Source: Sphingobium arseniciresistens (GTDB taxonomy: Bacteria > Pseudomonadota > Alphaproteobacteria > Sphingomonadales > Sphingomonadaceae). Taken from it: 64,000 bases of DNA. Below the pieces are notes generated by a model. The model saw only the letters and a list, made by a program, of their open reading frames with translations. It searched no databases and was not told where the DNA came from. The position numbers and the translations under genes were made by a program. Shown in pieces: positions 1 to 64,000 of the stretch. How positions within the stretch are numbered: the first letter of the stretch is position 1; every line of letters starts with the position of its first letter. Location: positions 47,184 to 111,183 of the forward strand of contig JARFNK010000018.1 of assembly GCA_029167225.1 (NCBI GenBank), given 5' to 3'.

Positions 1-257
1 TCTGCAGCCTTTGGTCGAGACTGCTCTATGGGACCGCAATATTCACGATATCGATTCAAACATTCTGTTTTTTATCGTCACCTCCTCCATATCTATGGCC
101 ATTGCGATGCATCCCTTCATTGCTCGATTCTCACCGGCCGCCGTCGATGGCGCGCTGTTTCGACGCGAAGTAAAGCGCGTACTTCGGTGGCATTTTTCCT
201 CCGGAAAACGAGCTGTTTGATGCCGTAGCATGGTGGTACAATTGGCCTGCTTGCTTG

Positions 258-940
258 ATGGAGGAAGGTTCTTTGCGGCAGTGCCCGGACGACTGAGGCA
301 GTCCATCGATGGGTACAGCGGAGTGAGCAAAGCATAAGGGCGCTGGCTGACCGCTATGGGACAGTCAGACGACGTCCGAAATGGTGCAGGCGGACGCACG
401 CGGCGGATGCCGATAAGAGCCAACGTCTTCGCTACGGAGGAGGAGACGACAGTCCTGCGGTTCCGCCACTCACTTGGTGCCGATAGACGATTGCTTCTAG
501 ACACTGCGGCCGACGATTCCGCATCCAATCAGGTCGTGATTGCACCGCTGACAGCGGTGCGATGGCATTCGCAGTCTGCTCGCCCTGAGTGAGAAACTGC
601 CGAGAGGAACGGTTCAAGGCTTATCCGATCGGATATTTGCAAGTCGACATGGTCGACCTTTCCGCGCAGGCGGGACGTCTGGACGGCTCGCCTGCGCGCC
701 CACCGCAGCGCTCACATCTACCTCGAATTCCGCCTCACCAAGCCAATGGGTAGGCTGAACGAACGAATGGCGCCATCAAGGACGCTACCATCATGGTAGA
801 CAAAGCGAACTGCGGCGGCAGCTCCAGTTCTTCATCGACGCCTACAATCACGATGCCCGGCTGAAGACTCTGCGCGGCCTCACAGGCTACGAGCACGTCG
901 CACCAATCGGAACAGAATGTACCCGCTCGATTCAAGAGCG
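258..940 (+). pseudogene. Decayed IS481-family transposase remnant
   Basis: No intact reading frame exists, but pieces in shifting frames match the IS481 transposase order. An N-terminal ARTTEAV and ALADRYG helix region lies near 280-360, an EEETTVLRFR segment near 435-470, YPIGYLQVDM (start of the DDE core) near 620-655, LTKPMGRLNERM near 735-770 and FIDAYNHDARLKTLRGLT near 825-885. Several frameshifts and a central deletion have removed most of the DDE core, so it cannot be active. It is probably an old insertion in the chromosomal flank. The assignment rests on remembered IS481 family motifs. Confidence 0.7.
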
Positions 941-1189
941 TCCCGTAGAGCGACGTCGGCCGAGGCCGGTCAATATCCGGGTTATCACACAAATCTTGCG
1001 AAAGGCCGGCAACACCAGCTGAGGAAGCATCGAACACGTAGGTCAATGGCTCCATTCAGACCCATTCATCGCTGCCGCGACTGTTTCGCTCGCCATTTCG
1101 TTAGCGAACGGGTTTAGGAGGCCTCGGAGATTTGGCAGAATATTCTGACTGCATATTGTGCAGGAATATCGCAAGCGACCGATTCTCTT
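941..1189. other. Non-coding stretch downstream of the IS481 remnant
   Basis: I see no credible gene here. Only short antisense frames occur, and no clear terminal inverted repeat of the IS remnant is recognisable. The first 257 bases of the window likewise hold no supportable gene. Confidence 0.4.
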
Positions 1190-2314
1190 TCAATTTACGC
1201 TTACCCCGATCGTATGACCGATGCCGTAGGTCAGCAAAGCCGCCCCAAGCCCGATAGACACTTGCCGGGTCATCGAGAGCAGGAATGGCCGGCCGGTGAA
1301 GAGGCTGGTGGCCCCACCGATAACTGCAAGTGCGAGCGCGCTGAGGACAAAGCTCGCCACGAAAGCGAATGTTTGCTCGAGTGCCAGAAAAGGCAGGACC
1401 GGTACGATCGCACCGAAGGCGAACAGACCGAATGACGATACTGCCGCGGAACCTGGCGATCCGCCTGGATCCGACGGATCGATACCCAGTTCCTCGCGGA
1501 CGAGCATATCGATGGCCTCATCCGGGTTACGTGTCAGACGCGCTGCCAGTCTACGCGCGGCGCCCTCGTCAAACCCCTTGGCCCTGAAGATGATGGCAAG
1601 ATCTTCCTGCTCGATATCCGGGACACGAGCCATGACAGCTTCTTCGTTGCGTATTTGCCGCTGCGCCATCTCCCGCGCACTGCTGACCGAGAGCCACTCG
1701 CCCATTGCCATGGAACAGGCACCGGCAACCAGTCCGGCGAGCCCTGTAAGAAGGATCGTGCGTTCTTCTGCCGCGGCGCCGGCCACTCCCATCACAAGAC
1801 TCAGATTGGAAACGAGGCCATCATTCGCGCCCAGCACAGCGGCACGCAACGAATTGCCGTCGCCGCTGCGACGACGCCCCTCGATCTTAGCCAGCGTTCC
1901 GCCGGGCAAACCGCCGATATCCATCGCGGCTCCCTGGACAATGCGGGCGTGACCGTATTCGTCGGAGGGCATCCCTGCCGCAACAGCGTCAGGCTCCCCG
2001 TCATAGCCGTGGCTTTCAATCACCTCCAGGCGAGCGAGATAGGGCAATATTGCTTCTGGACCGAAACATCGTGCGATCCAGGCTAGGAATTTCGCGCGAC
2101 GGCTCGGGAGAGTGGCAGGTTCAGCATGGCCGCCTGCCGCCAGCCGCATCGCCCAGAACTGGGCGTGCCTGCTCTCCGTGTCGGCAAGCCGCTGAAATAC
2201 GCCCCGGACGGCGGGATTGCGCTCGGCGGCGGCGAGAGAGCCGTAGAGATGAGCAGCGTCCACCTCGCCCTGATGAAAAGCCCGGTAGGTTCCGCTGTCA
2301 TCGTCCCGCTGCAT
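1190..2314 (-). CDS. Ferritin-like/VIT fusion membrane protein (MbfA-like)
   Basis: 374 residues. The first ~150 residues form a ferritin/rubrerythrin-like domain (acidic helices with AERNPAVRGVFQRLAD, ESRHAQFW, and later EYGHARIVQG), which would bind iron. The remaining ~220 residues are a VIT1/CCC1-type transporter domain starting at LRAAVLGANDGLVSNLSLV, with MAMGEWLSV and several hydrophobic segments at the C terminus. This is the architecture of membrane-bound ferritin A of alphaproteobacteria, thought to export iron and protect against peroxide. The start at MQRDDD was chosen because the frame upstream is tetR sequence. A second VIT protein without the ferritin part lies at 16888-17589. 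Nearby ohr/ohrR fit an oxidative-stress context. Confidence 0.85.
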   Translation of the reverse strand: MQRDDDSGTYRAFHQGEVDAAHLYGSLAAAERNPAVRGVFQRLADTESRHAQFWAMRLAAGGHAEPATLPSRRAKFLAWIARCFGPEAILPYLARLEVIESHGYDGEPDAVAAGMPSDEYGHARIVQGAAMDIGGLPGGTLAKIEGRRRSGDGNSLRAAVLGANDGLVSNLSLVMGVAGAAAEERTILLTGLAGLVAGACSMAMGEWLSVSSAREMAQRQIRNEEAVMARVPDIEQEDLAIIFRAKGFDEGAARRLAARLTRNPDEAIDMLVREELGIDPSDPGGSPGSAAVSSFGLFAFGAIVPVLPFLALEQTFAFVASFVLSALALAVIGGATSLFTGRPFLLSMTRQVSIGLGAALLTYGIGHTIGVSVN

Positions 2315-2786
2315 AAGGCCCCTCCGCCGCGACCGCTGAGCGGTAAGCCTTCGCCCAGCACAATCTGCACCGAATGCTCGATATGTTAGGCAAACGCACG
2401 CGCAGCCTGAGTATCGATGACACCCGGTTGAAGCTCTGATAGACCGCCCCATACTTCACGACATGCGCGACGATCTCATGCATCGTCGAACTGGTCAAAT
2501 CGCGCAGCAGCCTATCGTGATCGAGCTGCTCCGTCGGGTGATGGTATATTTCATCTAGCTTAGCAGCGAAGACACGCATCGGCATAATCGGGATCGCAGC
2601 ATGGGCGTAGAAGGTAGTGCGGTTGGCGCCCGTGCGCCTCGTCAACCCCGAGACCGAAGCGGTCTTGATATCACGCTCCGCAGCAATTTCGAAAACCACT
2701 TGGATGAGGAGGGCGCGGGTGTGCTCGATCCTGACGTCCTCGCTCTGCGGCTTGGCCACGCTTGTCCCGGCTTCGCCAGTGCTCAT
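2298..2786 (-). pseudogene. TetR-family regulator, probably frameshifted
   Basis: The N-terminal ~60 residues carry a TetR helix-turn-helix (ALLIQVVFEIAAERDIKTAS ending in the TTFYAHA recognition region). The middle (EIVAHVVKYGAVYQ) resembles the ligand domain. After about position 2400 the frame turns into arginine-rich sequence, while another minus frame carries YIEHSVQIVLGEGLPL, which looks like the true continuation. A frameshift near 2395-2405 is inferred. The frame overlaps the start of the ferritin-VIT gene by 17 bases, so it may once have been co-transcribed with it. It is divergent from ohr. A short functional variant cannot be excluded. Confidence 0.6.
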
Positions 2787-2896
2787 GGCCTCTCTTCTGG
2801 CAGACTGAAAAGACACCTGTGGATCATCTTGGCATGACACATATCGGACTCAATGCCTCGCTTGCCGATCCCCAGTGCGGTCTTCGCTGGCAGATA

Positions 2897-2933
2897 TTTA
2901 TCTTGTAAGCAATATAATTGCTACCTAGATAAA
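2897..2933. promoter_or_regulatory. Nested palindromic operator upstream of ohr
   Basis: Outer arms TTTATCT (2897-2903) and AGATAAA (2927-2933) and inner arms AGCAAT (2908-2913) and ATTGCT (2917-2922) share one centre at 2915. The AT-rich palindrome sits 24 bases before the ohr start, in the ohr/tetR divergent gap. OhrR proteins bind AT-rich palindromes, so it is the obvious candidate site for OhrR encoded downstream. Confidence 0.6.
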
Positions 2934-2956
2934 CGATCCCCATCAGGAGATGTTTC

Positions 2957-3382
2957 ATGACCACGCTTTATTCCACGACCGTCAGCGCCGTTGGAGGCCG
3001 CAACGGGACCGTTCATAGCAACGATAATATCCTCGATCTGCAGCTTGCGATGCCGGGAAGCCTCGGCGGCAAGGGCGGCGCGACGAACCCCGAACAGCTG
3101 TTCGCAGCCGGATATGCCGCCTGTTTCGGCAACGCGGTGATCCACGTGACGCGAGGCCAGGACAAGAAGATTCGCGACGATGACGTCGAGGTGGATGCGA
3201 CCGTCGGCTTGTCGCCGACCGATGCCGGAGGCTTTGCCCTGACGGTTGCACTCGACGTCACGATCACGGGGGTTGAACAGGCGACCGCCGAGGAGATCGT
3301 GGCGGCAGCGCACAAGGTCTGCCCCTATTCGAATGCCACCAGGGGCAATATCGACGTGGCCTTGTCCGTAAAGACGCGTTGA
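2957..3382 (+). CDS. ohr: Organic hydroperoxide resistance protein Ohr
   Basis: 141 residues, the usual Ohr length. It is a cytoplasmic thiol peroxidase that reduces organic hydroperoxides. Both Ohr cysteines are visible: Cys56 in AACFGNAV and Cys122 in VCPYSNATRGN. The second motif separates Ohr from OsmC. Arg15 in VGGRNG and Glu46 in NPEQL match the catalytic Arg and Glu. ATCAGGAG precedes the ATG. ohrR follows directly, and a palindrome lies just upstream, as in peroxide-inducible ohr-ohrR loci. Confidence 0.95.
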   Translation: MTTLYSTTVSAVGGRNGTVHSNDNILDLQLAMPGSLGGKGGATNPEQLFAAGYAACFGNAVIHVTRGQDKKIRDDDVEVDATVGLSPTDAGGFALTVALDVTITGVEQATAEEIVAAAHKVCPYSNATRGNIDVALSVKTR

Positions 3383-3393
3383 AGGAAGAGCCC

Positions 3394-3843
3394 ATGCCGG
3401 TCCCGGCAGACGATCCCCTGAGCCTGGACCGGCAGGTCTGCTTCCCGCTCTATGCGGCGACGAACCTGCTCCAGCGAGCCTATCGCCCCGTCCTCGAGCC
3501 GATAGGTCTTACCTACTCGCAATATCTGGTCATGCTCATCTTGTGGGAGCATGAACCGGCCAGCGTCGGGGAACTTGGCGAGCGCCTGCATCTCGACACA
3601 GCAACGATGACGCCGCTGCTCAAGCGCATGGAACGCGCGGGGCTGGTGTCGCGGACGCGCGATCCGCAAGACGAACGCCGTGTCCTTATAGGACTGACGC
3701 CCAAGGGACGCGCGCTGCGAGAGCAGGCGCTCGACGTCCCGCTCACACTTTCAAGGCAGTTCGATATAGACCCTGCTTCACTCGACAGCCTGCGCCGCGC
3801 CGTGCAGGAGATGGTGCGAATGTTGTCCCGCAAGGGGGGCTAA
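3394..3843 (+). CDS. ohrR: MarR-family peroxide sensor OhrR
   Basis: 149 residues. It is a winged-helix MarR repressor with the winged helix at LTYSQYLVMLILWE through DEERRVLIGLT-like sequence (ERRVLIGLTPKG) and the conserved redox cysteine near the N terminus (Cys16 in VCFPLYAATN) that reacts with organic peroxides. The ATG at 3394 is preferred over the TTG at 3379 because AAGGAAG lies a few bases upstream of it. It follows ohr by 11 bases and presumably represses both genes through the palindrome centred at 2915. Confidence 0.92.
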   Translation: MPVPADDPLSLDRQVCFPLYAATNLLQRAYRPVLEPIGLTYSQYLVMLILWEHEPASVGELGERLHLDTATMTPLLKRMERAGLVSRTRDPQDERRVLIGLTPKGRALREQALDVPLTLSRQFDIDPASLDSLRRAVQEMVRMLSRKGG

Positions 3844-3885
3844 GCGGGGCCATCGCGCAGCCTCCATGGCGCGCCCCAGGCAGGC

Positions 3886-4314
3886 TTATCGCACCCGCAT
3901 CGTGCTCCGTGCGATCTTGCCGATGAGCGGGATCATTCCGGGATAGCTGGCTTTCCTGTAGGTCGAACGCATACCCAGTTCCGCCATGATCCGGCGGTGC
4001 GCTTCGCCAAGCGCATGATAGGGAAGGCTCGGCAGCAAATGATGCAGCGTATGATAGCGCAGACCGACCGGAGCCCAAATCGGAGCAAGCCGGTTCGGCG
4101 GGGGTACATTGACGGAATCCAGATATTGCTCCGTAAGGCTCATCGCCTCGCCGTCATTGTCCCAGAGATGCGCGACCAGCGTGCGCATCTGGTTGATGAC
4201 GGTGAAGCCGGCATGCACGAGCAGATATGTGACCAGTGGCCGCAGGCCGACCGCCGCCACGCTGGCCAAAAGGACCAGCGCCCCAAGCAGGACGAAAGCG
4301 ACGAATACGAAGCG
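3886..4314 (-). pseudogene. C-terminal fragment of fatty acid desaturase split by the ICE
   Basis: About 142 codons without an own start. They encode the end of a membrane fatty acid desaturase: a transmembrane stretch (VFVAFVLLGALVLL), a further conserved segment ending DNDGEAMSLTEQYLDS, and the third histidine box in LRYHTLHHLLP. Boxes 1 and 2 are missing here and are found in the fragment at 55559-56254. Upstream of codon CGC (4312-4314) the frame meets a stop at 4321-4323 within ICE sequence. Joining the two pieces at the shared GG gives one 374-codon frame. The separated piece should be non-functional. Confidence 0.88.
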
Positions 4315-4316
4315 CC
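4315..4316. other. attL crossover dinucleotide (CC on plus strand)
   Basis: Left edge of the ICE. To the left is desaturase sequence ending GAATACGAAGCG, and to the right is element sequence GCTTCTACTACG. The CC here and the CC at 55559-55560 occupy the same codon positions of the desaturase frame, so recombination across them restores the gene. Large serine recombinases use a 2-bp core, which fits. Confidence 0.75.
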
Positions 4317-4407
4317 GCTTCTACTACGTTAGGGCCGCACTTTTCCGCATTGCCCCGCCGTTTCCGGTCGCCATGCGCATTCGGGCGCTATGGCATAAGG
4401 CAGGCAG

Positions 4408-4987
4408 TCAGCGCAGCGCGCGATGGTGCGTCCAGCCTTGGTCGGTCAATATCAGGTCGTCGGCGTCTGTTGAAGGGGGGGGGGGGATCGCCGGCAGCGC
4501 GGCGGCGATGGCCGGATGGCTCGCCCAGGGCGCGACATCTTTGAGCGTGTAGCGGTAGGTGACGCGCGTCGCCTTCACCCCCGCTGCGTCAGTCGGCTCG
4601 GTGAAGTTCTCGACCGCCTTGATGTTGCGTCGAGCGTAGCAGAGGGTTCACGCCCCTGAGAAAGCGGTCCCCGTCCCGCACGGCATCCTTGGCGGCGTCG
4701 GTGGGATGGTAACGGACCCGATTGCCGGCAATCGGGTCGACCAAAAGCAGACCGGCAGCGACAGCGGCCTCCAACGCCGGCTTGTCCACCTGACGCGAAG
4801 CGGCGCGCTCGATCGGCAAGCTGCCGCTCCTGTCCAGCCGCACACACTCGGGATGCTCGTCGAACCAAGCCCGCAATGCCTCCTTGAAATTGGCGTCTGT
4901 GGCGGCCTTTGGATCACCAGCCACCTTCGGATTGTCGGCCGTCTTGGGACTGCCGCAAGCCGTCACCGCCAAAGCGGCCGCGAGCAT
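4408..4987 (-). pseudogene. Lipoprotein gene, frameshifted, with a 12-G tract
   Basis: The N terminus MLAAALAVTACGS is a lipoprotein signal with a VTAC lipobox. The protein family is not recognised. The frame is broken near 4645: one frame ends in GVNPLLRSTQ, while the next continues as LCYARRNIKAVENFTEP and then TYRYTLKDVAPW, so one base appears lost. Further on, a run of 12 G (4475-4486) puts the end out of frame. With 11 G it would end STDADDLILTDQGW and stop at 4408, and as written it stops at 4388. Upstream, a strong AAGGAGG is followed by an in-frame ATA (5006-5008) where an ATG would be expected. It lies downstream of the TonB receptor on the same strand. Confidence 0.6.
4475..4486. 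repeat. Homopolymer of 12 G
   Basis: Uninterrupted run of 12 G on the plus strand, inside the lipoprotein frame, where it encodes four prolines on the minus strand. Loss or gain of one G moves the last ~20 codons between two frames. Such tracts slip easily, in replication or in sequencing. Confidence 0.9.
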
Positions 4988-5083
4988 CGTTATCGCCTTA
5001 CGCTTTATCCCGTCCTCCTTTTGCGGAGCTTATGCTGCTGCCATTAAACGACCTTCTATCTCCAATGCGACCGTTTTCGGGCT

Positions 5084-5120
5084 TTGATGATGTAACCGCC
5101 CCCATCGGTTACATCATCAA
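5084..5120. repeat. Perfect 15-bp inverted repeat, 7-base spacer
   Basis: Arms TTGATGATGTAACCG (5084-5098) and its exact complement (5106-5120) flank CCCCCAT. It lies between the end of the TonB receptor gene (5211) and the lipoprotein start. No T-run follows on either strand, so a protein-binding site or an RNA hairpin is as likely as a terminator. Confidence 0.6.
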
Positions 5121-5210
5121 GCCCATCGACATTGATACTGATCGCTGCGATGAGGCTCTGGGGCTTTTCTCGACATCAAGGTGTCCTACGGCCATTACGA
5201 CTTGATCTTG

Positions 5211-7637
5211 TCACCAGGTCAAGCCAACCGAAAGCACGATGGTCCGCGGCTTAAGGGGTGTGAACTGCCGACCATTCATGATCGAGAACTGATTGCCGAA
5301 AGCAAAGCTGTCACCCTTCGTATCGAGCAGATTGTCGATCCGCGCGGCCAAGGTGATCGGCCCCTTCTTCAATGTCGATGCGATGAAAACCGTCGCATAG
5401 TCGCCCATCTGGCGGTCGAGGCTTCGCTCGAAACTGAGCCGCGCATGTCCGATATAATTGGCCTGGATGGTCAAGGCTGATGTCCATGCTCCAAAATCGA
5501 ATTCGCGGCGGATCGCGAGCCGTGCGGACAGATCGGGCACGACCGGCAGCCGACTGTCATCGACTTTCACCCCGTCCTGTGTTCTGATAAGACGCCCATT
5601 CTGAGCACTGATCCCGGCCGAAAGCAAGAAGCGAGGTCGAAAGCGCCAGTCTATGCTGGCCTCAATGCCGAAGATTTGGCCGTCGCCAACATTCCGCGTC
5701 GAGATGAGGCCATTGGACAGCAGATAGTCGGACTGAATGTGGTGCCAATCCGTATAATAAGCGCCCACTCCCACCGATAGCGGATCGTCCGGAAACCCGT
5801 GCCGCAGGCCGATTTCCGTCGATTCAAGCTGGTCGGATGCGAATGCCCTTTCGCTGCCCTTTTCCTGCGGAGCGAGACCACCGGGACGAACCGCGCGGGC
5901 GCGGCGGGCATAGGCAATGCCCTTATTCATTACGGTCCAGGATAGTGCCAGGCTGGGCGACAGGGTCGTCCGATCGATATGATGGGGACTTTCTCCCGAT
6001 GCTTCTTGCGCCTCATCCTCGGCGATCGTTCTGGAAAGGCGGGCACCGACCGTACCGCTGAGGTGATCGGCAATTCTGACAGTCGCTTCACCGAACAGCG
6101 AATATTCCTCAACCTTGCGATTCAAGTTCTCGACCGGAAGGCGTATGCCGACAGGGCTTTCGAGCACGGCCTCGCTGCGGGTTCGTGCTCTGAGCCAGGA
6201 AAAGCCCGCGACCCATTTCCCGCCCGTGACGGGCGACAGCCTGAACTCCTGGTTGACGACCTGATAGACGCGTTGATCGTGAAAACTCGCTGGCCCGGCC
6301 AGGCCGAAGCGGTCGGCCGCTGCACTGGCGTCAGACACATATCCGATCCGCTGATCCACATAGTTGGTTGCCGACAGTAGCCTGAGCGAACCTATCCGGG
6401 CGCTGATGGTGGAACTGACCGAACGAAGATCATTGTCGGATGTCTCGGGTGCGGCGGGGGGCTGGCGTCGCAACCCGAAGCCTGAACCTCTCACGTATTG
6501 GCTGTCAGCGACATTGATATTCTGCAAGAGCCCGGCCAGATCGACCGTCCATTCGTCGGACGGCCGCCAGCGTAGGGCAATCCGCGCCCCATCGGCCTTC
6601 GAACTGTTGGCGTTATGGTCTTGCCCGATATTGTCTATCCAGCCGGCGCCACGGATCACATAACCAACCGCGCGCAGCGCCAGCCGGTCACTGGCGAGCG
6701 GCAGGTTCAGCACCGCCTCGCCGCCTCCACCAAAACCGCCATGCTGGACCGCTTCGGTCAGGAAGCGCGCCATTCCTTCGTCCTTCCCGAGATCCGGCTT
6801 GCGCGTGACAATATGATATATCCCGCCCAGAGCACCGGAACCATAAAGAGGCCCTTGAGGCCCCTTGAGCAATTCGACCCGTTCGACATCGACGAGCCTG
6901 ATATCCGGATCGGGCGCATCGAAAGTTATGCGGGATTCGTCGATCTGGACCGCGACGGTCGACTGGCTGGGGCCATTGAACGGGCTGTCCGCGACACCCC
7001 GTATGAATTGACGATTACGCCCCGGGCCGAGATTGGTCAGGGCAAGACCTTCAACCGACCGGGCTATCTCACTCGCCCCTGCCGCGATCGTCGGAGAAGA
7101 ACGGTCGAGGTTCAACGCGGATATCGAAGCTGGAACGCTGAGCAGATCCTGTTCACGCTTTTGCCCGGTTACGACGATAACGACGGGCTCTGGTGCCTCA
7201 GGGGCCGCCTTTCGCGGCAAGGGCGCTGGTATCAGGGTGCGACGAGCCTGTTGCGGCTTTGCTGCGGGCTGCCTCTCGATCCGGTACGCCTGCGGCCCCA
7301 GTCGGACGGCGCGGAGCCAGCTTTCGGCCAGCAGGATGTTCAATGCCTCTTCGACGGTCATTTTCCCGTGGACGCGCGGCGTCCGGAGCGAGGGGATATC
7401 GCCTGCAAAGCCCAGCGACACGCCAGTCTCGATCGCAAGAACGCCCAGGCTTGTGCGCAGTTCGCCCTGCGGAATGTCGATCGGGAAGCGCTGCCCGGGG
7501 GCTGCGGCACAGCCTGCTGGAGACAGGACAATTTCAGCGACCGGGATTAGCACTAACGCGAACGCGAACGCCTTCGGTCTGGTAACGGATAGCCATGAAT
7601 TCCGAAAGCCGCGCCAGAAGTTGCGATCCGTCGCCAA
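5211..7637 (-). CDS. TonB-dependent receptor with N-terminal STN domain
   Basis: 808 residues, an outer-membrane receptor for energised uptake of a ligand, probably an iron chelate. After a hydrophobic signal region (AFAFALVLIPVAEI) comes a secretin/TonB short N-terminal domain (~50-115: FPIDIPQGELRTSLGVLAIE), typical of transducing receptors. A linker and TonB box region (VVIVVTGQKREQD), a plug domain (QFIRGVADSPFNG, ERVELLKGPQGPLYGSGALGG) and a long beta-barrel ending in VLSVGLTW complete it. The TTG start overlaps fecR by 104 bases. A later start is possible. fecI, fecR and this gene form one minus-strand cassette, so the receptor probably signals its own induction through FecR. The ligand cannot be read from sequence. 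Confidence 0.88.
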   Translation of the reverse strand: MATDRNFWRGFRNSWLSVTRPKAFAFALVLIPVAEIVLSPAGCAAAPGQRFPIDIPQGELRTSLGVLAIETGVSLGFAGDIPSLRTPRVHGKMTVEEALNILLAESWLRAVRLGPQAYRIERQPAAKPQQARRTLIPAPLPRKAAPEAPEPVVIVVTGQKREQDLLSVPASISALNLDRSSPTIAAGASEIARSVEGLALTNLGPGRNRQFIRGVADSPFNGPSQSTVAVQIDESRITFDAPDPDIRLVDVERVELLKGPQGPLYGSGALGGIYHIVTRKPDLGKDEGMARFLTEAVQHGGFGGGGEAVLNLPLASDRLALRAVGYVIRGAGWIDNIGQDHNANSSKADGARIALRWRPSDEWTVDLAGLLQNINVADSQYVRGSGFGLRRQPPAAPETSDNDLRSVSSTISARIGSLRLLSATNYVDQRIGYVSDASAAADRFGLAGPASFHDQRVYQVVNQEFRLSPVTGGKWVAGFSWLRARTRSEAVLESPVGIRLPVENLNRKVEEYSLFGEATVRIADHLSGTVGARLSRTIAEDEAQEASGESPHHIDRTTLSPSLALSWTVMNKGIAYARRARAVRPGGLAPQEKGSERAFASDQLESTEIGLRHGFPDDPLSVGVGAYYTDWHHIQSDYLLSNGLISTRNVGDGQIFGIEASIDWRFRPRFLLSAGISAQNGRLIRTQDGVKVDDSRLPVVPDLSARLAIRREFDFGAWTSALTIQANYIGHARLSFERSLDRQMGDYATVFIASTLKKGPITLAARIDNLLDTKGDSFAFGNQFSIMNGRQFTPLKPRTIVLSVGLTW

Positions 7638-8493
7638 TGATCAATATCCCTGAAAAACGCATGTCCCTGACGGACGGATCGACGATGATCTCCTGGCCTG
7701 AATAGCGCGAAATATCCGAAAGGACGACAGTCAACGGTGTGTGGTCATAGCTGAGCCGGCCCTGACGCCAGCTTCCCACATCTTCGGGAGCAAGCGGCGC
7801 TATATCGAGCACATCGCCCTGCCTCCTGGCCAACAACTGCTGGCCAGCTGAAAGCGTGACGGGGGTTCTCCCACCGTCACGGGTGATCGAGACATGCCCC
7901 TCCGACACCCTTACCAGCAAAGCATCGCCGGTCAGATTGATCGCAAACCGCGTCCCGATGTCTGCCACGGTGTAGTCGCCCGCATGAATCGACAGCGTTC
8001 GATGAGGATCGTGAAAGACTGAAAAAAAGGCCTCGCCGCGCACGAGTTCGAGATTGTCGGAGTGGCGGCCCTTGACACGAAGCTGGCTTGCCGGCGCCAG
8101 ATCGACGGTCGCGCCATTGGCAAGGGCAAAGGTATGCTTCTCGCCATAGGTTGTGGTGTAGCGTTCTTCCTCAAAATAGCGGTTGAAAAGCGGTATGCCG
8201 ACAGCGAGCGCTACAGCCGCCGCTGCCGCTGCCCCCTGCAGGAAGCTGCGCCGGAGCAACTTTCGGGAATGACGGGCGGGCCGCTGTGCTGTGATCAGGC
8301 GGACAAGCGCACCCTTGTGTTCCTCGATGATACGGTCGGTCAGCGCAACCGTGTTGGACGCCTCGCGATGGCGGGGATCCGCCTGCAGCCAGAGAACATA
8401 GGCATCCCAGTCGGCATCGTCGCTCTCTAGCGCGCGATGCCAGGCAAGGGCCTCCGCCAGAAGCCGATCATCGATCTCCGACCTTGCCGTCAT
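7534..8493 (-). CDS. fecR: FecR-family anti-sigma/sigma regulator
   Basis: 319 residues. It has an N-terminal cytoplasmic DUF4880-type region (LLAEALAWHRALESDDADWD, WLQADPRHREA) that would bind the ECF sigma factor, one membrane helix (~90-108: AAAAVALAVGIPLF), a periplasmic FecR domain (TTTYGEKHTFALANGATVDL, ADIGTRFAINLTG) and a C-terminal domain (SYDHTPLTVVLSDISRYSG) that contacts the receptor's STN domain. It sits between the sigma factor and the TonB receptor in the standard order. Confidence 0.9.
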   Translation of the reverse strand: MTARSEIDDRLLAEALAWHRALESDDADWDAYVLWLQADPRHREASNTVALTDRIIEEHKGALVRLITAQRPARHSRKLLRRSFLQGAAAAAAVALAVGIPLFNRYFEEERYTTTYGEKHTFALANGATVDLAPASQLRVKGRHSDNLELVRGEAFFSVFHDPHRTLSIHAGDYTVADIGTRFAINLTGDALLVRVSEGHVSITRDGGRTPVTLSAGQQLLARRQGDVLDIAPLAPEDVGSWRQGRLSYDHTPLTVVLSDISRYSGQEIIVDPSVRDMRFSGILIIGDGSQLLARLSEFMAIRYQTEGVRVRVSANPGR

Positions 8494-8564
8494 GGCGAGT
8501 GGCTTTCCTCACTTTGCGTCTGATGGCGCTAGACTGCATCCGACGACACCGGTGTAATTTTCCC

Positions 8565-9092
8565 TCAGTCCAGCAACGCACGGCGCAGATATTTCATTGC
8601 GACGGCGATGTGCTTTTCAACGCCGCTGATTGAAATCCCCAGCCGCTCCGCCACTTCGGCCTGGCTGAGGCCATCGAGCTTGTGCAGTTCGAGGGCGCGG
8701 CGGGCGCCTTGGGGTATGGTCGTCAGGGCCGAAGCAAGCAAAGCGAGTTCCTCGCGTTCGAGTAACTGATGCTCGGCATTTCCGGTTCGATCGGCAGGCT
8801 CGCCGCCGGGTTGCAAATGATCGTCCTGATGGTCGGACCAGCCCCGATCCCGGCGCATCCTGCGGTGATTCTCGCGCAGCCGGTCGACAACCAGATTTTT
8901 GGCCATTCGATAAAGATAGGGACGTGGATTGGCGACCGGTCCTCCCGCAGGCTTGCGGAGGCGAACCCACATTTCCTGAAGGATGTCTTGCGCTTCCGCG
9001 CGATTTCCCGTTTGCGCCACAACAAAGCGAAGCAGTTCGGGACGGTACGCGTGGAACAGCGCTTCCAGGCCTTGGCATTCCTCCGGCTTCAT
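8565..9092 (-). CDS. fecI: ECF RNA polymerase sigma factor, FecI type
   Basis: 175 residues. The sigma-2 region is at ~10-75 (YRPELLRFVVAQTGNRAEAQ, ILQEMWVRLR, YLYRMAKNLVVDRLR) and sigma-4 with helix-turn-helix at ~115-170 (LDGLSQAEVAERLGISISG). AGGAGG lies 5 bases before the ATG, a strong ribosome site. It is expected to transcribe the downstream receptor gene when released by FecR. A 71-base gap separates it from fecR. Confidence 0.92.
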   Translation of the reverse strand: MKPEECQGLEALFHAYRPELLRFVVAQTGNRAEAQDILQEMWVRLRKPAGGPVANPRPYLYRMAKNLVVDRLRENHRRMRRDRGWSDHQDDHLQPGGEPADRTGNAEHQLLEREELALLASALTTIPQGARRALELHKLDGLSQAEVAERLGISISGVEKHIAVAMKYLRRALLD

Positions 9093-9513
9093 GGTCCTCC
9101 TGCCTAGAAAGACTTGCTGACAAAACCCTGACGGAGTTGCCGGAGATGGGGATGACGGGTTCGCAGACCCGCTTGATCACCGTTGTTTCCATCCGCACGA
9201 GAAGCGCGCAAGCGCGAGCAGGAGGGGCACCGCCGGACCTCTTCAATGCCGCGCCTGTCGCGCATGCGGACACGCACGACGGCATAGGGCATATGGTCGG
9301 GTAAACAGGCGTAATTCCCAAGGGCATTGCGGTATGACGTAGACTGTCTGCATAAACCTCAGTTCATGTCATCACATTTTCGTGTTTCTAAATCACTGAT
9401 GGGGATCTGGGATCGAATGCCGTCCTGACGCAAAGCCAGGCACTCCACCGGATCGTCTGACCACGCCGTTGCGGACGCTCGCGAACGCCGGGGGCGAACA
9501 GGGGAGTGGGCAA
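9093..9513. other. Intergenic region without supported gene
   Basis: Holds the promoter region of fecI and the downstream end of the DsbD-like gene. Short frames on both strands are proline/arginine-rich and lack homology that I recognise. No clear hairpin with T-run was found. Confidence 0.4.
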
Positions 9514-11541
9514 TCAGGATCCGCGGGTTTTCGGCAGGGCCTCCAGCATGCCGGGCGTCAGGATCTGCGGCAGTTCCTCCGGCGCGCCATGCGGCGGATA
9601 CCAGAAATAGGCTGGAACGCCGGCCTTGCCATTGGCTTTCAGGAAAGCGGTGATGGCCGCGTCACCATTGGTCCAGTCACCGCGCATCAAGGTCACGCCG
9701 GCCCGGTCAAATGCGGCGCGAACCGCAGCGGCATTGAGGCTCGTGACTTCATTGACCTTGCAGGTCAGGCACCAGTCGGCCGTCAGGTAAAGGAATACCG
9801 GCTTGCCCTGGTGCCGCAAGCTGGCCAGCCTTTCCGTTGAAAAGGTTTCTGCATGTTCGTCTTTGGCCTTGGCGGAAACTGTGGGTGTCGGTGCGGCGAC
9901 CGCAGGCACGGCCAGAGCGACGGCCACTGTGCCCAGCAGCGCCGTGGCCGAGGGCCACACATGTTTGCCGGAATGCTGGCGAAGGCCGTGCCACCACAAG
10001 CCGAGGCAAAGCATCAGCGCAAGGGCCAGCGCAACCGTCATGCCGGCGACACCCTGCTGGTGCCCGATGACCCATGCGAGGCCAAGCGCCGTCACGAACA
10101 TCGGCAGGCTGAGGATACGACGCAAGGTCACCATCCATGCACCCGGTCGCGGGAGCCAGGCACGGGCCCGGTGCGAAAAGCCGATCAGCAGGAAGGGCGA
10201 GGCGATCCCTAGCCCCAGACCGAGAAAGATCGCCAGCGCCTGTAAAGCGGGCAGGACCATGGCTGCACCCAGTGCACCGGCCATGAAAGGTCCAGTGCAG
10301 GGCGTGGCGATGAACGCCGCGAGCGCGCCTGTGCCTGCCGCACCCCAGAAGCCTCCTTTCCCGCCGCCCGCCACCCGCAATGAGGGAAGTTCGAACAGGC
10401 CGGCCAGATTGACGGCGATCGCCGTGACCAAAAGCAGCAGCAGCAGCAGGACCCGCCGATCCTGGAGCTGGAAGGCCCAGCCGACGCTGTGCCCAAGCCC
10501 GCGCAGCACGACAAGGGCCAGCCCGAGGGCGAGAATGACGCCGACCGCGCCCAGCGTGTAGCCGAGCGCCTCCCGGCGCGCTTCCTGATCGTCGCCGCCT
10601 GAACGGGCGAGCGCCAGCGCCTTGAGGCTGAGGATCGGAAAGACGCAGGGCATCAGGTTCAGGAACAGCCCGCCGAGAAATGCGGTGCCGATGATCAGCG
10701 CAAGGGAAACAGCACCGGCCGGTGTCGGCGTCGCGGCATCGGGCAATGGTCCATGCGCTGCGGCGAACTGCCAGGCCTTCACGCTGCCTTGCGGTCCGTC
10801 GATGCGCAGGATCAGCGTCAACCGGCCCGGGAGCATCGCCTGCCCCTTGGACAAGTCGACAAACAGGCCGCCTTCCCCCTGCGTAAACGACTGGCCAGCC
10901 GCCTCGTCAATAACCTGCGGGACCGGGCTGAACAGCAGCGCCCGCTCCCCCGCGGCCAGCAGCACACCGGGCAGGAACACGCGCAGATGCTGCCCCGCCG
11001 GGGCAAAGAGCGCGCCGGCGCGACCTTCACGCGGCATAGCCGCCTGCGCCTCAGCGAAAATGGGCCCCGTGGCGCTGTCGGGGGCATTGTCCCCCTCTGG
11101 CAGGGTCAGCGCGAAGTCCAGCGGATCAGGAACGCAGGTGCTGGCCGAGCAGACCAGCAGATCGAGCGTCCCCTTGAGGCGCACAGCCCCCGAAGGCCCG
11201 GTCAGCGATTGGAGCAGGATCGTGCGACCTTCGTGGACGTTGCTGGAGTAGCCGCCGAGCACCAGCCGTTTGGGCGCGGGATGGCGCAGCCCGCCCGCCT
11301 GCCAATAACCGGGCAGGTTCCAGCTGATCGCGGGCTGGTAGCCGGTATCGCCCGGATTGACCCAATAGATGTGCCAGCCTGCGTCGGGATGGATGACATA
11401 GGCGATATCTACCCGCTTGCCGGCGGCATGGCTTGCACTCCTGCTCGCGACGAGCAGCGAATAATGCTGCGCGCGCAGCGTTTGCGCCTCTGCGGGAAAG
11501 GCAGCAAAGAGCGCCAGGATCAGGAGAAGCACTCGGTTCAT
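9514..11541 (-). CDS. DsbD-type thiol:disulfide interchange protein
   Basis: 675 residues. A signal peptide (1-19) precedes a periplasmic N-terminal domain with a cysteine pair (Cys131, Cys136 in VCSASTCVP). Next comes an eight-helix DsbD/CcdA core with the conserved cysteines in NLMPCVFPILSLKAL and ATPCTGPFM. A C-terminal thioredoxin domain carries WCLTC (Cys591, Cys594). This moves electrons from cytoplasmic thioredoxin to periplasmic proteins. The N-terminal layout is that of the ScsB/DsbD-like group rather than classical E. coli DsbD. It lies 30 bases after apbE in an operon with DUF3570, DUF4266 and a TlpA-like protein, and probably keeps that system reduced. Confidence 0.9.
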   Translation of the reverse strand: MNRVLLLILALFAAFPAEAQTLRAQHYSLLVASRSASHAAGKRVDIAYVIHPDAGWHIYWVNPGDTGYQPAISWNLPGYWQAGGLRHPAPKRLVLGGYSSNVHEGRTILLQSLTGPSGAVRLKGTLDLLVCSASTCVPDPLDFALTLPEGDNAPDSATGPIFAEAQAAMPREGRAGALFAPAGQHLRVFLPGVLLAAGERALLFSPVPQVIDEAAGQSFTQGEGGLFVDLSKGQAMLPGRLTLILRIDGPQGSVKAWQFAAAHGPLPDAATPTPAGAVSLALIIGTAFLGGLFLNLMPCVFPILSLKALALARSGGDDQEARREALGYTLGAVGVILALGLALVVLRGLGHSVGWAFQLQDRRVLLLLLLLVTAIAVNLAGLFELPSLRVAGGGKGGFWGAAGTGALAAFIATPCTGPFMAGALGAAMVLPALQALAIFLGLGLGIASPFLLIGFSHRARAWLPRPGAWMVTLRRILSLPMFVTALGLAWVIGHQQGVAGMTVALALALMLCLGLWWHGLRQHSGKHVWPSATALLGTVAVALAVPAVAAPTPTVSAKAKDEHAETFSTERLASLRHQGKPVFLYLTADWCLTCKVNEVTSLNAAAVRAAFDRAGVTLMRGDWTNGDAAITAFLKANGKAGVPAYFWYPPHGAPEELPQILTPGMLEALPKTRGS

Positions 11542-11571
11542 TGTGGCACCGTTGGCATGTTCGAGAGGATT

Positions 11572-12432
11572 TCAGCGGACCAGCCAGGACACGGTGCGTT
11601 CGCGCTCGAGAAAGGCTTCGGCCCGTTCTCCATGCAGCATGGCGAGCGTGGACATGATACCTGCTTCCAGACAGGTGGCGGCGGCGATCGTGACCGAATG
11701 CGGCGGGTTCGTGACCGGCCAGCCCGTCCGGGGATCGAGTATGTGGCTATAGCGGACGCCATCCCTGAGAAGGAAGCGCCGGGCGTCCCCGCTGGTGGTC
11801 AGTGCGCCGCCGCGCAGTTCCAGCATGGCGGGTTTTTCGTCGCCATCCCGGACTGCCTCGATCGCTATGAGCCATGGCTCGCCATCGCGCCGCGGACCGC
11901 TCACCCGCAGGTCGCCGCCGAAATTGACCAGCACTGGCAGGTCGGTGTGCGCCGCCAGCATCAGGGCGACGCGATCGACGGCATATTCCTTGCCCAGACC
12001 GCCAAGGTCGATTTCCATGCCTTCGCGAAGGCGGACAAGGTCGGCTGAAAGCTCAACCTTGTCCCAGCCGATCAGGGGCATGACCGCCGCGACGGCGTCC
12101 GGGGCGGGTACCTTGTCCGAACCGTCGAATTTCCAGACCCGCCGCAGCACCCCGGAGGTGACGTCGAACAGCCCGTCCGACAGCCGCCAGCACTGATCGG
12201 CATAGTGCAGCAAGCCATGGGTTTCCGAATCGATCGGCACCGGCCGGCCCGCGTCTGCGTTGACCCGGCTCAGCAGGCTGTCAGCGCGATAGCGGCTGTA
12301 TTTCCGCTCGATCCGGGCGACTTCTTCCTCTGCCAGCCTGCCCAGCAGCGCCAAAAGCTCGCCCTGCGCGCCCTGGACCTTGACCTCGCAGGGCGAGCCG
12401 AGCGCGGAAAAATGGTAGCTCTCTTTGGTCAT
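11572..12432 (-). CDS. apbE: FAD:protein FMN transferase ApbE
   Basis: 286 residues. ApbE attaches FMN from FAD to a Ser/Thr of extracytoplasmic proteins. Family features seen are GLFDVTSGVLRRVWKF, GMEIDLGGLGKEYAVDR, VNFGGDLRVSG, ALTTSGDARR and the metal-binding HILDPRTGWPV. The ATG at 12432 is preceded by AAGGAA. A longer start at 12513 would overlap the DUF3570 stop by 4 bases. No clear signal peptide is visible from 12432, so export or the longer start should be considered. Its likely substrate is the neighbouring DUF3570 protein, which contains DSLTGAT. Confidence 0.92.
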   Translation of the reverse strand: MTKESYHFSALGSPCEVKVQGAQGELLALLGRLAEEEVARIERKYSRYRADSLLSRVNADAGRPVPIDSETHGLLHYADQCWRLSDGLFDVTSGVLRRVWKFDGSDKVPAPDAVAAVMPLIGWDKVELSADLVRLREGMEIDLGGLGKEYAVDRVALMLAAHTDLPVLVNFGGDLRVSGPRRDGEPWLIAIEAVRDGDEKPAMLELRGGALTTSGDARRFLLRDGVRYSHILDPRTGWPVTNPPHSVTIAAATCLEAGIMSTLAMLHGERAEAFLERERTVSWLVR

Positions 12433-12509
12433 CCGTTCCTTGCGCGGCCTCGCACGCGGCATGGTGCCGGGATGGAGAGGGGCAACGGCATCCATTCCGG
12501 CACCATAGC

Positions 12510-13901
12510 TCACAGCTTGAACTTCACGCCAAGCATGAGATTGAAGGCATCCGCGCCCGCATAGAGATCGAAGCTCGAGAGCGCCCCCGGCCGTATGCCA
12601 TAGCTGCCGGTCTTGCTGCTGCGATAGAGGTCGCCGTTCACATAGATTTCGAGGCCGGGCCGGAGTTCATATCCAGCCCTGGCGCCGAAGGTCCAGGCGC
12701 TGAAGCCGTCGAGCCGGCTGTCGGCGCTCGCATGGTTGGGCAGCGGTTGTCCTGCATCCAGAAAGTATGTGAAGAAATCCGCCCTTGTCTGCCGGTAGTA
12801 GCGCACGCGCGGCTCGATATAGGCCTTGCGGCCGATCGGCACATGCTCCGAGCCCTCGACAGTGAACGAATCGATGCCCCAGCTGTCATGATAGTAGCGC
12901 GCAGAGAGATCGGTCACGAACGATCCCAGCGCCAGCTTGGTGGCACCGTACACCGCATGGCGCGTGCGACTGTCGGGGCGCGATTCATACAGATACTGCA
13001 AGGGTGCGCCCGTTAATCCATCGACCACCGAAAGGATTTTGTAGGGATCGGTTTGATAGCCGTTGCCCGAGGTGAAGCTGTAGTTGAGCTGCACCAGCCA
13101 GTTCGGACGCAGGATCTGCGTCACGCCCGCCATGGCGGTGATGACGGTCCTATTATCGCTCTTGTTTGTGGGAACACCGCTCATCGGCGTGAAGGCGAGC
13201 GGAATGCCGTGGAACGGATCTATTTTATCATATTCGAAATTGGCGCCAAGCGAGAGCGTGGTCGCGCCACCGTTCAATTCCCTGGCAATCGATGCGCGGC
13301 CGGAGAAGGAATAGAAGTCCTGTTCCACCGATCCGTTCAATCCCAGGTTGAGCTTTGTCCCCGATGCAACGGAAAAGCCATAGCCGAGATCGAGAGCGAC
13401 GCGATGGTCGCGAAAGGCCTTGTCGAGGGGCAGCTTTCCTGGATCCACAGTGTAGATGCGTTCTAGCCTGCCCGTCACGGGGTTAGGCACGACCGTACCG
13501 GACGAGCCGGTGGAGGAATGTTCTCCCTTGATTGGGGAAACGAAGCTTTGCGTCCCGGTCCAGGGTGTCGCTCCGTTGGGCGTGGCGCCGGTCAGGCTGT
13601 CGAAGGTCAGCTTGGCTGACCAACTATTCCCATTTTGGTTCGTATGCACCACCGATACCATGGGCTCGATAGCCTGAACGCGCCCGCCATTCTCCTTGTA
13701 GTAAAGAACCGCGCTGTCGATGCTGGTAGTATCCAGTTCATCCAGCGGCTGATCGTAGACATTGGTGATTTCAGGCGCACGCTGACCCGTGCCGCTTTCC
13801 TCTCCGGTCTGGGCCATGGCGGCTGTCGCGCCGAGAAGATTGACGGTCAGCAGACAGAGTGCCGCCCCGATCCTTGCTGGTCCTTGCCGGTTCAGTTGCA
13901 T
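12510..13901 (-). CDS. DUF3570 outer-membrane-like protein with candidate flavinylation motif
   Basis: 463 residues. The signal peptide is cleaved after ATAAMA. The rest is rich in alternating beta strands and ends in a hydrophobic strand (AFNLMLGVKFKL), suggesting an outer-membrane barrel. DUF3570 proteins have no settled function. Residues 101-107 (DSLTGAT, bases 13581-13601) fit the ApbE target consensus D-x-x-[ST]-G-A-[TS], with Thr104 or Thr107 to be tested as the acceptor. ApbE is encoded immediately downstream and a DUF4266 lipoprotein upstream. Inference: a flavinylated surface redox protein. Confidence 0.85.
   Translation of the reverse strand: MQLNRQGPARIGAALCLLTVNLLGATAAMAQTGEESGTGQRAPEITNVYDQPLDELDTTSIDSAVLYYKENGGRVQAIEPMVSVVHTNQNGNSWSAKLTFDSLTGATPNGATPWTGTQSFVSPIKGEHSSTGSSGTVVPNPVTGRLERIYTVDPGKLPLDKAFRDHRVALDLGYGFSVASGTKLNLGLNGSVEQDFYSFSGRASIARELNGGATTLSLGANFEYDKIDPFHGIPLAFTPMSGVPTNKSDNRTVITAMAGVTQILRPNWLVQLNYSFTSGNGYQTDPYKILSVVDGLTGAPLQYLYESRPDSRTRHAVYGATKLALGSFVTDLSARYYHDSWGIDSFTVEGSEHVPIGRKAYIEPRVRYYRQTRADFFTYFLDAGQPLPNHASADSRLDGFSAWTFGARAGYELRPGLEIYVNGDLYRSSKTGSYGIRPGALSSFDLYAGADAFNLMLGVKFKL
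13581..13601 (-). other. Candidate FMN attachment motif DSLTGAT in DUF3570
   Basis: Seven codons giving D-S-L-T-G-A-T, matching the known ApbE recognition pattern. The motif sits near the start of the mature barrel domain, next to PNGAT. Confidence 0.6.
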
Positions 13902-14113
13902 CCGCAGCCTCCGCCATCGAAGCTGCGTCCGCCGGTCGAGGCTTCCTTGCTGAAATAGATATGGTCATGCGCCGATGCAATCATGGGATTGTTGCTTAGC
14001 TGCATGGACCTGCGCGCGGTAATGTCGCGCTGCCAGGGCTGCACCGTGGCGCAGCCGCTCAGCGCGCCTCCTAGGATGGCAAGCGCCACCGCGTGTCTGA
14101 TTAGGCTTTGCAT
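13892..14113 (-). CDS. DUF4266 small lipoprotein
   Basis: 73 residues. The lipoprotein signal ends in LGGALSGCAT (lipobox LSGC), and the C terminus is the glycine/cysteine-rich GGRSFDGGGCGCN tail typical of DUF4266. It overlaps the DUF3570 start by 10 bases, so the two are probably translationally coupled. The function is unknown. The tail with paired cysteines could bind a metal or be a substrate of the neighbouring thioredoxin-like protein. Confidence 0.85.
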   Translation of the reverse strand: MQSLIRHAVALAILGGALSGCATVQPWQRDITARRSMQLSNNPMIASAHDHIYFSKEASTGGRSFDGGGCGCN

Positions 14114-14144
14114 GATCTGAGATGGTCCTCCTGTTGGGTGACAG

Positions 14145-14621
14145 TCAGCGTTCACGAACGAGCTGGTCGATATGGCCAACATAGGTCGCGGTCTGATCAG
14201 GGTGGAAACCCTTGTGGGTAAAGCGTGCACGACCTTGACGGTCGAACAGGATCGACGTGGGCATGTCTGAAATGCGGTAGCTGTGTGCAAGCGCACCCGC
14301 ATTGTCGTAGACGACCGGTAAGCCACCGCCGATCCGCGCCAGAAAACTGTCCGCCTGCGCGCGCGAGCGGTCGAGGTTGACGGTCACGACAGCAAGGTCG
14401 CGGGGGGAGTAGCGTTGGGTCAGTCCTGCCATGAACGGAAAGGACAACCTGCACGGGCCGCACCAACTGGCCCAAAAGTCGAGGTAGAGAATGCGTCCCC
14501 TGTAGGCGCCAATATCGAGCTGACCAGTGGGCTCGGTCGCGATTGCGCCGGTCGCACGATTGAGCAGTAACGTCGTCAGCGCAAGGCTGTTGAAAGCGCG
14601 CCGGGTAACAAGCGACATCAT
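14145..14621 (-). CDS. TlpA-like thioredoxin, periplasmic
   Basis: 158 residues. An N-terminal signal (RRAFNSLALTTLLLNRATGA) precedes a thioredoxin fold with WCGPC in FWASWCGPCRLSFPFM and a cis-proline at DMPTSILF. It is first gene of the five-gene redox operon (this gene, DUF4266, DUF3570, apbE, dsbD-like). It would reduce or isomerise partners in the periplasm, fed by the DsbD-like protein. Two adjacent ATG codons (14621 and 14618) are possible starts. Confidence 0.85.
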   Translation of the reverse strand: MMSLVTRRAFNSLALTTLLLNRATGAIATEPTGQLDIGAYRGRILYLDFWASWCGPCRLSFPFMAGLTQRYSPRDLAVVTVNLDRSRAQADSFLARIGGGLPVVYDNAGALAHSYRISDMPTSILFDRQGRARFTHKGFHPDQTATYVGHIDQLVRER

Positions 14622-14884
14622 ATGGTCCCAACTTGAACGGCCAGGAACGTCTGGCCCATTATCGAGATCAGACGACACCAGGATTGGGCACCCTCAGTCC
14701 GCAAGGAAAATTTTTTGCGCTGTTTGAAGAATTCGGGCGATACCGACGATCGTCCCCTGTTTGTCGTCGTTCTTGGACGCAAGCAAAGTCGATTGGCCGC
14801 GCTCCCAGGCAAGCGCCGTAGCGGCCAGTCGGTTCGCGGGGTTGTCCCAAGCGCCTCGGTCAAGGTTGCGGCGCTGCGATTCTG

Positions 14885-15290
14885 ATGCTACATCGCGCCG
14901 ACTCCTTGCCTTGGCGGCAGTCTTTTGGCACGCGGCAAGGGTATTCCGATTCTCGCGGGCCATATCCGCGGCGTCGACGATGGCCTGCCATGCTTCGGGA
15001 TTATCGGCGCGCATAAGGCTGATGCCAGCATCCATAGCGTGGGTTCACCCAACACGCGGCGCGCGACCCGTTCAGGCCAGTTCCAGCTTTGCGGGCCGAT
15101 GCTGGCCGCCCAGCCGGGATAGATTAGCCACAGGATCGAGACAGCCAGCACCGTGCCTATGCCGGTGTAGAGCATATGCCAGCGCTGTTCCTGCTTGGTG
15201 CGGATCGCGCCGATGGCCCGCACGAGTTCCGCTTGGGTTTCGCGATGCAGCGCCTGCGCCTGCTTGAGGGTCGCCTTGTCCGGTTCACGC
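14885..15290 (-). pseudogene. DUF6118 protein remnant, frameshifted
   Basis: One frame reads QALHRETQAELVRAIGAIRT then a membrane helix (YTGIGTVLAVSILWLIYP) and SWNWPERVARRVLGEPTLW. A second frame continues as DAGISLMRADNPEAWQAIVD and NRNTLAACQKTAAKAR. This is the order of DUF6118 proteins found on sphingomonad and rhizobial mobile elements. A single missing base near 15045 splits it. The 5' part is absent because IS110 sequence begins at about 15290. It is non-functional. Confidence 0.6.
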
Positions 15291-15749
15291 GCTGCCTCGG
15301 ATGAGCGCCTCGTCGTCGAGATCGGGCAGCTGGATCGTCAGCTGAAAGCGATCAGCAACGCCTCACCGGTCTGCCAGGCCTTGATGAGCATCCCGGGAGT
15401 CGGTGTGCAGACCTCGGCCGCGTTCGCCGCAGCCGTTGATGACGCGGGCCGGTTCAAGCGATCCCGGACGGTCGGCGCCTACTTCGGGCTGGTCCCCCGG
15501 CGGCACCAATCGGGCGAGCTCGACTGGACCGGCCGGATCACCAAGCAGGGGGACAGCACCGTTCGCAAGCTGATCTAAGAAGCGGCGAACTCGATCTTGA
15601 CGCGCACCAAGCAGAGTTTCGCGCTGAAGACCTGGGCGCTCAAGATCGCGAAGCGGCGTGGCCTGAGAAAGGCCAGGGTCGCGCTCGCTCGCCGCCTCGC
15701 TGTCATCATGCATGCCATGCTGCGCGATGGCACTTTGTTCGAGGCTTGA
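15290..15749 (+). pseudogene. IS110-family transposase, C-terminal remnant with internal stop
   Basis: The frame carries the IS110 C-terminal transposase_20 domain: LMSIPGVGVQTSAAFAAAVD, FKRSRTVGAYFGLVPRRHQS, GELDWTGRITKQGDSTVRKL. A TAA at about 15576-15578 then interrupts what continues as EAANSILTRTKQ and RKARVALARRLAVIMHAMLR, ending at 15749. The N-terminal RuvC-like DEDD half is missing. It is inactive, adjoins the DUF6118 remnant, and probably truncated it. Confidence 0.8.
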
Positions 15750-16289
15750 GATATGGTAAAACCAGTTCGCCAGCGGTGATGTTCTCAAGCTGACGCGATG
15801 ACGGTGTCCCGCGAGGGAACGCAGGGTCGGATGATCTGCGAAGGTGACTAGATGGGCCGCCAAGCCCGCTTCGAGTCAATGCAACGTCCGGCCTTGTGAG
15901 ACCCGATACAGCACCACCGACCTCCAGGAAGGCGAGTGCGGACATATCCTTGAGACCCTCAAGGGACAACCGCCAAGCAACTGCAAATTACAGATCTGAG
16001 CCCTAATGCCATTGGGAAATACGGAATCCTGCTCCATCGTCAGGATGTGGTCAGGTTCGCCATGTAACCGGCTAGGCTGACAGGGGTCATACTGTCGGGA
16101 GATCGCCGTCTTCCGATCAGGCCAATGATCGGTGAGTTTGAGGGCTCCACGCCGAAACTCGCAAGTGGATCATCGCCGGATCAGGAAGAGGCACTGGAAT
16201 ATTGGTTCAGAGCCATGCGCCGGCCGGCTTGGGTGTGTGTTCCCTCAAACCTTGAACTGGACCGAGGCGATGTCAGAGGTGGAGCAGTA
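15750..16289. other. Intergenic region, no supported gene
   Basis: Between the IS110 remnant and cytochrome b561. Frames present are short and lack recognisable domains. It probably contains the IS110 right end and the promoter of the b561-VIT pair. Confidence 0.4.
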
Positions 16290-16841
16290 ATGATGAGTGG
16301 ACGCCTGAAACTCGAACGGTATGGCGGCCTGAGCATCGCGCTGCATTGGCTGATGTTGTTGTTGATTGCGGCCGTTTACGCCTGCATCGAGCTACGGGGA
16401 TTCTATCCTAAGGGGAGCGACATCCGAGAAGGAATGAAGGCGTGGCATTTCATGTTGGGCCTGGCAGTCCTGGCCTTGGTCATCATCCGTATGATCGCGC
16501 GCGTCGCGGGGACGACGCCTCGGATCACGCCCGAACCAAAGGCATGGCAGAACTTCCTAGCGCGCTCCGTGCATCTGGCATTGTATCTTTTCATGATTTG
16601 CATGCCGGTAGCCGGCTGGCTGGTTCTGAGCGCATCGGGAAAGCCAATCCCATTCTTCGGTCTCGCCCTTCCTCCGCTTATAGGAGAAAACAGAGGTGTC
16701 GCTGGCCAGATCAAGGAATTGCACGAAGCGGTGGGGAGCTTTGGCTATTATCTCATCGGCATTCATGCCTTCGCTGCACTCGTCCATCACTATGTCATGA
16801 AGGACGATACGTTGCGCAGGATGCTGCCATGGCGCACCTAG
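16290..16841 (+). CDS. Cytochrome b561 family protein
   Basis: 183 residues, with four predicted membrane helices (ALHWLMLLLIAAVYACI, HFMLGLAVLALVIIRMI, HLALYLFMICMPVAGWLVL, FGYYLIGIHAFAALVHHYV). The histidines His in LHWL, KAWHF, RSVHL and HAFAALVHH could ligate two hemes, as in bacterial CybB-type b561 that passes electrons from quinol to periplasmic acceptors or superoxide. The ATG at 16290 follows GGAG. Translation from farther upstream would add a non-conserved, hydrophilic stretch. The VIT gene lies 46 bases downstream. Confidence 0.88.
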   Translation: MMSGRLKLERYGGLSIALHWLMLLLIAAVYACIELRGFYPKGSDIREGMKAWHFMLGLAVLALVIIRMIARVAGTTPRITPEPKAWQNFLARSVHLALYLFMICMPVAGWLVLSASGKPIPFFGLALPPLIGENRGVAGQIKELHEAVGSFGYYLIGIHAFAALVHHYVMKDDTLRRMLPWRT

Positions 16842-16887
16842 AACAGCCGGTTGGCGCCACCAGGCCAAGTCGCATCGGGACGAAGCC

Positions 16888-17589
16888 ATGAGCAGACTAC
16901 GAACCCATCCCGAGCGCCACGCTGTAGGCCGCATAGGCTGGTTGCGGGCTGCCGTGCTGGGCGCCAATGATGGGATCGTGTCGACGGGGAGCCTGATTGC
17001 CGGTGTCGCCGCCTCCGGCGCAGGCAAGGCCGACATTCTGGTCGCAGGCGTCGCGGCGCTGGTTGCCGGCGCGATGTCCATGGCGGCGGGTGAATATGTT
17101 TCGGTCAGCTCGCAGTCGGATACGGAGGAAGCCGACCTTGCAAAAGAGAAGCGCGAACTCTCAGATCAGCCTGCTTCCGAACGTCAGGAATTGACGAATA
17201 TCTATGTCGCACGAGGACTCGATGTTGATCTTGCCATGCAGGTTGCGGATCAACTCATGGCCAAGGACGCATTGGGAGCGCATGCTCGCGATGAACTTGG
17301 TATTTCGGAAGTCTCGACCGCGCGCCCTCTACAGGCGGCGCTCACCTCGGCGGTGACCTTCAGCGCCGGAGCTGCGGCACCCTTGGCCGTCATCGCGTTA
17401 GCCCCGCAACAGTTACTGATCCCGCTGGTGATTGTCACATCGCTGGTTTGTCTGGCTGTGCTTGGCGTGCTCGGTGCTCAAGCGGGTGGAGCTGCGCCTG
17501 TCCGCTCTGTTATCCGGGTCACTTTCTGGGGGGCGCTGGCGATGGCTCTGACGGCGGGTATCGGACATCTGTTCGGGACATCTCTTTGA
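16888..17589 (+). CDS. VIT1/CCC1-family metal transporter
   Basis: 233 residues. A short N terminus is followed by LRAAVLGANDGIVSTGSLI, then AGAMSMAAGEYVSVSSQSDT (VIT family core), a charged cytoplasmic insert (~75-135) and three C-terminal helices. These proteins move Fe(II) or Mn(II) out of the cytosol. It lacks the ferritin domain present in the chromosomal homologue at 1190-2314, so the ICE brings a second, separate VIT protein. It probably forms a unit with the b561 gene. Confidence 0.88.
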   Translation: MSRLRTHPERHAVGRIGWLRAAVLGANDGIVSTGSLIAGVAASGAGKADILVAGVAALVAGAMSMAAGEYVSVSSQSDTEEADLAKEKRELSDQPASERQELTNIYVARGLDVDLAMQVADQLMAKDALGAHARDELGISEVSTARPLQAALTSAVTFSAGAAAPLAVIALAPQQLLIPLVIVTSLVCLAVLGVLGAQAGGAAPVRSVIRVTFWGALAMALTAGIGHLFGTSL

Positions 17590-17822
17590 ATTTGGCATCG
17601 CATTGAGAAGTCTCCTTCGGTTCGGATCTCCAGCGTCAGATTGACGTCAGTTATGGATGGCATGGCGACGAGAGTCCCTCGTCCAAACTTGCTGGCAGCG
17701 TTGAATGCTGATCGTCTTCTCCCGAGGTTCAGCCGGTATCCATGCGATTTCCGTCATGGTGATCGAACAACGCAGGTCGAAACACTACAGAGTCTGAACT
17801 GTAGATTGGAGAGTTCTCCCTC

Positions 17823-18497
17823 ATGCGGGTGCTTATCGTCGAGGACAATGACCGACTGGCAAAGCTGATGGCCGAGGGGCTTCAGCGCCGTGGCTTCTCC
17901 TGCGACATCGCCGGCAATCTCACCGATGCGGACAGCGCCATGGATGGAGCGGCCTACGACGCGATCATCCTTGACCTCGGTCTGCCAGACGGTGATGGCG
18001 TCGACTGGCTTGGCGCAAGACGCCGCGCACAACATGTCGCACCGGCGCTCATCGTGACAGCGCGTGGCGCACTGGAGGACAGGGTTGCGGGACTCGATGG
18101 TGGCGCGGACGATTATGTCGTGAAGCCAATCGAGATCGAGGAACTCGCGGCTCGGGTCCGGGCGCTGCTGCGCCGTCCCGGTCCACGAGCGCAGACCGTG
18201 ATCGAAATAGGAGCGCTAAGTTTCGACACGGCGACCAGAGCGGCGCGCTACGAAGGCAATGAAATCGACTTGTCCCGCCGTGAAGCCGATCTTCTGGAAC
18301 TGCTGATGCGGCGCGCGGGCACGGTCGTCCGGCGCGGCGCCATCGAGGACGCGCTTTACAGCTTCAACGAGCCAGTCACGCCCAATGCGGTGGAAGCCGC
18401 AATGTCGCGATTGCGACGGAAACTCGACGAAGCTGGTGCGGGCGGAAAGCTGAATACGATCCGGGGCATAGGCTATATGCTGCGAGAGACGGCATGA
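17823..18497 (+). CDS. OmpR-family response regulator
   Basis: 224 residues. The receiver domain has acidic Asp8 and Asp10, phospho-acceptor Asp51 (ILDLGLPDGDG) and Lys101 (VVKPIE). The C-terminal winged helix (~140-220) includes EIDLSRREADLLELLM and NAVEAAMSRLRRKL. It overlaps the kinase gene by 4 bases (ATGA) and precedes a metal RND efflux operon that it presumably activates. GGAGAG lies upstream of the ATG. Confidence 0.93.
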   Translation: MRVLIVEDNDRLAKLMAEGLQRRGFSCDIAGNLTDADSAMDGAAYDAIILDLGLPDGDGVDWLGARRRAQHVAPALIVTARGALEDRVAGLDGGADDYVVKPIEIEELAARVRALLRRPGPRAQTVIEIGALSFDTATRAARYEGNEIDLSRREADLLELLMRRAGTVVRRGAIEDALYSFNEPVTPNAVEAAMSRLRRKLDEAGAGGKLNTIRGIGYMLRETA

Positions 18498-19513
18498 CAC
18501 ATCGGCGATCCGTTTCCCGGCGTCTGGCAAGAGGGCTCGGTCTGGTCGGATTGATCGGCTCGATCCTATTGCTCGCTGCCGTCGTCTTCTTCTACCGCCT
18601 TTCGTTTGTCGATCTCAGCGCGAAGCAGGCCACGGACCGCGCGATCCGCGAGATGCTCGAACATGTCGGTCTGCCGGTCCTTGTCCTGATGGTGCCAATG
18701 GCGTTTGTCGGTCTCAGGGTCATCCGGCAGGCCTTCATGCCGCTGGAAGAGGCCGCCATGGAGATCGAGGCGGCGCGCGGGCATGAGCGCGGATACCGGA
18801 TCGACACGTCGCGGATGCCTGCCGAAGCCCTGCCGTTCACGGATGCCGTCAACGATCTGCTCGCGCGGCTGGATGACGCTGCCACACGGCAGGAGGCGTT
18901 CGCCGCTGATGTCGCGCACGAACTGCGCACCCCGCTCGCGGTGCTGTCGCTCGAACTCGACCGGCTCGACCATACCGAGGCAAGTCGCCTGAAAGCCGAT
19001 GTCGCGGCAATGCGACGGCTGATCGATCAATTGATGCTGCTCGCCCAGATCGACGCGGCGACGGCGGCGCAACTGGCACCCGAGGCCGTGCCGTTGACCG
19101 ATGTAGCGACCGATGTCGTTAGCTTATTGGCGCCGGGCGTGATCGCGGCCGGCAAGACGATCGCCCTGGAAGCCGGGGCGGAATCGCCGATCGTGCGCGG
19201 CCGGCGCGAAGCGATAGCGGCGGCGCTCCGCAATTTGGTGGAGAATGCGGTGCGCGCAACGCCTGCCGGTGGCGCCGTGCAGGTGTTCGTCGGCCCTGGG
19301 TGTGCCATCCGGGTCAAGGATCAGGGGCCGGGCCTGTCTTCCGATCGGCTGCATGATCTGATCCGGCGCCACAGCCGCGCCGACCATGCCAGCAAGGACG
19401 GCGCGGGCCTTGGGCTCGCGATCGTCGAGCGGATCATGGCCGCGCATGGCGGCGCGCTGACCACCGATCCGGGCGCACGCGAACTGACATTGCGGTTCCC
19501 GGAGAATAGCTGA
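18494..19513 (+). CDS. Sensor histidine kinase
   Basis: 339 residues. Two membrane helices (~16-36 and ~58-75) enclose a very short periplasmic loop of ~20 residues, followed by a HAMP-like linker. The H box has His142 in FAADVAHELRTPLAVL. The ATPase has an N box (ALRNLVENAVRATP), a G1 box (VKDQGPGLS) and a G2 box (GAGLGLAIV). The short sensor loop suggests the signal is sensed within or near the membrane. Partner of the response regulator just upstream. Confidence 0.92.
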   Translation: MTHRRSVSRRLARGLGLVGLIGSILLLAAVVFFYRLSFVDLSAKQATDRAIREMLEHVGLPVLVLMVPMAFVGLRVIRQAFMPLEEAAMEIEAARGHERGYRIDTSRMPAEALPFTDAVNDLLARLDDAATRQEAFAADVAHELRTPLAVLSLELDRLDHTEASRLKADVAAMRRLIDQLMLLAQIDAATAAQLAPEAVPLTDVATDVVSLLAPGVIAAGKTIALEAGAESPIVRGRREAIAAALRNLVENAVRATPAGGAVQVFVGPGCAIRVKDQGPGLSSDRLHDLIRRHSRADHASKDGAGLGLAIVERIMAAHGGALTTDPGARELTLRFPENS

Positions 19514-19562
19514 ATCTCCTCGCCGTCAGGGAGCCGTCAGTTTGTCCCTCTAGGCGAAGGGC

Positions 19563-20690
19563 ATGAACAGCCGAGCCTATCTTTCCATTGGCGCCATAGT
19601 AGCGGTCGGCATCGTATCCGGCCTGTGGTGGATCGCTGCTGACTCGAAACCGCCGGCACCCCCTGCGGCGCGGCCGGGGACGGTTCAAGCAAATGCTGGA
19701 GCCGTCCCCGGTGATCTTAGGGTGGACGACAAACAGGCGGCACAGCTTGGTATCCGGCTGGCTCCTGCGGTCGCTGTTGAAGACACCCCGCTGGCGACCG
19801 TGCCGGCGGTGATCCAGCCCCCGGCGAATGCGCGTGTGGCGGTGGCAGCGACCTTCCCCGGCGTGGTGATGCGCACGCTGGTCGTCGAGGGCGACACGGT
19901 GCGGCAAGGACAGCCGCTGGCGGTCATTTCCAGCCGCGAGGTGCTGATGATGGGCGCGGACCTGACGCGAGCAAATGCACGCCTCGGAGTCGCCCGGTCG
20001 AACGCCGCCCGCCTGTCACAACTCAGCCGCGAAGGCATCATAGCGGGCGCTCGCGCCGACGAGGCCAGTGCGATGGCTGTGGAAACCAGCGCCGACGTTT
20101 CCGAAAAAGCGCGCATCCTGCGGATGGTCAACGGGCATGGCGCAAGCGGCAACTATACGCTGACGGCGCCCATCGCGGGGCGCATTACGACCGCCAGCAT
20201 CCAGGCGGGAGGTTCGGTGGACGGGACGACCGCGCCTTATGTGATCGACGCGGCGAACCGTTACGAAGTGCTCGGCCAGTTGCCCGAACGGCTGGTGGGA
20301 CTGATCCGCCCCGGCATGACCGTGCGGATCGACCCAGACATAAAGGGCCGCGTGACAGCGGTCGGATCGACCATCGATCCGGCAACCCGGTCAGCCAGCG
20401 TGAAGGCCGAGATCGCCGCCGGTCCAGGTATCGTGGCCGGGCGGGCAACCAGCCTGTCGATCGCCGGCCCGGCGCATGCGGGTGCGGTTGGTGTGCCGGC
20501 TGCCGCAGTCGCCACGGTGAACAACAGGACTGTCGTCTTCGTCGCCACCACCGGCGGCTTTGCCATGCGCGACGTAGAGATCGGCGGGACGGGCGGCGGC
20601 CAGGCCGTATTGCTGTCCGGCGTGAAGCCCGGCGAACAGGTCGTCATCGCCGGCACGAGCGCGCTCAAAGCGCTCGCCCTGTCGCGGTAA
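19563..20690 (+). CDS. RND efflux periplasmic adaptor (HlyD/CusB type)
   Basis: 375 residues. It has an N-terminal membrane anchor or signal (~5-25), a lipoyl/barrel-sandwich half (VAVAATFPGVVMRTLVVEGD), a helical hairpin (~125-185: LTRANARLGVARSNAARLSQ), the second lipoyl half (GNYTLTAPIAGRITTASIQA) and a beta barrel plus membrane-proximal domain (PGMTVRIDPDIKGRVTAVGS). It links the pump at 20698 to the TolC-type channel. There is no His-rich metal-binding N terminus. Confidence 0.92.
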   Translation: MNSRAYLSIGAIVAVGIVSGLWWIAADSKPPAPPAARPGTVQANAGAVPGDLRVDDKQAAQLGIRLAPAVAVEDTPLATVPAVIQPPANARVAVAATFPGVVMRTLVVEGDTVRQGQPLAVISSREVLMMGADLTRANARLGVARSNAARLSQLSREGIIAGARADEASAMAVETSADVSEKARILRMVNGHGASGNYTLTAPIAGRITTASIQAGGSVDGTTAPYVIDAANRYEVLGQLPERLVGLIRPGMTVRIDPDIKGRVTAVGSTIDPATRSASVKAEIAAGPGIVAGRATSLSIAGPAHAGAVGVPAAAVATVNNRTVVFVATTGGFAMRDVEIGGTGGGQAVLLSGVKPGEQVVIAGTSALKALALSR

Positions 20691-20697
20691 TCGGCCA

Positions 20698-23600
20698 ATG
20701 CTTCGCTCGCTGGTCGCGACGGCCCTGTCCTATCGCCTGCTCGTTCTCACTCTCGCCCTGACAGTTGCGGGTCTCGGCGCATGGGCATTCGTGAACCTGC
20801 CGGTCGATGCCTATCCCAACATCGCCCAGACGCAGGTCAAGATGATCTTGAAGGCGCCTGGCATGACGCCCGAGGAGGTGGAGAGCCGCGTCATCACGCC
20901 GATCGAGATGGAGATGCTGGGCATCCCGAACCAAGCGATCCTGCGCTCGACGGCCAAATATGCCATTGCCGACATCACCATCGACTTCACCGATGGGACC
21001 GACATCTACTGGGCACGCCAACAGGTCGCCGAGCGCCTGTCCGGCGTGCTGGCCGATCTGCCGGCTTCGGTCAGCGGCGGTCTCGCCCCGATTTCGACGC
21101 CGTTGTCCGACGTCTATATGTTCACGATCGAAGGGCCACTCAATCTCCAGCAGAAGCGCGAGTTGCTCGACTGGACGATCCGGCCCGCGTTGAGGACCGT
21201 GCCCGGCGTCGCCGACGTCAATGCGCTGGGCGGCTATGTGCGGACATTCGAGGTCAGGCCCGATCCAGTGGCGCTCGCCAGCGCGAAGCTCTCGATCGCC
21301 GACGTGCGCGGCGCGATCGAGAGCGGCAACCGCAATGACGGTGCGGGACGGCTCACCAGCGGCGAGGAATCGTTGATCGTTCGTGCGGTCGGTGCGATCC
21401 GCACGATCAACGACCTCCAGTCGCTTGTGATCGCCAGCCGCGACGGCCGCATCATCCGTCTGGGCGACGTCGCAGCGGTCGGGACCGGCAGTCTCACCCG
21501 CTACGGCGCGGTCACCAAGAATGGCAAAGCCGAGGCGGTCGAAGGGCTGGTGATCGCCCTGCGCGGCGCCGATGCTCGCCAGGTCGTCGACGGCGTGCGC
21601 GCCCGGCTTGCGGAGCTTGAGAAAACCCTGCCGGCCGGCACCCACATTGATGTCTTCTACGACCGCTCCGACCTCATCGGCCGCGCCGTCGGCACGGTCG
21701 AGGAAGCCCTGCTCGAAGCTACGATCCTCGTGGTCATCCTGCTCATCCTGTTCCTGGGCGACTGGCGTGCCGCCGCGATCGTGGCCGCGACCCTGCCGAT
21801 GGCGGCGCTCATCACCTTCCTGTTCATGCGCGGCATGGGCCTGTCCGCCAATCTGATGAGCCTGGGCGGACTCGCCATCGCAATCGGCATGCTGGTCGAT
21901 GGCGCGGTGGTGGTGGTCGAGAATATCGTCGAGCGGCTCGGACGCACGCATGAGGAAGGCCATCCGCGCCTCAATCAGATTTTCCAGGCGTCAAGCGAGG
22001 TCATCGCGCCGGTCTCAGCCGGTATCGTCATCATCGCACTCGTCTTCCTGCCGCTGCTTGCGCTCCAGGGACTTGAAGGCAAGCTGTTCGCGCCGGTGGC
22101 CCTCACCATCGTCTTCGCGCTCGCCGGATCGCTGCTGCTGGCGCTCACGCTGGTGCCGGTCCTGTCGTCGTTCGGACTCAAGAGCGGCCATCATGGCGAG
22201 CCGTGGATCATGCGCCAGCTCTCACCGCGCTATCATGCGCTGCTGGCGACCGCGTTCGCTCACAAGCGGGTGGTCTATGGCCTGGCGGCGGCGGGCCTGG
22301 TGATCGCCGCCATGGCCTATGGCGCGGTCGGCAAGACCTTCATGCCAACGATGGATGAGGGCTCGGTGATCGTCCAACTCACCAAGCTGCCTTCGATCAG
22401 CCTCGACCAGTCAGTGAAGGGCGACCTGGCGGTGCAGCGCTCGCTGCGCGCCGTGCCCGAGGTGCAGGATGTGATCGCCCGGGTCGGCTCCGACGAGATC
22501 GGCCTCGATCCGATGGGGCCGAACGAGACCGACAGTTTCGTGCGCCTGAAACCGCAGTCCGAGTGGCGCGGCGACAAGGACTTCGTGGTCGGCGAGATGC
22601 GCAAGGCGATCGAGGGTCTGCCCGGCATCCAGCCCAGCTTCACCCAGCCGATCGAGATGCGTGTGTCAGAGATGCTGACCGGCGCGCGCGGCGACCTTGC
22701 CGTCAAGATATTCGGCCCGGACCTGGCGACGCTCGGTGATCTTGCCGGGCAGGTCCAGCACGCGCTCTCGGGCATAAGCGGCGCTTCGGAAGTCCTGACC
22801 GTCGCCAATGACAGTGTCGATTATCTTCAACTCGACATCGATCGCGCGGCCGCCGGACGCTTCGGGATGCCGGTCGACCAGATGCAGGATGCGCTTCGCG
22901 CTCAGGTCGAGGGGGTTCGGGCTGGCATCGTCGCCGAGGGACAGAAGCGCGTGCCGATCGTCATCCGTGGTGACGAGAGCCTGCGCTCCGATCCCGCCCG
23001 TTTCGCCGACCTGCAATTGCGCACGCCGGACGGAGGGTTGGCGCGCGTCAGCGACATGGCGCGAGTCGAGACGACACAGGGTCCGGTCAAGCTCGATCAT
23101 GAGAACGGCTCCCGCTTCGCGCTGGTGCAGGCGTTCGTTTCTGGCCGCGACCTGGTGGGCTATGTCGATGAGGCCAAGGCGGCGGTCGCCGCAAAGGTGA
23201 AGCTGCCGGCCGGCTACCGCATAGTCTGGGGCGGCCAGTTCGAGAACCAGCAGCGCGCCTCGGCCCGGTTGATGCTAGTCATCCCGGTAGCGCTGCTGCT
23301 GATCTTCTTCGTGCTGCTGGCGACGCTGCGGTCGCTGCGCGCCGCGATCCTTATCCTGCTCAACATCCCGTTCGCGATGGTCGGCGGCGTCGTCTCGCTC
23401 TGGGCTTCGGGCGAATATCTCTCGGTGCCCGCATCGGTCGGATTCATCGCTTTGCTCGGCATCGCCGTTCTCAACGGTCTCGTGCTGGTGGCCTATTTCC
23501 GTCAACTGCTGGCCGAGGGCTACGGCATGGCCGAGGCGGTCCGGCAAGGCGCGGAGCGCAGGCTGCGGCCGGTGCTGATGACCGCCAGCATCACGGCCTT

Positions 23601-23769
23601 CGGCCTGGTGCCCTTGCTGTTCGCCAGCGGCCCCGGATCGGAAATCCAGCGTCCGCTCGCCATCGTCGTCATCGGCGGCCTCATCACCTCCACGCTGCTG
23701 ACGCTCGTGCTGTTGCCCATTCTGTTCGAGCGCTTTGGCGAGAGCGTCGGGGAAACCGAAAATGCCTGA
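20698..23769 (+). CDS. Heavy-metal efflux RND pump (CusA/CzcA family)
   Basis: 1023 residues with the RND layout of 12 helices and two large periplasmic loops. The TM4 signature starting at residue 395 reads AIGMLVDGAVVVVEN. From memory, Zn/Co/Cd pumps carry DFG-x3-DGA and Cu/Ag pumps AIG-x3-DAA at this point, so this hybrid AIG-x3-DGA form argues against a simple CusA assignment. Other family motifs include VDAYPNIAQTQVKMI, FMPTMDEGSVIVQLTKLP and GFIALLGIAVLNGLVLVAYF. Substrate: metal cation, identity open. It ends 8 bases inside the next gene. Confidence 0.93.
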   Translation: MLRSLVATALSYRLLVLTLALTVAGLGAWAFVNLPVDAYPNIAQTQVKMILKAPGMTPEEVESRVITPIEMEMLGIPNQAILRSTAKYAIADITIDFTDGTDIYWARQQVAERLSGVLADLPASVSGGLAPISTPLSDVYMFTIEGPLNLQQKRELLDWTIRPALRTVPGVADVNALGGYVRTFEVRPDPVALASAKLSIADVRGAIESGNRNDGAGRLTSGEESLIVRAVGAIRTINDLQSLVIASRDGRIIRLGDVAAVGTGSLTRYGAVTKNGKAEAVEGLVIALRGADARQVVDGVRARLAELEKTLPAGTHIDVFYDRSDLIGRAVGTVEEALLEATILVVILLILFLGDWRAAAIVAATLPMAALITFLFMRGMGLSANLMSLGGLAIAIGMLVDGAVVVVENIVERLGRTHEEGHPRLNQIFQASSEVIAPVSAGIVIIALVFLPLLALQGLEGKLFAPVALTIVFALAGSLLLALTLVPVLSSFGLKSGHHGEPWIMRQLSPRYHALLATAFAHKRVVYGLAAAGLVIAAMAYGAVGKTFMPTMDEGSVIVQLTKLPSISLDQSVKGDLAVQRSLRAVPEVQDVIARVGSDEIGLDPMGPNETDSFVRLKPQSEWRGDKDFVVGEMRKAIEGLPGIQPSFTQPIEMRVSEMLTGARGDLAVKIFGPDLATLGDLAGQVQHALSGISGASEVLTVANDSVDYLQLDIDRAAAGRFGMPVDQMQDALRAQVEGVRAGIVAEGQKRVPIVIRGDESLRSDPARFADLQLRTPDGGLARVSDMARVETTQGPVKLDHENGSRFALVQAFVSGRDLVGYVDEAKAAVAAKVKLPAGYRIVWGGQFENQQRASARLMLVIPVALLLIFFVLLATLRSLRAAILILLNIPFAMVGGVVSLWASGEYLSVPASVGFIALLGIAVLNGLVLVAYFRQLLAEGYGMAEAVRQGAERRLRPVLMTASITAFGLVPLLFASGPGSEIQRPLAIVVIGGLITSTLLTLVLLPILFERFGESVGETENA

Positions 23770-24061
23770 CCTGCTCCTGACCTTCCATTGCGCGATCCGG
23801 GATACGGAGACGATCGTGGATGCGATCCGCACCGTCGCACGCGCACCGATCCACGTCCGGGAAGAGGCGGTGCGTGGCCGGGATTTCAGCGACGCGCGAA
23901 CCGCCGAACAGGTGACGGGCAATCTTCGGCGAAGTGCGGTCGAACTCATCATCGCGGACACTGTCCAGGAAGATGTGATCCGAGCGGTGACGGACTCACG
24001 GCGCGAACGGCCGGTGCGCTGGCACGCCCTGCCGGTCGTCAGCCACGGGAGGATCGCATGA
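23762..24061 (+). CDS. DUF3240 PII-like accessory protein
   Basis: 99 residues. The small alpha/beta fold is predicted from alternating strands (PDLLLTFHCAIRD, VELIIADTVQEDVIRAVTD) and resembles DUF3240, a PII-like family found beside metal RND pumps in proteobacteria. It overlaps both the pump gene and the TolC gene (ATGA), so the three are translationally coupled. It might sense metal or regulate the pump. No experimental role is known to me. Confidence 0.8.
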   Translation: MPDLLLTFHCAIRDTETIVDAIRTVARAPIHVREEAVRGRDFSDARTAEQVTGNLRRSAVELIIADTVQEDVIRAVTDSRRERPVRWHALPVVSHGRIA

Positions 24062-25302
24062 GAGCGTCCGTGCTGGCCCTAGCCATGCTCCTGATGCTGG
24101 CGCCGGGCACACTCCACGCCCAGCGCGCCGACCTGCCGCCGGTCGAGAAAGTCAACGAAGCGCTCGACAACCATCCAACCGTCATGGCGGCGGCTGCCCG
24201 GGTCGAAGCCGCCCGCGCGCGCGGGGACATGCTGCGCAGGGGCACCCATGAAGCGACGATCGCGGGCAGCTATATTCGCCGCAGCGTCGACCGCGAAGGC
24301 GGCTATGACGAGTTCGACGCGACCCTGTCCCGCCCGTTCCGCCTTCCCGGCAAGGCTGCGCTTGACCGAGAATCTGGCGCGCTGGGCGTCGAGGTTGCGG
24401 AAAACCAGATGGAGGATGCCCGCCACCAGGCCGCGTTGGTCTTGTCTGGGCTCTGGCATGACTGGCTGACCGCCGGCAGCCATTATCGCAACGACCTCGA
24501 CACGGTGCGCTCGCTGAAAGCGGCGCTGACCGCCTTGCGGCGCCGCGTCCAGCTCCGCGATGCCTCGGCGCTCGATCTCGACCAGGCTTCCGCTGCGCAG
24601 GCGCAGGCGCAAGCCCAGGCCGCTGCATCGCTCTCTGCGCGCGAGCAGGCGCGCGTGATCCTGGTCGCGACGTTTCCAGAGATACCGCTTCCTCCCGAGC
24701 CGGCTGAACTGGCCTTGCCCGAACTACCGCTACAGAATCTCGAAACCATGCGGGCGCTGGTCGTCGAGCGCAGTCACGAGATTCGCGCCGCCGATCGCGA
24801 GGCACAGCGGCTAGCCGTCGTTGCGCGGCGGGTTCGAGCAGACCGGATCGCCGATCCCTCCTTTGGTGTCCGCTTGTTCAGCGAGCGTAGCGGCATGGAG
24901 CGAGGAGCAGGCGTGGTGGCATCCATCCCGCTGGGCGGTGGCTATCGCCGGGCAGCAGCCGATGAGGCTTCGGCCGAGGCGAACGCCGCCCGTCTTGAAC
25001 TCGCCAATATCCAGCGATCGGTCGCGGCCATTGCCGACGCGGACCTGTCCAACGCACGCACCCGGCTGGAGGCGTGGCGAAGCGCGCAGGCATCGGCACA
25101 GAGCGCCTCCGATGCTGCCGGGAGGACGGAGCGCGGTTATCAGCTAGGCCAGATTGATCTGGTCGATCTGCTCTATGTCCGCCGTCAGGCGAACGACGCC
25201 CGCCGATCCGAGATCGACGCGCGATCGGAAGCATCGCGGGCGCTGCTGAAATTGCAGATCGATTCTCACAGCATCTGGGTTCCCGAGGGCGACCATGATT
25301 AA
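24058..25302 (+). CDS. TolC-family outer membrane efflux channel
   Basis: 414 residues. A signal peptide (LAMLLMLAPGTLHA) precedes two OEP repeats with long coiled helices rich in Ala, Arg and Glu (HPTVMAAAARVEAARARGD; later AAADEASAEANAARLELAN). It is last gene of the two-component/RND operon. Together with the adaptor and pump it would make a tripartite channel from the periplasm or inner membrane to the outside. Confidence 0.9.
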   Translation: MRASVLALAMLLMLAPGTLHAQRADLPPVEKVNEALDNHPTVMAAAARVEAARARGDMLRRGTHEATIAGSYIRRSVDREGGYDEFDATLSRPFRLPGKAALDRESGALGVEVAENQMEDARHQAALVLSGLWHDWLTAGSHYRNDLDTVRSLKAALTALRRRVQLRDASALDLDQASAAQAQAQAQAAASLSAREQARVILVATFPEIPLPPEPAELALPELPLQNLETMRALVVERSHEIRAADREAQRLAVVARRVRADRIADPSFGVRLFSERSGMERGAGVVASIPLGGGYRRAAADEASAEANAARLELANIQRSVAAIADADLSNARTRLEAWRSAQASAQSASDAAGRTERGYQLGQIDLVDLLYVRRQANDARRSEIDARSEASRALLKLQIDSHSIWVPEGDHD

Positions 25303-25471
25303 GACGGGGCGTAGTGCGCGGGCGTAAGCCCAAGTGGACTGTGCATCCCATCGACTAGTCAGTCAATCGACCAGTTCGCGTCAGATTCCGCCATGGTGGG
25401 ACGACATAAATCTCTCACATGATCCGCTAGGCACACCCCTATGAGATAAAATAGTGAAAGGAAAAGGGTCG

Positions 25472-25681
25472 ATGCCAAGCTTTCAGAATCCCAATATTTA
25501 CAATGTGGAACAGCCGGAACTTCTCGCTCAGACATTGATGGCATCATACGGCATAAAAAGCCTCCAGTATTTGGTCGACGAAATGCAGGCGGCAATCCGA
25601 GTAGGAGATAGTGATCGGGCGAACGCCCTGGATCGTGTCCGTTTGATTATCGAGCAAAGTGTCCACTCAGGGAATCTCTAG
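25472..25681 (+). CDS. Small hypothetical protein, 69-75 residues
   Basis: Not recognised. From the ATG at 25472 it gives 69 residues (MPSFQNPNIYNVEQPELLAQ onward). A start at 25454 adds six. It looks like a real soluble protein: balanced composition, a predicted helix LLAQTLMASYGIKSLQYLVD and a second helix RANALDRVRLIIEQSV. Its base composition is lower in GC than its neighbours. It lies in the gap between the metal cargo and the lysR-trb core, so it could belong to either. Confidence 0.5.
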   Translation: MPSFQNPNIYNVEQPELLAQTLMASYGIKSLQYLVDEMQAAIRVGDSDRANALDRVRLIIEQSVHSGNL

Positions 25682-25720
25682 ATCGATAAGATGCGCTGAC
25701 CAAAGAATAGAGGACTATGC

Positions 25721-26632
25721 GTGCCGTTTGACATTCGTCAGCTTCGCTATGCCATAGCGGCGGCAGATCACGGCAGTTTCTACCGAGCGGCGCGGGCATT
25801 GGATGTCGAGCAATCGACGCTTAGCCGGACCATCCTCAAGCTGGAGCGCGTGGTTGGCACCAAGATTTTCGACCGTTCGCGTGCGGGCGTCACCATGACC
25901 ATCGCAGGCTGTCACTTCATCCGTAGCGTCCGGCCGATGGTCGCCAATGCGGACAAAATCGTGGCGGCGATGCGGGCAGCGGGGCAAGGCCGTGCCGGCG
26001 GGCTTATGGTCGGGCACTACAATTCGGTCTCGGCCGGGAACCTGCGCGCAACCATGCTAGGCTGGCGCAACGCGCACCCTGATGTCGATCTGGATGGCGT
26101 GGAAGCTGACCGGGGCGTGTTGTTCGCTGGGCTCGATGCCGGCGAGATCGACATTGCGATCCTGCTGGGCGACGCCAGCCATGACGGGTTCCGGCACGAG
26201 CCGTTCTGGAGCGAGCGCGTTATGGTCGCGTTGCCGGCCAGTCATCCGCTGGCCGAGCGCGAGCTGCTCCACTGGACCGATCTACGGCGAGAGCGGTTCC
26301 TGCTCACCGCCGCCGATCCCGGCCCGGAAATCCGCGACATGCTGCTGGGCCGTCTGTCGCTCGTGGGCGCCCAGCCGGATATCAGGATGCACCATGCCAG
26401 CCGCGAGACGATCCTGAGCGTGCTTGGTGATGGGCTCGGCCTCTCGGTCGTCTGCGAGGGCGGGACCGGCGCGCGCTATCCTGATGTGGTTTACCGGCCC
26501 ATTCATGGCGAACAGGGGACGGTGCTCATCGGCTATTCGGGATACTGGCGGAGAGACAACGGCAATCCCGCGCTGCGGCGATTCCTCGCCTTCGTGCGCG
26601 ACCGCTACGCACTGTCCTTCGATGTTCCGTGA
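25721..26632 (+). CDS. LysR-family transcriptional regulator of the ICE core
   Basis: 303 residues, GTG start. The N-terminal winged helix is RQLRYAIAAADHGSFYRAAR followed by VEQSTLSRTILKLERVVGTK. The C-terminal substrate-binding domain is ~95-295. It converges with DUF2274/trbI, overlapping the DUF2274 tail by 28 bases. In related elements a LysR gene sits at this end of the trb cluster, so it may control transfer genes. The inducer is unknown. Confidence 0.88.
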   Translation: MPFDIRQLRYAIAAADHGSFYRAARALDVEQSTLSRTILKLERVVGTKIFDRSRAGVTMTIAGCHFIRSVRPMVANADKIVAAMRAAGQGRAGGLMVGHYNSVSAGNLRATMLGWRNAHPDVDLDGVEADRGVLFAGLDAGEIDIAILLGDASHDGFRHEPFWSERVMVALPASHPLAERELLHWTDLRRERFLLTAADPGPEIRDMLLGRLSLVGAQPDIRMHHASRETILSVLGDGLGLSVVCEGGTGARYPDVVYRPIHGEQGTVLIGYSGYWRRDNGNPALRRFLAFVRDRYALSFDVP

Positions 26633-26847
26633 GGCTGGCGCTGCGCCCTGGCGAACTCCCGATCGGTTGCCATGAAACGGGCGAGCATGGGGGCGACCAG
26701 CTTTTCGGGTGCAACCGGCTGTTGCCGCGTCTCGGCTGCAAGCGCGGCGGCATAGGCGACAAGATCGCGGTGGACGGCGGCGGGCAGCTCCACGCTGATC
26801 TTGACCGGCCGGTCGTCGGCCAGCGGCCCCAGCTTCAATTTGGTCAT
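26605..26847 (-). CDS. DUF2274 protein
   Basis: 80 residues, small ribbon-helix-helix-like sequence (PVKISVELPAAVHRDLVAYA). It is a conserved companion of trbI in this ICE type, overlapping trbI by 4 bases. The composition suggests DNA binding, and it may regulate the trb operon, but the function is not established. Confidence 0.8.
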   Translation of the reverse strand: MTKLKLGPLADDRPVKISVELPAAVHRDLVAYAAALAAETRQQPVAPEKLVAPMLARFMATDREFARAQRQPHGTSKDSA

Positions 26848-28076
26848 CGTGTCGCTCCGATCGGTTCGAGCACCAGGTCGCGCGTAATGACCACGCGCAA
26901 GGGATGGCCCGGCCGGATGGTGAGCGTCGGTTGCACATTGAGCTGCCGCCGCACGATCTGCTGGCCGGTCTGGTTGATGGTGTCCTGTGTGCCTCGCCGT
27001 AATGCTCGGACAAGGTTGTCGTCACTGCCAGCGGCCAGCTCGGTCCCCATGCCGAGCAAGGTCGAAATGGCGGCGGCTTTGAGCATATTGCCCCAATGCT
27101 GGTTCACGCGGTCCTCTAGGCCCGCGAAACCGGCCGGATCGGCGCCGGGCTGGCGCTCGAGAACGATCGAGCGGCCGTCCGGCAATATCAGCCGATCCCA
27201 AGCGAGCAGCACGCGCGTCTGTCCGGCGCTGATCTCGCTGTCATATTCGCCGATCAGCCGCGCGCCCTGCGGAATGAGCAGGATGCGCCCGGTTGGGCTG
27301 TCATAGACGTTCTGCGTCACCTGGGCGGTGATCTGGCCGGGTAGATCGGAACGGACGCCAGTGATGAGCGCAGCCGGAATGATGCTGCCGGCCTGCACGA
27401 TGTTGGGCGATGCCGGCGCTGTCAGCCGTTCGACGCTGACCGTGCGCTGGTTGGACGTCTGGGCCATGAAGGTGCGCTTGGCCCCCTGGTCGCCTTGTGG
27501 GGCATCGGCCGGTGTCGCCGGTTGCGTTTCGCCGGGAACGATCTGCGGCGCTGCTGCGGCGCCGATGTCGGCGCTCGCCCGGCCGCCGCCGAGGAACAGG
27601 CTGGCGGTGCGCGCGGCGTCGCGCTCCTGGCTTGCACGCTGGCGAGCGGCTTCGGCCGCCTGCGCGCGCGGATCGGGCTGGCCCGTCCCGGCGCCCATAG
27701 GCGGGACAGGCACATTCTCGCCCCGCTGCTGCGCCGCAAGAATCGGACGGCCGAGATCGCCGGGAAGCGGCGCCCCGAGCTTGGGAACCTGGCTGTAGTC
27801 CTTCGGGCCGGACGTAATGGCCTCGGCCGCCTTACCATCGGTGCCGTAGAGTTCCTGAGCTGGCTTCTTGTCGGGAGGATTCAGCGCGTAGAGCAACGAG
27901 CCGCCGATGCCGAGGCCAGCGGCGGCGCCGAGCGCGGCGAGCGCCTTCCTCGACAGGCGCATGACGCGCGGCGGATCGCCCCGAAGCTGAAACGCGCGGG
28001 GATCGGCTGGCCCAGGTTGCGGCGTTGCCTGCGGCGCGGCAGGCTGGGCGGCGGAATTGTTGGCGGGATCGCTCAC
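26844..28076 (-). CDS. trbI: Conjugal transfer protein TrbI (VirB10)
   Basis: 410 residues. The order is a short cytoplasmic N terminus, one membrane helix (~48-65: ALAALGAAAGLGIGGSLLYA), a proline/alanine-rich linker (~70-195) and the VirB10/TrbI beta-barrel domain (QAGSIIPAALITGVRSDLPG, LIPQGARLIGEYDSEISAGQ). It spans the envelope and forms the core complex with TrbG and TrbF. It overlaps trbG by 4 bases. Confidence 0.95.
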   Translation of the reverse strand: MSDPANNSAAQPAAPQATPQPGPADPRAFQLRGDPPRVMRLSRKALAALGAAAGLGIGGSLLYALNPPDKKPAQELYGTDGKAAEAITSGPKDYSQVPKLGAPLPGDLGRPILAAQQRGENVPVPPMGAGTGQPDPRAQAAEAARQRASQERDAARTASLFLGGGRASADIGAAAAPQIVPGETQPATPADAPQGDQGAKRTFMAQTSNQRTVSVERLTAPASPNIVQAGSIIPAALITGVRSDLPGQITAQVTQNVYDSPTGRILLIPQGARLIGEYDSEISAGQTRVLLAWDRLILPDGRSIVLERQPGADPAGFAGLEDRVNQHWGNMLKAAAISTLLGMGTELAAGSDDNLVRALRRGTQDTINQTGQQIVRRQLNVQPTLTIRPGHPLRVVITRDLVLEPIGATR

Positions 28077-29089
28077 GGCCGCCCCCTGCGCGCGTCGTCG
28101 CGCAGGATGCGGACGCGCCGCTCGGTGCGGCGGTCGCCCAGGCGCAGCTCGGCGCTGGCAAACAGCCGGTCCACCGCCATGTAGCGGCCCTGCACGCGGT
28201 AATTGACCAGCTCGGCATCGCCGGCCGCGCCGGTCACGAACAGCGGCGGCATCTCGCCCTGCGAGATCTCAGCCGCAAACTCGATGAAAACCTGCCGGCC
28301 GTCATCGAACGCGCGCAGGGGCTTCCATGCCACGCGGTCGCCCTCGATGCGGTAACGGAAATTGAGGGCGGCGATGTCGAGGCCGGTGGCGACCGGCGCG
28401 GTGGATGCGGCGGCGGCGTTGGTGCCGCGCAACGCGATGAGTCGATCCTGCGGATAGGTCCAGCTCACCGACGCCATGTAGGTCGAGGGCGTCGCGCGCA
28501 GCTCCAGATGGTAGGTGCGGCGGTCGGTGTTCACGACCAGGTTCGTGGAAATGTCGGGCCGGGTGGGCTTCGCGAGGATATGCACCCGCGCCGTGGGACC
28601 GCTGCCGCTCACCGTGTCGCCAATAATCCAGCGCACCGTGTCGCCAGCCGCGACCGGCCCCACGCCCACAAGCTGCTCGCCTTCCTGCAAGGCGATGTCC
28701 GTCACCTGGCCGGGCGCGGCATAGACCTGATAGAGCGCGCCTTCGGTCCAGGGATATTGCTGGATGGCGTTCACATAGCCGTCGCGGGTGGGCTGCACGC
28801 GGGCGGCGGCGTTGGCCGCGCCGACGCGCTGGCGCGGATCGGTGGGTTCGGATGGCGGGATGCCGGCCGTGATCGGCTTCAACTGGCCGGGGAGCGGCAG
28901 GGGCTCGGGGATCGTCACCACTTCGACGGCGCGCGGCAATTCGGGGGCCGGCGTCGCGGTGATCTCGGCCGGCGGAGCGTTAAAGGCGGCAGCGGGAGGC
29001 TTCGCCGACGTTGTGGTGCAAGCGCCGAGCGCCGACGCGGAGATGAGCAAGGCCGGCACGGCGGCCTTGCGGAAGCGAGGATTTCTCAT
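28073..29089 (-). CDS. trbG: Conjugal transfer protein TrbG (VirB9)
   Basis: 338 residues. A lipoprotein-like signal ends at SALGACTTT. The VirB9/CagX domain (~120-330) contains YPWTEGALYQVYAAPGQVTD, LHIL-type strands and TNLVVNTDRRTYHLELRA. It is an outer-membrane-associated part of the mating channel. ATGA overlaps at both ends couple it to trbF and trbI. Confidence 0.95.
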   Translation of the reverse strand: MRNPRFRKAAVPALLISASALGACTTTSAKPPAAAFNAPPAEITATPAPELPRAVEVVTIPEPLPLPGQLKPITAGIPPSEPTDPRQRVGAANAAARVQPTRDGYVNAIQQYPWTEGALYQVYAAPGQVTDIALQEGEQLVGVGPVAAGDTVRWIIGDTVSGSGPTARVHILAKPTRPDISTNLVVNTDRRTYHLELRATPSTYMASVSWTYPQDRLIALRGTNAAAASTAPVATGLDIAALNFRYRIEGDRVAWKPLRAFDDGRQVFIEFAAEISQGEMPPLFVTGAAGDAELVNYRVQGRYMAVDRLFASAELRLGDRRTERRVRILRDDARRGRP

Positions 29090-29769
29090 TGGGCCAGTTC
29101 CTTCGACCAGTTGATAGCGTTGACGAACAGGCCGAGCGGGTTCTTGCGCAGCGCGTCGGGCGTGCGCGGGGTCTGCACGACAATGGTGAGGATCGCCGAC
29201 CAGCGGGTCGTCTCGGCGAGACTGCCGTCCTGATAGCGCCGCTCGGTCCAGGCGACGCGGAAGCTGTCGCCCGATGCGCGGATCACGCTCGACACGTCCA
29301 CCGCGACCTGCACCTTGCCGACCTGCGCGAAGGGGTCGTTGGTCCGCGCATAGTCGTTCAAGGCCAGCGCGCCCTTGTCGGTCGTGAAGTCATAGGCGCG
29401 CAGCCAATTTTGGCGGACGATGATGGGGTCGGCCGGGATGCTCCTGACTTGCTCGATGAAGCGAGCCAGGTGGAACGCGATCTGTGGATCGGTCGGGCGG
29501 TAGCCGGATTCGGCCGGCGCGACCGCCTGCGCCTCGCCGAGCCGATCGACCTGCACCACCCAGGGGACGATATGGCCGCGCGCGGATTGCCAGACCAGGC
29601 CGGCAGCAAGGCCGCCCGAAAGCGCCAGCGCGCCGAAGAAGGCCAGACGCCAGTTCTTCGCCTGCACGCGGGCGGAGCCCATGCGGTCATCCCAAACCTG
29701 CGCCGCGCGCTGATAGGGGGTGACGGGTTCGGGGGTCTCCCCGTAGCGGATGGTAGGGCGTCGGAACAT
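29086..29769 (-). CDS. trbF: Conjugal transfer protein TrbF (VirB8)
   Basis: 227 residues. A cytoplasmic N terminus, one membrane helix (~43-63: AFFGALALSGGLAAGLVW) and a periplasmic VirB8 domain (IAFHLARFIEQVRSIPADPI, DFTTDKGALALNDYA, WTERRYQDGSLAETTRW) are visible. It is the assembly factor of the inner membrane complex. Confidence 0.95.
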   Translation of the reverse strand: MFRRPTIRYGETPEPVTPYQRAAQVWDDRMGSARVQAKNWRLAFFGALALSGGLAAGLVWQSARGHIVPWVVQVDRLGEAQAVAPAESGYRPTDPQIAFHLARFIEQVRSIPADPIIVRQNWLRAYDFTTDKGALALNDYARTNDPFAQVGKVQVAVDVSSVIRASGDSFRVAWTERRYQDGSLAETTRWSAILTIVVQTPRTPDALRKNPLGLFVNAINWSKELAQ

Positions 29770-29775
29770 TGCGGA

Positions 29776-31083
29776 TCAATCCTTCTTGCTGAGATCGACC
29801 GACGCGCCGCCGCCACCGCCGTCGCCGCCGCGCAGCGTATGGGCGGCGACGGTGGCGCCGTGGGTCATGGTCTGGCGTTGCTTCATGGCGGCCGCCCAGG
29901 CGGGCGGGCCATCGGACGATGACGGGGGCGGCGTGGCGCCGCCGGTGATCGTGCCGCCGGTCGCGGTAACGGCGGCGCGGCCACCCGAGCGATAGCTGTC
30001 CTTCAACGAGGCAGCCGCCTTACGCAGCGGCGACATGGCGGCGCCGACCGCCGCCTTGCCGATACCGCCCGCGCCTCCCGCGACGGCCGCCGTGCCGGTC
30101 TTTCCGGCCGAACCCAGCGCATAGGCGCTGCTCGCTGCGCCCGATGCGAACGCGCTGCCCCTGGCCGCATTGCCGATGGCGCCTGCCGCCGCGCCAGCGC
30201 CGAGACGGGCTGCGGCGGCGCCTCCGACCAGCGCGCCGCCCGCGGCGAGCACGGTTCCGGCCGCGGCGCCCGCGCCGAGTGCCGGGCCGCCCGAGACGAT
30301 GCCGTTGGCGATCGACGGGCCGAAGATGGCGAGCCCAAGCAAGGTCAGCGCCGCGAGCGCGATCGCCATGACCTGCTCCATGTCGGGCTCGACCGTGACG
30401 GCCGCGTCCGTGAACTGGCTGAACAGAGTGGTGCCGATGCCGGTGATGACCGCCAGGACCAGCACCTTGATGCCGGTCGAGACGATATGGCCCAGCACGC
30501 GCTCGGCCATGAAGGCGGTCTTGTTGAAGAAGGCGAACGGCAGCAGCACGAAGCCGGTGAGCGTCACCAGCTTGAACTCGATCAGGACGATGAAGACCTG
30601 CACCGCGATGATGAAGAAGGCGAGGACGACGATCAGCCAGGCCAGGAGCAGGATCAAAATCTGAGCGAAGTTGGCGAACAGGCCGACCGGCCCCAGCAAA
30701 TCTGCGGTGGCGTCGAGCAGCGGCGCCCCGGCGTCGAGGCCGGTCGCCGCGATGCTGCCCGGCTTCATGAACTCCGCGAGGCTGAGGGCGTCACCACTCG
30801 CCTTGAGCCCCAGCCCCGCGAAGCTCTCGAACACGACGGTCGCAAGCGACTGGAAATTGCCGATGATGAACGCGAAGGTGCCGATATAGAGCGTCTTCTT
30901 CACGAGGCGCTGGATCACGTCCTCGTCGGCGCCCCAGGCCCAAAAGAGAGCCGCGATCGTCACGTCGATCGCGATCAGCGTCGAGGACAGGAAGCCAATT
31001 TCGCCGCCGAGCAGGCCGAAGCCTGAATCTATGTAGCTGGTGAAGACGTCCAGGAAGGTGTCGATGACGCCGGTGTCTTCCAT
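29776..31083 (-). CDS. trbL: Conjugal transfer protein TrbL (VirB6)
   Basis: 435 residues. It is a polytopic membrane protein with at least five helices in residues 30-260 (IAALFWAWGADEDVI, AQILILLLAWLIVVLAFFII, VLVLAVITGIGTTLFS) followed by a long Ala/Gly-rich tail (~265-435) typical of TrbL. The start at MEDTGV overlaps the trbK stop (TAATG). Forms the inner-membrane channel. Confidence 0.94.
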   Translation of the reverse strand: MEDTGVIDTFLDVFTSYIDSGFGLLGGEIGFLSSTLIAIDVTIAALFWAWGADEDVIQRLVKKTLYIGTFAFIIGNFQSLATVVFESFAGLGLKASGDALSLAEFMKPGSIAATGLDAGAPLLDATADLLGPVGLFANFAQILILLLAWLIVVLAFFIIAVQVFIVLIEFKLVTLTGFVLLPFAFFNKTAFMAERVLGHIVSTGIKVLVLAVITGIGTTLFSQFTDAAVTVEPDMEQVMAIALAALTLLGLAIFGPSIANGIVSGGPALGAGAAAGTVLAAGGALVGGAAAARLGAGAAAGAIGNAARGSAFASGAASSAYALGSAGKTGTAAVAGGAGGIGKAAVGAAMSPLRKAAASLKDSYRSGGRAAVTATGGTITGGATPPPSSSDGPPAWAAAMKQRQTMTHGATVAAHTLRGGDGGGGGASVDLSKKD

Positions 31084-31325
31084 TATCGCTCGTCCTTTCC
31101 GAAGAAGCGGCGGCGCTTCGCTTCCCAGGCCGCTTCGCATCCGCTGTCGGGCATGGTGAGCGTGCGGCATCGGCGCATGTCGGCGATGATCGGGTCCGGC
31201 GCGCTTTCACGCACAGCCGGCGGCGGCGCGGCCGGCGCGGGACGGTGAGATGCCGAGACGATCGCCACCGCCATCATCATGCCGGCCAGCGCCGCGCCGC
31301 CCGCGATTTTCAGATTGCGCGCCAT
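31083..31325 (-). CDS. trbK: Putative entry-exclusion protein TrbK-alt
   Basis: 80 residues. One N-terminal membrane helix (GGAALAGMMMAVAIVSAS), a proline-rich segment, then a conserved-looking RRCRTLTMPDSGCEAAWEAK with two cysteines. Position between trbJ and trbL and this C-terminal pattern match TrbK-alt, thought to prevent redundant transfer into cells that already hold the element. Confidence 0.82.
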   Translation of the reverse strand: MARNLKIAGGAALAGMMMAVAIVSASHRPAPAAPPPAVRESAPDPIIADMRRCRTLTMPDSGCEAAWEAKRRRFFGKDER

Positions 31326-31338
31326 CCGCCGGTTCGGG

Positions 31339-32058
31339 TCAGTCGCGGTTGCGGAAGCGGCGGAAGCGTTCGCGCGCCTCCGCCTCGACGGCCGCGTTGC
31401 GCGCCGATTCGAGCGCCTGCGCGCGGCCCTGCGCCGCGACGGCGGCGGTGAGATCGGCGAGCTGCTGCGATTGCAGGGCGAGAAGCTGGTTGCCCGCTTG
31501 TGCGGCCTGGAGCGCGCCGGTCGCCGACTGGCTGGCCGAGACCAGGCCGTCCATCGTGGTGCGGGCGCCGTCGATATTGCCGACGACGCCGGCTTGCACG
31601 CGCAGCGCGTCCTCGAATGCGCCGACGCTATCCTCCCAGCGGGCATTGGCGTTGGCGACCATCTGCGCGTGGTCGCCGGTCAGCGCCGCGCCCTTGTAGC
31701 GGTTGCCGAATACCTGCTGGATGTTCTGGACATCGTAGGCGATGCGCTGCGCTTCCCCGAGAAGCTGCTGGGTGCGCTGCACCTGTTGCTGCAACTGCTG
31801 GAGTGAGCTGAACGGCAGATTGGCGAGATTGCGGGCCTCGTTGATGAGGCTGGTCGCCTGGTGCTGGATTTGCTGAATCTGGTTGTTGATCTGCTGGAGC
31901 GACCGTGCGGCGGTCAGCACATTTTGCGCGTAATTGGTCGGGTCATAGACGATCCCGCCGAACTGCGCGTAGGCCGGCATGGGCGCGACAACTGGGGCGA
32001 TGGTCGTGGCGGCGACGGCGCCGGCCAGGATGGCGCGGCGCAGGGGAAAGCGGGTCAT
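31339..32058 (-). CDS. trbJ: Conjugal transfer protein TrbJ (VirB5)
   Basis: 239 residues. The signal peptide ends at PMPAYA, followed by a mature protein with long glutamine-rich coiled coils (LQQINNQIQQIQHQATSLIN, LQQLQQQVQRTQQLLGEAQ). It is a minor pilus component, exported. Overlaps trbE by 4 bases. Confidence 0.94.
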   Translation of the reverse strand: MTRFPLRRAILAGAVAATTIAPVVAPMPAYAQFGGIVYDPTNYAQNVLTAARSLQQINNQIQQIQHQATSLINEARNLANLPFSSLQQLQQQVQRTQQLLGEAQRIAYDVQNIQQVFGNRYKGAALTGDHAQMVANANARWEDSVGAFEDALRVQAGVVGNIDGARTTMDGLVSASQSATGALQAAQAGNQLLALQSQQLADLTAAVAAQGRAQALESARNAAVEAEARERFRRFRNRD

Positions 32059-34499
32059 AGGGGTAACTCCTGCTGCGGTTGTTCGGGATCGGGGGGAAGA
32101 AGCTCGGCGGCCCAGGCGAGCCCGCGATGCCGCAGCCATTCGGCGGCGAACGCGGCCTGGCCGTGGGCGGCGATGATGTTGGCGATGGCGAGCTGGTCGG
32201 TCTTGGCCGAGGCGGCGGTGAAGGCCAGCGCGACCTCGCCCAGCCCCAGCTCGAACAGCCGGTTGCCCCGCCGCGACTGACAGTAGTAGTCGCGCTTGGG
32301 CGTCGCCCGGCTGAGGATTTCGATCTGCCGAGCGTTGAGCCCGAAGCGTTCGTAGATGTCCGCGATCTGCGGTTCGGCGGCGCGTTCGTTGGGAAGCAGG
32401 ATGCGCGTCTGGCAGCTTTCCACGATCGCAGGCGCAACCGCGCTGTCCTTGATCTGCGCGAGCGATTGGGTGGCGAAGACGACGCTGGCGTTCTTCTTGC
32501 GCAGCGTCACAAGCCATTCCGAAAGCTGCTTGGCGAAGGCCGGGGTTTTGAGGGCAAGCCAGCCCTCGTCGATGATGATGAGCGTCGGGCTCCCATCGAG
32601 CCGGCCGGCGATACGGTGGAACAGGTAGGACAGCACGGCCGGCGCCGCGCCGCTCTCCATCAGCCCCTCGGTCTCGAACGCCTGGATCGCCGCCTCGCCC
32701 AACCGCTCGGATTCGGCGTCGAGCAGGCGCCCCCAGGGGCCGCCGACGCACCAGGGCGCAAGCGCCTGCTTGAGCTGCTGGCTCTGGAGCAGGACGGCGA
32801 GGCCCGTCAGCGTGCGCTCGGCGACCGGCGCGCTCGCGAGCGAAGTCAGCGCCGACCAGAGATGTTCCTTCGCCTGGGGATCGACCGTGACGTTTTCGGT
32901 GTCGAGAATGGCGGCCAGCCATTCGGCCGCCCAGGCACGTTCGGCCGCCTCGTCGATCCGGGCTAGGGGTTGCATGGCGACGGGCGCGTCCTCGTCGGAC
33001 AGCCCGCCGCCCAAATCCTGCCAGTCGCCGCCCATGCCGAGCGCGGCGGCGCGGATGCTACCGCCGAAGTCGAAGGCGAAGACCTGGGCGTTCTCGTAGC
33101 GGCGGAACTGCATCGCCATCAGCGCGAGCAGCACCGACTTGCCGGCGCCGGTCGGGCCGACAATGAGGGTGTGGCCGACATCGCCGACGTGAAGGGAAAA
33201 CCGGAACGGGGTCGAGCCTTCGGTCTTGCCATAGAGCAAGGGGGGCGCACCGAAATGCTCGTCCCGTTCCGGCCCCGCCCATACTGCTGACAGGGGGATC
33301 AGGTGGGCGAGATTGAGCGTGGAGATCGGCGGTTGCCGAACATTGGCGTAGGTGTGGCCGGGCAGGCTTCCCAGCCATGCCTCGATCGCGTTCATCCCCT
33401 CGGGGATGACGGTAAAGTCGCGGCCCTGGATGACCTTCTCCACCAGCCGCAGCTTCTCGGCGGCGATGGCGGGATCGCGGTCCCATACCGTCACCGTCGC
33501 GGTGACATAGGCCATGCCGGCATAATCGGCGCCCAGCTCCTGCAAGGCGGTGTCGGCGTCGGCGGCCTTGTTGGAGGCGTCGCTGTCGAGCAGCGTGGAC
33601 GCCTCGTTGGTCATCACTTCCTTGAGGATCGCCGCGACGCTCTTGCGCTTGGCGAACCACTGGCGGCGGATGCGGGTCAGCAGCTTGGTCGCATCGGTCT
33701 TGTCGAGCATGATCGCGCGGGTGGACCAGCGATAGCCGAACGCCAGGCGGTTCAATTCGTCGAGCAGGCCGGGAAAGGTGACGCTCGGGAAGCCAATGAC
33801 GGTGAGCGTGCGCAGATGATGGTCGCCCAGGCGCGGCTCCAGCCCGCCGGTCAATGGCTCGTCGGCGAGTAGCGCGTCCAAGTGCATCGGCGTCTCGGGG
33901 ACGCGCACACGCTGGCGACGGGTCGAGATCGTGCTGTGCAGATAGGTCAGCGTCTCGGCATCATCGAGCCAGCGGACTTCGGGCACGAAGCCTTCGATCA
34001 GGCCCAGAACGCGGTCGCTGCGATCGGTGAAGCCGGCCAGCAACTCCCTGGGATCGACGCCCGCGCCGGAACGGCCCTCATACAGCCAGGTTTCGGCGCG
34101 GGCGGCGTCCTCGGCCGGCGGCATCCAAAGCAGGGTCAGATAATAGGCGCTCTCGAAGTGGGCGCCTTCCTCATGGAATTGTTCTCGCCGCTCCATGTCC
34201 ACGAGCGCCGAGACGGGATCGGGAAAATCGGATTCAGGATAGTCGAGCGCGGGGGTGCGCTGCGCCTCGACGAAGATCGCCCAGCCCGAGCCGAGCCGGC
34301 GCAGCGCGTTGTTGAGCCGCGCCGTGGTGGCGACCAGCTCGGCGGGCGTGGCGCTGTCGAGATCGGGGCCGCGAAAACGCGCCGTGCGCTGGAACGAGCC
34401 GTCCTTGTTGAGCACGACGCCTTCGCCGACAAGCGCGGCCCAAGGCAGGAAGTCGGCCAGGTGCGCCGCCCTGTTGCGGTATTCGCGCAAGCTCATCAT
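32055..34499 (-). CDS. trbE: Conjugal transfer ATPase TrbE (VirB4)
   Basis: 814 residues, in the VirB4 range. Walker A VGPTGAGKSVLLAL is at about residue 450, Walker B TLIIIDEGWLAL at about 640, then FATQSLAQIKDS and the arginine-rich end. The N-terminal CagE_TrbE domain occupies ~170-390. It powers pilus assembly and substrate transfer at the inner membrane. The ATG at 34499 overlaps the trbD stop, with a second ATG right after it. Confidence 0.96.
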   Translation of the reverse strand: MMSLREYRNRAAHLADFLPWAALVGEGVVLNKDGSFQRTARFRGPDLDSATPAELVATTARLNNALRRLGSGWAIFVEAQRTPALDYPESDFPDPVSALVDMERREQFHEEGAHFESAYYLTLLWMPPAEDAARAETWLYEGRSGAGVDPRELLAGFTDRSDRVLGLIEGFVPEVRWLDDAETLTYLHSTISTRRQRVRVPETPMHLDALLADEPLTGGLEPRLGDHHLRTLTVIGFPSVTFPGLLDELNRLAFGYRWSTRAIMLDKTDATKLLTRIRRQWFAKRKSVAAILKEVMTNEASTLLDSDASNKAADADTALQELGADYAGMAYVTATVTVWDRDPAIAAEKLRLVEKVIQGRDFTVIPEGMNAIEAWLGSLPGHTYANVRQPPISTLNLAHLIPLSAVWAGPERDEHFGAPPLLYGKTEGSTPFRFSLHVGDVGHTLIVGPTGAGKSVLLALMAMQFRRYENAQVFAFDFGGSIRAAALGMGGDWQDLGGGLSDEDAPVAMQPLARIDEAAERAWAAEWLAAILDTENVTVDPQAKEHLWSALTSLASAPVAERTLTGLAVLLQSQQLKQALAPWCVGGPWGRLLDAESERLGEAAIQAFETEGLMESGAAPAVLSYLFHRIAGRLDGSPTLIIIDEGWLALKTPAFAKQLSEWLVTLRKKNASVVFATQSLAQIKDSAVAPAIVESCQTRILLPNERAAEPQIADIYERFGLNARQIEILSRATPKRDYYCQSRRGNRLFELGLGEVALAFTAASAKTDQLAIANIIAAHGQAAFAAEWLRHRGLAWAAELLPPDPEQPQQELPL

Positions 34500-34777
34500 G
34501 GCTGCATCCACGTCGGATAACGAAGGTGTCGGCGGGCTACGTCCACGAACTGCGGATCGCGCCGCGCGGCCCATACGGCGAGCACATGGCCGATCGCCCA
34601 AATCACCAGGCCAGCGATCCAGAGACGCAGGCCGAGCCCGATCGCGCCCGCCAGCGTCCCGTTGACGATGGCGAGCGAGCGCGGGGCGCCGCCGAGCAGA
34701 ATCGGCTCGGTCAGCGCCCGATGCACCGGCGCGTAATATCCCGCGATCGGCTCGGCATGATCGGCCGCGCCGGTCAT
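34496..34777 (-). CDS. trbD: Conjugal transfer protein TrbD (VirB3)
   Basis: 93 residues. VirB3-type small membrane protein: YAPVHRALTEPILLGGAPRS followed by two adjacent hydrophobic helices (LAIVNGTLAGAIGLGLRLW and LVIWAIGHVLAVWAAR). Coupled by overlaps to trbC and trbE. Confidence 0.93.
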   Translation of the reverse strand: MTGAADHAEPIAGYYAPVHRALTEPILLGGAPRSLAIVNGTLAGAIGLGLRLWIAGLVIWAIGHVLAVWAARRDPQFVDVARRHLRYPTWMQP

Positions 34778-35124
34778 ACGATCATCGCTCCGCCGCCGAA
34801 CGAGAAGAAGCTGAGGAAGAACGAGCTGGCCGCGAACGCGATGCTGAGGCCGAAGACGATCTGGATCATTCGCCGCGACCCTCCCGAGGTGTCGCCGAAG
34901 GCCAGGGTCAGGCCGGTCACGATGATGATGATGACGGCGATGATCTTGGCGACCGGCCCCTCGATGCTTTCGAGGATGCTTTGCAGCGGCGCTTCCCACG
35001 GCATCGACGATCCGGCAGCGTGCGCGGGAAGCGCGTAGAGTAGCCCGGCGGCTGTGATCCCGGCGTGGCCGAGGCGGTCGAGCATGGTTCCGCCGAGCAG
35101 GCGGCGCTTGGAGGCTTTCTTCAT
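34774..35124 (-). CDS. trbC: Conjugal transfer protein TrbC (VirB2 pilin)
   Basis: 116 residues. A long signal sequence ends at LPAHA, followed by two hydrophobic helices (IIAVIIIIVTGLTLAFGD and IQIVFGLSIAFAASSFFLSF) separated by SGGSRR. This is the VirB2/TrbC pilin pattern. In RP4 the pilin is cyclised by TraF, and a TraF homologue is encoded at 44303-44860. Confidence 0.94.
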   Translation of the reverse strand: MKKASKRRLLGGTMLDRLGHAGITAAGLLYALPAHAAGSSMPWEAPLQSILESIEGPVAKIIAVIIIIVTGLTLAFGDTSGGSRRMIQIVFGLSIAFAASSFFLSFFSFGGGAMIV

Positions 35125-36107
35125 TGGAGGTCTCCCGGTTGGGTGGTGGAAAGGGGCGCGATGCGGTAGTCGCCGGTCGCGGGATCGAGCCCGACGACGC
35201 GGGCCAGCTCGGAAAGCCGGCGGCCGTGTCCGTCGCGGACCAGCACGGCGATCAGGTCGATGGTCTCGGCGAGCAGCGCGCGGGGGACCGTCACGACGGC
35301 CTCCTGAACGAGCTGCTCCATGCGGCGGAGCGCGCCGAGCGCGGTTCCGGCGTGGATCGTGCCGACGCCGCCGGGGTGGCCGGTCCCCCAGGCTTTGATG
35401 AGGTCGAGGGCTTCCGCGCCGCGCACTTCGCCGATGGGGATGCGGTCGGGGCGTAGGCGGAGCGAGGATCGGACAAGATCGGACAGCGAGGCGACGCCAT
35501 CCTTGGTCCGCATGGCGACCAGGTTGGGCGCGGCGCATTGCAACTCGCGCGTATCTTCTATGAGAACGATGCGGTCGCTGGTCTTCGCCACCTCCGCGAG
35601 AAGGGCATTGACCAGCGTCGTCTTGCCGGCGCCGGTGCCGCCCGCGACAAGGATGTTGGCGCGCGACGCCACCGCCTCGCGCAGCGCGCCGGCCTCGGCC
35701 GGCGACATAATCCCGGCCGCCGCATAGTCGTCGAGCGTGAAGATGGCGACGGCGGGCTTGCGGATGGCGAAGGCGGGCGCCGCGACGATCGGCGGCAGCA
35801 GCCCCTCGAAGCGTTCACCGCCCTCCGGCAGCTCGGCCGAGACACGCGGGCTGCGCGCGTGAACCTCGGCGCCGACATGGTGGGCGACCAGACGCACGAT
35901 GCGCTCGCCGTCCGCCGCGCCCATCGTCATGCCGGTGTCGGAAATCCCCTCGCCGAGCCGGTCGATCCAGAGCCGGCCGTCCGGGTTCAGCATCACCTCG
36001 ATGACAGCGGGGTCATCGAGCCAGGCCGCGATCGACGGCCCCAGCGCCGTGCGCAGCATCCGTGCGCCACGGGTCGAGCTTTCGGATCGGATCGGTTGAA
36101 CGGACAA
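35121..36107 (-). CDS. trbB: Conjugal transfer ATPase TrbB (VirB11)
   Basis: 328 residues. Hexameric secretion ATPase: Walker [16 protein letters not shown], Asp box [12 protein letters not shown], Walker [21 protein letters not shown] and His box [13 protein letters not shown]. It is first gene of the trb operon, which runs trbB-C-D-E-J-K-L-F-G-I-DUF2274 with overlaps at nearly every junction. Confidence 0.96.
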
Positions 36108-36149
36108 GAAACGGCCCCTGAAATGGGCCGGGCGACAAACCGCCCGGCG

Positions 36150-36344
36150 TCAGGGACGCATCAAGAGGGACAGGAAAACGTGCGCTGCAACAGTTGCGTC
36201 GCGGCGTAGTAGAGGCGGCGGCAGATACTTACCGGGTGCGGATTGAGCCTCGCGGCCCGGGACGGCCCTGCCGCATGGGATCATCGAGTCGCGATCCACA
36301 TGGCCGCATGAGGACAGCCATATCGCGAGCGCAGCGGCCCACAT
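36150..36344 (-). CDS. Possible small lipoprotein upstream of trbB
   Basis: 64 residues starting MWAAALAIWLSSCGHVDRD, with a lipobox-like LSSC. It lies 42 bases before trbB on the same strand. No homology is recognised, and the rest is proline- and arginine-rich. It could be chance. The surrounding 36108-36548 region otherwise shows no gene. Confidence 0.25.
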   Translation of the reverse strand: MWAAALAIWLSSCGHVDRDSMIPCGRAVPGREAQSAPGKYLPPPLLRRDATVAAHVFLSLLMRP

Positions 36345-36548
36345 CAGACTCCCGAAACACGCCTGCCAATCATGTGATTTCCGTCGCAGCTAACTGTCCC
36401 GTTTCTCCATTGCCAACGGAGCATCTCGGGAAAATGCAATCGGTATCAGGTCTTGGGAAAGTCTGAGCCGCCCGGAGTGCTTTTTCGGGTTGGCCCCAGT
36501 AATAAGCACGCATGATTTGTCAGTTTCGTAGTGATCTACCGCTCGCCG

Positions 36549-37328
36549 TCAAAGCGACGATGCCATGACATAAATGCCCACGGCGATCACCACCCCGGCA
36601 AAGCCTCGCTCCAGCAGACCCTTTCGCGCGCCCAACGATCGGCCCAGCGCGATGCCCGTGATCGTGCCGCCCACGCCACCCGCTACCAGTAGCGCCGTCA
36701 CCGTCCAGTCCACCAGACCCGAGGCCGCATAGGATGTAGCGGTCGTCAGGCCGAGCGCGCTGACAACGACTAGCGACGTGCCGATCGCATAGGCCAGCGG
36801 CATTGCCGTGGCGAGGATCAGCCCCGGCACGATCAGGAACCCACCGCCAATGCCGAAGAATCCGGCGGCCAATCCCACGCCCAGCCCGATCGGCACGAGT
36901 CTGGGCAGCAGCGTCGCGGCACTATCGCGGGTTAAGCGGACATCAGGCGCGTCCGCCGTCCGCCGCTTGCGCAGCATCGACAGCCCGATACAGATCATCA
37001 GCAACCCGAACAGGACCAGCAATCGCTTGCCGTCGAACGCCTTGCCGAGTTCAGCGCCGAGCGCTGCCCCGATCATGCCGGACACGGCGAACACTCCCGC
37101 GCACCGCCATTTGACGCGGCCCGTGCGTGCATGGCCGACCAGACTGGCAAGTGCATTCACCGTCACCGCGACTGCGGCGGTGCCGATCGCGGCGTGCGGA
37201 GATCCGACACCGACCACATAGATCAGCAGCGGCACGGCAAGGATCGACCCACCCCCGCCGACCAGACCGAGAATGAGGCCAATCAACCCGCCCGAGGCAA
37301 GTGTAGCGATGATGGTGGCGGCGCCCAT
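36549..37328 (-). CDS. TauE/SafE-family sulfite exporter
   Basis: 259 residues with eight hydrophobic segments and the duplicated TauE/SafE motif: first half GLILGLVGGGGSILAVPLLI, second half GFFGIGGGFLIVPGLILATA. It would export sulfite or thiosulfate across the inner membrane. Placed after the rhodanese gene in a sulfide/persulfide module, so it probably removes sulfite made by the dioxygenase encoded at 38246. Confidence 0.9.
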   Translation of the reverse strand: MGAATIIATLASGGLIGLILGLVGGGGSILAVPLLIYVVGVGSPHAAIGTAAVAVTVNALASLVGHARTGRVKWRCAGVFAVSGMIGAALGAELGKAFDGKRLLVLFGLLMICIGLSMLRKRRTADAPDVRLTRDSAATLLPRLVPIGLGVGLAAGFFGIGGGFLIVPGLILATAMPLAYAIGTSLVVVSALGLTTATSYAASGLVDWTVTALLVAGGVGGTITGIALGRSLGARKGLLERGFAGVVIAVGIYVMASSL

Positions 37329-37335
37329 GATCGCC

Positions 37336-37854
37336 TCAGGCGGTCGCGCGCCGGTTCCACGGCATAACGCGCAGCAGGTTCGCCATCCCGCACCAGCCCG
37401 TTATCCCTGCGAACATCAGCCCCGCACCGACGAACGCCGATAGGCCGAAGAAGGTGGGGCCGACGAACAGGCCAAGCAGCACGCCCGCCAACACCAGCGC
37501 GCCCGCCGTAATCTGCACCTGCCGCATGATTTCCAGTGGCCGCGAGCGATCGGTGATGGTCGTCTGACCAGCGCCCCGCCACGCATCGATTCCCCCACCG
37601 AGGATATAGGCAGGTGCGCCGCCCGCCGCCTCGGCGAGCTGCGCTGCATTGGCGGAAGTGCGCATCCCCGATCGGCAATGGAACACCACCGTGTGTCCGT
37701 CACGCGGCAGGTCGCCGATCCGGTCGAGCGGCAAGTTGAGCGCGCCGGGGATGCGCTCGCGTGCATGTTCGTCGGCCCCGCGAATATCGACGAGCCGGGC
37801 GCCGGCATCGATCGCGGTGCGGGTGTCGGCGGGGGAAAGCGTCGGAAGCGTCAT
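37336..37854 (-). CDS. Rhodanese-DUF2892 membrane fusion
   Basis: 172 residues. The rhodanese domain (1-105) has active Cys60 in VVFHCRSGMRTSANA, followed by DUF2892 with two membrane helices (ITAGALVLAGVLLGLFVG and LSAFVGAGLMFAGITGW). It transfers sulfane sulfur at the membrane. It lies 7 bases upstream of the exporter gene and 4 bases downstream of the regulator gene, so all three are one transcript. Confidence 0.9.
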   Translation of the reverse strand: MTLPTLSPADTRTAIDAGARLVDIRGADEHARERIPGALNLPLDRIGDLPRDGHTVVFHCRSGMRTSANAAQLAEAAGGAPAYILGGGIDAWRGAGQTTITDRSRPLEIMRQVQITAGALVLAGVLLGLFVGPTFFGLSAFVGAGLMFAGITGWCGMANLLRVMPWNRRATA

Positions 37855-37858
37855 CGCA

Positions 37859-38173
37859 TCAATCCTTGCAATAGAGCTGGTAGAGAGTGGCGAGCAGTGT
37901 TTCGACGCGAGGATCGGCGATCCGATACCAGAGCGTCTGGCTCTCGCGGCGGAAGGTGACGAGGCCTTCGTCGCGCATCTTGGCGAGATGCTGCGAACAG
38001 GCCGATTGCGACAGGCTGACATCGCGGGCGAGGTCGCTGACAGTCACCTCGCCATGCTCGACCAGCTTGCACAGCAGCATCAACCGTCGCGTGTTGCCGA
38101 TCGCCTTCAGCGTATCGGCAACCTGCCCGGCCTTCACCTCGAATGTCGCCAGGTCCATCGGCGGCTTGAGCAT
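37859..38173 (-). CDS. bigR: ArsR-family persulfide sensor (BigR/SqrR-like)
   Basis: 104 residues from the ATG at 38173 (GGAG 8 bases upstream). A GTG at 38182 would add three. The winged helix is VTVSDLARDVSLSQSACSQH. Cys35 (LMLLCKL) and Cys102 (LYQLYCKD) are spaced 67 apart, as in BigR and SqrR, which form a tetrasulfide link when persulfide rises. A third Cys (Cys59) lies in the recognition helix. It is divergent from the dioxygenase gene and shares its operator. Confidence 0.85.
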   Translation of the reverse strand: MLKPPMDLATFEVKAGQVADTLKAIGNTRRLMLLCKLVEHGEVTVSDLARDVSLSQSACSQHLAKMRDEGLVTFRRESQTLWYRIADPRVETLLATLYQLYCKD

Positions 38174-38185
38174 CGTCGTCACTCC

Positions 38186-38201
38186 ATTAGATATTGCTAA
38201 T
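38186..38201. promoter_or_regulatory. BigR-type operator between regulator and dioxygenase
   Basis: ATTAG (38186-38190) and CTAAT (38197-38201) with a 6-base spacer, in an AT-rich divergent gap of 72 bases. BigR sites are AT-rich with ATTAG-like half sites, so this fits autoregulation and control of the dioxygenase. TATATAT at 38214-38220 could be part of the plus-strand -10 region. Confidence 0.6.
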
Positions 38202-38245
38202 TTAGAAAGTGATTATATATAGTCAAGGCATAACGGAGGACGATC

Positions 38246-39121
38246 ATGACCCAGCCCTTCATCGAGGCCTTTTTCGACGAGCCGACCAACACGATCAGCT
38301 ATCTCGTCGGCGATCCCGCGACGCGCACCGCAGCCGTCGTCGACCCTGTGCTGGACTTCGACCTTGCCAGCGGCATCGCCGACACGCGCTCGGCGGAACG
38401 GATCGTTGCCTTTGCGCGTGAGCAGGACTGGCGGATCGCTATGGTGCTGGAGACGCACGCCCATGCTGACCACCTGTCCGCCGCGCCCTTCATCAAGGCG
38501 CACACCGGCGCATGGATTGGGATCGGCACGCATATCCGCGACGTGCAGCGTATCTTCCGCCCGGTCTTCGCGATGACCGACCTGAAAGCCGATGGTTCCG
38601 ACTTCGACCGCCTGTTCGACGACGGGGACCGCTTCGCGATCGGCGAGCTAAAGGTTGAGGTGCTGCACGTCCCCGGCCACACCCTGGCTGACGTTGCCTA
38701 TCAGATCGGTGACGCGGCGTTCGTTGGCGACACCCTGTTCATGCCCGACTATGGCACCGCGCGCGCCGACTTCCCCGGTGGTGATGCGCGCACCCTCTAT
38801 CGGTCGATACGGCGGCTATTGGCGCTACCCGACGAAACACGCCTGTTCCTGTGCCATGATTACAAAGCGCCGGGGCGTGATGACTATCGCTGGGAAACGA
38901 CGGTCGGCGAACAGCGCCGGTCGAGCGTGCATGTCCATGACGGCGTGAGTGAAGACGATTTCGTCGCTATGCGTGAGCAGCGTGATGCGGGTTTAGCCGT
39001 GCCGAAGCTGCTGCTGCCCTCGATCCAGGTTAACATCCGCGCCGGCCACTTCGACGAGGCCGAGGCGAACGGTGTCACCTACCTGCGCATCCCGGTGAAG
39101 TGGAAGGGGCATGGGCAGTAA
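38246..39121 (+). CDS. MBL-fold persulfide dioxygenase (ETHE1/Blh-like)
   Basis: 291 residues. Metal site HxHxDH in LETHAHADHLSA, a second His at VPGHTLADVAY, Asp in FVGDTLFMPDYG and a final His in LFLCHDYKAPGRDDY. This arrangement belongs to glutathione-persulfide dioxygenases, which oxidise persulfide to sulfite. GGAGGA lies before the ATG. In BigR operons the same enzyme (Blh) is the main target gene. Confidence 0.9.
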   Translation: MTQPFIEAFFDEPTNTISYLVGDPATRTAAVVDPVLDFDLASGIADTRSAERIVAFAREQDWRIAMVLETHAHADHLSAAPFIKAHTGAWIGIGTHIRDVQRIFRPVFAMTDLKADGSDFDRLFDDGDRFAIGELKVEVLHVPGHTLADVAYQIGDAAFVGDTLFMPDYGTARADFPGGDARTLYRSIRRLLALPDETRLFLCHDYKAPGRDDYRWETTVGEQRRSSVHVHDGVSEDDFVAMREQRDAGLAVPKLLLPSIQVNIRAGHFDEAEANGVTYLRIPVKWKGHGQ

Positions 39122-39150
39122 GCTATCTGACCATCAATCAGGTGTTTCCG

Positions 39151-39576
39151 TCAGTCCGCCTCTGCGGGCGCCTGCGGCCAGACATCTTCCGGTATCTCAT
39201 CCAGCAAACTTTTGCCGCTGGCGTAGCGCCGGCCGAGCGTTTCGATGAAGCCCTCATAGCGTTTGCGGCCCTTCACCTGGGCGGCGGCTTGATCCTCATC
39301 GGGAAGCGGCGGCGTCACCGACAGCCAGAAGCGCACGAACAGCGCCAGCGTCTCGGTCGTAAGGCCGGTGTTGCGTTCAAGCCGTTGGACCTGGCGCGAG
39401 AGCCGGTCGAGCCGACGCGCGAATGCCGCCTCCAGCCGGTCGCCGCCATCCGGCGACAAATAGGAGGCGACGGCCGCCTCCACGATCGCCGAGCGCGAGA
39501 TGCGCCGCCGGATCGCCAGTTCGCTCACCTGGCGGGCCAGTTCGGGCGGGAAATAGACATTGAGCCGAACACGCAT
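39151..39576 (-). CDS. Ribbon-helix-helix protein of the tra cluster
   Basis: 141 residues. The N-terminal RHH fold is MRVRLNVYFPPELARQVSEL then RRRISRSAIVEAAVASYL, with a C-terminal region of unknown function (ALFVRFWLSVTPPLPDEDQA). It lies 9 bases after traG. CopG/MobC-like proteins at this position bind near oriT or regulate tra genes. Its exact target is unknown. Confidence 0.85.
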   Translation of the reverse strand: MRVRLNVYFPPELARQVSELAIRRRISRSAIVEAAVASYLSPDGGDRLEAAFARRLDRLSRQVQRLERNTGLTTETLALFVRFWLSVTPPLPDEDQAAAQVKGRKRYEGFIETLGRRYASGKSLLDEIPEDVWPQAPAEAD

Positions 39577-39585
39577 GATCGCGTC

Positions 39586-41565
39586 CTACAGCTCGATGCC
39601 GTCGCCAGGGTCGAGCGACGCCTGCCGCGCGACTCCGCGCAATTGCTGGCGGCGCACCGCCGCCTGCCGCGCCGCGTCCTCGGGTTCATCTTCGACCACG
39701 GCAAACTCCTGGGCCGGCGGCGCTGGCGTCGTTTCCTTCACGATCGCCACATGATCGGGCAGCTCGGGTTCCCGGCGCAGGCCCGTATCTGCGGCGTCCT
39801 CCTGCGCCCGGACGATCTTCTCCACCTGGGCCGGATCGGCGACGACCACATGCCCGGTCCAGTCGTCGGCCTGGGGCGTGCCCGCCGCCGGGACCGGCGC
39901 GGTCATGATCCGCTCGGCGAAACGCCGATCCTGAAAATAGCGCGCCTTCTTCGCGCGGATTGGATGCACACCCGCCACCATGACGATCTCGTCGTCGGGC
40001 GGGAGAGACATCACCTCGCCGGGGGTGAGAAGCTGGCGGGCGGTTTCGGAACGCGAGACCATCAGATGCCCGAGCCAGGGGCTCAATCTATGTCCGGCAT
40101 AGTTCTTCATCGCCCGCATCTCGGTCGCGGTGCCGAGTGCATCGCTTACCCTTTTTGCCGTCCTTTCGTCATTGGTGGCGAAGCTCACCCGGACATGGCA
40201 GTTGTCGAGAATGGCGTTGTTGGGGCCATAGGCACGCTCGATCTGATTGAGGCTCTGCGCGATCAGAAACGATTTGAGGCCATAGCCCGCCATGAAGGCC
40301 AGGGCGCTCTCGAAAAAGTCCAGCCGCCCGAGCGCCGGAAACTCGTCGAGCATCAGCAGCAGGCGATGGCGCTGGCCCGTAGGATTGAGTTCTTCGGTGA
40401 GCCTGCGGCCGATCTGATTGAGCACCAAGCGAATGAGCGGCTTGGTCCGCGAGATGTCGGACGGCGGCACGACAAGGTAGAGCGTCACCGGCTGCGCGCC
40501 TTCGACAAGATCGGCGATCCGCCAATGGCAGGCGCGCGTGACCTGCGCGACGACGGGATCGCGGTAGAGCCCGAGAAACGACATGGCGGTGGAAAGCACG
40601 CCCGACCGTTCGTTCTCCGACTTGTTCAACAGCTCGCGCGCGGCCGAGGCGACGACGGGATGGACGCCCGCCTCGCCCAAGTGCGGGGTCGCCATCATCG
40701 CCGCCAAGGTCTGCTCGATCGTCCGGGCCGGATCGGACAGGAACGCAGCGACGCCCGCCAGCGTCTTGTCGGGCTCGGCGTAAAGCACATGCAGGATCGC
40801 GCCGACCAGCAGCGAATGGCTGGTCTTCTCCCAATGGTTCCGCTTCTCTAGGCTCCCTTCGGGATCGACCAGCACGTCGGCGACATTCTGCACGTCGCGC
40901 ACCTCCCACTGGCCGCGCCGCACCTCCAGCAGCGGGTTGTAGGCGGCCGATGCCGCGTTGGTCGGATCGAACAACAGGACGCGGCCGTGCTGCGCGCGAA
41001 AAGCGGCGGTGAGCGTCCAGTTCTCCCCCTTGATGTCGTGGACGATCGCCGAGGCCGGCCAGGTCAGCAGCGAGGGCACGACCAGGCCGACGCCTTTGCC
41101 CGATCGCGTCGGGGCGTAGCACAACACATGCTCGGGGCCGTCGTGGCGCAGATAGTGGATGCCGAGCTTGCCCAGCACCACGCCATCGCCACCCAGCAGG
41201 CCGGCGGCCTGAACCTCTTTCACGCTCGCCCAGCGCGCCGAGCCATAGGTCTCGGCGTTCTTCAATTCGCGCGCGCGCCAGACCGACATGCCGATGGCGA
41301 CGATGATCGAGACGATGCCGCCGGACGCAGCGATGAACGCGCCAGTCTCGAATATCTCGGGCGCATATGCGTCGAACGAGAACCACCACCAGAAGAAGGC
41401 CGGCGGCGGATAGATGGGCCAGTCGCCGACCATGAACCAGGGCGGACCAAGCTCGGGCTGATAGGCCAGCGCGGCGGCCGTCCATTGGGTCGCGCTCCAT
41501 ATCGCTGCGAGCGCGATCAGGAATACGGCGATGAGCTGGCCCCAAAGGATTTTAGTAGCGGACAT
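39586..41565 (-). CDS. traG: Type IV coupling protein TraG (VirD4)
   Basis: 659 residues. Two N-terminal membrane helices (~6-28 and ~72-92), Walker A APTRSGKGVGLVVPSL at about 150, Walker B LLLMLDEFPALGRL at about 400 and the conserved GQSLNQI-like stretch (LIAQSLNQIERAYG). It links the relaxase-DNA complex to the Trb channel. The ATG at 41565 follows GGAG. Confidence 0.96.
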   Translation of the reverse strand: MSATKILWGQLIAVFLIALAAIWSATQWTAAALAYQPELGPPWFMVGDWPIYPPPAFFWWWFSFDAYAPEIFETGAFIAASGGIVSIIVAIGMSVWRARELKNAETYGSARWASVKEVQAAGLLGGDGVVLGKLGIHYLRHDGPEHVLCYAPTRSGKGVGLVVPSLLTWPASAIVHDIKGENWTLTAAFRAQHGRVLLFDPTNAASAAYNPLLEVRRGQWEVRDVQNVADVLVDPEGSLEKRNHWEKTSHSLLVGAILHVLYAEPDKTLAGVAAFLSDPARTIEQTLAAMMATPHLGEAGVHPVVASAARELLNKSENERSGVLSTAMSFLGLYRDPVVAQVTRACHWRIADLVEGAQPVTLYLVVPPSDISRTKPLIRLVLNQIGRRLTEELNPTGQRHRLLLMLDEFPALGRLDFFESALAFMAGYGLKSFLIAQSLNQIERAYGPNNAILDNCHVRVSFATNDERTAKRVSDALGTATEMRAMKNYAGHRLSPWLGHLMVSRSETARQLLTPGEVMSLPPDDEIVMVAGVHPIRAKKARYFQDRRFAERIMTAPVPAAGTPQADDWTGHVVVADPAQVEKIVRAQEDAADTGLRREPELPDHVAIVKETTPAPPAQEFAVVEDEPEDAARQAAVRRQQLRGVARQASLDPGDGIEL

Positions 41566-41581
41566 AGGGGAGTCTCCTTGT

Positions 41582-43342
41582 CTAGATGCCGAGGCCGCGC
41601 TGGCGGCCCAGCGTCCAGTCGATGCCGCCGCCGTCGCGCATGACGCCGGACACCTGTCGGCCAAGCTGGCGCTCCAGGCCGTTCGACCAGGGCACGAGGC
41701 TGAACCCGAGTCCGTTGTCGATCATGGCGAAGCGGCCGGACGTGAGCGCGAGGCGCTGGCGGCAGATGCCGGCGATCTTTCCGCCCGCCGCTGCAGGCCG
41801 ATATTCAAGCCCGGTCTCGGTGGCGATCCGCGCTCCCGCCGCGTCCAGCTCGCGGCGGCGCAGCGTGTCGATAAGCCCGCGCTGGAAGACGACACGCTCC
41901 CCGAAGCGCCGCGCCAATCCCTCGCGGACAAGATGGTCGGTGCGCCCGTCCATCGCCCGGCGCACCTCGGCGCCGAATCCGCCATCGGCGACGCCGGTCC
42001 CGCGCTCGATCAGCCGATGGTCGAGCCAGGTCGCGCCGGGCGCCTTCACCTGGGCGGCAAGATCGAGATCGGAACGGGTGGCGAGGACCAGCGTCGGCTT
42101 CTGCTCGCCCGGCCTGCCAATGGCGCGCAGCTCGACGATGCCGCCCAGGTCCGGGCTATGCTCCAGCGTCTCGATGCCGGGAAGCCGGACATGGTGCGTG
42201 CGTCCGTCAGTGCCGTCGATCACGGCATAGGCGGTGCCGGCGAGTTCATCGTGCAAGCCCTTGTCGATCAGCCGTCCGACGATCGGCGTCTCGGGCGGCG
42301 CGCTCACGATCGCGTAGCTGTCGAGCGGCCGGTCCTGGCCGCGATCCCTCAATGCCTGCCCGATGGTGCGGATGATGTCGCCGCGCGCGCCCAGGTCGCG
42401 CAACTTGGCTTGCGCGCCCTCGGCCATCACCCATTGACCGGGCTCGGCCTCGGCCGCGAGCCCCATCGTCTCAAGGCTTGCCAAGCGGCCGATCATCAGC
42501 CGTCGCAAGCGCGGATCGTCCGGGCCGGGCCGCTCGGGGCGAAGGTCGATGACGCCCAGCTCGTCGGCCGAGCGCATGATCTCGGCATCGAGCCGGGTCC
42601 AGCGTTCGGCCGTCACCTCGCGGTCCAGCGCGCGTTGAATTTCATGCTCGGGCTTCGGCCCGAGTTCGGCCTGGGCCAGTTCCTCGGCGCGCGAGCGCAG
42701 ATTGTGGCTGATATAGTCACGGCTGATAACGAGATCGGCCCCCTGGTCGTTGACGCCGCGCACCAGCAGATGAACGTGGGGATTGTCAGTGTTCCAGTGA
42801 TCGACCGCGACCCAATCCAAGCTGGTGCCAAGATCAGCCTCCATCTGGCGAACGAGATCGCGGGTGTATTCGCGCAGGTCGGTGAGGTCCGCCGCGTCCT
42901 CGGGCGAGACGATGATCCTGAAATGGTGCCGGTCGTCCTTGCAGCGATCCGTGAACGCGCGATCGTCGGCGGCATCGCCGTTGGCGTCGAACATTTGCGC
43001 TGGCGATCTGTCGCGGGTGACGCCCTCACGTTTGAGATAGGCGATGTGCGCAGACAGCGGCGCCTTGGGCCGGCCGCTCCGGGTGAGACGGGTAACGGGC
43101 AGCATCTTCACCAGCACGCGCCGGCCCGATCCGAACAGGCGGTTGCGGGCGAAGGCCGTGCGGCCCCGGCCAAAGTTCGATTGCCCGCGCGGGCGTGATC
43201 CACCCCAGCCGCCGCGCTTACCTCCACCACTGAGCGCGGCGACGCGCAGCACTTCGGCGACCAGGCCGCGCGCATTGCGGCCTTGGGCCGCGCTGCGCTT
43301 GGCCTTCCCTGGCCGGACGCGGAAATCGCTGTCCTCGCTCAT
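41582..43342 (-). CDS. Relaxase with DUF3363 domain (VirD2-like)
   Basis: 586 residues. A basic N-terminal region is followed by the relaxase core (~90-220) with the metal-binding histidine motif HWNTDNPHVHLLVRGVND and SAHIAYLKREGVTRD. The rest is DUF3363. It should nick the element at oriT, stay bound to the DNA end and lead it into the recipient. A candidate oriT hairpin lies 110-190 bases upstream of its start. Confidence 0.93.
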   Translation of the reverse strand: MSEDSDFRVRPGKAKRSAAQGRNARGLVAEVLRVAALSGGGKRGGWGGSRPRGQSNFGRGRTAFARNRLFGSGRRVLVKMLPVTRLTRSGRPKAPLSAHIAYLKREGVTRDRSPAQMFDANGDAADDRAFTDRCKDDRHHFRIIVSPEDAADLTDLREYTRDLVRQMEADLGTSLDWVAVDHWNTDNPHVHLLVRGVNDQGADLVISRDYISHNLRSRAEELAQAELGPKPEHEIQRALDREVTAERWTRLDAEIMRSADELGVIDLRPERPGPDDPRLRRLMIGRLASLETMGLAAEAEPGQWVMAEGAQAKLRDLGARGDIIRTIGQALRDRGQDRPLDSYAIVSAPPETPIVGRLIDKGLHDELAGTAYAVIDGTDGRTHHVRLPGIETLEHSPDLGGIVELRAIGRPGEQKPTLVLATRSDLDLAAQVKAPGATWLDHRLIERGTGVADGGFGAEVRRAMDGRTDHLVREGLARRFGERVVFQRGLIDTLRRRELDAAGARIATETGLEYRPAAAGGKIAGICRQRLALTSGRFAMIDNGLGFSLVPWSNGLERQLGRQVSGVMRDGGGIDWTLGRQRGLGI

Positions 43343-43450
43343 GGCCGGCGCGCTTTCCGCCGAAAATGGCCTATGGTGCCATTCGGCGCTTTGAAATTGC
43401 TGGCTTTTTCCTTCCGAGCGGCACGCTCGCCGACCGACGCACCCGCATGA

Positions 43451-43550
43451 ACCCCATGAAAAGCCAAGGCTTTTCGGCGAAATGGGGTGCGGCTTGTATC
43501 TTGCCGTCCCTTCTGCCGGCTTTCTCCTGCCCTCTCAGTCCCTTTCCTGA
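43451..43550. other. Candidate oriT: hairpin plus nic-like sequence
   Basis: Nested arms lie upstream of the relaxase gene: GAAAAGCC (43458-43465) pairs with GGCTTTTC (43468-43475), and ACCCCAT (43451-43457) with ATGGGGT (43482-43488) with a 6-base bulge. About 35 bases on, CTCCTGC (43524-43530) and TTTCCTGA (43543-43550) resemble the ATCCTG nic core of VirD2/TraI-type relaxases. The location between relaxase and transglycosylase genes and the lack of a gene in 43343-43580 fit. No nic site is proven. Confidence 0.4.
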
Positions 43551-43580
43551 CTGCAACCGGCGATCTGAAACGACGGGGGC

Positions 43581-44306
43581 TCATTGCGGTCGGGCCGTGC
43601 CAGCACGGCGGACAAACAGTGTCTCGGCGGCCGTTTCGCTGTCGCTCGAACCACGTTCCATCGGCGCGGTGGCGACGACTTCGGCGGTTGCGCTTTCGTC
43701 CTCGGCCGGCGCGGTGTTGGCGCTCGCGGTGACGCTCGCGCTGCGCACGAACAGCGCGGAGCGGCGCCAAGCGAAGGGATCGGGCGGTGGCGCAGCGGCA
43801 ATCTGGACGGTAATGCCGTCACCGATCATCGGCTCGATCTGCGCAACATAGGCAACCGTCTGCGGAGGCAACGGTCTGCCCCGCGACCGATATTCGTCGT
43901 AGCGGCCCGGCCCCGCATTGTAGGCCGCCAGCATCCCCGTCACATCGCCATAGCGGTCGTGCATCTCGCGCAGATAGGCCGCGCCCGCCATGATGTTATC
44001 GCGCACGTTGAAGGGGTCGGCCCCCAGCCCATAACGTGTGCGCAGGCCCGCCCAGGTCGCGGGCATGACTTGCATCAGGCCCATCGCGCCCGCCGTCGAA
44101 ACTGCGCGGGAGTCGCCGTTGCTCTCGACGCGCATGACGGCCCATATCCAGCGTTCGGGGATACCGAAGCGCCGTGCTGCGTCGGCGACATGCGGCGCGT
44201 AAGGATGGGCGGTGCGCGTGTCGGCCGCTTGCTGCGCGACCGCGACGGTTGCGCAAGCCGGCTGCATCCCGAGCGCCAGCGCGAGGATCAAGGATCGGCG
44301 CTTCAC
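43581..44306 (-). CDS. Lytic transglycosylase (VirB1-like)
   Basis: 241 residues, GTG start overlapping the traF stop. A signal peptide precedes an SLT domain with catalytic Glu61 in AVMRVESNGDSRAVS, then GAMGLMQVMPATW and LREMHDRYGDVTGMLAAYNAG. A variable Ala/Thr-rich tail follows. It opens peptidoglycan for assembly of the mating channel. Confidence 0.92.
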   Translation of the reverse strand: MKRRSLILALALGMQPACATVAVAQQAADTRTAHPYAPHVADAARRFGIPERWIWAVMRVESNGDSRAVSTAGAMGLMQVMPATWAGLRTRYGLGADPFNVRDNIMAGAAYLREMHDRYGDVTGMLAAYNAGPGRYDEYRSRGRPLPPQTVAYVAQIEPMIGDGITVQIAAAPPPDPFAWRRSALFVRSASVTASANTAPAEDESATAEVVATAPMERGSSDSETAAETLFVRRAGTARPQ

Positions 44307-44860
44307 GATCCAATTCCCCGCCAGGTAAGCGGCGCGTCGGGCGTGTCGCGGGTGAGGATCGGAATCGCCCGGCCAAGCAGCCCGGAAGTGGGCAGCGGCC
44401 CGAAATAACGACCGTCCATGCTGCCCGGAACGGCCGGGTTCAAGAGCAGCAGTTCGCCCGGCGCGAGTGTCCGGCAACCCTGCCATACGGGCAGCGGACG
44501 GCCCTGGCCGTCACGCGCGCGGGCGACAGCGACGGGCCGGGCATCGACGCTCACCACATCGCCAACGCGGCAAGCGCGCTGTCCAGGCTTGGCCGCGACA
44601 TGCTTCAAGAGCGGCACGCCCTCGGCCAGATATGCCCGCATGGAAAGCCAGTGGGCGAGCCGTTCGGGCGGCGTCACCGCAACGAGCGTGCCGACCGGCG
44701 GATCGTCCTCGGGCTCGATCCGGTAGAGCCCGATCGGCGCGCTCGCGCTCGGGTTCCAGACCAGGCGCGGGTTTGGATCGAGCAAGGCGACCGCGACGAA
44801 CAGAACGGCGAATACCTGCGCGGCGACGACCGTCACCATGACATAGCCGAAGCGCGTCAT
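44303..44860 (-). CDS. traF: TraF-type S26 peptidase
   Basis: 185 residues. One N-terminal membrane helix, Ser40 in NPSASAPIGLYRI and Lys86 in VPLLKHVAAKPGQ form the Ser/Lys dyad of signal peptidase family S26. In RP4, TraF cyclises the TrbC pilin, so TrbC at 34774 is the likely substrate. It is coupled to neighbours by 4-base overlaps. Confidence 0.93.
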   Translation of the reverse strand: MTRFGYVMVTVVAAQVFAVLFVAVALLDPNPRLVWNPSASAPIGLYRIEPEDDPPVGTLVAVTPPERLAHWLSMRAYLAEGVPLLKHVAAKPGQRACRVGDVVSVDARPVAVARARDGQGRPLPVWQGCRTLAPGELLLLNPAVPGSMDGRYFGPLPTSGLLGRAIPILTRDTPDAPLTWRGIGS

Positions 44861-45375
44861 CCCTCGATCTCCCGGCGCTTGAGCCAGGCGCGATGCCGCT
44901 CCATCGTGTAGGGCCGAGGCTGGTGGCCGGCGGCGATACGGTTATGGACGTGCCGCCAATGGTCGGGCGCGGCGTCGCACGGATCGACGCCGGCCAGCTC
45001 CACCGCGTCGATCGCGGCGAGCACCTGGGAAACCTTCGGCCAGCCTTCGGTATGGAGCAGGATGTCGCCGCCCGGCCGCACGAACGGCAGCGTCGTGTAG
45101 GCTTCGCCATCGCCGACCGCGCACACCACGTCGATGCGCGAGCTGATCGTGCCGAAGTCGTTGGACGCCCAGCGGACGAAGGCAAAGACGGCGCCCGGCC
45201 GGAAGCCCATGGCGCGCGTGCGGCGCGTGATGATGCACTCCTGCGCAACCCGGCCGAAGCGTATCCAGTGCTCCAGCTTCTTCTCGATCCAGATCAACTC
45301 GACTTCGGTAAGACGTGGGCGCAGCGGCGTGGGCGTGCCGCCGACGCGCACGCCGAGCGGCATGTTGTCGTTCAT
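44857..45375 (-). CDS. DUF2840 protein
   Basis: 172 residues. Conserved ICE protein with a recognisable core (LTEVELIWIEKKLEHWIRFG, GAVFAFVRWASNDFGTISSR). No signal or membrane segment. Always found next to traF in this element type, with unknown function. In related elements a ParA gene often lies between it and repA, but here there is only a 233-base gap. Confidence 0.85.
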   Translation of the reverse strand: MNDNMPLGVRVGGTPTPLRPRLTEVELIWIEKKLEHWIRFGRVAQECIITRRTRAMGFRPGAVFAFVRWASNDFGTISSRIDVVCAVGDGEAYTTLPFVRPGGDILLHTEGWPKVSQVLAAIDAVELAGVDPCDAAPDHWRHVHNRIAAGHQPRPYTMERHRAWLKRREIEG

Positions 45376-45459
45376 CGCTTGTCTCCGGGGATTGGCAGTC
45401 GGCGCGGTGCCGGCGCGTGGCCGCCACGGTGGGCTGTCCACACCGCAGGCGGCGTTAGC

Positions 45460-45478
45460 AAGAATCCGAAGGATTCTT
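45460..45478. terminator. Hairpin between repA and DUF2840
   Basis: AAGAATCC and GGATTCTT with a GAA loop, followed on the plus strand by TTTGTT. On the minus strand, in the direction of transcription, it is followed by GCTAAC and lacks a T-run, so it may act as an attenuator or an RNA stop for plus-strand transcription only. Confidence 0.4.
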
Positions 45479-45537
45479 TTGTTAGGATGGTTAGAGGGCC
45501 AGATTTCCGCGAGCCGGCAAGGGTTTAGGGCCGGTTT

Positions 45538-45624
45538 CGGTCCCCGATAGCACGACTCTCCGGTCCCTGATGGCACGAGCCCGGCGGTCCCTGATAGCAC
45601 GAGCGCCATCACCGCTTATCCACA
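45538..45624. other. Candidate oriV: three iteron-like repeats and a DnaA box
   Basis: Three near-identical 18-mers start at 45538, 45561 and 45585, spacing 23 and 24 bases. Two differ from the consensus (CGGTCCCTGATAGCACGA) at one position each. A perfect DnaA box TTATCCACA lies at 45616-45624 inside the last codons of repA. Repeats on one helix face next to a Rep gene are the normal layout of an iteron origin. Confidence 0.7.
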
Positions 45625-46505
45625 AGCCGGATGCCGACGCGGCGCATGGCGGCGTCGAACGGATCGACGGGGATCGGCACGAAGTTGAGCCGTTCGCGGC
45701 CGAGCGCATGTTCAAGCGTGAGGACATAGCCGGGGAGCGGCTGGCGCTGGACGATCCGGCGCAGGTCGTGCGCGAAATGCTTGAGCGGCGAGAGCGCGCC
45801 GGACTTGAGATGAAGATGCGAAACGTCGAAGCTCCAGCCGCCGCTCTGCCGCCCGCCGTGCTTGCGCACGATGCGGTAGAGCCAGCGTTCCAGCCCGCCG
45901 GTAAGGTCGAAATAGGCGCGGTCGATGGTCAGAACGAGCGCGCGGTCGAGCACGCCCGCGTAGAACCAATCGGGCACGATCAGCTCCAGCCCGAGCGGTC
46001 GCCCGGCGCCGTCGAGGCGTTCCTGCCATTCGTTGATCCACGAGAAGCGATGGCGGCGGCGTTGGTGCTGCTGACGGATCGACGTGGCGACGGTGGTGGA
46101 TTGCAGGCGGTCGAGCGCGGCGCGCAGCCTCTCATAGTCGCGGACGGACGTGCCGCGTCCGATGAAGGTCAGAATCTCGTGCGGGGTCGCCGCCATCAGC
46201 CGCGAGGTCGGGCGGCCGGCGTCGCGCGCCTCAACAAGCTGGCTGGCCGCCCATATCAGCACGTCGGCGTCCCATATTGTCGCCATGCCGTGTTCGGGGA
46301 CCGCCTCGACGGAAATCCAGGTCGGCCCCATGCGAAACTCGATCGGCGTCACGCGCTTCGACTTGGCGAGGCTGAAAAACGGCCAGGCCATCAAGTCCTG
46401 CGCGTCGCGCGCTGCCAGGTCGCCGGGGATCGAGTGGAACAGGTCGAGCTGCGCGCGTTCCGCGCTCGCCCGGCTGCGGCGCATGGCTGGCGATACCGCG
46501 CTCAT
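45609..46505 (-). CDS. repA: Replication initiator protein A family (RepA)
   Basis: 298 residues. Initiator A core: QLDLFHSIPGDLAARDAQDL, MAWPFFSLAKSKRVTPIEF, ATPHEILTFIGRGTSVRDYE, RLRAALDRLQSTTVATSIRQ and KHGGRQSGGWSFDVSHLHLK. The start at 46505 overlaps the HTH gene stop by 4 bases. It should bind the repeats just beyond its 3' end and start replication of the excised circle. Confidence 0.9.
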   Translation of the reverse strand: MSAVSPAMRRSRASAERAQLDLFHSIPGDLAARDAQDLMAWPFFSLAKSKRVTPIEFRMGPTWISVEAVPEHGMATIWDADVLIWAASQLVEARDAGRPTSRLMAATPHEILTFIGRGTSVRDYERLRAALDRLQSTTVATSIRQQHQRRRHRFSWINEWQERLDGAGRPLGLELIVPDWFYAGVLDRALVLTIDRAYFDLTGGLERWLYRIVRKHGGRQSGGWSFDVSHLHLKSGALSPLKHFAHDLRRIVQRQPLPGYVLTLEHALGRERLNFVPIPVDPFDAAMRRVGIRLVDKR

Positions 46506-46768
46506 CGGCGGCTCTGCGCCAGCGCCGAATCCCGCCGGGGCATAAGGTCGTCCTGGCCCGGATCGGAGGTCGAGTATTTGGTGCCGAGATCGGCCCAGGC
46601 CCGAAGGTCGTCCACCGCATAGATCACCCGGCCACCGATCCGCCGATAGGCCGGCCCGGTGCCGAAATAGCGATGCTTCTCCAGCGTGCGGCCGGACAGC
46701 CCCAGGAAGCGCGCCGCCTCGGGCGTCCGCAGGAAACGCGGCGGCAGATTGGCGGGCGAATGGGTCAA
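46502..46768 (-). CDS. Helix-turn-helix (MerR/AlpA-like) protein
   Basis: 88 residues from a TTG at 46768. The domain PPRFLRTPEAARFLGLSGRT then LEKHRYFGTGPAYRRIGGRV is an excisionase/AlpA-like winged helix. It is first gene of the repA-DUF2840-traF-relaxase-traG operon and may control it or act in excision. Confidence 0.85.
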   Translation of the reverse strand: MTHSPANLPPRFLRTPEAARFLGLSGRTLEKHRYFGTGPAYRRIGGRVIYAVDDLRAWADLGTKYSTSDPGQDDLMPRRDSALAQSRR

Positions 46769-46943
46769 GGGGTGTCTCCTGCGGAGCGTGGCGGCAGGAG
46801 GCGAACATGGCGAACTATGCGCGGCGTGGTGGAGAACGAAGATTCGTAACCGCGCGGATGTGACCACCCGTGGGGGCCTTGCGCGGGGGCGTTGCCGCGT
46901 GGAGCTGAGAGCGCATACTTCCAAGAAACTTGGCAGAGGCTAT

Positions 46944-46965
46944 TATATCCGTTAATCTGGATATA
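46944..46965. promoter_or_regulatory. ArsR operator overlapping the arsR start codon
   Basis: Arms TATATCC (46944-46950) and GGATATA (46959-46965) with an 8-base spacer. The last base is the A of the arsR ATG. Such placement gives direct autorepression released by arsenite. Confidence 0.7.
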
Positions 46966-47297
46966 TGGAATCCGAATCGACCATCCTTGCCCTGAGCGCG
47001 CTCGCGCAGACCACGCGCCTCGACACCTTCCGCCTGCTGGTGCGCTACGAGCCGGACGGCCTGCCCGCTGGCGAGATCGCTCGCCAGCTCGATGTGCCGC
47101 AGAACACCATGTCCACGCATCTCGGCATCCTGTCGCGCGCGGGGTTGGTGAAGTCCGAGCGGCAAAGCCGATCGATCATCTACCGCGCCGACCTTGATGT
47201 GCTGCGCGCGCTCACTCTCTTTCTGGTCAAGGACTGCTGCGCCGGGAAGCCGGAACTGTGCGCGCCGCTCGTCGCCGAACTCGTCCCCTGCTGCTGA
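46965..47297 (+). CDS. arsR: Arsenic-responsive repressor ArsR
   Basis: 110 residues. Winged helix LPAGEIARQLDVPQNTMSTH then LGILSRAGLVKSERQSRSII. The cysteines in VKDCCAGKPELC and the terminal VPCC are candidate As(III) ligands near the C terminus, unlike the helix-4 CVC site of the E. coli plasmid ArsR. First gene of a five-gene operon. Confidence 0.92.
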   Translation: MESESTILALSALAQTTRLDTFRLLVRYEPDGLPAGEIARQLDVPQNTMSTHLGILSRAGLVKSERQSRSIIYRADLDVLRALTLFLVKDCCAGKPELCAPLVAELVPCC

Positions 47298-47308
47298 TGG
47301 AGACCGCC

Positions 47309-47839
47309 ATGTCCGCCGATCGCGTGTTCAACGTCCTGTTCCTCTGCACCGGCAATTCGGCGCGTTCGATCCTCGCGGAAAGCGCCATGAACAAACTGGG
47401 TGCAGGCCGCTTCCGGGCGTTCTCGGCCGGCAGCTATCCCAGGGGGGCGGTCAATCCCGATGCGCTCGCGCTGCTGGAACGGATCGACTATCCGACCGAG
47501 GGGCTGCGCTCGAAAAGCTGGGAGGAGTTTTCCCGGCCCGGTGCGCCGCAAATGGATTTCGTGTTCACCGTCTGCGACGACGCGGCCGGTGAAGTCTGCC
47601 CGATATGGCCGGGCCATCCAATGACCGCGCATTGGGGCATCGAAGATCCAAGCCATGTCGAAGGAACGTGGGTAGAGCGCGAGCGCGCCTTCGTGACGGC
47701 GCTACGCTATCTAGAAAACCGCATCCGGCTGTTCATTGCGCTGCCGATCGACAAGCTCGAAGCCACGGCGCTGACCGCAAAGCTGCGCGAGATCGGTCAT
47801 GCCGAAGGCTCGACCGCTCGTCGGGGAGACGCTGCGTGA
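47309..47839 (+). CDS. arsC: Arsenate reductase, LMW-phosphatase type
   Basis: 176 residues. The phosphatase loop C-x5-R is FLCTGNSARSI (Cys13, Arg19) and the acid loop is at IEDPSHV. The larger size and insertion FTVCDDAAGEVCPIWPGHP are typical of proteobacterial ArsC of this fold. The start at 47309 is preferred because ATGGAG lies 7 bases ahead. An ATG at 47297 also overlaps the arsR stop. Confidence 0.9.
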   Translation: MSADRVFNVLFLCTGNSARSILAESAMNKLGAGRFRAFSAGSYPRGAVNPDALALLERIDYPTEGLRSKSWEEFSRPGAPQMDFVFTVCDDAAGEVCPIWPGHPMTAHWGIEDPSHVEGTWVERERAFVTALRYLENRIRLFIALPIDKLEATALTAKLREIGHAEGSTARRGDAA

Positions 47840-48261
47840 CCGACATTATCATCTATCACAATCCGGAGTGCGGCACGTCGCGCAACGTGCTGGGCCTGAT
47901 CCGCAACGCCGGGATTGAACCGCACGTGATCGAATATCTGAAAATCCCGCCATCGCATGCCTTGCTGGTCCAACTCATCGCACGCGCCGGCATTACGCCG
48001 CGCGAGTTGCTGCGCGAGAAGGGCACACCCTATGCCGAGCTGGGTTTGGACAATCCGTCACTGTCCGACGAAGCCCTGATCGACGCGATGATGGCGCATC
48101 CGATCCTTATCAACCGGCCGCTGGTCGTCTCGCCATTGGGGGTGAAGCTGTGCCGGCCCTCAGAGGCGGTGCTGGACCTGCTGCCCGCGTCGCAACAGGG
48201 CGCCTTCGCCAAGGAGGACGGCCAGCAGGTTGTTAATGCGACCGGCGCGCGGGTGATCTGA
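47836..48261 (+). CDS. arsC: Arsenate reductase, glutaredoxin type
   Basis: 141 residues, GTG start overlapping the previous stop. Active Cys12 in YHNPECGTSRNVL and Arg94 in NRPLVVSPLG match the E. coli R773-type ArsC that uses glutathione and glutaredoxin. A second, unrelated arsenate reductase in the same operon gives two electron sources for the same reaction. Confidence 0.93.
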   Translation: MTDIIIYHNPECGTSRNVLGLIRNAGIEPHVIEYLKIPPSHALLVQLIARAGITPRELLREKGTPYAELGLDNPSLSDEALIDAMMAHPILINRPLVVSPLGVKLCRPSEAVLDLLPASQQGAFAKEDGQQVVNATGARVI

Positions 48262-48264
48262 GGC

Positions 48265-49341
48265 ATGACGACCGTTTCCGCCGCCGGCACCGCGCCGGCC
48301 CGTCCCGGCATCTCTTTCTTCGAGCGGTATCTGAGCCTGTGGGTGGTGCTCTGCATTGTCGCGGGTATCGCGCTAGGCCATGCGCTGCCCGGCCTGTTCG
48401 GCGTCATCGCCTCGGCCGAAGTGGCGCGCGTCAATCTCGTGGTCGCGGTCCTGATCTGGCTGATGATCGTGCCGATGCTGCTCAAGATCGACTTCGGCGC
48501 ACTCGGAAGTGTCCGACAACACTGGAAGGGCGTCGGCGTCACCCTGTTCATCAACTGGGCGGTCAAGCCCTTCTCGATGGCGCTGCTCGGCACGTTGTTC
48601 CTTGGGTATCTGTTCGCCCCGCTACTGCCGGCGGGCGAAGCCTCGTCCTATATTGCCGGCCTGATCCTGCTCGCCGCCGCGCCCTGCACCGCGATGGTGT
48701 TCGTCTGGTCGAACCTGTGCGACGGCGAACCCAATTTCACGCTGAGTCAGGTGGCGCTCAACGACCTCATCATGGTGTTCGCCTTCGCGCCGCTGGTCGG
48801 CCTGCTGCTCGGCGTAGCATCGGTCACGGTGCCGTGGGACACGCTGCTGGTCTCGGTCGGTCTCTATATCGTCGTGCCAGTGGTCGTCGCGCAACTCCTC
48901 CGGCGCTTCGTGCTGGCATCGGGCGGACAGGCAGCGCTCGACCGGCTACTGAGGCGTCTTAGCCCGGTGTCGCTGTTCTCCCTGCTGGCGACGCTGGTGC
49001 TGCTGTTCGGCTTCCAGGGCGAGGCGATCGTCGCGCAACCTCTGGTGATTGCGCTCATCGCCGTGCCGATCCTGGTGCAGGTCTATTTCAACGCCGGGCT
49101 GGCCTACTGGTTGAGCCGCCGGTTCGGTGTCGCGTGGTGCGTGGCTGCACCCGCCGCGCTGATCGGTGCCTCCAATTTCTTCGAGCTGGCGGTGGCCGCC
49201 GCGATCTCGCTGTTCGGGCTCAAGTCCGGCGCTGCGCTCGCCACCGTAGTCGGCGTGCTGGTCGAGGTGCCGGTAATGCTCTCGGTGGTGGCGATCGTGA
49301 AGCGGACGCGCGGCTGGTATGAGAAGGGGGCGATGGCTTGA
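48265..49341 (+). CDS. acr3: Arsenite efflux permease ACR3
   Basis: 358 residues with ten hydrophobic segments. Conserved Cys in [20 protein letters not shown] and Glu in [18 protein letters not shown]. It exports As(III) produced by the two reductases. ACR3, not ArsB, as shown by these motifs. Confidence 0.95.
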
Positions 49342-50102
49342 CCCGTATCCGACATCTGCTTGCCCCGGATCATCTGCCCGCGCTCGATCTCCGCTATGCC
49401 GGCGAACGGCCCGCACAGGGCCTTGGTGCGGGCGATCCGCCGCCGCGTATCCTGCTACTCTATGGTTCCTTACGCGAGCGGTCCTTCTCGCGCTTCGCGG
49501 TCGAGGAAGCCGCCCGCCTGCTCCAGTTCTTCGGGGCGGAGACACGCATCTTCGATCCGTCCGACCTGCCTTTGCCCGACCAGGTGAAGGGCGACGATCA
49601 TCCCGCCGTCCATGAGCTGCGCGACCATGCGCTATGGTCGGAAGGCATGGTGTGGTGCAGCCCCGAGCGGCATGGGGCCATTACCAGCATCATGAAGGTG
49701 CAGATCGACCATCTGCCGCTGGAGATGAAGGGGATGCGGCCGACCCAGGGCCGCACCCTTGCGGTCATGCAGGTGTCGGGTGGTTCGCAATCGTTCAACG
49801 CGGTGAACGCGCTACGCCTGCTTGGTCGCTGGATGCGGATGTTCACCATCCCCAACCAGTCGAGCGTGGCGATGGCCTACAAGGAGTTCGACGACGCCGG
49901 ACGCATGAAGCCGTCCAGCTACTATGACCGGATCGTCGATGTGATGGAGGAGCTGGTGCGCTTCACCGTGCTGCTGCGCCCGCACGCCGCGCAGCTCGTG
50001 GACCGCTATTCCGAACGCAAGGCTGCCCAGATCATCGTGAACCCATCCCATGATCTCGCCCACATCGCAGTATGTAACACTGATGAACACGTCGCCTGTT
50101 AG
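49338..50102 (+). CDS. arsH: ArsH NADPH-dependent FMN oxidoreductase
   Basis: 254 residues, TTG start overlapping the acr3 stop. Flavodoxin-like fold with [20 protein letters not shown] (FMN phosphate loop), [20 protein letters not shown] and [20 protein letters not shown]. ArsH oxidises methylarsenite and other trivalent organoarsenicals. Last gene of the ars operon. Confidence 0.95.
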
Positions 50103-50262
50103 GTTGGATCGGTCTCAACGTGAAAATTTGAACATCAAGCGTGGCTCGCCCAAAAGCGGCAATGCAAAGCGATGTAGGGGTTGGTGCTAACCAACGGACT
50201 TTGAGTTATGCCGTGTTCGTTTGCGATCCGGGTGCCAAACGAGCGAAATGTGGGTGCGGTGG

Positions 50263-50808
50263 TCAGCGGATACGCAGTAGTTTGCGATAGTCGCCGTTCA
50301 TCATGGCGCTGGCATCGCGCACCAGGCGATAGACGAAGGACCGCGCGCCCGAACCTTTCCATTCGGTTGCCGACAGATGCTCGGCGTCATCCTTGCCGAG
50401 CGCAATGGCGATCTCGCGATAGGTGGCGCCGGCAAGGCGGAGGTCGAGCGCGCGCAGCATCGCGTCGAGGCGCGCGCGCCGATATGCGGTGAGCGGCCAG
50501 CCGCGCGGCGACGGGCCAGTCCAGGTGCCGAACAGCAGGCGATGGAAGCGCAACAGGCTGGCGATGCGAGTGACGAAATCCTTGTCCAGCGGGATGATCG
50601 CGGCGAGCGGTCGGCCGGGTGTCGGATCGCGCAGCCACAGCCGATGCTCGCCTGCCAGGTCCGCGATGATGACATGACGGCCGTCGAGCCCGGCCTGGTC
50701 GGCGAGCAGGGCGCCGAGCGCGAGCGGGTCGATCGCCGCGCCGGTGAAGTCCTCGGGCACGGCGTCGAGGATCACGGTGACGGCGGCCAACTCGGGCCGC
50801 CAGATCAC
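50263..50808 (-). CDS. DUF2285 protein, possibly cut from its N-terminal domain
   Basis: 181 residues. DUF2285 core: GRHVIIADLAGEHRLWLRDP, RIASLLRFHRLLFGTW, RRARLDAMLRALDLRLAGAT and YREIAIALGKDDAEHLSATE. The frame is open further upstream (ACAPDDLSDTVIWRPELA) up to where the 74-residue frame at 50822 ends in another phase. A one-base insertion would account for the split. Regulator of conjugative elements in this order, function otherwise unknown. Confidence 0.8.
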   Translation of the reverse strand: MIWRPELAAVTVILDAVPEDFTGAAIDPLALGALLADQAGLDGRHVIIADLAGEHRLWLRDPTPGRPLAAIIPLDKDFVTRIASLLRFHRLLFGTWTGPSPRGWPLTAYRRARLDAMLRALDLRLAGATYREIAIALGKDDAEHLSATEWKGSGARSFVYRLVRDASAMMNGDYRKLLRIR

Positions 50809-50821
50809 CGTGTCCGACAGG

Positions 50822-51046
50822 TCATCCGGCGCACAGGCGAAAAGATAACCCCCATCGGCGGGCGAGCGCCGCTTGTGCGGCCTCCTCGCTCACCGCGCCC
50901 TCCGCGATGCGGTGGACCATGCTGGCGTGATCGGCTCGATAGCGGCGATTGCGCCGCAGGAACTTGGCGGCGAACTCGGCCCGCCCGAGCGTGTCCAGCC
51001 TTCGGCCGGCACGCCGGGGCCGTTGTGGCGGCGTCGGCATAAGCAT
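50822..51046 (-). CDS. DUF6499-like transcriptional-regulator domain, 74 residues
   Basis: FAAKFLRRNRRYRADHASMV and ARRWGLSF match the small regulator domain usually preceding DUF2285. It stops at TGA just after RLCAG, whereas the other frame continues with FACAPDDLSDTV into DUF2285. It may be a separate small protein, as in some elements, or the front of a frameshifted fusion. Confidence 0.65.
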   Translation of the reverse strand: MLMPTPPQRPRRAGRRLDTLGRAEFAAKFLRRNRRYRADHASMVHRIAEGAVSEEAAQAALARRWGLSFRLCAG

Positions 51047-51180
51047 CCTCCCGCCCGCTTTGGCGCGGACCCTGGACGATCAGGATCGACAAGCGGATGC
51101 CTCGCCGACAGCGCGAAGGCTGCGCCCATACATGCCGGGGTTGCACGGCCAAAAAGTCCAATCTGGACCGAGTGTTAACG

Positions 51181-51447
51181 CTATTCGGTGGCGCGCGGGC
51201 CGAGCAGATAGGCGTAGCCGACTTCGGTCATCCACCGCGCGCGGGCGAGATGGCTGGTGTGCATCGCCTTCGCGCGATCGGGCTCGGCCGTGGGGTCGAT
51301 GCCGAAAATAAGCGCGGCGACATCGGGCCAGTCGGCGCCCGCGTCGTCTTCGTCGAGCAGGCGCAGATAGTCCGCCAGATGACTCTCGTCATAGGCGGTG
51401 AGGCGCGGCGCTTCGGGCGCGCGATCCTCGAATTGCTTGCTGCTCAT
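51181..51447 (-). CDS. Small conserved ICE protein, unknown function
   Basis: 88 residues from the ATG at 51447, or 94 from 51465. Core ESHLADYLRLLDEDDAGADW, FGIDPTAEPDRAKAMHTSHL and ARARWMTEVGYAYLL is a conserved sequence found beside DUF2285 genes in alphaproteobacterial elements. The sequence is acidic and helical. I recognise the family but not a function. Confidence 0.65.
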   Translation of the reverse strand: MSSKQFEDRAPEAPRLTAYDESHLADYLRLLDEDDAGADWPDVAALIFGIDPTAEPDRAKAMHTSHLARARWMTEVGYAYLLGPRATE

Positions 51448-51945
51448 GATGTCCCCGACCTTCATCCCCGTTAACCTATTAGACCGAAACGGTGACGACG
51501 CTACGCGCGCGGCCGACATGGTTCCGCGCGCAATCCGCAACGGTCTAACGCCTGGGCAAAGAACGGTTTGTCTGCGGTGCGCCCCCGCAAACTGCTCCTT
51601 ACCCATGATCGGGGAGTGGTAAACCGCGTTTAGTCGGCCCTACGACCTTTAGCACCGAGGCGCCTGGACATACGTCGCAGGCTCCCCGACCGCATGGTCA
51701 AGGATTCGCGACATCGTCTCGGCCGACGCCAAACCGCTAAACGTGGGGCTACCAACCCCAGGCCGCCGCGTAGCGACCCGCACCCTTCTTAGGACGTGGG
51801 GCCGGTTTTGGCTACCATCTCCCGCGAGCCGGGCCGTGCCCGGCGAGCGCGCGCAATCCGGCCGCGCGAACCTCGGGACGCGCGGCCGCCGCCGGCCGGG
51901 TTCTCCGGTCGGCGGCCTGTGGCGATGATGGGAAAATGGGGCGAC
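51448..51945. other. Intergenic region with a distant inverted repeat
   Basis: No supportable gene. TTAGACCG (51479-51486) and CGGTCTAA (51541-51548) are perfect complements 54 bases apart. ACGTGGGGC occurs twice (near 51740 and 51794). These may be regulatory sites for the divergent DUF2285 cluster, but there is no direct support. Confidence 0.35.
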
Positions 51946-52614
51946 CTATGCGGCCGCCCGGTGATGCTGTTGCGCCAGTCGCCTACGGGCGGTGTGATAA
52001 TGGCCGTTGTCCAGTTCTATGCCGGTCCAGTCGCGCCCTAGCTGCTGCGCTGCCGCCAGTGTCGAGCCGCTGCCGCAAAACGGGTCCAGCACAAGGTCGC
52101 CGGGCTTGGTGAAAGCCTCGATCAATGGCGCCAGCGCCTCAACCGGCTTCTGCGTGGGATGCAGACGGTTCCCGCTATAAGGAAAATCCAGCACATCGGG
52201 GATGGGCCGCGCGGGACGGGCCGGATTGCCCTTCGCCAGCAAATAGGCTTGCTCGTGCTCATAGCGAAGGAAGCGGGCCGATGACGCATACCGCTTGCGA
52301 AACACAAGATGCCCGACGATGCGGAAGCCTGCGGCCTTCCAAGCATCCATGAACAAATCGACTTTGTTCCATCCGTAGAAGGAAACGCAGAAACCGCCAT
52401 CCTTCAAAACGCGGTGCATCTCGCGGAACGCCGGGCGTAGCCACCGGCCGTTATCGTCGTTGGCGACAGTGCGCCCCTGGCGGTCACGGAAGCGGGTCAC
52501 ATAGGGCGGATCGGTCAGAATGAAATCCACCGTGCCGGTGTCGAAAGCCTGCATCACGTCGATGCAATCGGCATTGAAAACCACATTGCGGGGTGCCTTG
52601 GAATTGCCGGTCAT
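51946..52614 (-). CDS. DNA methyltransferase, DPPY type (beta class)
   Basis: 222 residues. Catalytic motif IV TDPPY (Asp35) precedes motif I LDPFCGSGSTLAAAQQLG near residue 180, the order of beta-class N6-adenine or N4-cytosine enzymes. HPTQKPVEAL lies between. The small size and absence of a neighbouring restriction gene suggest an orphan methyltransferase that may protect the element or alter gene control. Recognition sequence unknown. Confidence 0.9.
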   Translation of the reverse strand: MTGNSKAPRNVVFNADCIDVMQAFDTGTVDFILTDPPYVTRFRDRQGRTVANDDNGRWLRPAFREMHRVLKDGGFCVSFYGWNKVDLFMDAWKAAGFRIVGHLVFRKRYASSARFLRYEHEQAYLLAKGNPARPARPIPDVLDFPYSGNRLHPTQKPVEALAPLIEAFTKPGDLVLDPFCGSGSTLAAAQQLGRDWTGIELDNGHYHTARRRLAQQHHRAAA

Positions 52615-52944
52615 ATCTCAAATCCTTGGGCCTAAAGGTCAGCGAAGCGGTGTGCCGCGCCTGACCTTCTGGCCGTCGCCGAGACTAGGGTAGCAACGGG
52701 CAAGGGCGGCCAGGGCGGAGGGGGATCACCCGGCCTGCACAAGCGAAGCGCGGAAGGCTGGGGATGCCGCCCTGGACGGTTCCACTTACCTTGCCCGGCG
52801 CGGGGGCAACGCCCTTAGCAACTGCCCCGCACCGCTCGCGGCGCGGGAAGAAGGACAGCGAGTGCGCTCGCTTCGTCGCTATTCGGGTTGCTTTGAAACG
52901 CATTTTTGATTAGTTTATAATCAATCTGATTTGAGGTGATCTTC
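52615..52944. other. Intergenic region, AT-rich toward the antitoxin
   Basis: No gene seen. From 52900 the sequence becomes AT-rich (TTTGATTAGTTTATAATCAA), probably the promoter and autoregulatory site of the toxin-antitoxin pair. TTGATTA..TAATCAA forms an imperfect palindrome. Confidence 0.45.
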
Positions 52945-53214
52945 ATGGCGACTGATACGAAAGTCCTGACCGCGCATGTCCCCCTCGGGCTTGCGGACAA
53001 GGTGGATGCGATGGCCGCGCGGCTCGAACGCTCGCGCGGCTGGGTGATGAAACAGGCGCTCGCCGCCTGGGTCGATCTGGAGGAAGAACGCCACCGGATG
53101 ACGCTGGAAGCCCTGGCCGATGTGGATGCGGGGCGCGTGATCGACCATCAGGCGATCCTGGCGTGGGCCGACAGCCTTGGAACGGACAAGCCGCTGCCCT
53201 CGCCCGTCAAATGA
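52945..53214 (+). CDS. Ribbon-helix-helix antitoxin (ParD-like)
   Basis: 89 residues. RHH fold TKVLTAHVPLGLADKVDAMA then LERSRGWVMKQALAAWVDLE, followed by an acidic tail that would wrap the toxin. The ATG at 52945 has GAGGTG upstream. It overlaps the toxin by 4 bases, as is usual for type II pairs. Confidence 0.85.
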   Translation: MATDTKVLTAHVPLGLADKVDAMAARLERSRGWVMKQALAAWVDLEEERHRMTLEALADVDAGRVIDHQAILAWADSLGTDKPLPSPVK

Positions 53215-53504
53215 GAATCCAGTGGACCAGCAAGGCGTCCTCGGACCTTGTGCGCTTGCACGACCATCTGAGCCCGATCGCGCCCGACGCGGCGGCGCGT
53301 GTGGTCCAGCAGCTCGCCCATGCGCCCGATCGGCTGCTCGACTATCCCAGGATCGGCGAGAAGCTGGAAGCCTATGAGCCGCGCGAGGTCCGGCGGATCA
53401 TCGTGGGCGACTACGAGATGCGTTACGAGATCGCGTCCGCAACCATCTTCATCCTGCGCCTCTGGCATTGCCGCGAGAACCGCAACTTCGATTCGGAGGA
53501 CTAA
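53211..53504 (+). CDS. RelE/ParE-family toxin
   Basis: 97 residues. RelE/ParE fold: IQWTSKASSDLVRLHDHLSP, VVQQLAHAPDRLLDYPRIGE and the C-terminal strands VGDYEMRYEIA and FILRLWHCRENR. ParE members poison gyrase, but mode of action is not decided by sequence alone. The pair adjoins the recombinase and would kill cells that lose the element. Confidence 0.88.
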   Translation: MRIQWTSKASSDLVRLHDHLSPIAPDAAARVVQQLAHAPDRLLDYPRIGEKLEAYEPREVRRIIVGDYEMRYEIASATIFILRLWHCRENRNFDSED

Positions 53505-53629
53505 GGGGCGATGGCACAAGCGGGCATGATCGGCGGCGAGAGGCAGCACGGTGCCGCCGCAGGCACTTATCTCTACTACGCCACAATACGCCATTTGCGC
53601 CGATTGCCGCCGCGCGCCAGCGTTGGTGC

Positions 53630-53878
53630 ATGGCTCTGCCTCGCAAACGTCGCTTCCGTGCGCCCCGTCACTGGTCGGAAGGTCTCGAAGACCTGCACGA
53701 CTATATGCAGCCGCAGCCGCAACGGCGCGCGCCGGCCCGATCCCGAACATCCGATGATGGGGCGATCGTCGTCACCGACGACTGGCCCGAGCAGGTTCCC
53801 ATCGGCGACGCCGAGTTGCGTGTCATCGAAGGCCATCTACGCGAGGAACTGGACGCGCTGTTCGGTCCCTTGCCATGA
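53630..53878 (+). CDS. Small acidic protein next to the recombinase
   Basis: 82 residues. A basic start (MALPRKRRFRAPRHWSEG) and an acidic end (VIEGHLREELDALFGPLP). It lies 18 bases before the recombinase. Similar short proteins precede this recombinase in related elements, suggesting a cofactor such as a recombination directionality factor, but that is inference. Confidence 0.6.
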   Translation: MALPRKRRFRAPRHWSEGLEDLHDYMQPQPQRRAPARSRTSDDGAIVVTDDWPEQVPIGDAELRVIEGHLREELDALFGPLP

Positions 53879-53896
53879 AATAAGGAGTGAAGCGTC

Positions 53897-55564
53897 ATGA
53901 CCAGCGCCGCCCTGCAACGACTAGAGGATGGGGTGCCGGTCGTGGCGACGGCCCGCGCCGCGCTCTACCTGCGGGTTTCGACCCCGCGCCAGGCCGACCA
54001 TGATCTGTCGATCCCCGACCAGCGCCGCCAGCTTGAGGGCTATTGCCTCTCGCAAGGCTGGGAGGTCGCGGCCGAGTTCGTCGAGCCGGGCGTCTCGGGC
54101 ACCGATGATCGTCGTCCCGCTTTCCAGGACATGATCGACGCGGCGCTGGAGAAGCCTCCCGCGTTCGATGTGGTCGTCGTCCATAGCTTCTCGCGTTTCT
54201 TCCGCGATCAGTTCCAGTTCGAGTTCTATGTCCGCAAGCTGGCGAAAAATGGCGTGCAGCTCGTCTCCATCACGCAGATTCTCGGCGATGATCCGGCGGG
54301 CGAGATGATGCGGAGGATCATGACGCTGTTCGACGAATATCAGTCGAAGGAAACCGCCAAGCATACGCTGCGCGCGATGAACGAAAACGCCCGCCAGGGC
54401 TTCTGGAATGGCGCCCGCCCGCCGATCGGCTACCGCGTGGTCGAGGCCGAACAGCGCGGCACGAAGATCAAGAAGAAGCTGGAAATCGACCCGATCCATG
54501 CCGAGACGGTGCGCCGGATTTTCCGCCTGGCGCTGGAGGGCGCCGATGGACGCGGGCCGATGGGCGTCATGGCGATCGCGTGCTGGCTCAATGAGAATAA
54601 TATCCGCACCCGTTACGGCGGGCGCTGGGGCAAGGGTATGGTGCATCAGGTGCTGACGCGGACGACCTATATCGGCCAGCACCGCTTCAACACCTATGAT
54701 GTCAAGAAAGGGCGTCGAAAGCCCGAGGAAGAGCACGCCATCATGGAGGCGCCGCCAATCGTCACGGTGCCGGAGTTCGAGGCCGTGCAGCGGTCCTTGA
54801 AGGCGCGCAGCCCCAAGATGATGCCGCCGCGCGCGGTGGGCGGATCGACACTCCTGACCGGGATTTGCTTCTGCGCCTGCTGCGGTGGCGCGATGACGCT
54901 GCGCACCGGCACCAGCCGGAGCGGACAGGAATATCGCTATTATACCTGCGCGACCAAGGCCACGAAGGGAAAGACGGGCTGTCCCGGCGTGTCGCTTCCG
55001 ATGGACCAGTTGAACAAGGCGGTGATCGAGCATCTGGAGACACGGCTGCTCGATCCCGCGCGGCTTGAAGTGATGATGGAGCAGCTTATCGACCGGCGGG
55101 AAGAATGGGTGACGGAGCGCCGCCAGCATGTCGCCGAGATGGAACGGCGTGCGACGGAGGCCGACACCAAGCTCTCCCGGCTGTATGAGGCGATCGAGAA
55201 CGGACTGGTGGATATGGGCGATCCGTCGCTCAAGGCGCGGATCGCGGAGCTAACCACCATTCGCGATCAGGCCAGAGGCGACGCCGAGCGCGCGGTTGCG
55301 CACATCGAGCGGATCAGCCCGGAGATTACGGTCGAGAGCCTTCACGCCTTCGCGTTGGCCGCCAAGCGCAAGCTCCGCCACGATGACGGCACCTATGCGC
55401 GAAACCATGTGCGGGCGGTGGCCCAGCGGGTCGAAGTCCATAGCAAGACTGACGTGCGAATCCTCGGCACGCGCACCGAGTTGCTGCGGACCCTCACCGC
55501 CGCCTCTGGCGTAGAGGCGGCGGTGCTAGGGACTCGCGGTTTTGGACCGAAATGGTGCCCATAG
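53897..55564 (+). CDS. Large serine recombinase, ICE integrase
   Basis: 555 residues. The resolvase domain has catalytic Ser28 in ALYLRVSTPRQADHDL. The recombinase domain (~175-290) includes GFWNGARPPIGYRVV and LNENNIRTRYGGRWGKG. A zinc ribbon (CFCACCGGAM, later YYTCATKA and TGCPG, ~330-375) and a coiled coil (~395-480) follow. Its last codon and TAG stop straddle the right junction: CCA at 55559-55561, TAG at 55562-55564. In the excised circle the frame would run on as PLLLR before stopping. This is the most likely enzyme of integration and excision. Confidence 0.93.
   Translation: MTSAALQRLEDGVPVVATARAALYLRVSTPRQADHDLSIPDQRRQLEGYCLSQGWEVAAEFVEPGVSGTDDRRPAFQDMIDAALEKPPAFDVVVVHSFSRFFRDQFQFEFYVRKLAKNGVQLVSITQILGDDPAGEMMRRIMTLFDEYQSKETAKHTLRAMNENARQGFWNGARPPIGYRVVEAEQRGTKIKKKLEIDPIHAETVRRIFRLALEGADGRGPMGVMAIACWLNENNIRTRYGGRWGKGMVHQVLTRTTYIGQHRFNTYDVKKGRRKPEEEHAIMEAPPIVTVPEFEAVQRSLKARSPKMMPPRAVGGSTLLTGICFCACCGGAMTLRTGTSRSGQEYRYYTCATKATKGKTGCPGVSLPMDQLNKAVIEHLETRLLDPARLEVMMEQLIDRREEWVTERRQHVAEMERRATEADTKLSRLYEAIENGLVDMGDPSLKARIAELTTIRDQARGDAERAVAHIERISPEITVESLHAFALAAKRKLRHDDGTYARNHVRAVAQRVEVHSKTDVRILGTRTELLRTLTAASGVEAAVLGTRGFGPKWCP
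55559..55560. other. attR crossover dinucleotide (CC on plus strand)
   Basis: Right edge of the ICE, in the last sense codon of the recombinase. Element sequence ends GAAATGGTGC and the desaturase continues ATAGACAGGCG. A joined attP would read GGTGC-CC-GCTTC and the rebuilt attB GAAGCG-CC-ATAGAC. Confidence 0.75.
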
Positions 55565-56254
55565 ACAGGCGCAGACTTCCTGCACGAGCCATTGCCGCCT
55601 GAGAACATCCTCGGGCGCATGGCGACGGTAGGCCGGATTGATGGCGAGCGCGGAATATCGCTCGCGCACATATGTCCTCAGCGACGGCAGGATCAATCCC
55701 AGCGGGGTGAACACCGCGAAGCGGACAAGGAGAGCAAGCGGCACAAGCGCGGCGCCGAGCACGAACAGGGGCAGCGACCAGGGCTTCATCGCCGCCAGGG
55801 GCAGATATTCGGGATCTCCGGCGGTCCCATAGCGCGTACGCGCATGATGCTGGGTGTGAACGCCTTCATACAGGAAGGATGGGATCAACAGGGGCACGCC
55901 GACCAGAGCATTCCAAGCGAAGCGGAAACCCGGCAACGCGCCTTCGCGCAGATGGCTGAGCTCATGGATGAAGCTCGCAGCCCGATAGAGCGCCAATACA
56001 GCGACGATACCGCAGAGCAATGCCGGCACGAGACCCTCGAGCAGGACGGCGCCCGCGAGCGCGCCATAGCCGACCGCCGCTGACAGCAGGAGATCGCGCC
56101 AGTAAATGGCCGCCTGCGGCTTCGAGAGATCGCGCGCAACCCTGGCAGCGACGCGGAGCATGCGTATATCCTCCGCGGAGCCGGCCCGGGCGGTAACGGC
56201 CGGCGCAGGATTTCCAGGGGTGCTCGACCATGCCCGGTCGGTCATTGCCTTCAT
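55559..56254 (-). pseudogene. N-terminal fragment of fatty acid desaturase split by the ICE
   Basis: Codons 1-232 of a membrane fatty acid desaturase. Histidine box 1 is SFIHELSHLREG and box 2 is YEGVHTQHHARTRYG, with membrane helices around 55-90 and 160-190. Box 3, needed for the di-iron centre, is on the fragment at 3886-4314. Past Trp232 the frame reads into the recombinase gene and ends after about ten foreign codons. Substrate position is not predictable. The gene is inactivated by the element. Confidence 0.9.
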
Positions 56255-56392
56255 CGATTATGATCCATTCGAGGTCTCAAGCTTGCGGCAGGCGATCACT
56301 TGAAGTGCGGGCATACCGGAACGTCGTCTGATGTTTCCACTGTCGCACTCGGATAAGACCGCACTCGGACAAGAGAGGTCCGCTCTCCTTCC

Positions 56393-56959
56393 TCACACCA
56401 TGGCGGCGACGGGTTCCAGACCGACATCGATCCAGGCGCGCGTCTCCTCGAGCACCTCATCGGACAGAGCCGGATCGTCGATCGCGCGGGCCAGGATCAC
56501 GGCGCCAATCATCGCGGCCCAGCTTCCGATCGCGGCGCGGCGCTTCTCGGCGTGGGTTCCGCCCGGCATCACCTCGCTCATCCTCTCGATCTGCGCGCGG
56601 CACCCCTGCGTCATCGCCGAACGTGCCGCCGGCGCCTGATGACGGGTTTCCGCGACCAGCCCTGCCGTGGGGCAGCCCTGCCCCGGATTGTCGCGATGGC
56701 GGGGCGAGAGATAGCTGTCGAGATAGGCGCCGAGGTCGAGCTCGCTCCCCGCCGGGGCTTCGAGCGTGCGGGCAAGCGCCTGGGCGACGAGGTCGTCCTT
56801 GGACTCGAAGTGGCCGTAAAAGCCTCCATGCGTGAGGCCCGCTGCCTTCATGACCTGCGCGACCGTGACGGCATCGAAGCCCTTTTCCCGAAACAGGCGG
56901 CTTGCAGAGTCCAGGATGCGCAGGCGGTTTTCCGCCATCTGTTCCCGGCTGACTTTCAT
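56393..56959 (-). CDS. TetR/AcrR-family repressor
   Basis: 188 residues. N-terminal helix-turn-helix AENRLRILDSASRLFREKGF, DAVTVAQVMKAAGLTHGGFY, GHFESKDDLVAQAL. The C-terminal ligand domain includes CPTAGLVAETRHQAP and AIGSWAAMIGAVILARAI, common among regulators of reductase and SDR genes. Divergent from the ABM monooxygenase. Motifs TGATG-N5-CATCA at 57014, 57976 and 58003 are likely its sites. Confidence 0.9.
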   Translation of the reverse strand: MKVSREQMAENRLRILDSASRLFREKGFDAVTVAQVMKAAGLTHGGFYGHFESKDDLVAQALARTLEAPAGSELDLGAYLDSYLSPRHRDNPGQGCPTAGLVAETRHQAPAARSAMTQGCRAQIERMSEVMPGGTHAEKRRAAIGSWAAMIGAVILARAIDDPALSDEVLEETRAWIDVGLEPVAAMV

Positions 56960-57007
56960 GTCGAATTCTCCATTGGCGTTGACATCGAGGCGACCACAAC
57001 TATGATC

Positions 57008-57028
57008 CAAACATGATGTTTGTCATCA
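57008..57028. promoter_or_regulatory. Operator in the tetR/monooxygenase gap
   Basis: Two overlapping inverted repeats: CAAACA-TGA-TGTTTG (57008-57022) and TGATG-TTTGT-CATCA (57014-57028). The second form recurs twice before the SDR gene. Confidence 0.6.
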
Positions 57029-57127
57029 ATATAAGACAGGACATGCCAAAGGGCAATTGGCTGGGATTGCCGATCTTTTTGATCGGGCGCCCCCTGCCCC
57101 ACGATGCCGTATAATTGGAGAGCTGTA

Positions 57128-57421
57128 ATGTCCGGGCAATTCGCACTGTCTGTCACTTTCCACGTCAAGCCTGAACATGCGGAAGAGTTCGGCGCGGGCG
57201 TGAAGGAGAATGTGGCTCAAACGCGCGAAGATGAAGGCGTCATCGCCTTCAACTTTCACAAGGTCGTCGGCGAACCCACCTGGATCCTCTATGAGATCTG
57301 GGAAAGCGAACATCATTCCGATGTCCATCGCCGCAAGCCCGATGTCATCGCCTTCTTCGCGCAATGGGAAAGGCTGCTGGCACGCGCGCCGGAAATCCAT
57401 CAGCTCGAACCGTCTCCGTGA
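57128..57421 (+). CDS. ABM-family quinol monooxygenase
   Basis: 97 residues. Antibiotic biosynthesis monooxygenase fold: QFALSVTFHVKPEHAEEF, NVAQTREDEGVIAFNFHKVV and ILYEIWESEHHSDVHRRKP. YgiN-like proteins oxidise quinols or polyketide-like aromatics without a cofactor. Divergent from tetR and followed by the DUF2000 gene after 37 bases. Confidence 0.85.
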   Translation: MSGQFALSVTFHVKPEHAEEFGAGVKENVAQTREDEGVIAFNFHKVVGEPTWILYEIWESEHHSDVHRRKPDVIAFFAQWERLLARAPEIHQLEPSP

Positions 57422-57458
57422 CCCGCGGCCTGCACAAGGAAAAGAATGCGAGGCGATC

Positions 57459-57914
57459 ATGAGCGACGATGACAAGCCCCGGACCAGCGACGCGCAGACG
57501 GCAGACGGCGTCACGCCGGCAAAGATCGCGGTCGTGTTGCACGCCGATCTCGAGACTTGGCAAAGACTGAACGTCACGGCCTTTACCATCAGCGGCGTGG
57601 CCAGCCAGCACGGCGTCGTTGGCGATGCCTATCGCGACGCTTCTGACAACCGCTATTTGCCGATGTTCCGGGAACCGGTCCTCGTCTTTGGAGCCAGTTC
57701 GGAGGAAATGTCCCGCACCGCGGAACGGGCCCGAAGCCGGGGCGTCGCATTCTCGGTTTTCACCCGCGATCTGTTCGGCACTTTCAACGATATCGACAAT
57801 AGGGCGGCAGTTGTCGCCGTTACGACGGACGGGCTGGATATCGTCGGATTGGCCTTTCGCGCCGAACGCAAGACTGCCGACAAGATTCTCAAGGGTCTGA
57901 AGCTGCTGCGCTGA
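57459..57914 (+). CDS. DUF2000 protein
   Basis: 151 residues. Core KIAVVLHADLETWQRLNVTA, GVASQHGVVGDAYRDASDNR, LVFGASSEEMSRTAERARSR and VAVTTDGLDIVGLAFRAERK belongs to DUF2000, a PTH2-like fold of unknown activity. Probably co-transcribed with the monooxygenase. Confidence 0.85.
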   Translation: MSDDDKPRTSDAQTADGVTPAKIAVVLHADLETWQRLNVTAFTISGVASQHGVVGDAYRDASDNRYLPMFREPVLVFGASSEEMSRTAERARSRGVAFSVFTRDLFGTFNDIDNRAAVVAVTTDGLDIVGLAFRAERKTADKILKGLKLLR

Positions 57915-57975
57915 GGCGGACGCGTTGGTTGCTCAAGACCGTGGTCGGCAAAATACCGGCGCGGCATTGACATTT

Positions 57976-58017
57976 TGATGATCGCCATCATATCAATCAT
58001 AATGATGACGATCATCA
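57976..58017. promoter_or_regulatory. Two TGATG-N5-CATCA operators before the SDR gene
   Basis: Copies at 57976-57990 and 58003-58017, centres 27 bases apart. The second is embedded in a longer palindrome ATGATGA-CGA-TCATCAT. The SDR gene starts 35 bases downstream. Confidence 0.6.
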
Positions 58018-58051
58018 TGATTGATACCCCTTAATAAGAGCGAGACAGATC

Positions 58052-58840
58052 GTGAGCGACCTCCCTACCGTCCTTATCACCGGCGCGTCGACCGGCATCG
58101 GCGCAACCTATGCAGACCGTTTCGCCCGCCGCGGCCATGCCCTGGTCCTGGTCGCGCGCAACAAGGTCCGGCTCGATGCCGTCGCCGCAAAACTCCGCGA
58201 GGAAACCGGCGTCGCGGTCGATGTGCTTCAGGCTGACCTCACCAAGCCCGACGAACTCGCGGCGGTGGAGGCACGCCTGCGCGATGACGCCCGCATCGGC
58301 GTTCTCATCAACAATGCCGGGGGCACCCTGCCCGGCGGCTTCGTCGACCAGAAGACCGATGATATCGGTCGACTTATCGCTCTCAACACGACGGCGGTCG
58401 CGCGCCTTGCCAGTGCAGTCGCCCCCCGTTTTGCCGCCGCCGGCTCCGGCGCTATTGTCAATATCTCGTCCGTCGTGGGTCTCGCGCCGGAGTTCGCCAT
58501 GTCGGTTTATGGGGCGACCAAGGCGTTCGTCACCTTCTTCTCACAGGGCCTGACTCTCGAACTGGGACCCAAGGGCGTCTACATCCAGGCGGTGCTTCCA
58601 GCCGCGACCCGCACCGAAATCTGGGAGCATGGCGGCGTCGACGTCAACACGCTGCCGGGCGTGATGGAGGTCGATGAACTGGTCGATGCGGCACTGGTCG
58701 GTTTCGACCGCCGCGAGACCGTCACGATCCCGCCGCTTCCCGACGCCGCGCAATGGGATGCCTTGCAGGCCGCACGCCAGGCGATCCTTCCCAATGTCGG
58801 GCAGGAACACGCCGCCGAGCGCTATCGCACGGTGAGCTGA
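58052..58840 (+). CDS. SDR-family NAD(P)-dependent oxidoreductase
   Basis: 262 residues, GTG start. Classical SDR: TGASTGIGATYADRFARRG (cofactor motif), INNAGGT, catalytic Ser in NISSVVGLAPEF and YGATK. The C terminus is variable. Reduces or oxidises a carbonyl substrate that cannot be named. First gene of an operon with two MDR reductases. Confidence 0.92.
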   Translation: MSDLPTVLITGASTGIGATYADRFARRGHALVLVARNKVRLDAVAAKLREETGVAVDVLQADLTKPDELAAVEARLRDDARIGVLINNAGGTLPGGFVDQKTDDIGRLIALNTTAVARLASAVAPRFAAAGSGAIVNISSVVGLAPEFAMSVYGATKAFVTFFSQGLTLELGPKGVYIQAVLPAATRTEIWEHGGVDVNTLPGVMEVDELVDAALVGFDRRETVTIPPLPDAAQWDALQAARQAILPNVGQEHAAERYRTVS

Positions 58841-58875
58841 CTTAAGCCCTGAACTGTAAAATCGGAGACACTCCC

Positions 58876-59862
58876 ATGAGCTTCAAGGCGCTTCTGACCA
58901 GCAAGCAGGGCGATACGCTCTCGACCGATCTCGTCGACTTCGAGGAGGCGGATCTGATGCCGGGCGATGTGACGGTCGCCGTCGATTACTCGACCGTCAA
59001 CTACAAGGACGGGATGGCCCTGACCGGTCGATCTCCGGTCATCCAGACCTTTCCGCTGATCGGCGGTATCGATCTCGCCGGTACGGTCGAAGCCTCCACC
59101 TACCCCGGCATCGCGGTCGGCGACCGCGTCGTCGCCAACGGCTGGGGCCTGAGCCAGACCCATCATGGCGGCTATGCGCGGAAGGCGCGGTTGAGCGGCG
59201 ACTGGCTGGTCAAACTGCCCGAGACCATCTCGACCAGGGACGCCATGGCGATCGGCACCGCAGGCTACACCGCCATGCTGTCGGTCCTGGCGCTCGAACA
59301 TGGCGGCATCACGCCCGAGCGCGGCGACATCCTGGTCACTGGCGCCAATGGTGGGGTCGGATCGATCGCGATCGCGCTACTGTCCGATCTAGGCTACCGG
59401 GTGATCGCCTCGACCGGCCGTCTCGAGCAGGCCGATTATCTGCGCGCGCTCGGCGCTGCCGACATCATCGACCGTGCGACCTTGTCCGAGCCGGGCAGGC
59501 CGATCGCCAGCGAACGCTGGGCCGGAGCGGTGGATTCGGTCGGTAGCCATACGCTCGCCAATGTCCTGGCCCAGACCCGCTACCGCGGCGTGGTGGCCGT
59601 ATGCGGACTCGCTCAGGGCCTTGACCTTCCAGCGACGGTCCTCCCCTTCATCCTGCGCAACGTCACGCTTGCCGGCATCGACTCGGTGAACGCGCCGCAG
59701 GCCGTCCGCATCGAAGCATGGTCTCGTCTGGCCCGCGATCTCGACCTCGAAAAGCTGGCCCGAACGACGACGCTGGTACCATTGGCGCAAGTGCCTGAGA
59801 TCGCGCCGCGCATTCTTGCCGGGCAAATTCAGGGCCGCACGATCGTTGACGTCAACGGATGA
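58876..59862 (+). CDS. MDR-family quinone/acrylyl-CoA reductase (AcuI/YhdH-like)
   Basis: 328 residues. VDYSTVNYKDGMALTGRSPV, PLIGGIDLAGTVEAST and the NADPH loop VTGANGGVGSIAIALLSDLG, with ending ILAGQIQGRTIVDV, are characteristic of the YhdH/AcuI acrylyl-CoA reductase branch. No zinc ligands. The RBS GGAGACAC lies before the ATG. 35 bases after the SDR gene. Confidence 0.9.
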   Translation: MSFKALLTSKQGDTLSTDLVDFEEADLMPGDVTVAVDYSTVNYKDGMALTGRSPVIQTFPLIGGIDLAGTVEASTYPGIAVGDRVVANGWGLSQTHHGGYARKARLSGDWLVKLPETISTRDAMAIGTAGYTAMLSVLALEHGGITPERGDILVTGANGGVGSIAIALLSDLGYRVIASTGRLEQADYLRALGAADIIDRATLSEPGRPIASERWAGAVDSVGSHTLANVLAQTRYRGVVAVCGLAQGLDLPATVLPFILRNVTLAGIDSVNAPQAVRIEAWSRLARDLDLEKLARTTTLVPLAQVPEIAPRILAGQIQGRTIVDVNG

Positions 59863-59917
59863 ACGACAGCCGCGAGCCGTCGCAGGCCTCCGGCGAGACA
59901 GGAAAGACACAGATACC

Positions 59918-60805
59918 ATGAAAGCCCTCATCCTCGACCGGTACGGGAAAAACAGCCCGCTGCGCCTTGGCGAAACGGCCGAGCCGGCGGTGGGCGACGA
60001 CGATGTCCTCGTCGAAATCCATGCCACTGGCCTCAACCTGCTGGATTCGAAGATCCGGAGCGGTGAGTTCAAGCCGATCCTTCCCTACAAGCCGCCGATC
60101 GTGCTCGGGCATGATCTGGCCGGCGTCGTGATCAGCGTCGGGCGGCGCGTCAAGGGTTTCAAACCCGGCGACGAGGTCTATGGTCGCCCGCGCGACGGGC
60201 GCATCGGCACCTTCGCCGAAACTATCGCGGTCAACGAAACCGACCTGGCGCTCAAGCCGAAGAATCTCTCGATGGAGGAAGCCGCCTCGATCCCGTTGGT
60301 CGGGCTGACCGCCTGGCAGGCGCTGGTCGACATAGCCAAGCTGCGCAAGGGCCAGAAAATCCTGATCCATGCAGGCTCGGGCGGTGTCGGAACCTTTGCG
60401 ATCCAGCTCGCGAAGCATCTCGGCGCGTCGGTCGCGACCACGACCGGTCCGTCCAACATCGATCTCGTCAAGAGCCTCGGCGCGGACGTCGTCGTCGACT
60501 ATAAGAGCCGGGCCTTCGAGGAGGTGTTGTCAGGCTATGATGTTGCCGTGAACAGCCTTGGCCCGGACACGCTCGTAAAGTCGCTCGACGTTCTCAAGCC
60601 CGGCGGCAAGCTCATCTCGATCTCCGGCCCGCCCGACCCCGACTTCGCACGCGCGCAGGGCCTGAATTTCGTCCTTCGCCTGGTGCTGAGGCTGCTGAGC
60701 TTCTCCATCCGCCGCAAGGCCAAAGCACGAAATGTGCGTTACGCATTCCTCTTCATGCGGGCCAATGGCGATCAACTGGAGGGCATAGCGTGGAAAGTAC
60801 GCTAA
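59918..60805 (+). pseudogene. MDR-family NADP-dependent oxidoreductase, 3' end removed by Tn3-type insertion
   Basis: 295 codons. N-terminal GroES-like domain (ILDRYGKNSPLRLGETAEPA, LGHDLAGVVISVGRRVKGF) and NADPH domain (LIHAGSGGVGTFAIQLAKHL, LGADVVVDYKSRAFEE) of a zinc-independent quinone-reductase-like enzyme. Natural sequence stops after YAFLFMRANGDQLE, and the last residues (GIAWKVR) come from the transposon end. Relatives continue for about 40 more residues, including the segment that closes the active site. Activity is probably lost. Confidence 0.85.
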
Positions 60806-60816
60806 ACAACGCTAAG
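60781..60816. repeat. Terminal inverted repeat of Tn3-family transposon
   Basis: Begins GGGCATAGCG and ends with ACGCTAAG (60809-60816), the inner end typical of Tn3-family repeats. The truncated reductase breaks exactly here, and the tnpA stop lies 20 bases inside. The partner repeat is outside the window. Confidence 0.65.
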
Positions 60817-60836
60817 GGCGAACAATCAGCGAACGC

Positions 60837-63806
60837 TTAGGCGACGCGGCTATCTGGCGGCAGATTGAGGGCCTTGCGGCCAGTGGAAGCGGCGGCGCGA
60901 TCCCAGAGGAAATCGCCGGAGAAAGCAATATGCTCCCAACCTACGGGGGACGTATGGGCGAGGAGATCGTCAGGCACTGCGGCCGAGGTTGATCGTAGAT
61001 GCTGGGCGGCGTCGTCCATGTAGATCGTATTCCAATAGACGATCGCGGCGATAACCAGGTTGAGGCCGGATGCCCGATACTGCTGCGCCTCATGGCTGCG
61101 GTCGATGATCCGGCCCTGGCGGAAGGTGTAGATGGCCTGCGTCAGGGCATGGCGTTGTTCGCTGTTGTTGAGACCGGCATGGCATCGCCGGCGCAGATCG
61201 GGATTTTCGAGCCAGTCCAGCATGAACAGGGTCCGCTCGATCTTGCCGATTTCCTGCAGAGCGACATCGAGCTGGTTCTGACGCTCATAGGCGGCGAGCT
61301 TTCTCAGCATGACCGAGGGCGCGACATGGCCGGCCTTGATCGATCCGACGAGACGCAGCACGTTGTCCCATTGTTCAGCGATGATGTCGGTGCGAATGCG
61401 CTTGCCCAACAGCGGGACGATGGACGGATAGGCCATGACCGGCGCCATCGGCGCGAGCCGCCTGTCGGGGAAGTCGCGCAGGCGCGGGCAGAAGCGAAAT
61501 CCCAGCATCGCGCACAGGGCGAAGACATGATCGGTCGCCCCGCCGGTGTCGGTGTAATGCTCGACGATTTTCAGATCGGTGCCATGGCTGGTGAGGCCGT
61601 CGAGGACATAGGGCGCCTCATGCGTCGCCGCTGAGATCACGTTGATGTGATAGGGTGCGCGCTGATCGGAAACATGGGTGTAGAAGCTGAATCCATAATC
61701 GACGCCATAGCGGGCGTTGATATCGCCGCCCGATGCGCCGCGCTTCGCGCCCCTGAAGAACTGGCCATCGGAACTGGATGTGGTGCCGTCGCCCCATATC
61801 CGCGAGAATGGCAGGCGGTGGTGCGCGTTGATGAGGACGGCCAGCGCCGCGCGGTAGCTGTCGTCGCGGATATAGGCGTCATGGGTCCATAGGAGCTGAT
61901 CGCGCGTGACGCCCTGGCTCGCCGCCGCCATGCGCGACAGGCCGAGATTGGTGGCGTCGGCGAGGATGGTGGCGAGCAGCGCGTTTCCATTTGGGCACGC
62001 CTCGCCGGTGCGCAGGTTGGTGAACGCTGCGAGGAAGCCGGTTTCCTGCGCCACCTCATGCAGCAGCTCGGTGATGCGGATGCGTGGCATCATGGCATCG
62101 AGCCGGTCGGCCAGCGCTTCGGCGTCTGGCGTCGCGATCGCGCGAACAGGGGATATCTGGAGGCGGTCGTTGCGGTATCGCACACCTTCCAGAGCGTCGC
62201 GCTTCAACCGCTGGGCAAATTTCTTCAGCCGCCAGTCCAGTTCGCGGCCCCGCTGTTCGAGCCATTCGCCGGCTGTCGATGGCAGGCCGAGAGCCAATAC
62301 GATCGGCTTCGCCTTCGGTTCGCTGAGCAGGTAGCTATCGAACCGGCGGTATCCCGCCGATCGCTCGACCCAGACATCACCGGAGCGCAGCTTGTTGCGC
62401 AGATGCGCGATCGTTGCGATTTCCCAGAGCCGCCGGTTGATCTTCCCGTCATCGCCCACGACGATTTTCTGCCATTCCTTGCGGAAGGGCATCGGAGCGT
62501 CGGTAGGCACATCGCGCTTGCCCGACCTGTTGAGGTCGCGCAGCATCTCGATAGCGGCGATCGTTTTCGCACTACCCTTTCCAGCCCTTAACTGAAGCGC
62601 ATCAAGAAGATCAGGGGCGAACTTGCGCAACGTCGCATAGCGATCGGCCGCGACCGTCAGCGGGTCGAAGCTGGCGGTTTCCGCGATCGTCGCCACTTCC
62701 GGTCTGGCCTTGAGAAGGGTGTTCCACCCGACCGAAGCGTCCAGGACCTCTATCGGATCTTCGCCGGTATCGACCGCATCGGTCAGTGCGTCGATCGTCC
62801 TGCGAAAGATCAGCATCAGTCGCGCCACATTCTTCGACGTGGTGGCATAGCTGCGGGCTTGGGCGTTCTTCGCGCGGGTGAAGATGCTGCCGATCAGCTT
62901 ATCCGCCATCTCCAGAGCGCTGTCGGTCAGCCGTTCCTCGAGGTCGAGCAGGAAGGCGACAAGCGTGGCGCGTCGGCGCGACGGGATATATCGCTCGATC
63001 ATATAGGCAGGCGAAGCACGACCTTCCCTGACATATTGCCGAAAGCGGTCCGCGTGGATGCGGCCCGCCACGTCCGGAGAAATACCGATCTTCCGCACTT
63101 GCCGCAGGCGGTCGAGAATCTGGCGGATGTGATCGGGCCTGACCGCGACGGGGATGGTCTTGAGCGAAGCGATCTGGCTCATGCCACCGGCGTCGTCAAA
63201 AAGATGGTCGAGAGCGTGGACCTGTTCGGCGCTGAGATCGGCGATCAGAGCGTAGGCCGCTTGCTTGCGGGCACGTGCGCGTCCCGCGCTGCTGGCGCGT
63301 TCGATGGTGGAGATGGACGGCAGCAGAATCCTGGCTTCGCGAAGGGCGGTGACGACGCCGTTCGCGATCATCATCCCCTTGTCGGTCGCCCATGCCGTTT
63401 TGGCGGCCGCTTCGATCATGAAGGGAATATCGGCGCGGGTTGGTCCACGAAGACCCGTTCGCATCGCCAGCTCACGGGCATGATCCGTCATTGTCTGATC
63501 CCGCGCCGCATAGTTGGCCAAGTCGGTTATGTGCAGTCCAAGTTGCTCTGCGACGAAGGCGGCGAGATCATGGGGAATCGCTCCCCTTTCCTGTATAAAC
63601 TGCGCAAGTGTGATGCCCGGGTAGCGCAAGAGCGCGAGTTGCAGCGCGACGCCCAACTGGTTCCGTTGCTCCCGTCGTGCGCCGATGATCTCGATGTCCG
63701 CAGGCTCGAAGGTATAGAGCCGGGCCAGATGGTCGCGATCGGTCGGGATGGCGAAGATCTGATCGCGTTCGCTCTCGGTCAGGAGTTGATGCTTGCGCTT
63801 CGTCAT
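60837..63806 (-). CDS. tnpA: Tn3-family transposase TnpA
   Basis: 989 residues, the normal Tn3 size. N-terminal DUF4158-like region (LLTESERDQIFAIPTDRDHL, ARLYTFEPADIEII) and C-terminal DDE domain with YGVDYGFSFYTHVSDQRAPY, VEHYTDTGGATDHVFALCAM and LGFRFCPRLRDF. The frame is intact. Start MTKRKH chosen over an upstream ATG at 63866 because it matches family N termini. Confidence 0.93.
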   Translation of the reverse strand: MTKRKHQLLTESERDQIFAIPTDRDHLARLYTFEPADIEIIGARREQRNQLGVALQLALLRYPGITLAQFIQERGAIPHDLAAFVAEQLGLHITDLANYAARDQTMTDHARELAMRTGLRGPTRADIPFMIEAAAKTAWATDKGMMIANGVVTALREARILLPSISTIERASSAGRARARKQAAYALIADLSAEQVHALDHLFDDAGGMSQIASLKTIPVAVRPDHIRQILDRLRQVRKIGISPDVAGRIHADRFRQYVREGRASPAYMIERYIPSRRRATLVAFLLDLEERLTDSALEMADKLIGSIFTRAKNAQARSYATTSKNVARLMLIFRRTIDALTDAVDTGEDPIEVLDASVGWNTLLKARPEVATIAETASFDPLTVAADRYATLRKFAPDLLDALQLRAGKGSAKTIAAIEMLRDLNRSGKRDVPTDAPMPFRKEWQKIVVGDDGKINRRLWEIATIAHLRNKLRSGDVWVERSAGYRRFDSYLLSEPKAKPIVLALGLPSTAGEWLEQRGRELDWRLKKFAQRLKRDALEGVRYRNDRLQISPVRAIATPDAEALADRLDAMMPRIRITELLHEVAQETGFLAAFTNLRTGEACPNGNALLATILADATNLGLSRMAAASQGVTRDQLLWTHDAYIRDDSYRAALAVLINAHHRLPFSRIWGDGTTSSSDGQFFRGAKRGASGGDINARYGVDYGFSFYTHVSDQRAPYHINVISAATHEAPYVLDGLTSHGTDLKIVEHYTDTGGATDHVFALCAMLGFRFCPRLRDFPDRRLAPMAPVMAYPSIVPLLGKRIRTDIIAEQWDNVLRLVGSIKAGHVAPSVMLRKLAAYERQNQLDVALQEIGKIERTLFMLDWLENPDLRRRCHAGLNNSEQRHALTQAIYTFRQGRIIDRSHEAQQYRASGLNLVIAAIVYWNTIYMDDAAQHLRSTSAAVPDDLLAHTSPVGWEHIAFSGDFLWDRAAASTGRKALNLPPDSRVA

Positions 63807-63946
63807 GCCGATTCCCGTCCACAAAAGGTCATCTGGGCCTATGGACAGCCATGAGTAAAGGGACATAGTATGTGGACGGATATGGATGGGGTGAAGCGGT
63901 CGCCCTTCATAGTGTCCACAGAACGACCGTTTGGGAGACGCACAGG
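63807..63946. promoter_or_regulatory. Probable res site between tnpA and tnpR
   Basis: 140-base divergent gap. It contains several resolvase-like half sites, such as TGTGGAC (63871-63877) and GTGTCCAC (63912-63919) in opposite orientation, plus GTCCACAAAAG near 63818. Tn3 res sites occupy this position and also hold the two promoters. Confidence 0.5.
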
Positions 63947-64000
63947 ATGGGAGGGATATTAGGCTATGCCCGCGTCAGCACCGGTGACCAGGACGTGGCC
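63947..64000 (+). CDS. tnpR: Serine resolvase TnpR, first 18 codons only
   Basis: ATG at 63947 after AGGATG. It encodes MGGILGYARVSTGDQDVA, with the catalytic serine in YARVSTGDQ. The frame runs off the window. Transcribed divergently from tnpA, as in Tn3-type res-tnpR arrangements. Confidence 0.85.
   Translation, partial: MGGILGYARVSTGDQDVA

Follow-up and report, generated by a model that had tools for sequence, protein, structure and literature searches.

A desaturase gene as the probable secondary integration site of a tRNA-targeting ICE in Sphingobium arseniciresistens

In Sphingobium arseniciresistens (GCA_029167225.1, contig JARFNK010000018.1), an ICE of about 51 kb, which carries an RlxS-like relaxase, Trb genes, TraG and RPA, interrupts a PF00487 desaturase gene, and this locus raises the question of whether the desaturase is the address of the element or a site used only incidentally. 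The stretch analysed, hereafter the window, comprises 64,000 nt (positions 47,184–111,183 of the forward strand), and all positions are numbered within it. Close relatives of the element are found where tRNA genes end, so it appears to have strayed into the desaturase, which is probably not its true address.

The element and its two ends

The two desaturase parts lie where the preliminary description had placed them, each matching PF00487 separately, and the three histidine motifs (HELSH, HTQHH and HTLHH) are all seen in the joined translation. With its ends set from related elements, the element measures 51,277 bp, and the genes expected of an ICE (relaxase, coupling protein TraG, VirB4-type ATPase TrbE and integrase) are all located between the recombination ends 4280 and 55558; no tRNA gene was found in the 64-kb window. 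The features are the following (coordinates, strand where given, description and basis):

3886–4281, minus strand: C-terminal desaturase part with His box 3, its host DNA stopping at the GC core 4280–4281 (PF00487 match of 3886–4314; gap-free corrected joint)
4280–4281: attL, one of two copies of the central dinucleotide GC, within GCCC 4280–4283 (block start and TGGT in 12/12 relatives)
4282–4332, plus strand: left arm of the element, which in the circular form would extend the recombinase frame to its end, adding the tail PKQDESDEYEAPLLLR before the stop codon TAG 4330–4332 (frame open in 14/14 arms)
5211–17589: cargo, TonB receptor/FecR/ECF sigma, DsbD-like, ApbE, DUF3570, thioredoxin-like, cytochrome b561 and VIT-type transporter (profile matches)
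17823–25302, plus strand: cargo genes for a two-component system and for RND efflux, with HlyD-type, AcrB-type and OEP components (profile matches)
26844–36107, minus strand: conjugation genes, TrbI, CagX/TrbG, VirB8/TrbF, TrbL, TrbK-like, TrbE, VirB3-like and TrbB (Pfam/NCBIfam)
39586–41664, minus strand: coupling protein TraG/VirD4 (PF02534, NF010450)
41582–43342, minus strand: relaxase, RlxS-like, DUF3363 (PF11843, PF03432; NF041267)
43581–46808, minus strand: SLT transglycosylase, S26 peptidase (TraF-like), DUF2840 and replication initiator RPA (profile matches)
46965–50102, plus strand: arsenic cargo, ArsR-type HTH, LMW phosphatase-like, ArsC, Acr3 and ArsH (profile matches)
52936–53504, plus strand: RHH protein (52936–53214) and ParE-like toxin (53163–53504) (PF01402, PF05016)
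53468–53900, plus strand: region with a small ORF that runs into the start of the recombinase gene (tblastn with a 129-aa frame)
53897–55564, plus strand: large serine recombinase, 555 aa in the integrated form, C-terminal KWCP (Resolvase, Recombinase, Zn_ribbon_recom; PDB relatives)
55557–55558: attR, second GC copy, after the tRNA 3'-end mimic TGGT at 55553–55556 (sequence; right-end census)
55559–56254, minus strand: N-terminal desaturase part with His boxes 1 and 2, up to the crossover (PF00487 match of ORF 55526–56254; alignment of 20 homologues)

The relaxase scores 537 bits against the RlxS model NF041267, under the cut-off of that model (850). The small ORF region has no Pfam match in either frame; at 62 of 111 loci, a tblastn match to its 129-aa frame lies upstream of the recombinase at a distance of at most 60 nt. 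A serine recombinase at the edge of the element, as first described, is confirmed by matches above the cut-offs to PF00239, PF07508 and PF13408; its relatives in the PDB are SPbeta YokA, TP901-1 integrase and TnpX, and its stop codon (TAG 55562–55564) lies in the host flank, in desaturase DNA.

It had been proposed that removal of 4317–55560 joins the gene across a shared GG (4316/55561), and this excision does yield an in-frame ORF of 374 residues. The joint itself is refuted, since the intact homologues have no continuity there, an outcome that the preliminary description had itself named as counting against the proposal: the 11 residues that this version adds (RFVFVAFVLLG) have no counterpart in any of 20 intact homologues. 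The GG joint is also ruled out by the start of the left arm at 4280, because 4280–4316 is a block conserved in 12 other copies of the element. Within this sample (12 related element ends from 7 genomes), the match starts exactly at 4280 in all 12, though the query started at 4000, and the left arm is always preceded by a displaced tRNA end, TGGT (in L141 the contig contains just these four bases before the arm).

Both ends share GCCC (4280–4283 and 55557–55560), and the crossover most likely took place within it, at GC. End pairs in G489, G496 and G502 would narrow the core to this dinucleotide if both ends of every pair come from a single element and if the core is uniform across the family. 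When the sequence up to 4281/4282 is joined with that from 55559/55560, the product has 363 residues and aligns with 20/20 intact homologues without any gap near the joint. At the level of sequence comparison, the rebuilt desaturase is thus one of 363 codons, and the 374-codon frame is an accident of 33 nt added in frame; a frame that stays open through a proposed joint does not prove the joint. The broader claim of the preliminary description holds, namely that one ICE, with both ends fitting a single recombination event, has split one desaturase gene that can be restored in frame.

That the gene was instead broken by a deletion, a transposition or a misassembly, the element ending there by chance, is hardly credible even in a draft assembly of 120 contigs with an estimated contamination of 6.02%, since both breaks fall exactly at element ends set independently by relatives, share the core and give back a protein whose alignment is unbroken at the joint.

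The search of related genomes for an uninterrupted, identical desaturase did not recover one: the best match to the interrupted gene, at 69% identity, is an intact paralogue carried by the genome itself (G000:C48), and elsewhere identity does not exceed 67% among 94 genomes of the genus or 66% among 397 of the family (E <= 1e-140). Among the non-own matches listed, with at most four candidates scored per genome, none spans both the left flank and the desaturase, and those found cover either the OsmC-MarR part (65–72%) or the desaturase part (71–81%); a right-flank search of distant plasmids gave no record with 80% coverage. Since no sister genome with an empty site was found, the empty site is deduced from the homologues and from the element's own ends.

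Target sites of related recombinases

The recombinase family, by which we mean a grouping by similarity, was surveyed at 110 fetched loci (L001, 29 other matches and 80 of 101 relatives), of which 19 were removed as identical right ends. The resulting 91 distinct right ends, window included, comprise 73 at a full tRNA gene, 12 at a tRNA piece, 2 at a contig end and 4 with no tRNA, a class that includes L062 (no tRNA in the flank) and L106 and L112 (recombinase end aligned differently). tRNA genes or pieces thus adjoin 85 of 91 right ends, in many alphaproteobacterial genera and with recombinases 56–100% identical to that of the window. The window copy, unlike these 85, is located in a desaturase instead of a tRNA 3' end.

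The tRNA targets differ between bands of recombinase identity (Leu, Thr or Arg at 80% or above, Arg at 60–80%, Asn, Ser or Arg below 60%), and all 10 other readable ends at a recombinase identity of at least 80% lie at tRNA-Leu, tRNA-Thr or tRNA-Arg. Since targets do change between these bands, a recent switch of specificity from tRNA to desaturase, through changes of the recombinase in this lineage, could be envisaged. We consider it very improbable: the recombinase is about 94–95% identical to those of users of tRNA-Leu(CAG), the desaturase half that was used still leans to the tRNA halves, and a single event cannot demonstrate a switch.

The preliminary description took the desaturase as the site of the element. 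As a dedicated primary attB, with the joint corrected, the gene would account for a clean single insertion with in-frame restoration, and the orientation relative to the recombinase is the same as at tRNA sites. Nevertheless, the relatives end at tRNA genes, the closest of them (recombinases about 94–95% identical) at tRNA-Leu(CAG) and tRNA-Thr(CGT), 109 other recombinase loci were without any desaturase match in the flanking DNA retrieved, which extended to 8 kb at most, and attP still has a mimic of a tRNA 3' end (TGGNGC, present as TGGTGCC at 55553–55559). The desaturase as the site of the family was rejected on these flanks together with the right-end census, and a primary attB there has very little probability.

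A secondary site in the desaturase gene

We propose that a tRNA-targeting ICE very probably entered a second desaturase gene by recombination at a secondary site of degenerate sequence. The large serine recombinase of this ICE belongs to a family that usually integrates at tRNA 3' ends, where the attP mimic TGGT-GC-C would restore the acceptor end. Here, crossover at GC would have joined attP to a GC of the desaturase, the recombinase-side half being weakly similar to a tRNA acceptor and T-arm; the gene would have been split because the desaturase offers no tRNA end to restore, and excision at the same GC would restore the 363-codon desaturase. The gene that was hit has an intact paralogue and so is a second copy, in which the element probably used a secondary site. 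The host's own tRNA-Leu(CAG), which holds the site used by the closest relatives, is unoccupied, and a recombinase end lies beside none of the 43 tRNA 3' ends read in this genome.

The likeness of the site to tRNA genes is one-sided. Among the GC sites of the window's host flanks, the recombinase-side half ranks 9th of 2871 over 22 nt and 25th of 2869 by a 24-nt score, and the other half 2444th of 2871. The 24-nt score of the desaturase site (-3.2) is far under the lowest of 10 tRNA halves (16.2), which are the same halves that trained the matrix, and with an 85-member matrix 118 of 2869 sites outscore it. Since this tRNA-likeness is weak, many sites in the 6.6-Mb genome should outscore the desaturase. 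Sequence comparison shows where the element ends on either side, how the gene is rejoined, that relatives favour tRNA genes and that the host's tRNA-Leu(CAG) is empty; insertion by the recombinase in a single step, and its continued activity, are inferred.

The recombinase ORF appears to cross attP, so that a 16-residue tail would exist in the circle only. Its frame is open to the same stop codon in all 14 distinct left arms compared, two of which (G505 and G508) came from a search that itself demanded an open frame. Beyond the close group, a pattern search matched 3 of 37 genomes, one of them already known, and of four further elements, an arm was recovered from G505 and G508 but not from G516, and in G493 the upstream stretch does not exist. 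In an earlier count, over 10 distinct arms, the coding frame had 102 synonymous and 162 non-synonymous differences, with more synonymous differences than in either other frame; codon selection on the tail was not significant (synonymous share 0.186; column shuffles 0.152, with 113 of 500 shuffles attaining the observed share). The circle-only tail may matter for recombinase activity.

The recombinase family and known systems

By itself, the split desaturase is an ordinary secondary-site insertion, and the recombinase family behind it matters more. Tentatively, we regard it as possible that large serine recombinases of one widespread family, found mainly in alphaproteobacteria, read tRNA genes as a general category (isoacceptors of Arg, Leu and Thr, joined by Asn and Ser in members under 60% identity), that they do so through the T-arm and acceptor end and with a naturally palindromic GC core, and that each attP mimics the 3' end of the tRNA used; that the integrase would alter its own C-terminal tail on integration, as a sensor of the integrated versus the circular state; and that the desaturase insertion would be a natural off-target product revealing which half-site is read. 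Because the GC core is palindromic, orientation would then have to stem from the half-sites or from selection keeping the tRNA alive. If this is true, the family would supply serine integrases for gene-restoring sites and, in its GC core, a natural case in which to test what sets orientation; the integrase tail may then depend on the integrated state.

The element encodes RovC_DNA-bd proteins beside its RlxS-like relaxase, Trb mating genes and RPA/DUF2840, in common with alphaproteobacterial ICEs of the ICEMlSymR7A type, of which we take these genes to be the marks. The integrase of ICEMlSymR7A is a tyrosine integrase, whereas the element described here has a large serine recombinase. Myxococcus phage Mx8 targets a tRNA. 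As appears to be the case here, its integrase ORF spans attP, which lies within the integrase gene, and int gains a new 3' end upon integration (PMC6070905, PMC4383910, PMC4701971); unlike here, the enzyme is a tyrosine integrase and 112 residues are replaced by 13, (PMC4701971), against a predicted 16-residue tail of a serine recombinase here. Streptococcal rumA ICEs also have a single serine integrase, with att in the integrase gene and an excised form that encodes a different C terminus, comparable to the ORF that here appears to run over attP, although they use the protein gene rumA as primary site and have Firmicutes conjugation modules; the same paper reports four elements with serine integrases that occupy secondary sites inside protein-coding genes (PMC4701971). 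Entry of serine recombinases into tRNA genes is described as rare, yet is known, in a 2011 paper (PMC3218068), with Mycobacterium AICEs in tRNA-Leu and Ralstonia phage phiRSM1 in tRNA-Ser; these share the target habit with the recombinases studied here, but are actinobacterial AICEs or a filamentous phage, and against that description of rarity stand the 85 of 91 right ends at tRNA genes or pieces in a single recombinase set.

The split desaturase gene and the ends of the element

The desaturase gene is split by an ICE, since two separately matched parts enclose conjugation genes and a recombinase in the window, which comes from contig C31 of a draft genome (6.6 Mb):

Desaturase, first part: minus strand, PF00487 FA_desaturase match on its own, profile positions 8-143
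Desaturase, second part: minus strand, separate PF00487 FA_desaturase match, profile positions 139-245

A Trb-type mating system, TraG, an RlxS-like relaxase, RPA and DUF2840 proteins and cargo lie between these parts, and a large serine recombinase of 555 residues occupies the right edge, in agreement with the preliminary description on both the interruption and the recombinase. The cargo includes a run (window 9514-14678) of DsbD-like, ApbE, DUF3570 and thioredoxin-like proteins next to a TonB/FecR/sigma set, which has the appearance of a single unit for redox or metal handling. There is also a run of 12 G near the left end of the element (4475-4486). A short region overlapping the recombinase start (53468-53900) is a candidate directionality factor or regulator; in 62 of 111 loci a match to it lies immediately before the recombinase.

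When window 4280-5060 was searched against 15 genomes, 12 further places in 7 of them matched right from the start of the query, and some short internal matches also came up; with the query begun at 4000 the match start stayed at 4280 in all 12, directly preceded by TGGT in each (the displaced tRNA 3' end). Since the relatives' matches begin after TGGT where the window has host sequence (ccagc), 4280-4316 belongs to the element, which measures 51,277 bp and has GCCC in common at its two ends (4280-4283 and 55557-55560). The corrected joint, probably at a GC core, gives a 363-codon gene with no gap around the joint in alignment with 20/20 homologues (from 19 other genomes of the genus, plus the intact paralogue of the same genome). 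The joint proposed earlier, at a shared GG, gave 374 codons and was rejected: its 11-residue insert occurs in none of the 20, the lack of continuity that the preliminary description had named as counting against it, and the left arm starts at 4280. The 374-codon version is longer by 33 nt, and therefore both frames are open.

All 94 genus genomes searched, this one included, have a desaturase match. The intact desaturase of this genome (C48:46296-47330) is 69% identical to the split gene; short related-protein matches aside, no homologue exceeded 67% among the matches listed in the other genus genomes (94 searched), and at E <= 1e-140 the family genomes gave none above 66%, so that the uninterrupted identical gene looked for in related genomes was not found there. 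The split gene is a second desaturase copy and, because an intact one is present at C48, its loss is probably tolerated by the host.

The usual target of the recombinase

We compared 110 recombinase loci, taken from the same genome, a 397-genome family search (best places fetched) and a scan of genome contigs, which contributed 80 of the 101 relatives. They comprise 91 distinct right ends, the window included: 73 have a full tRNA gene (ARAGORN), 12 a T-arm motif only, two a contig end, and four (the window, L062, L106 and L112) have no tRNA. At most right ends the recombinase gene enters the tRNA 3' end in the sequence ..AAATGG(T/C)GC or a close variant, TGG being the complement of CCA. At 80% recombinase identity or above, 10 further ends are readable, four at tRNA-Leu(CAG), three at tRNA-Thr(CGT), and one each at tRNA-Thr(TGT), tRNA-Leu(CAA) and tRNA-Arg(CCG); at 60-80% all fully recognised tRNAs are Arg, and below 60% Asn (2) and Ser (3) tRNAs occur as well. 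Apart from the window's own, no fetched flank of any recombinase locus contained a desaturase match. With relatives ending at tRNA genes, the desaturase gene is probably not the usual site of this element, contrary to the preliminary description.

The genome has 43 tRNAs (Rfam RF00005), and 3' ends were read for all 43. Its tRNA-Leu(CAG) (C1:529229-529312) reads TGGTGCCCAGAAGAGGACTCGAACC, the same site used by L056, L103, L129 and L027, and no recombinase end was found abutting its 3' end. The usual site is therefore intact and now empty, the element being located elsewhere.

The right end without tRNA in L062 (9657-10385, Sphingomonas laterariae; TGGCGCACTCTGACGAAG...) is possibly a second off-target insertion; an ORF in its flank presumably resembles a small mobilisation protein. 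Several left arms follow one another over 23-32 kb, always preceded by TGGT, in G291:C1 (2859631, 2882832 and 2891362) and G484:C55 (24949 and 47563), as if family elements had accreted in tandem at one tRNA. The recombinase family extends past the alphaproteobacteria: a 60%-identical recombinase adjoins trbG/trbI on the IncR plasmid pCAV1668-85 (NZ_CP011583.1) of the gammaproteobacterium Enterobacter hormaechei.

Crossover core and choice of the desaturase site

Three genomes have both ends on the same contig. In G489 the left end is TGGT-GC, against TGGC-GC at the right end; in G496 and G502 GC is followed by C at the left end and by G at the right. Since the ends differ on either side of GC, the crossover would fall within it, provided that the two ends of each pair come from one element and that the core is the same throughout the family. 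The central dinucleotide of a serine integrase sets orientation, and GC is palindromic; the inverse orientation could be hidden in at most 4/91 right ends, a near-uniformity that might stem from selection to keep the tRNA working.

A position matrix from 10 close tRNA halves was scored on GC sites in the window's host flanks. The recombinase-side desaturase half ranked 9 of 2871 (22 positions) or 25 of 2869 (24 positions; 24 sites score higher), and the other half 2444 of 2871 with the same matrix. The site was thus used in the tRNA orientation, on a weak likeness. When the matrix is built from 85 halves of the whole set, 118 of 2869 sites outscore it, which points to a degenerate secondary site and away from a hotspot.

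Probable extension of the recombinase gene across attP, and known systems

The integrated recombinase ends KWCP and takes its stop codon from desaturase DNA. Across attP, the joined ends of the circle, it would instead run KWC-PKQDESDEYEAPLLLR-stop. All 14 distinct arms compared (76-78% group included) keep the frame open up to a stop at the same codon; two of them were found by a search that itself required an open frame. A codon test on the tail frame across these arms was not significant, and for this reason we consider a circle-only tail likely and grade it no higher.

Serine recombinases at tRNA genes have been termed rare, with phiRSM1 in tRNA-Ser and eight Mycobacterium AICE recombinases grouped at one tRNA-Leu gene (Ghinet et al., PMC3218068). 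Among the literature matches listed for such recombinases (title and abstract start; subscription journals mostly outside), none describes the window's family. In streptococci, ICEs with a serine integrase are reported to occupy secondary sites (PMC4701971), and a recombinase gene crossing attP has published parallels in the rumA ICEs (PMC4701971) and in Mx8 (PMC6070905, PMC4383910, PMC4701971).
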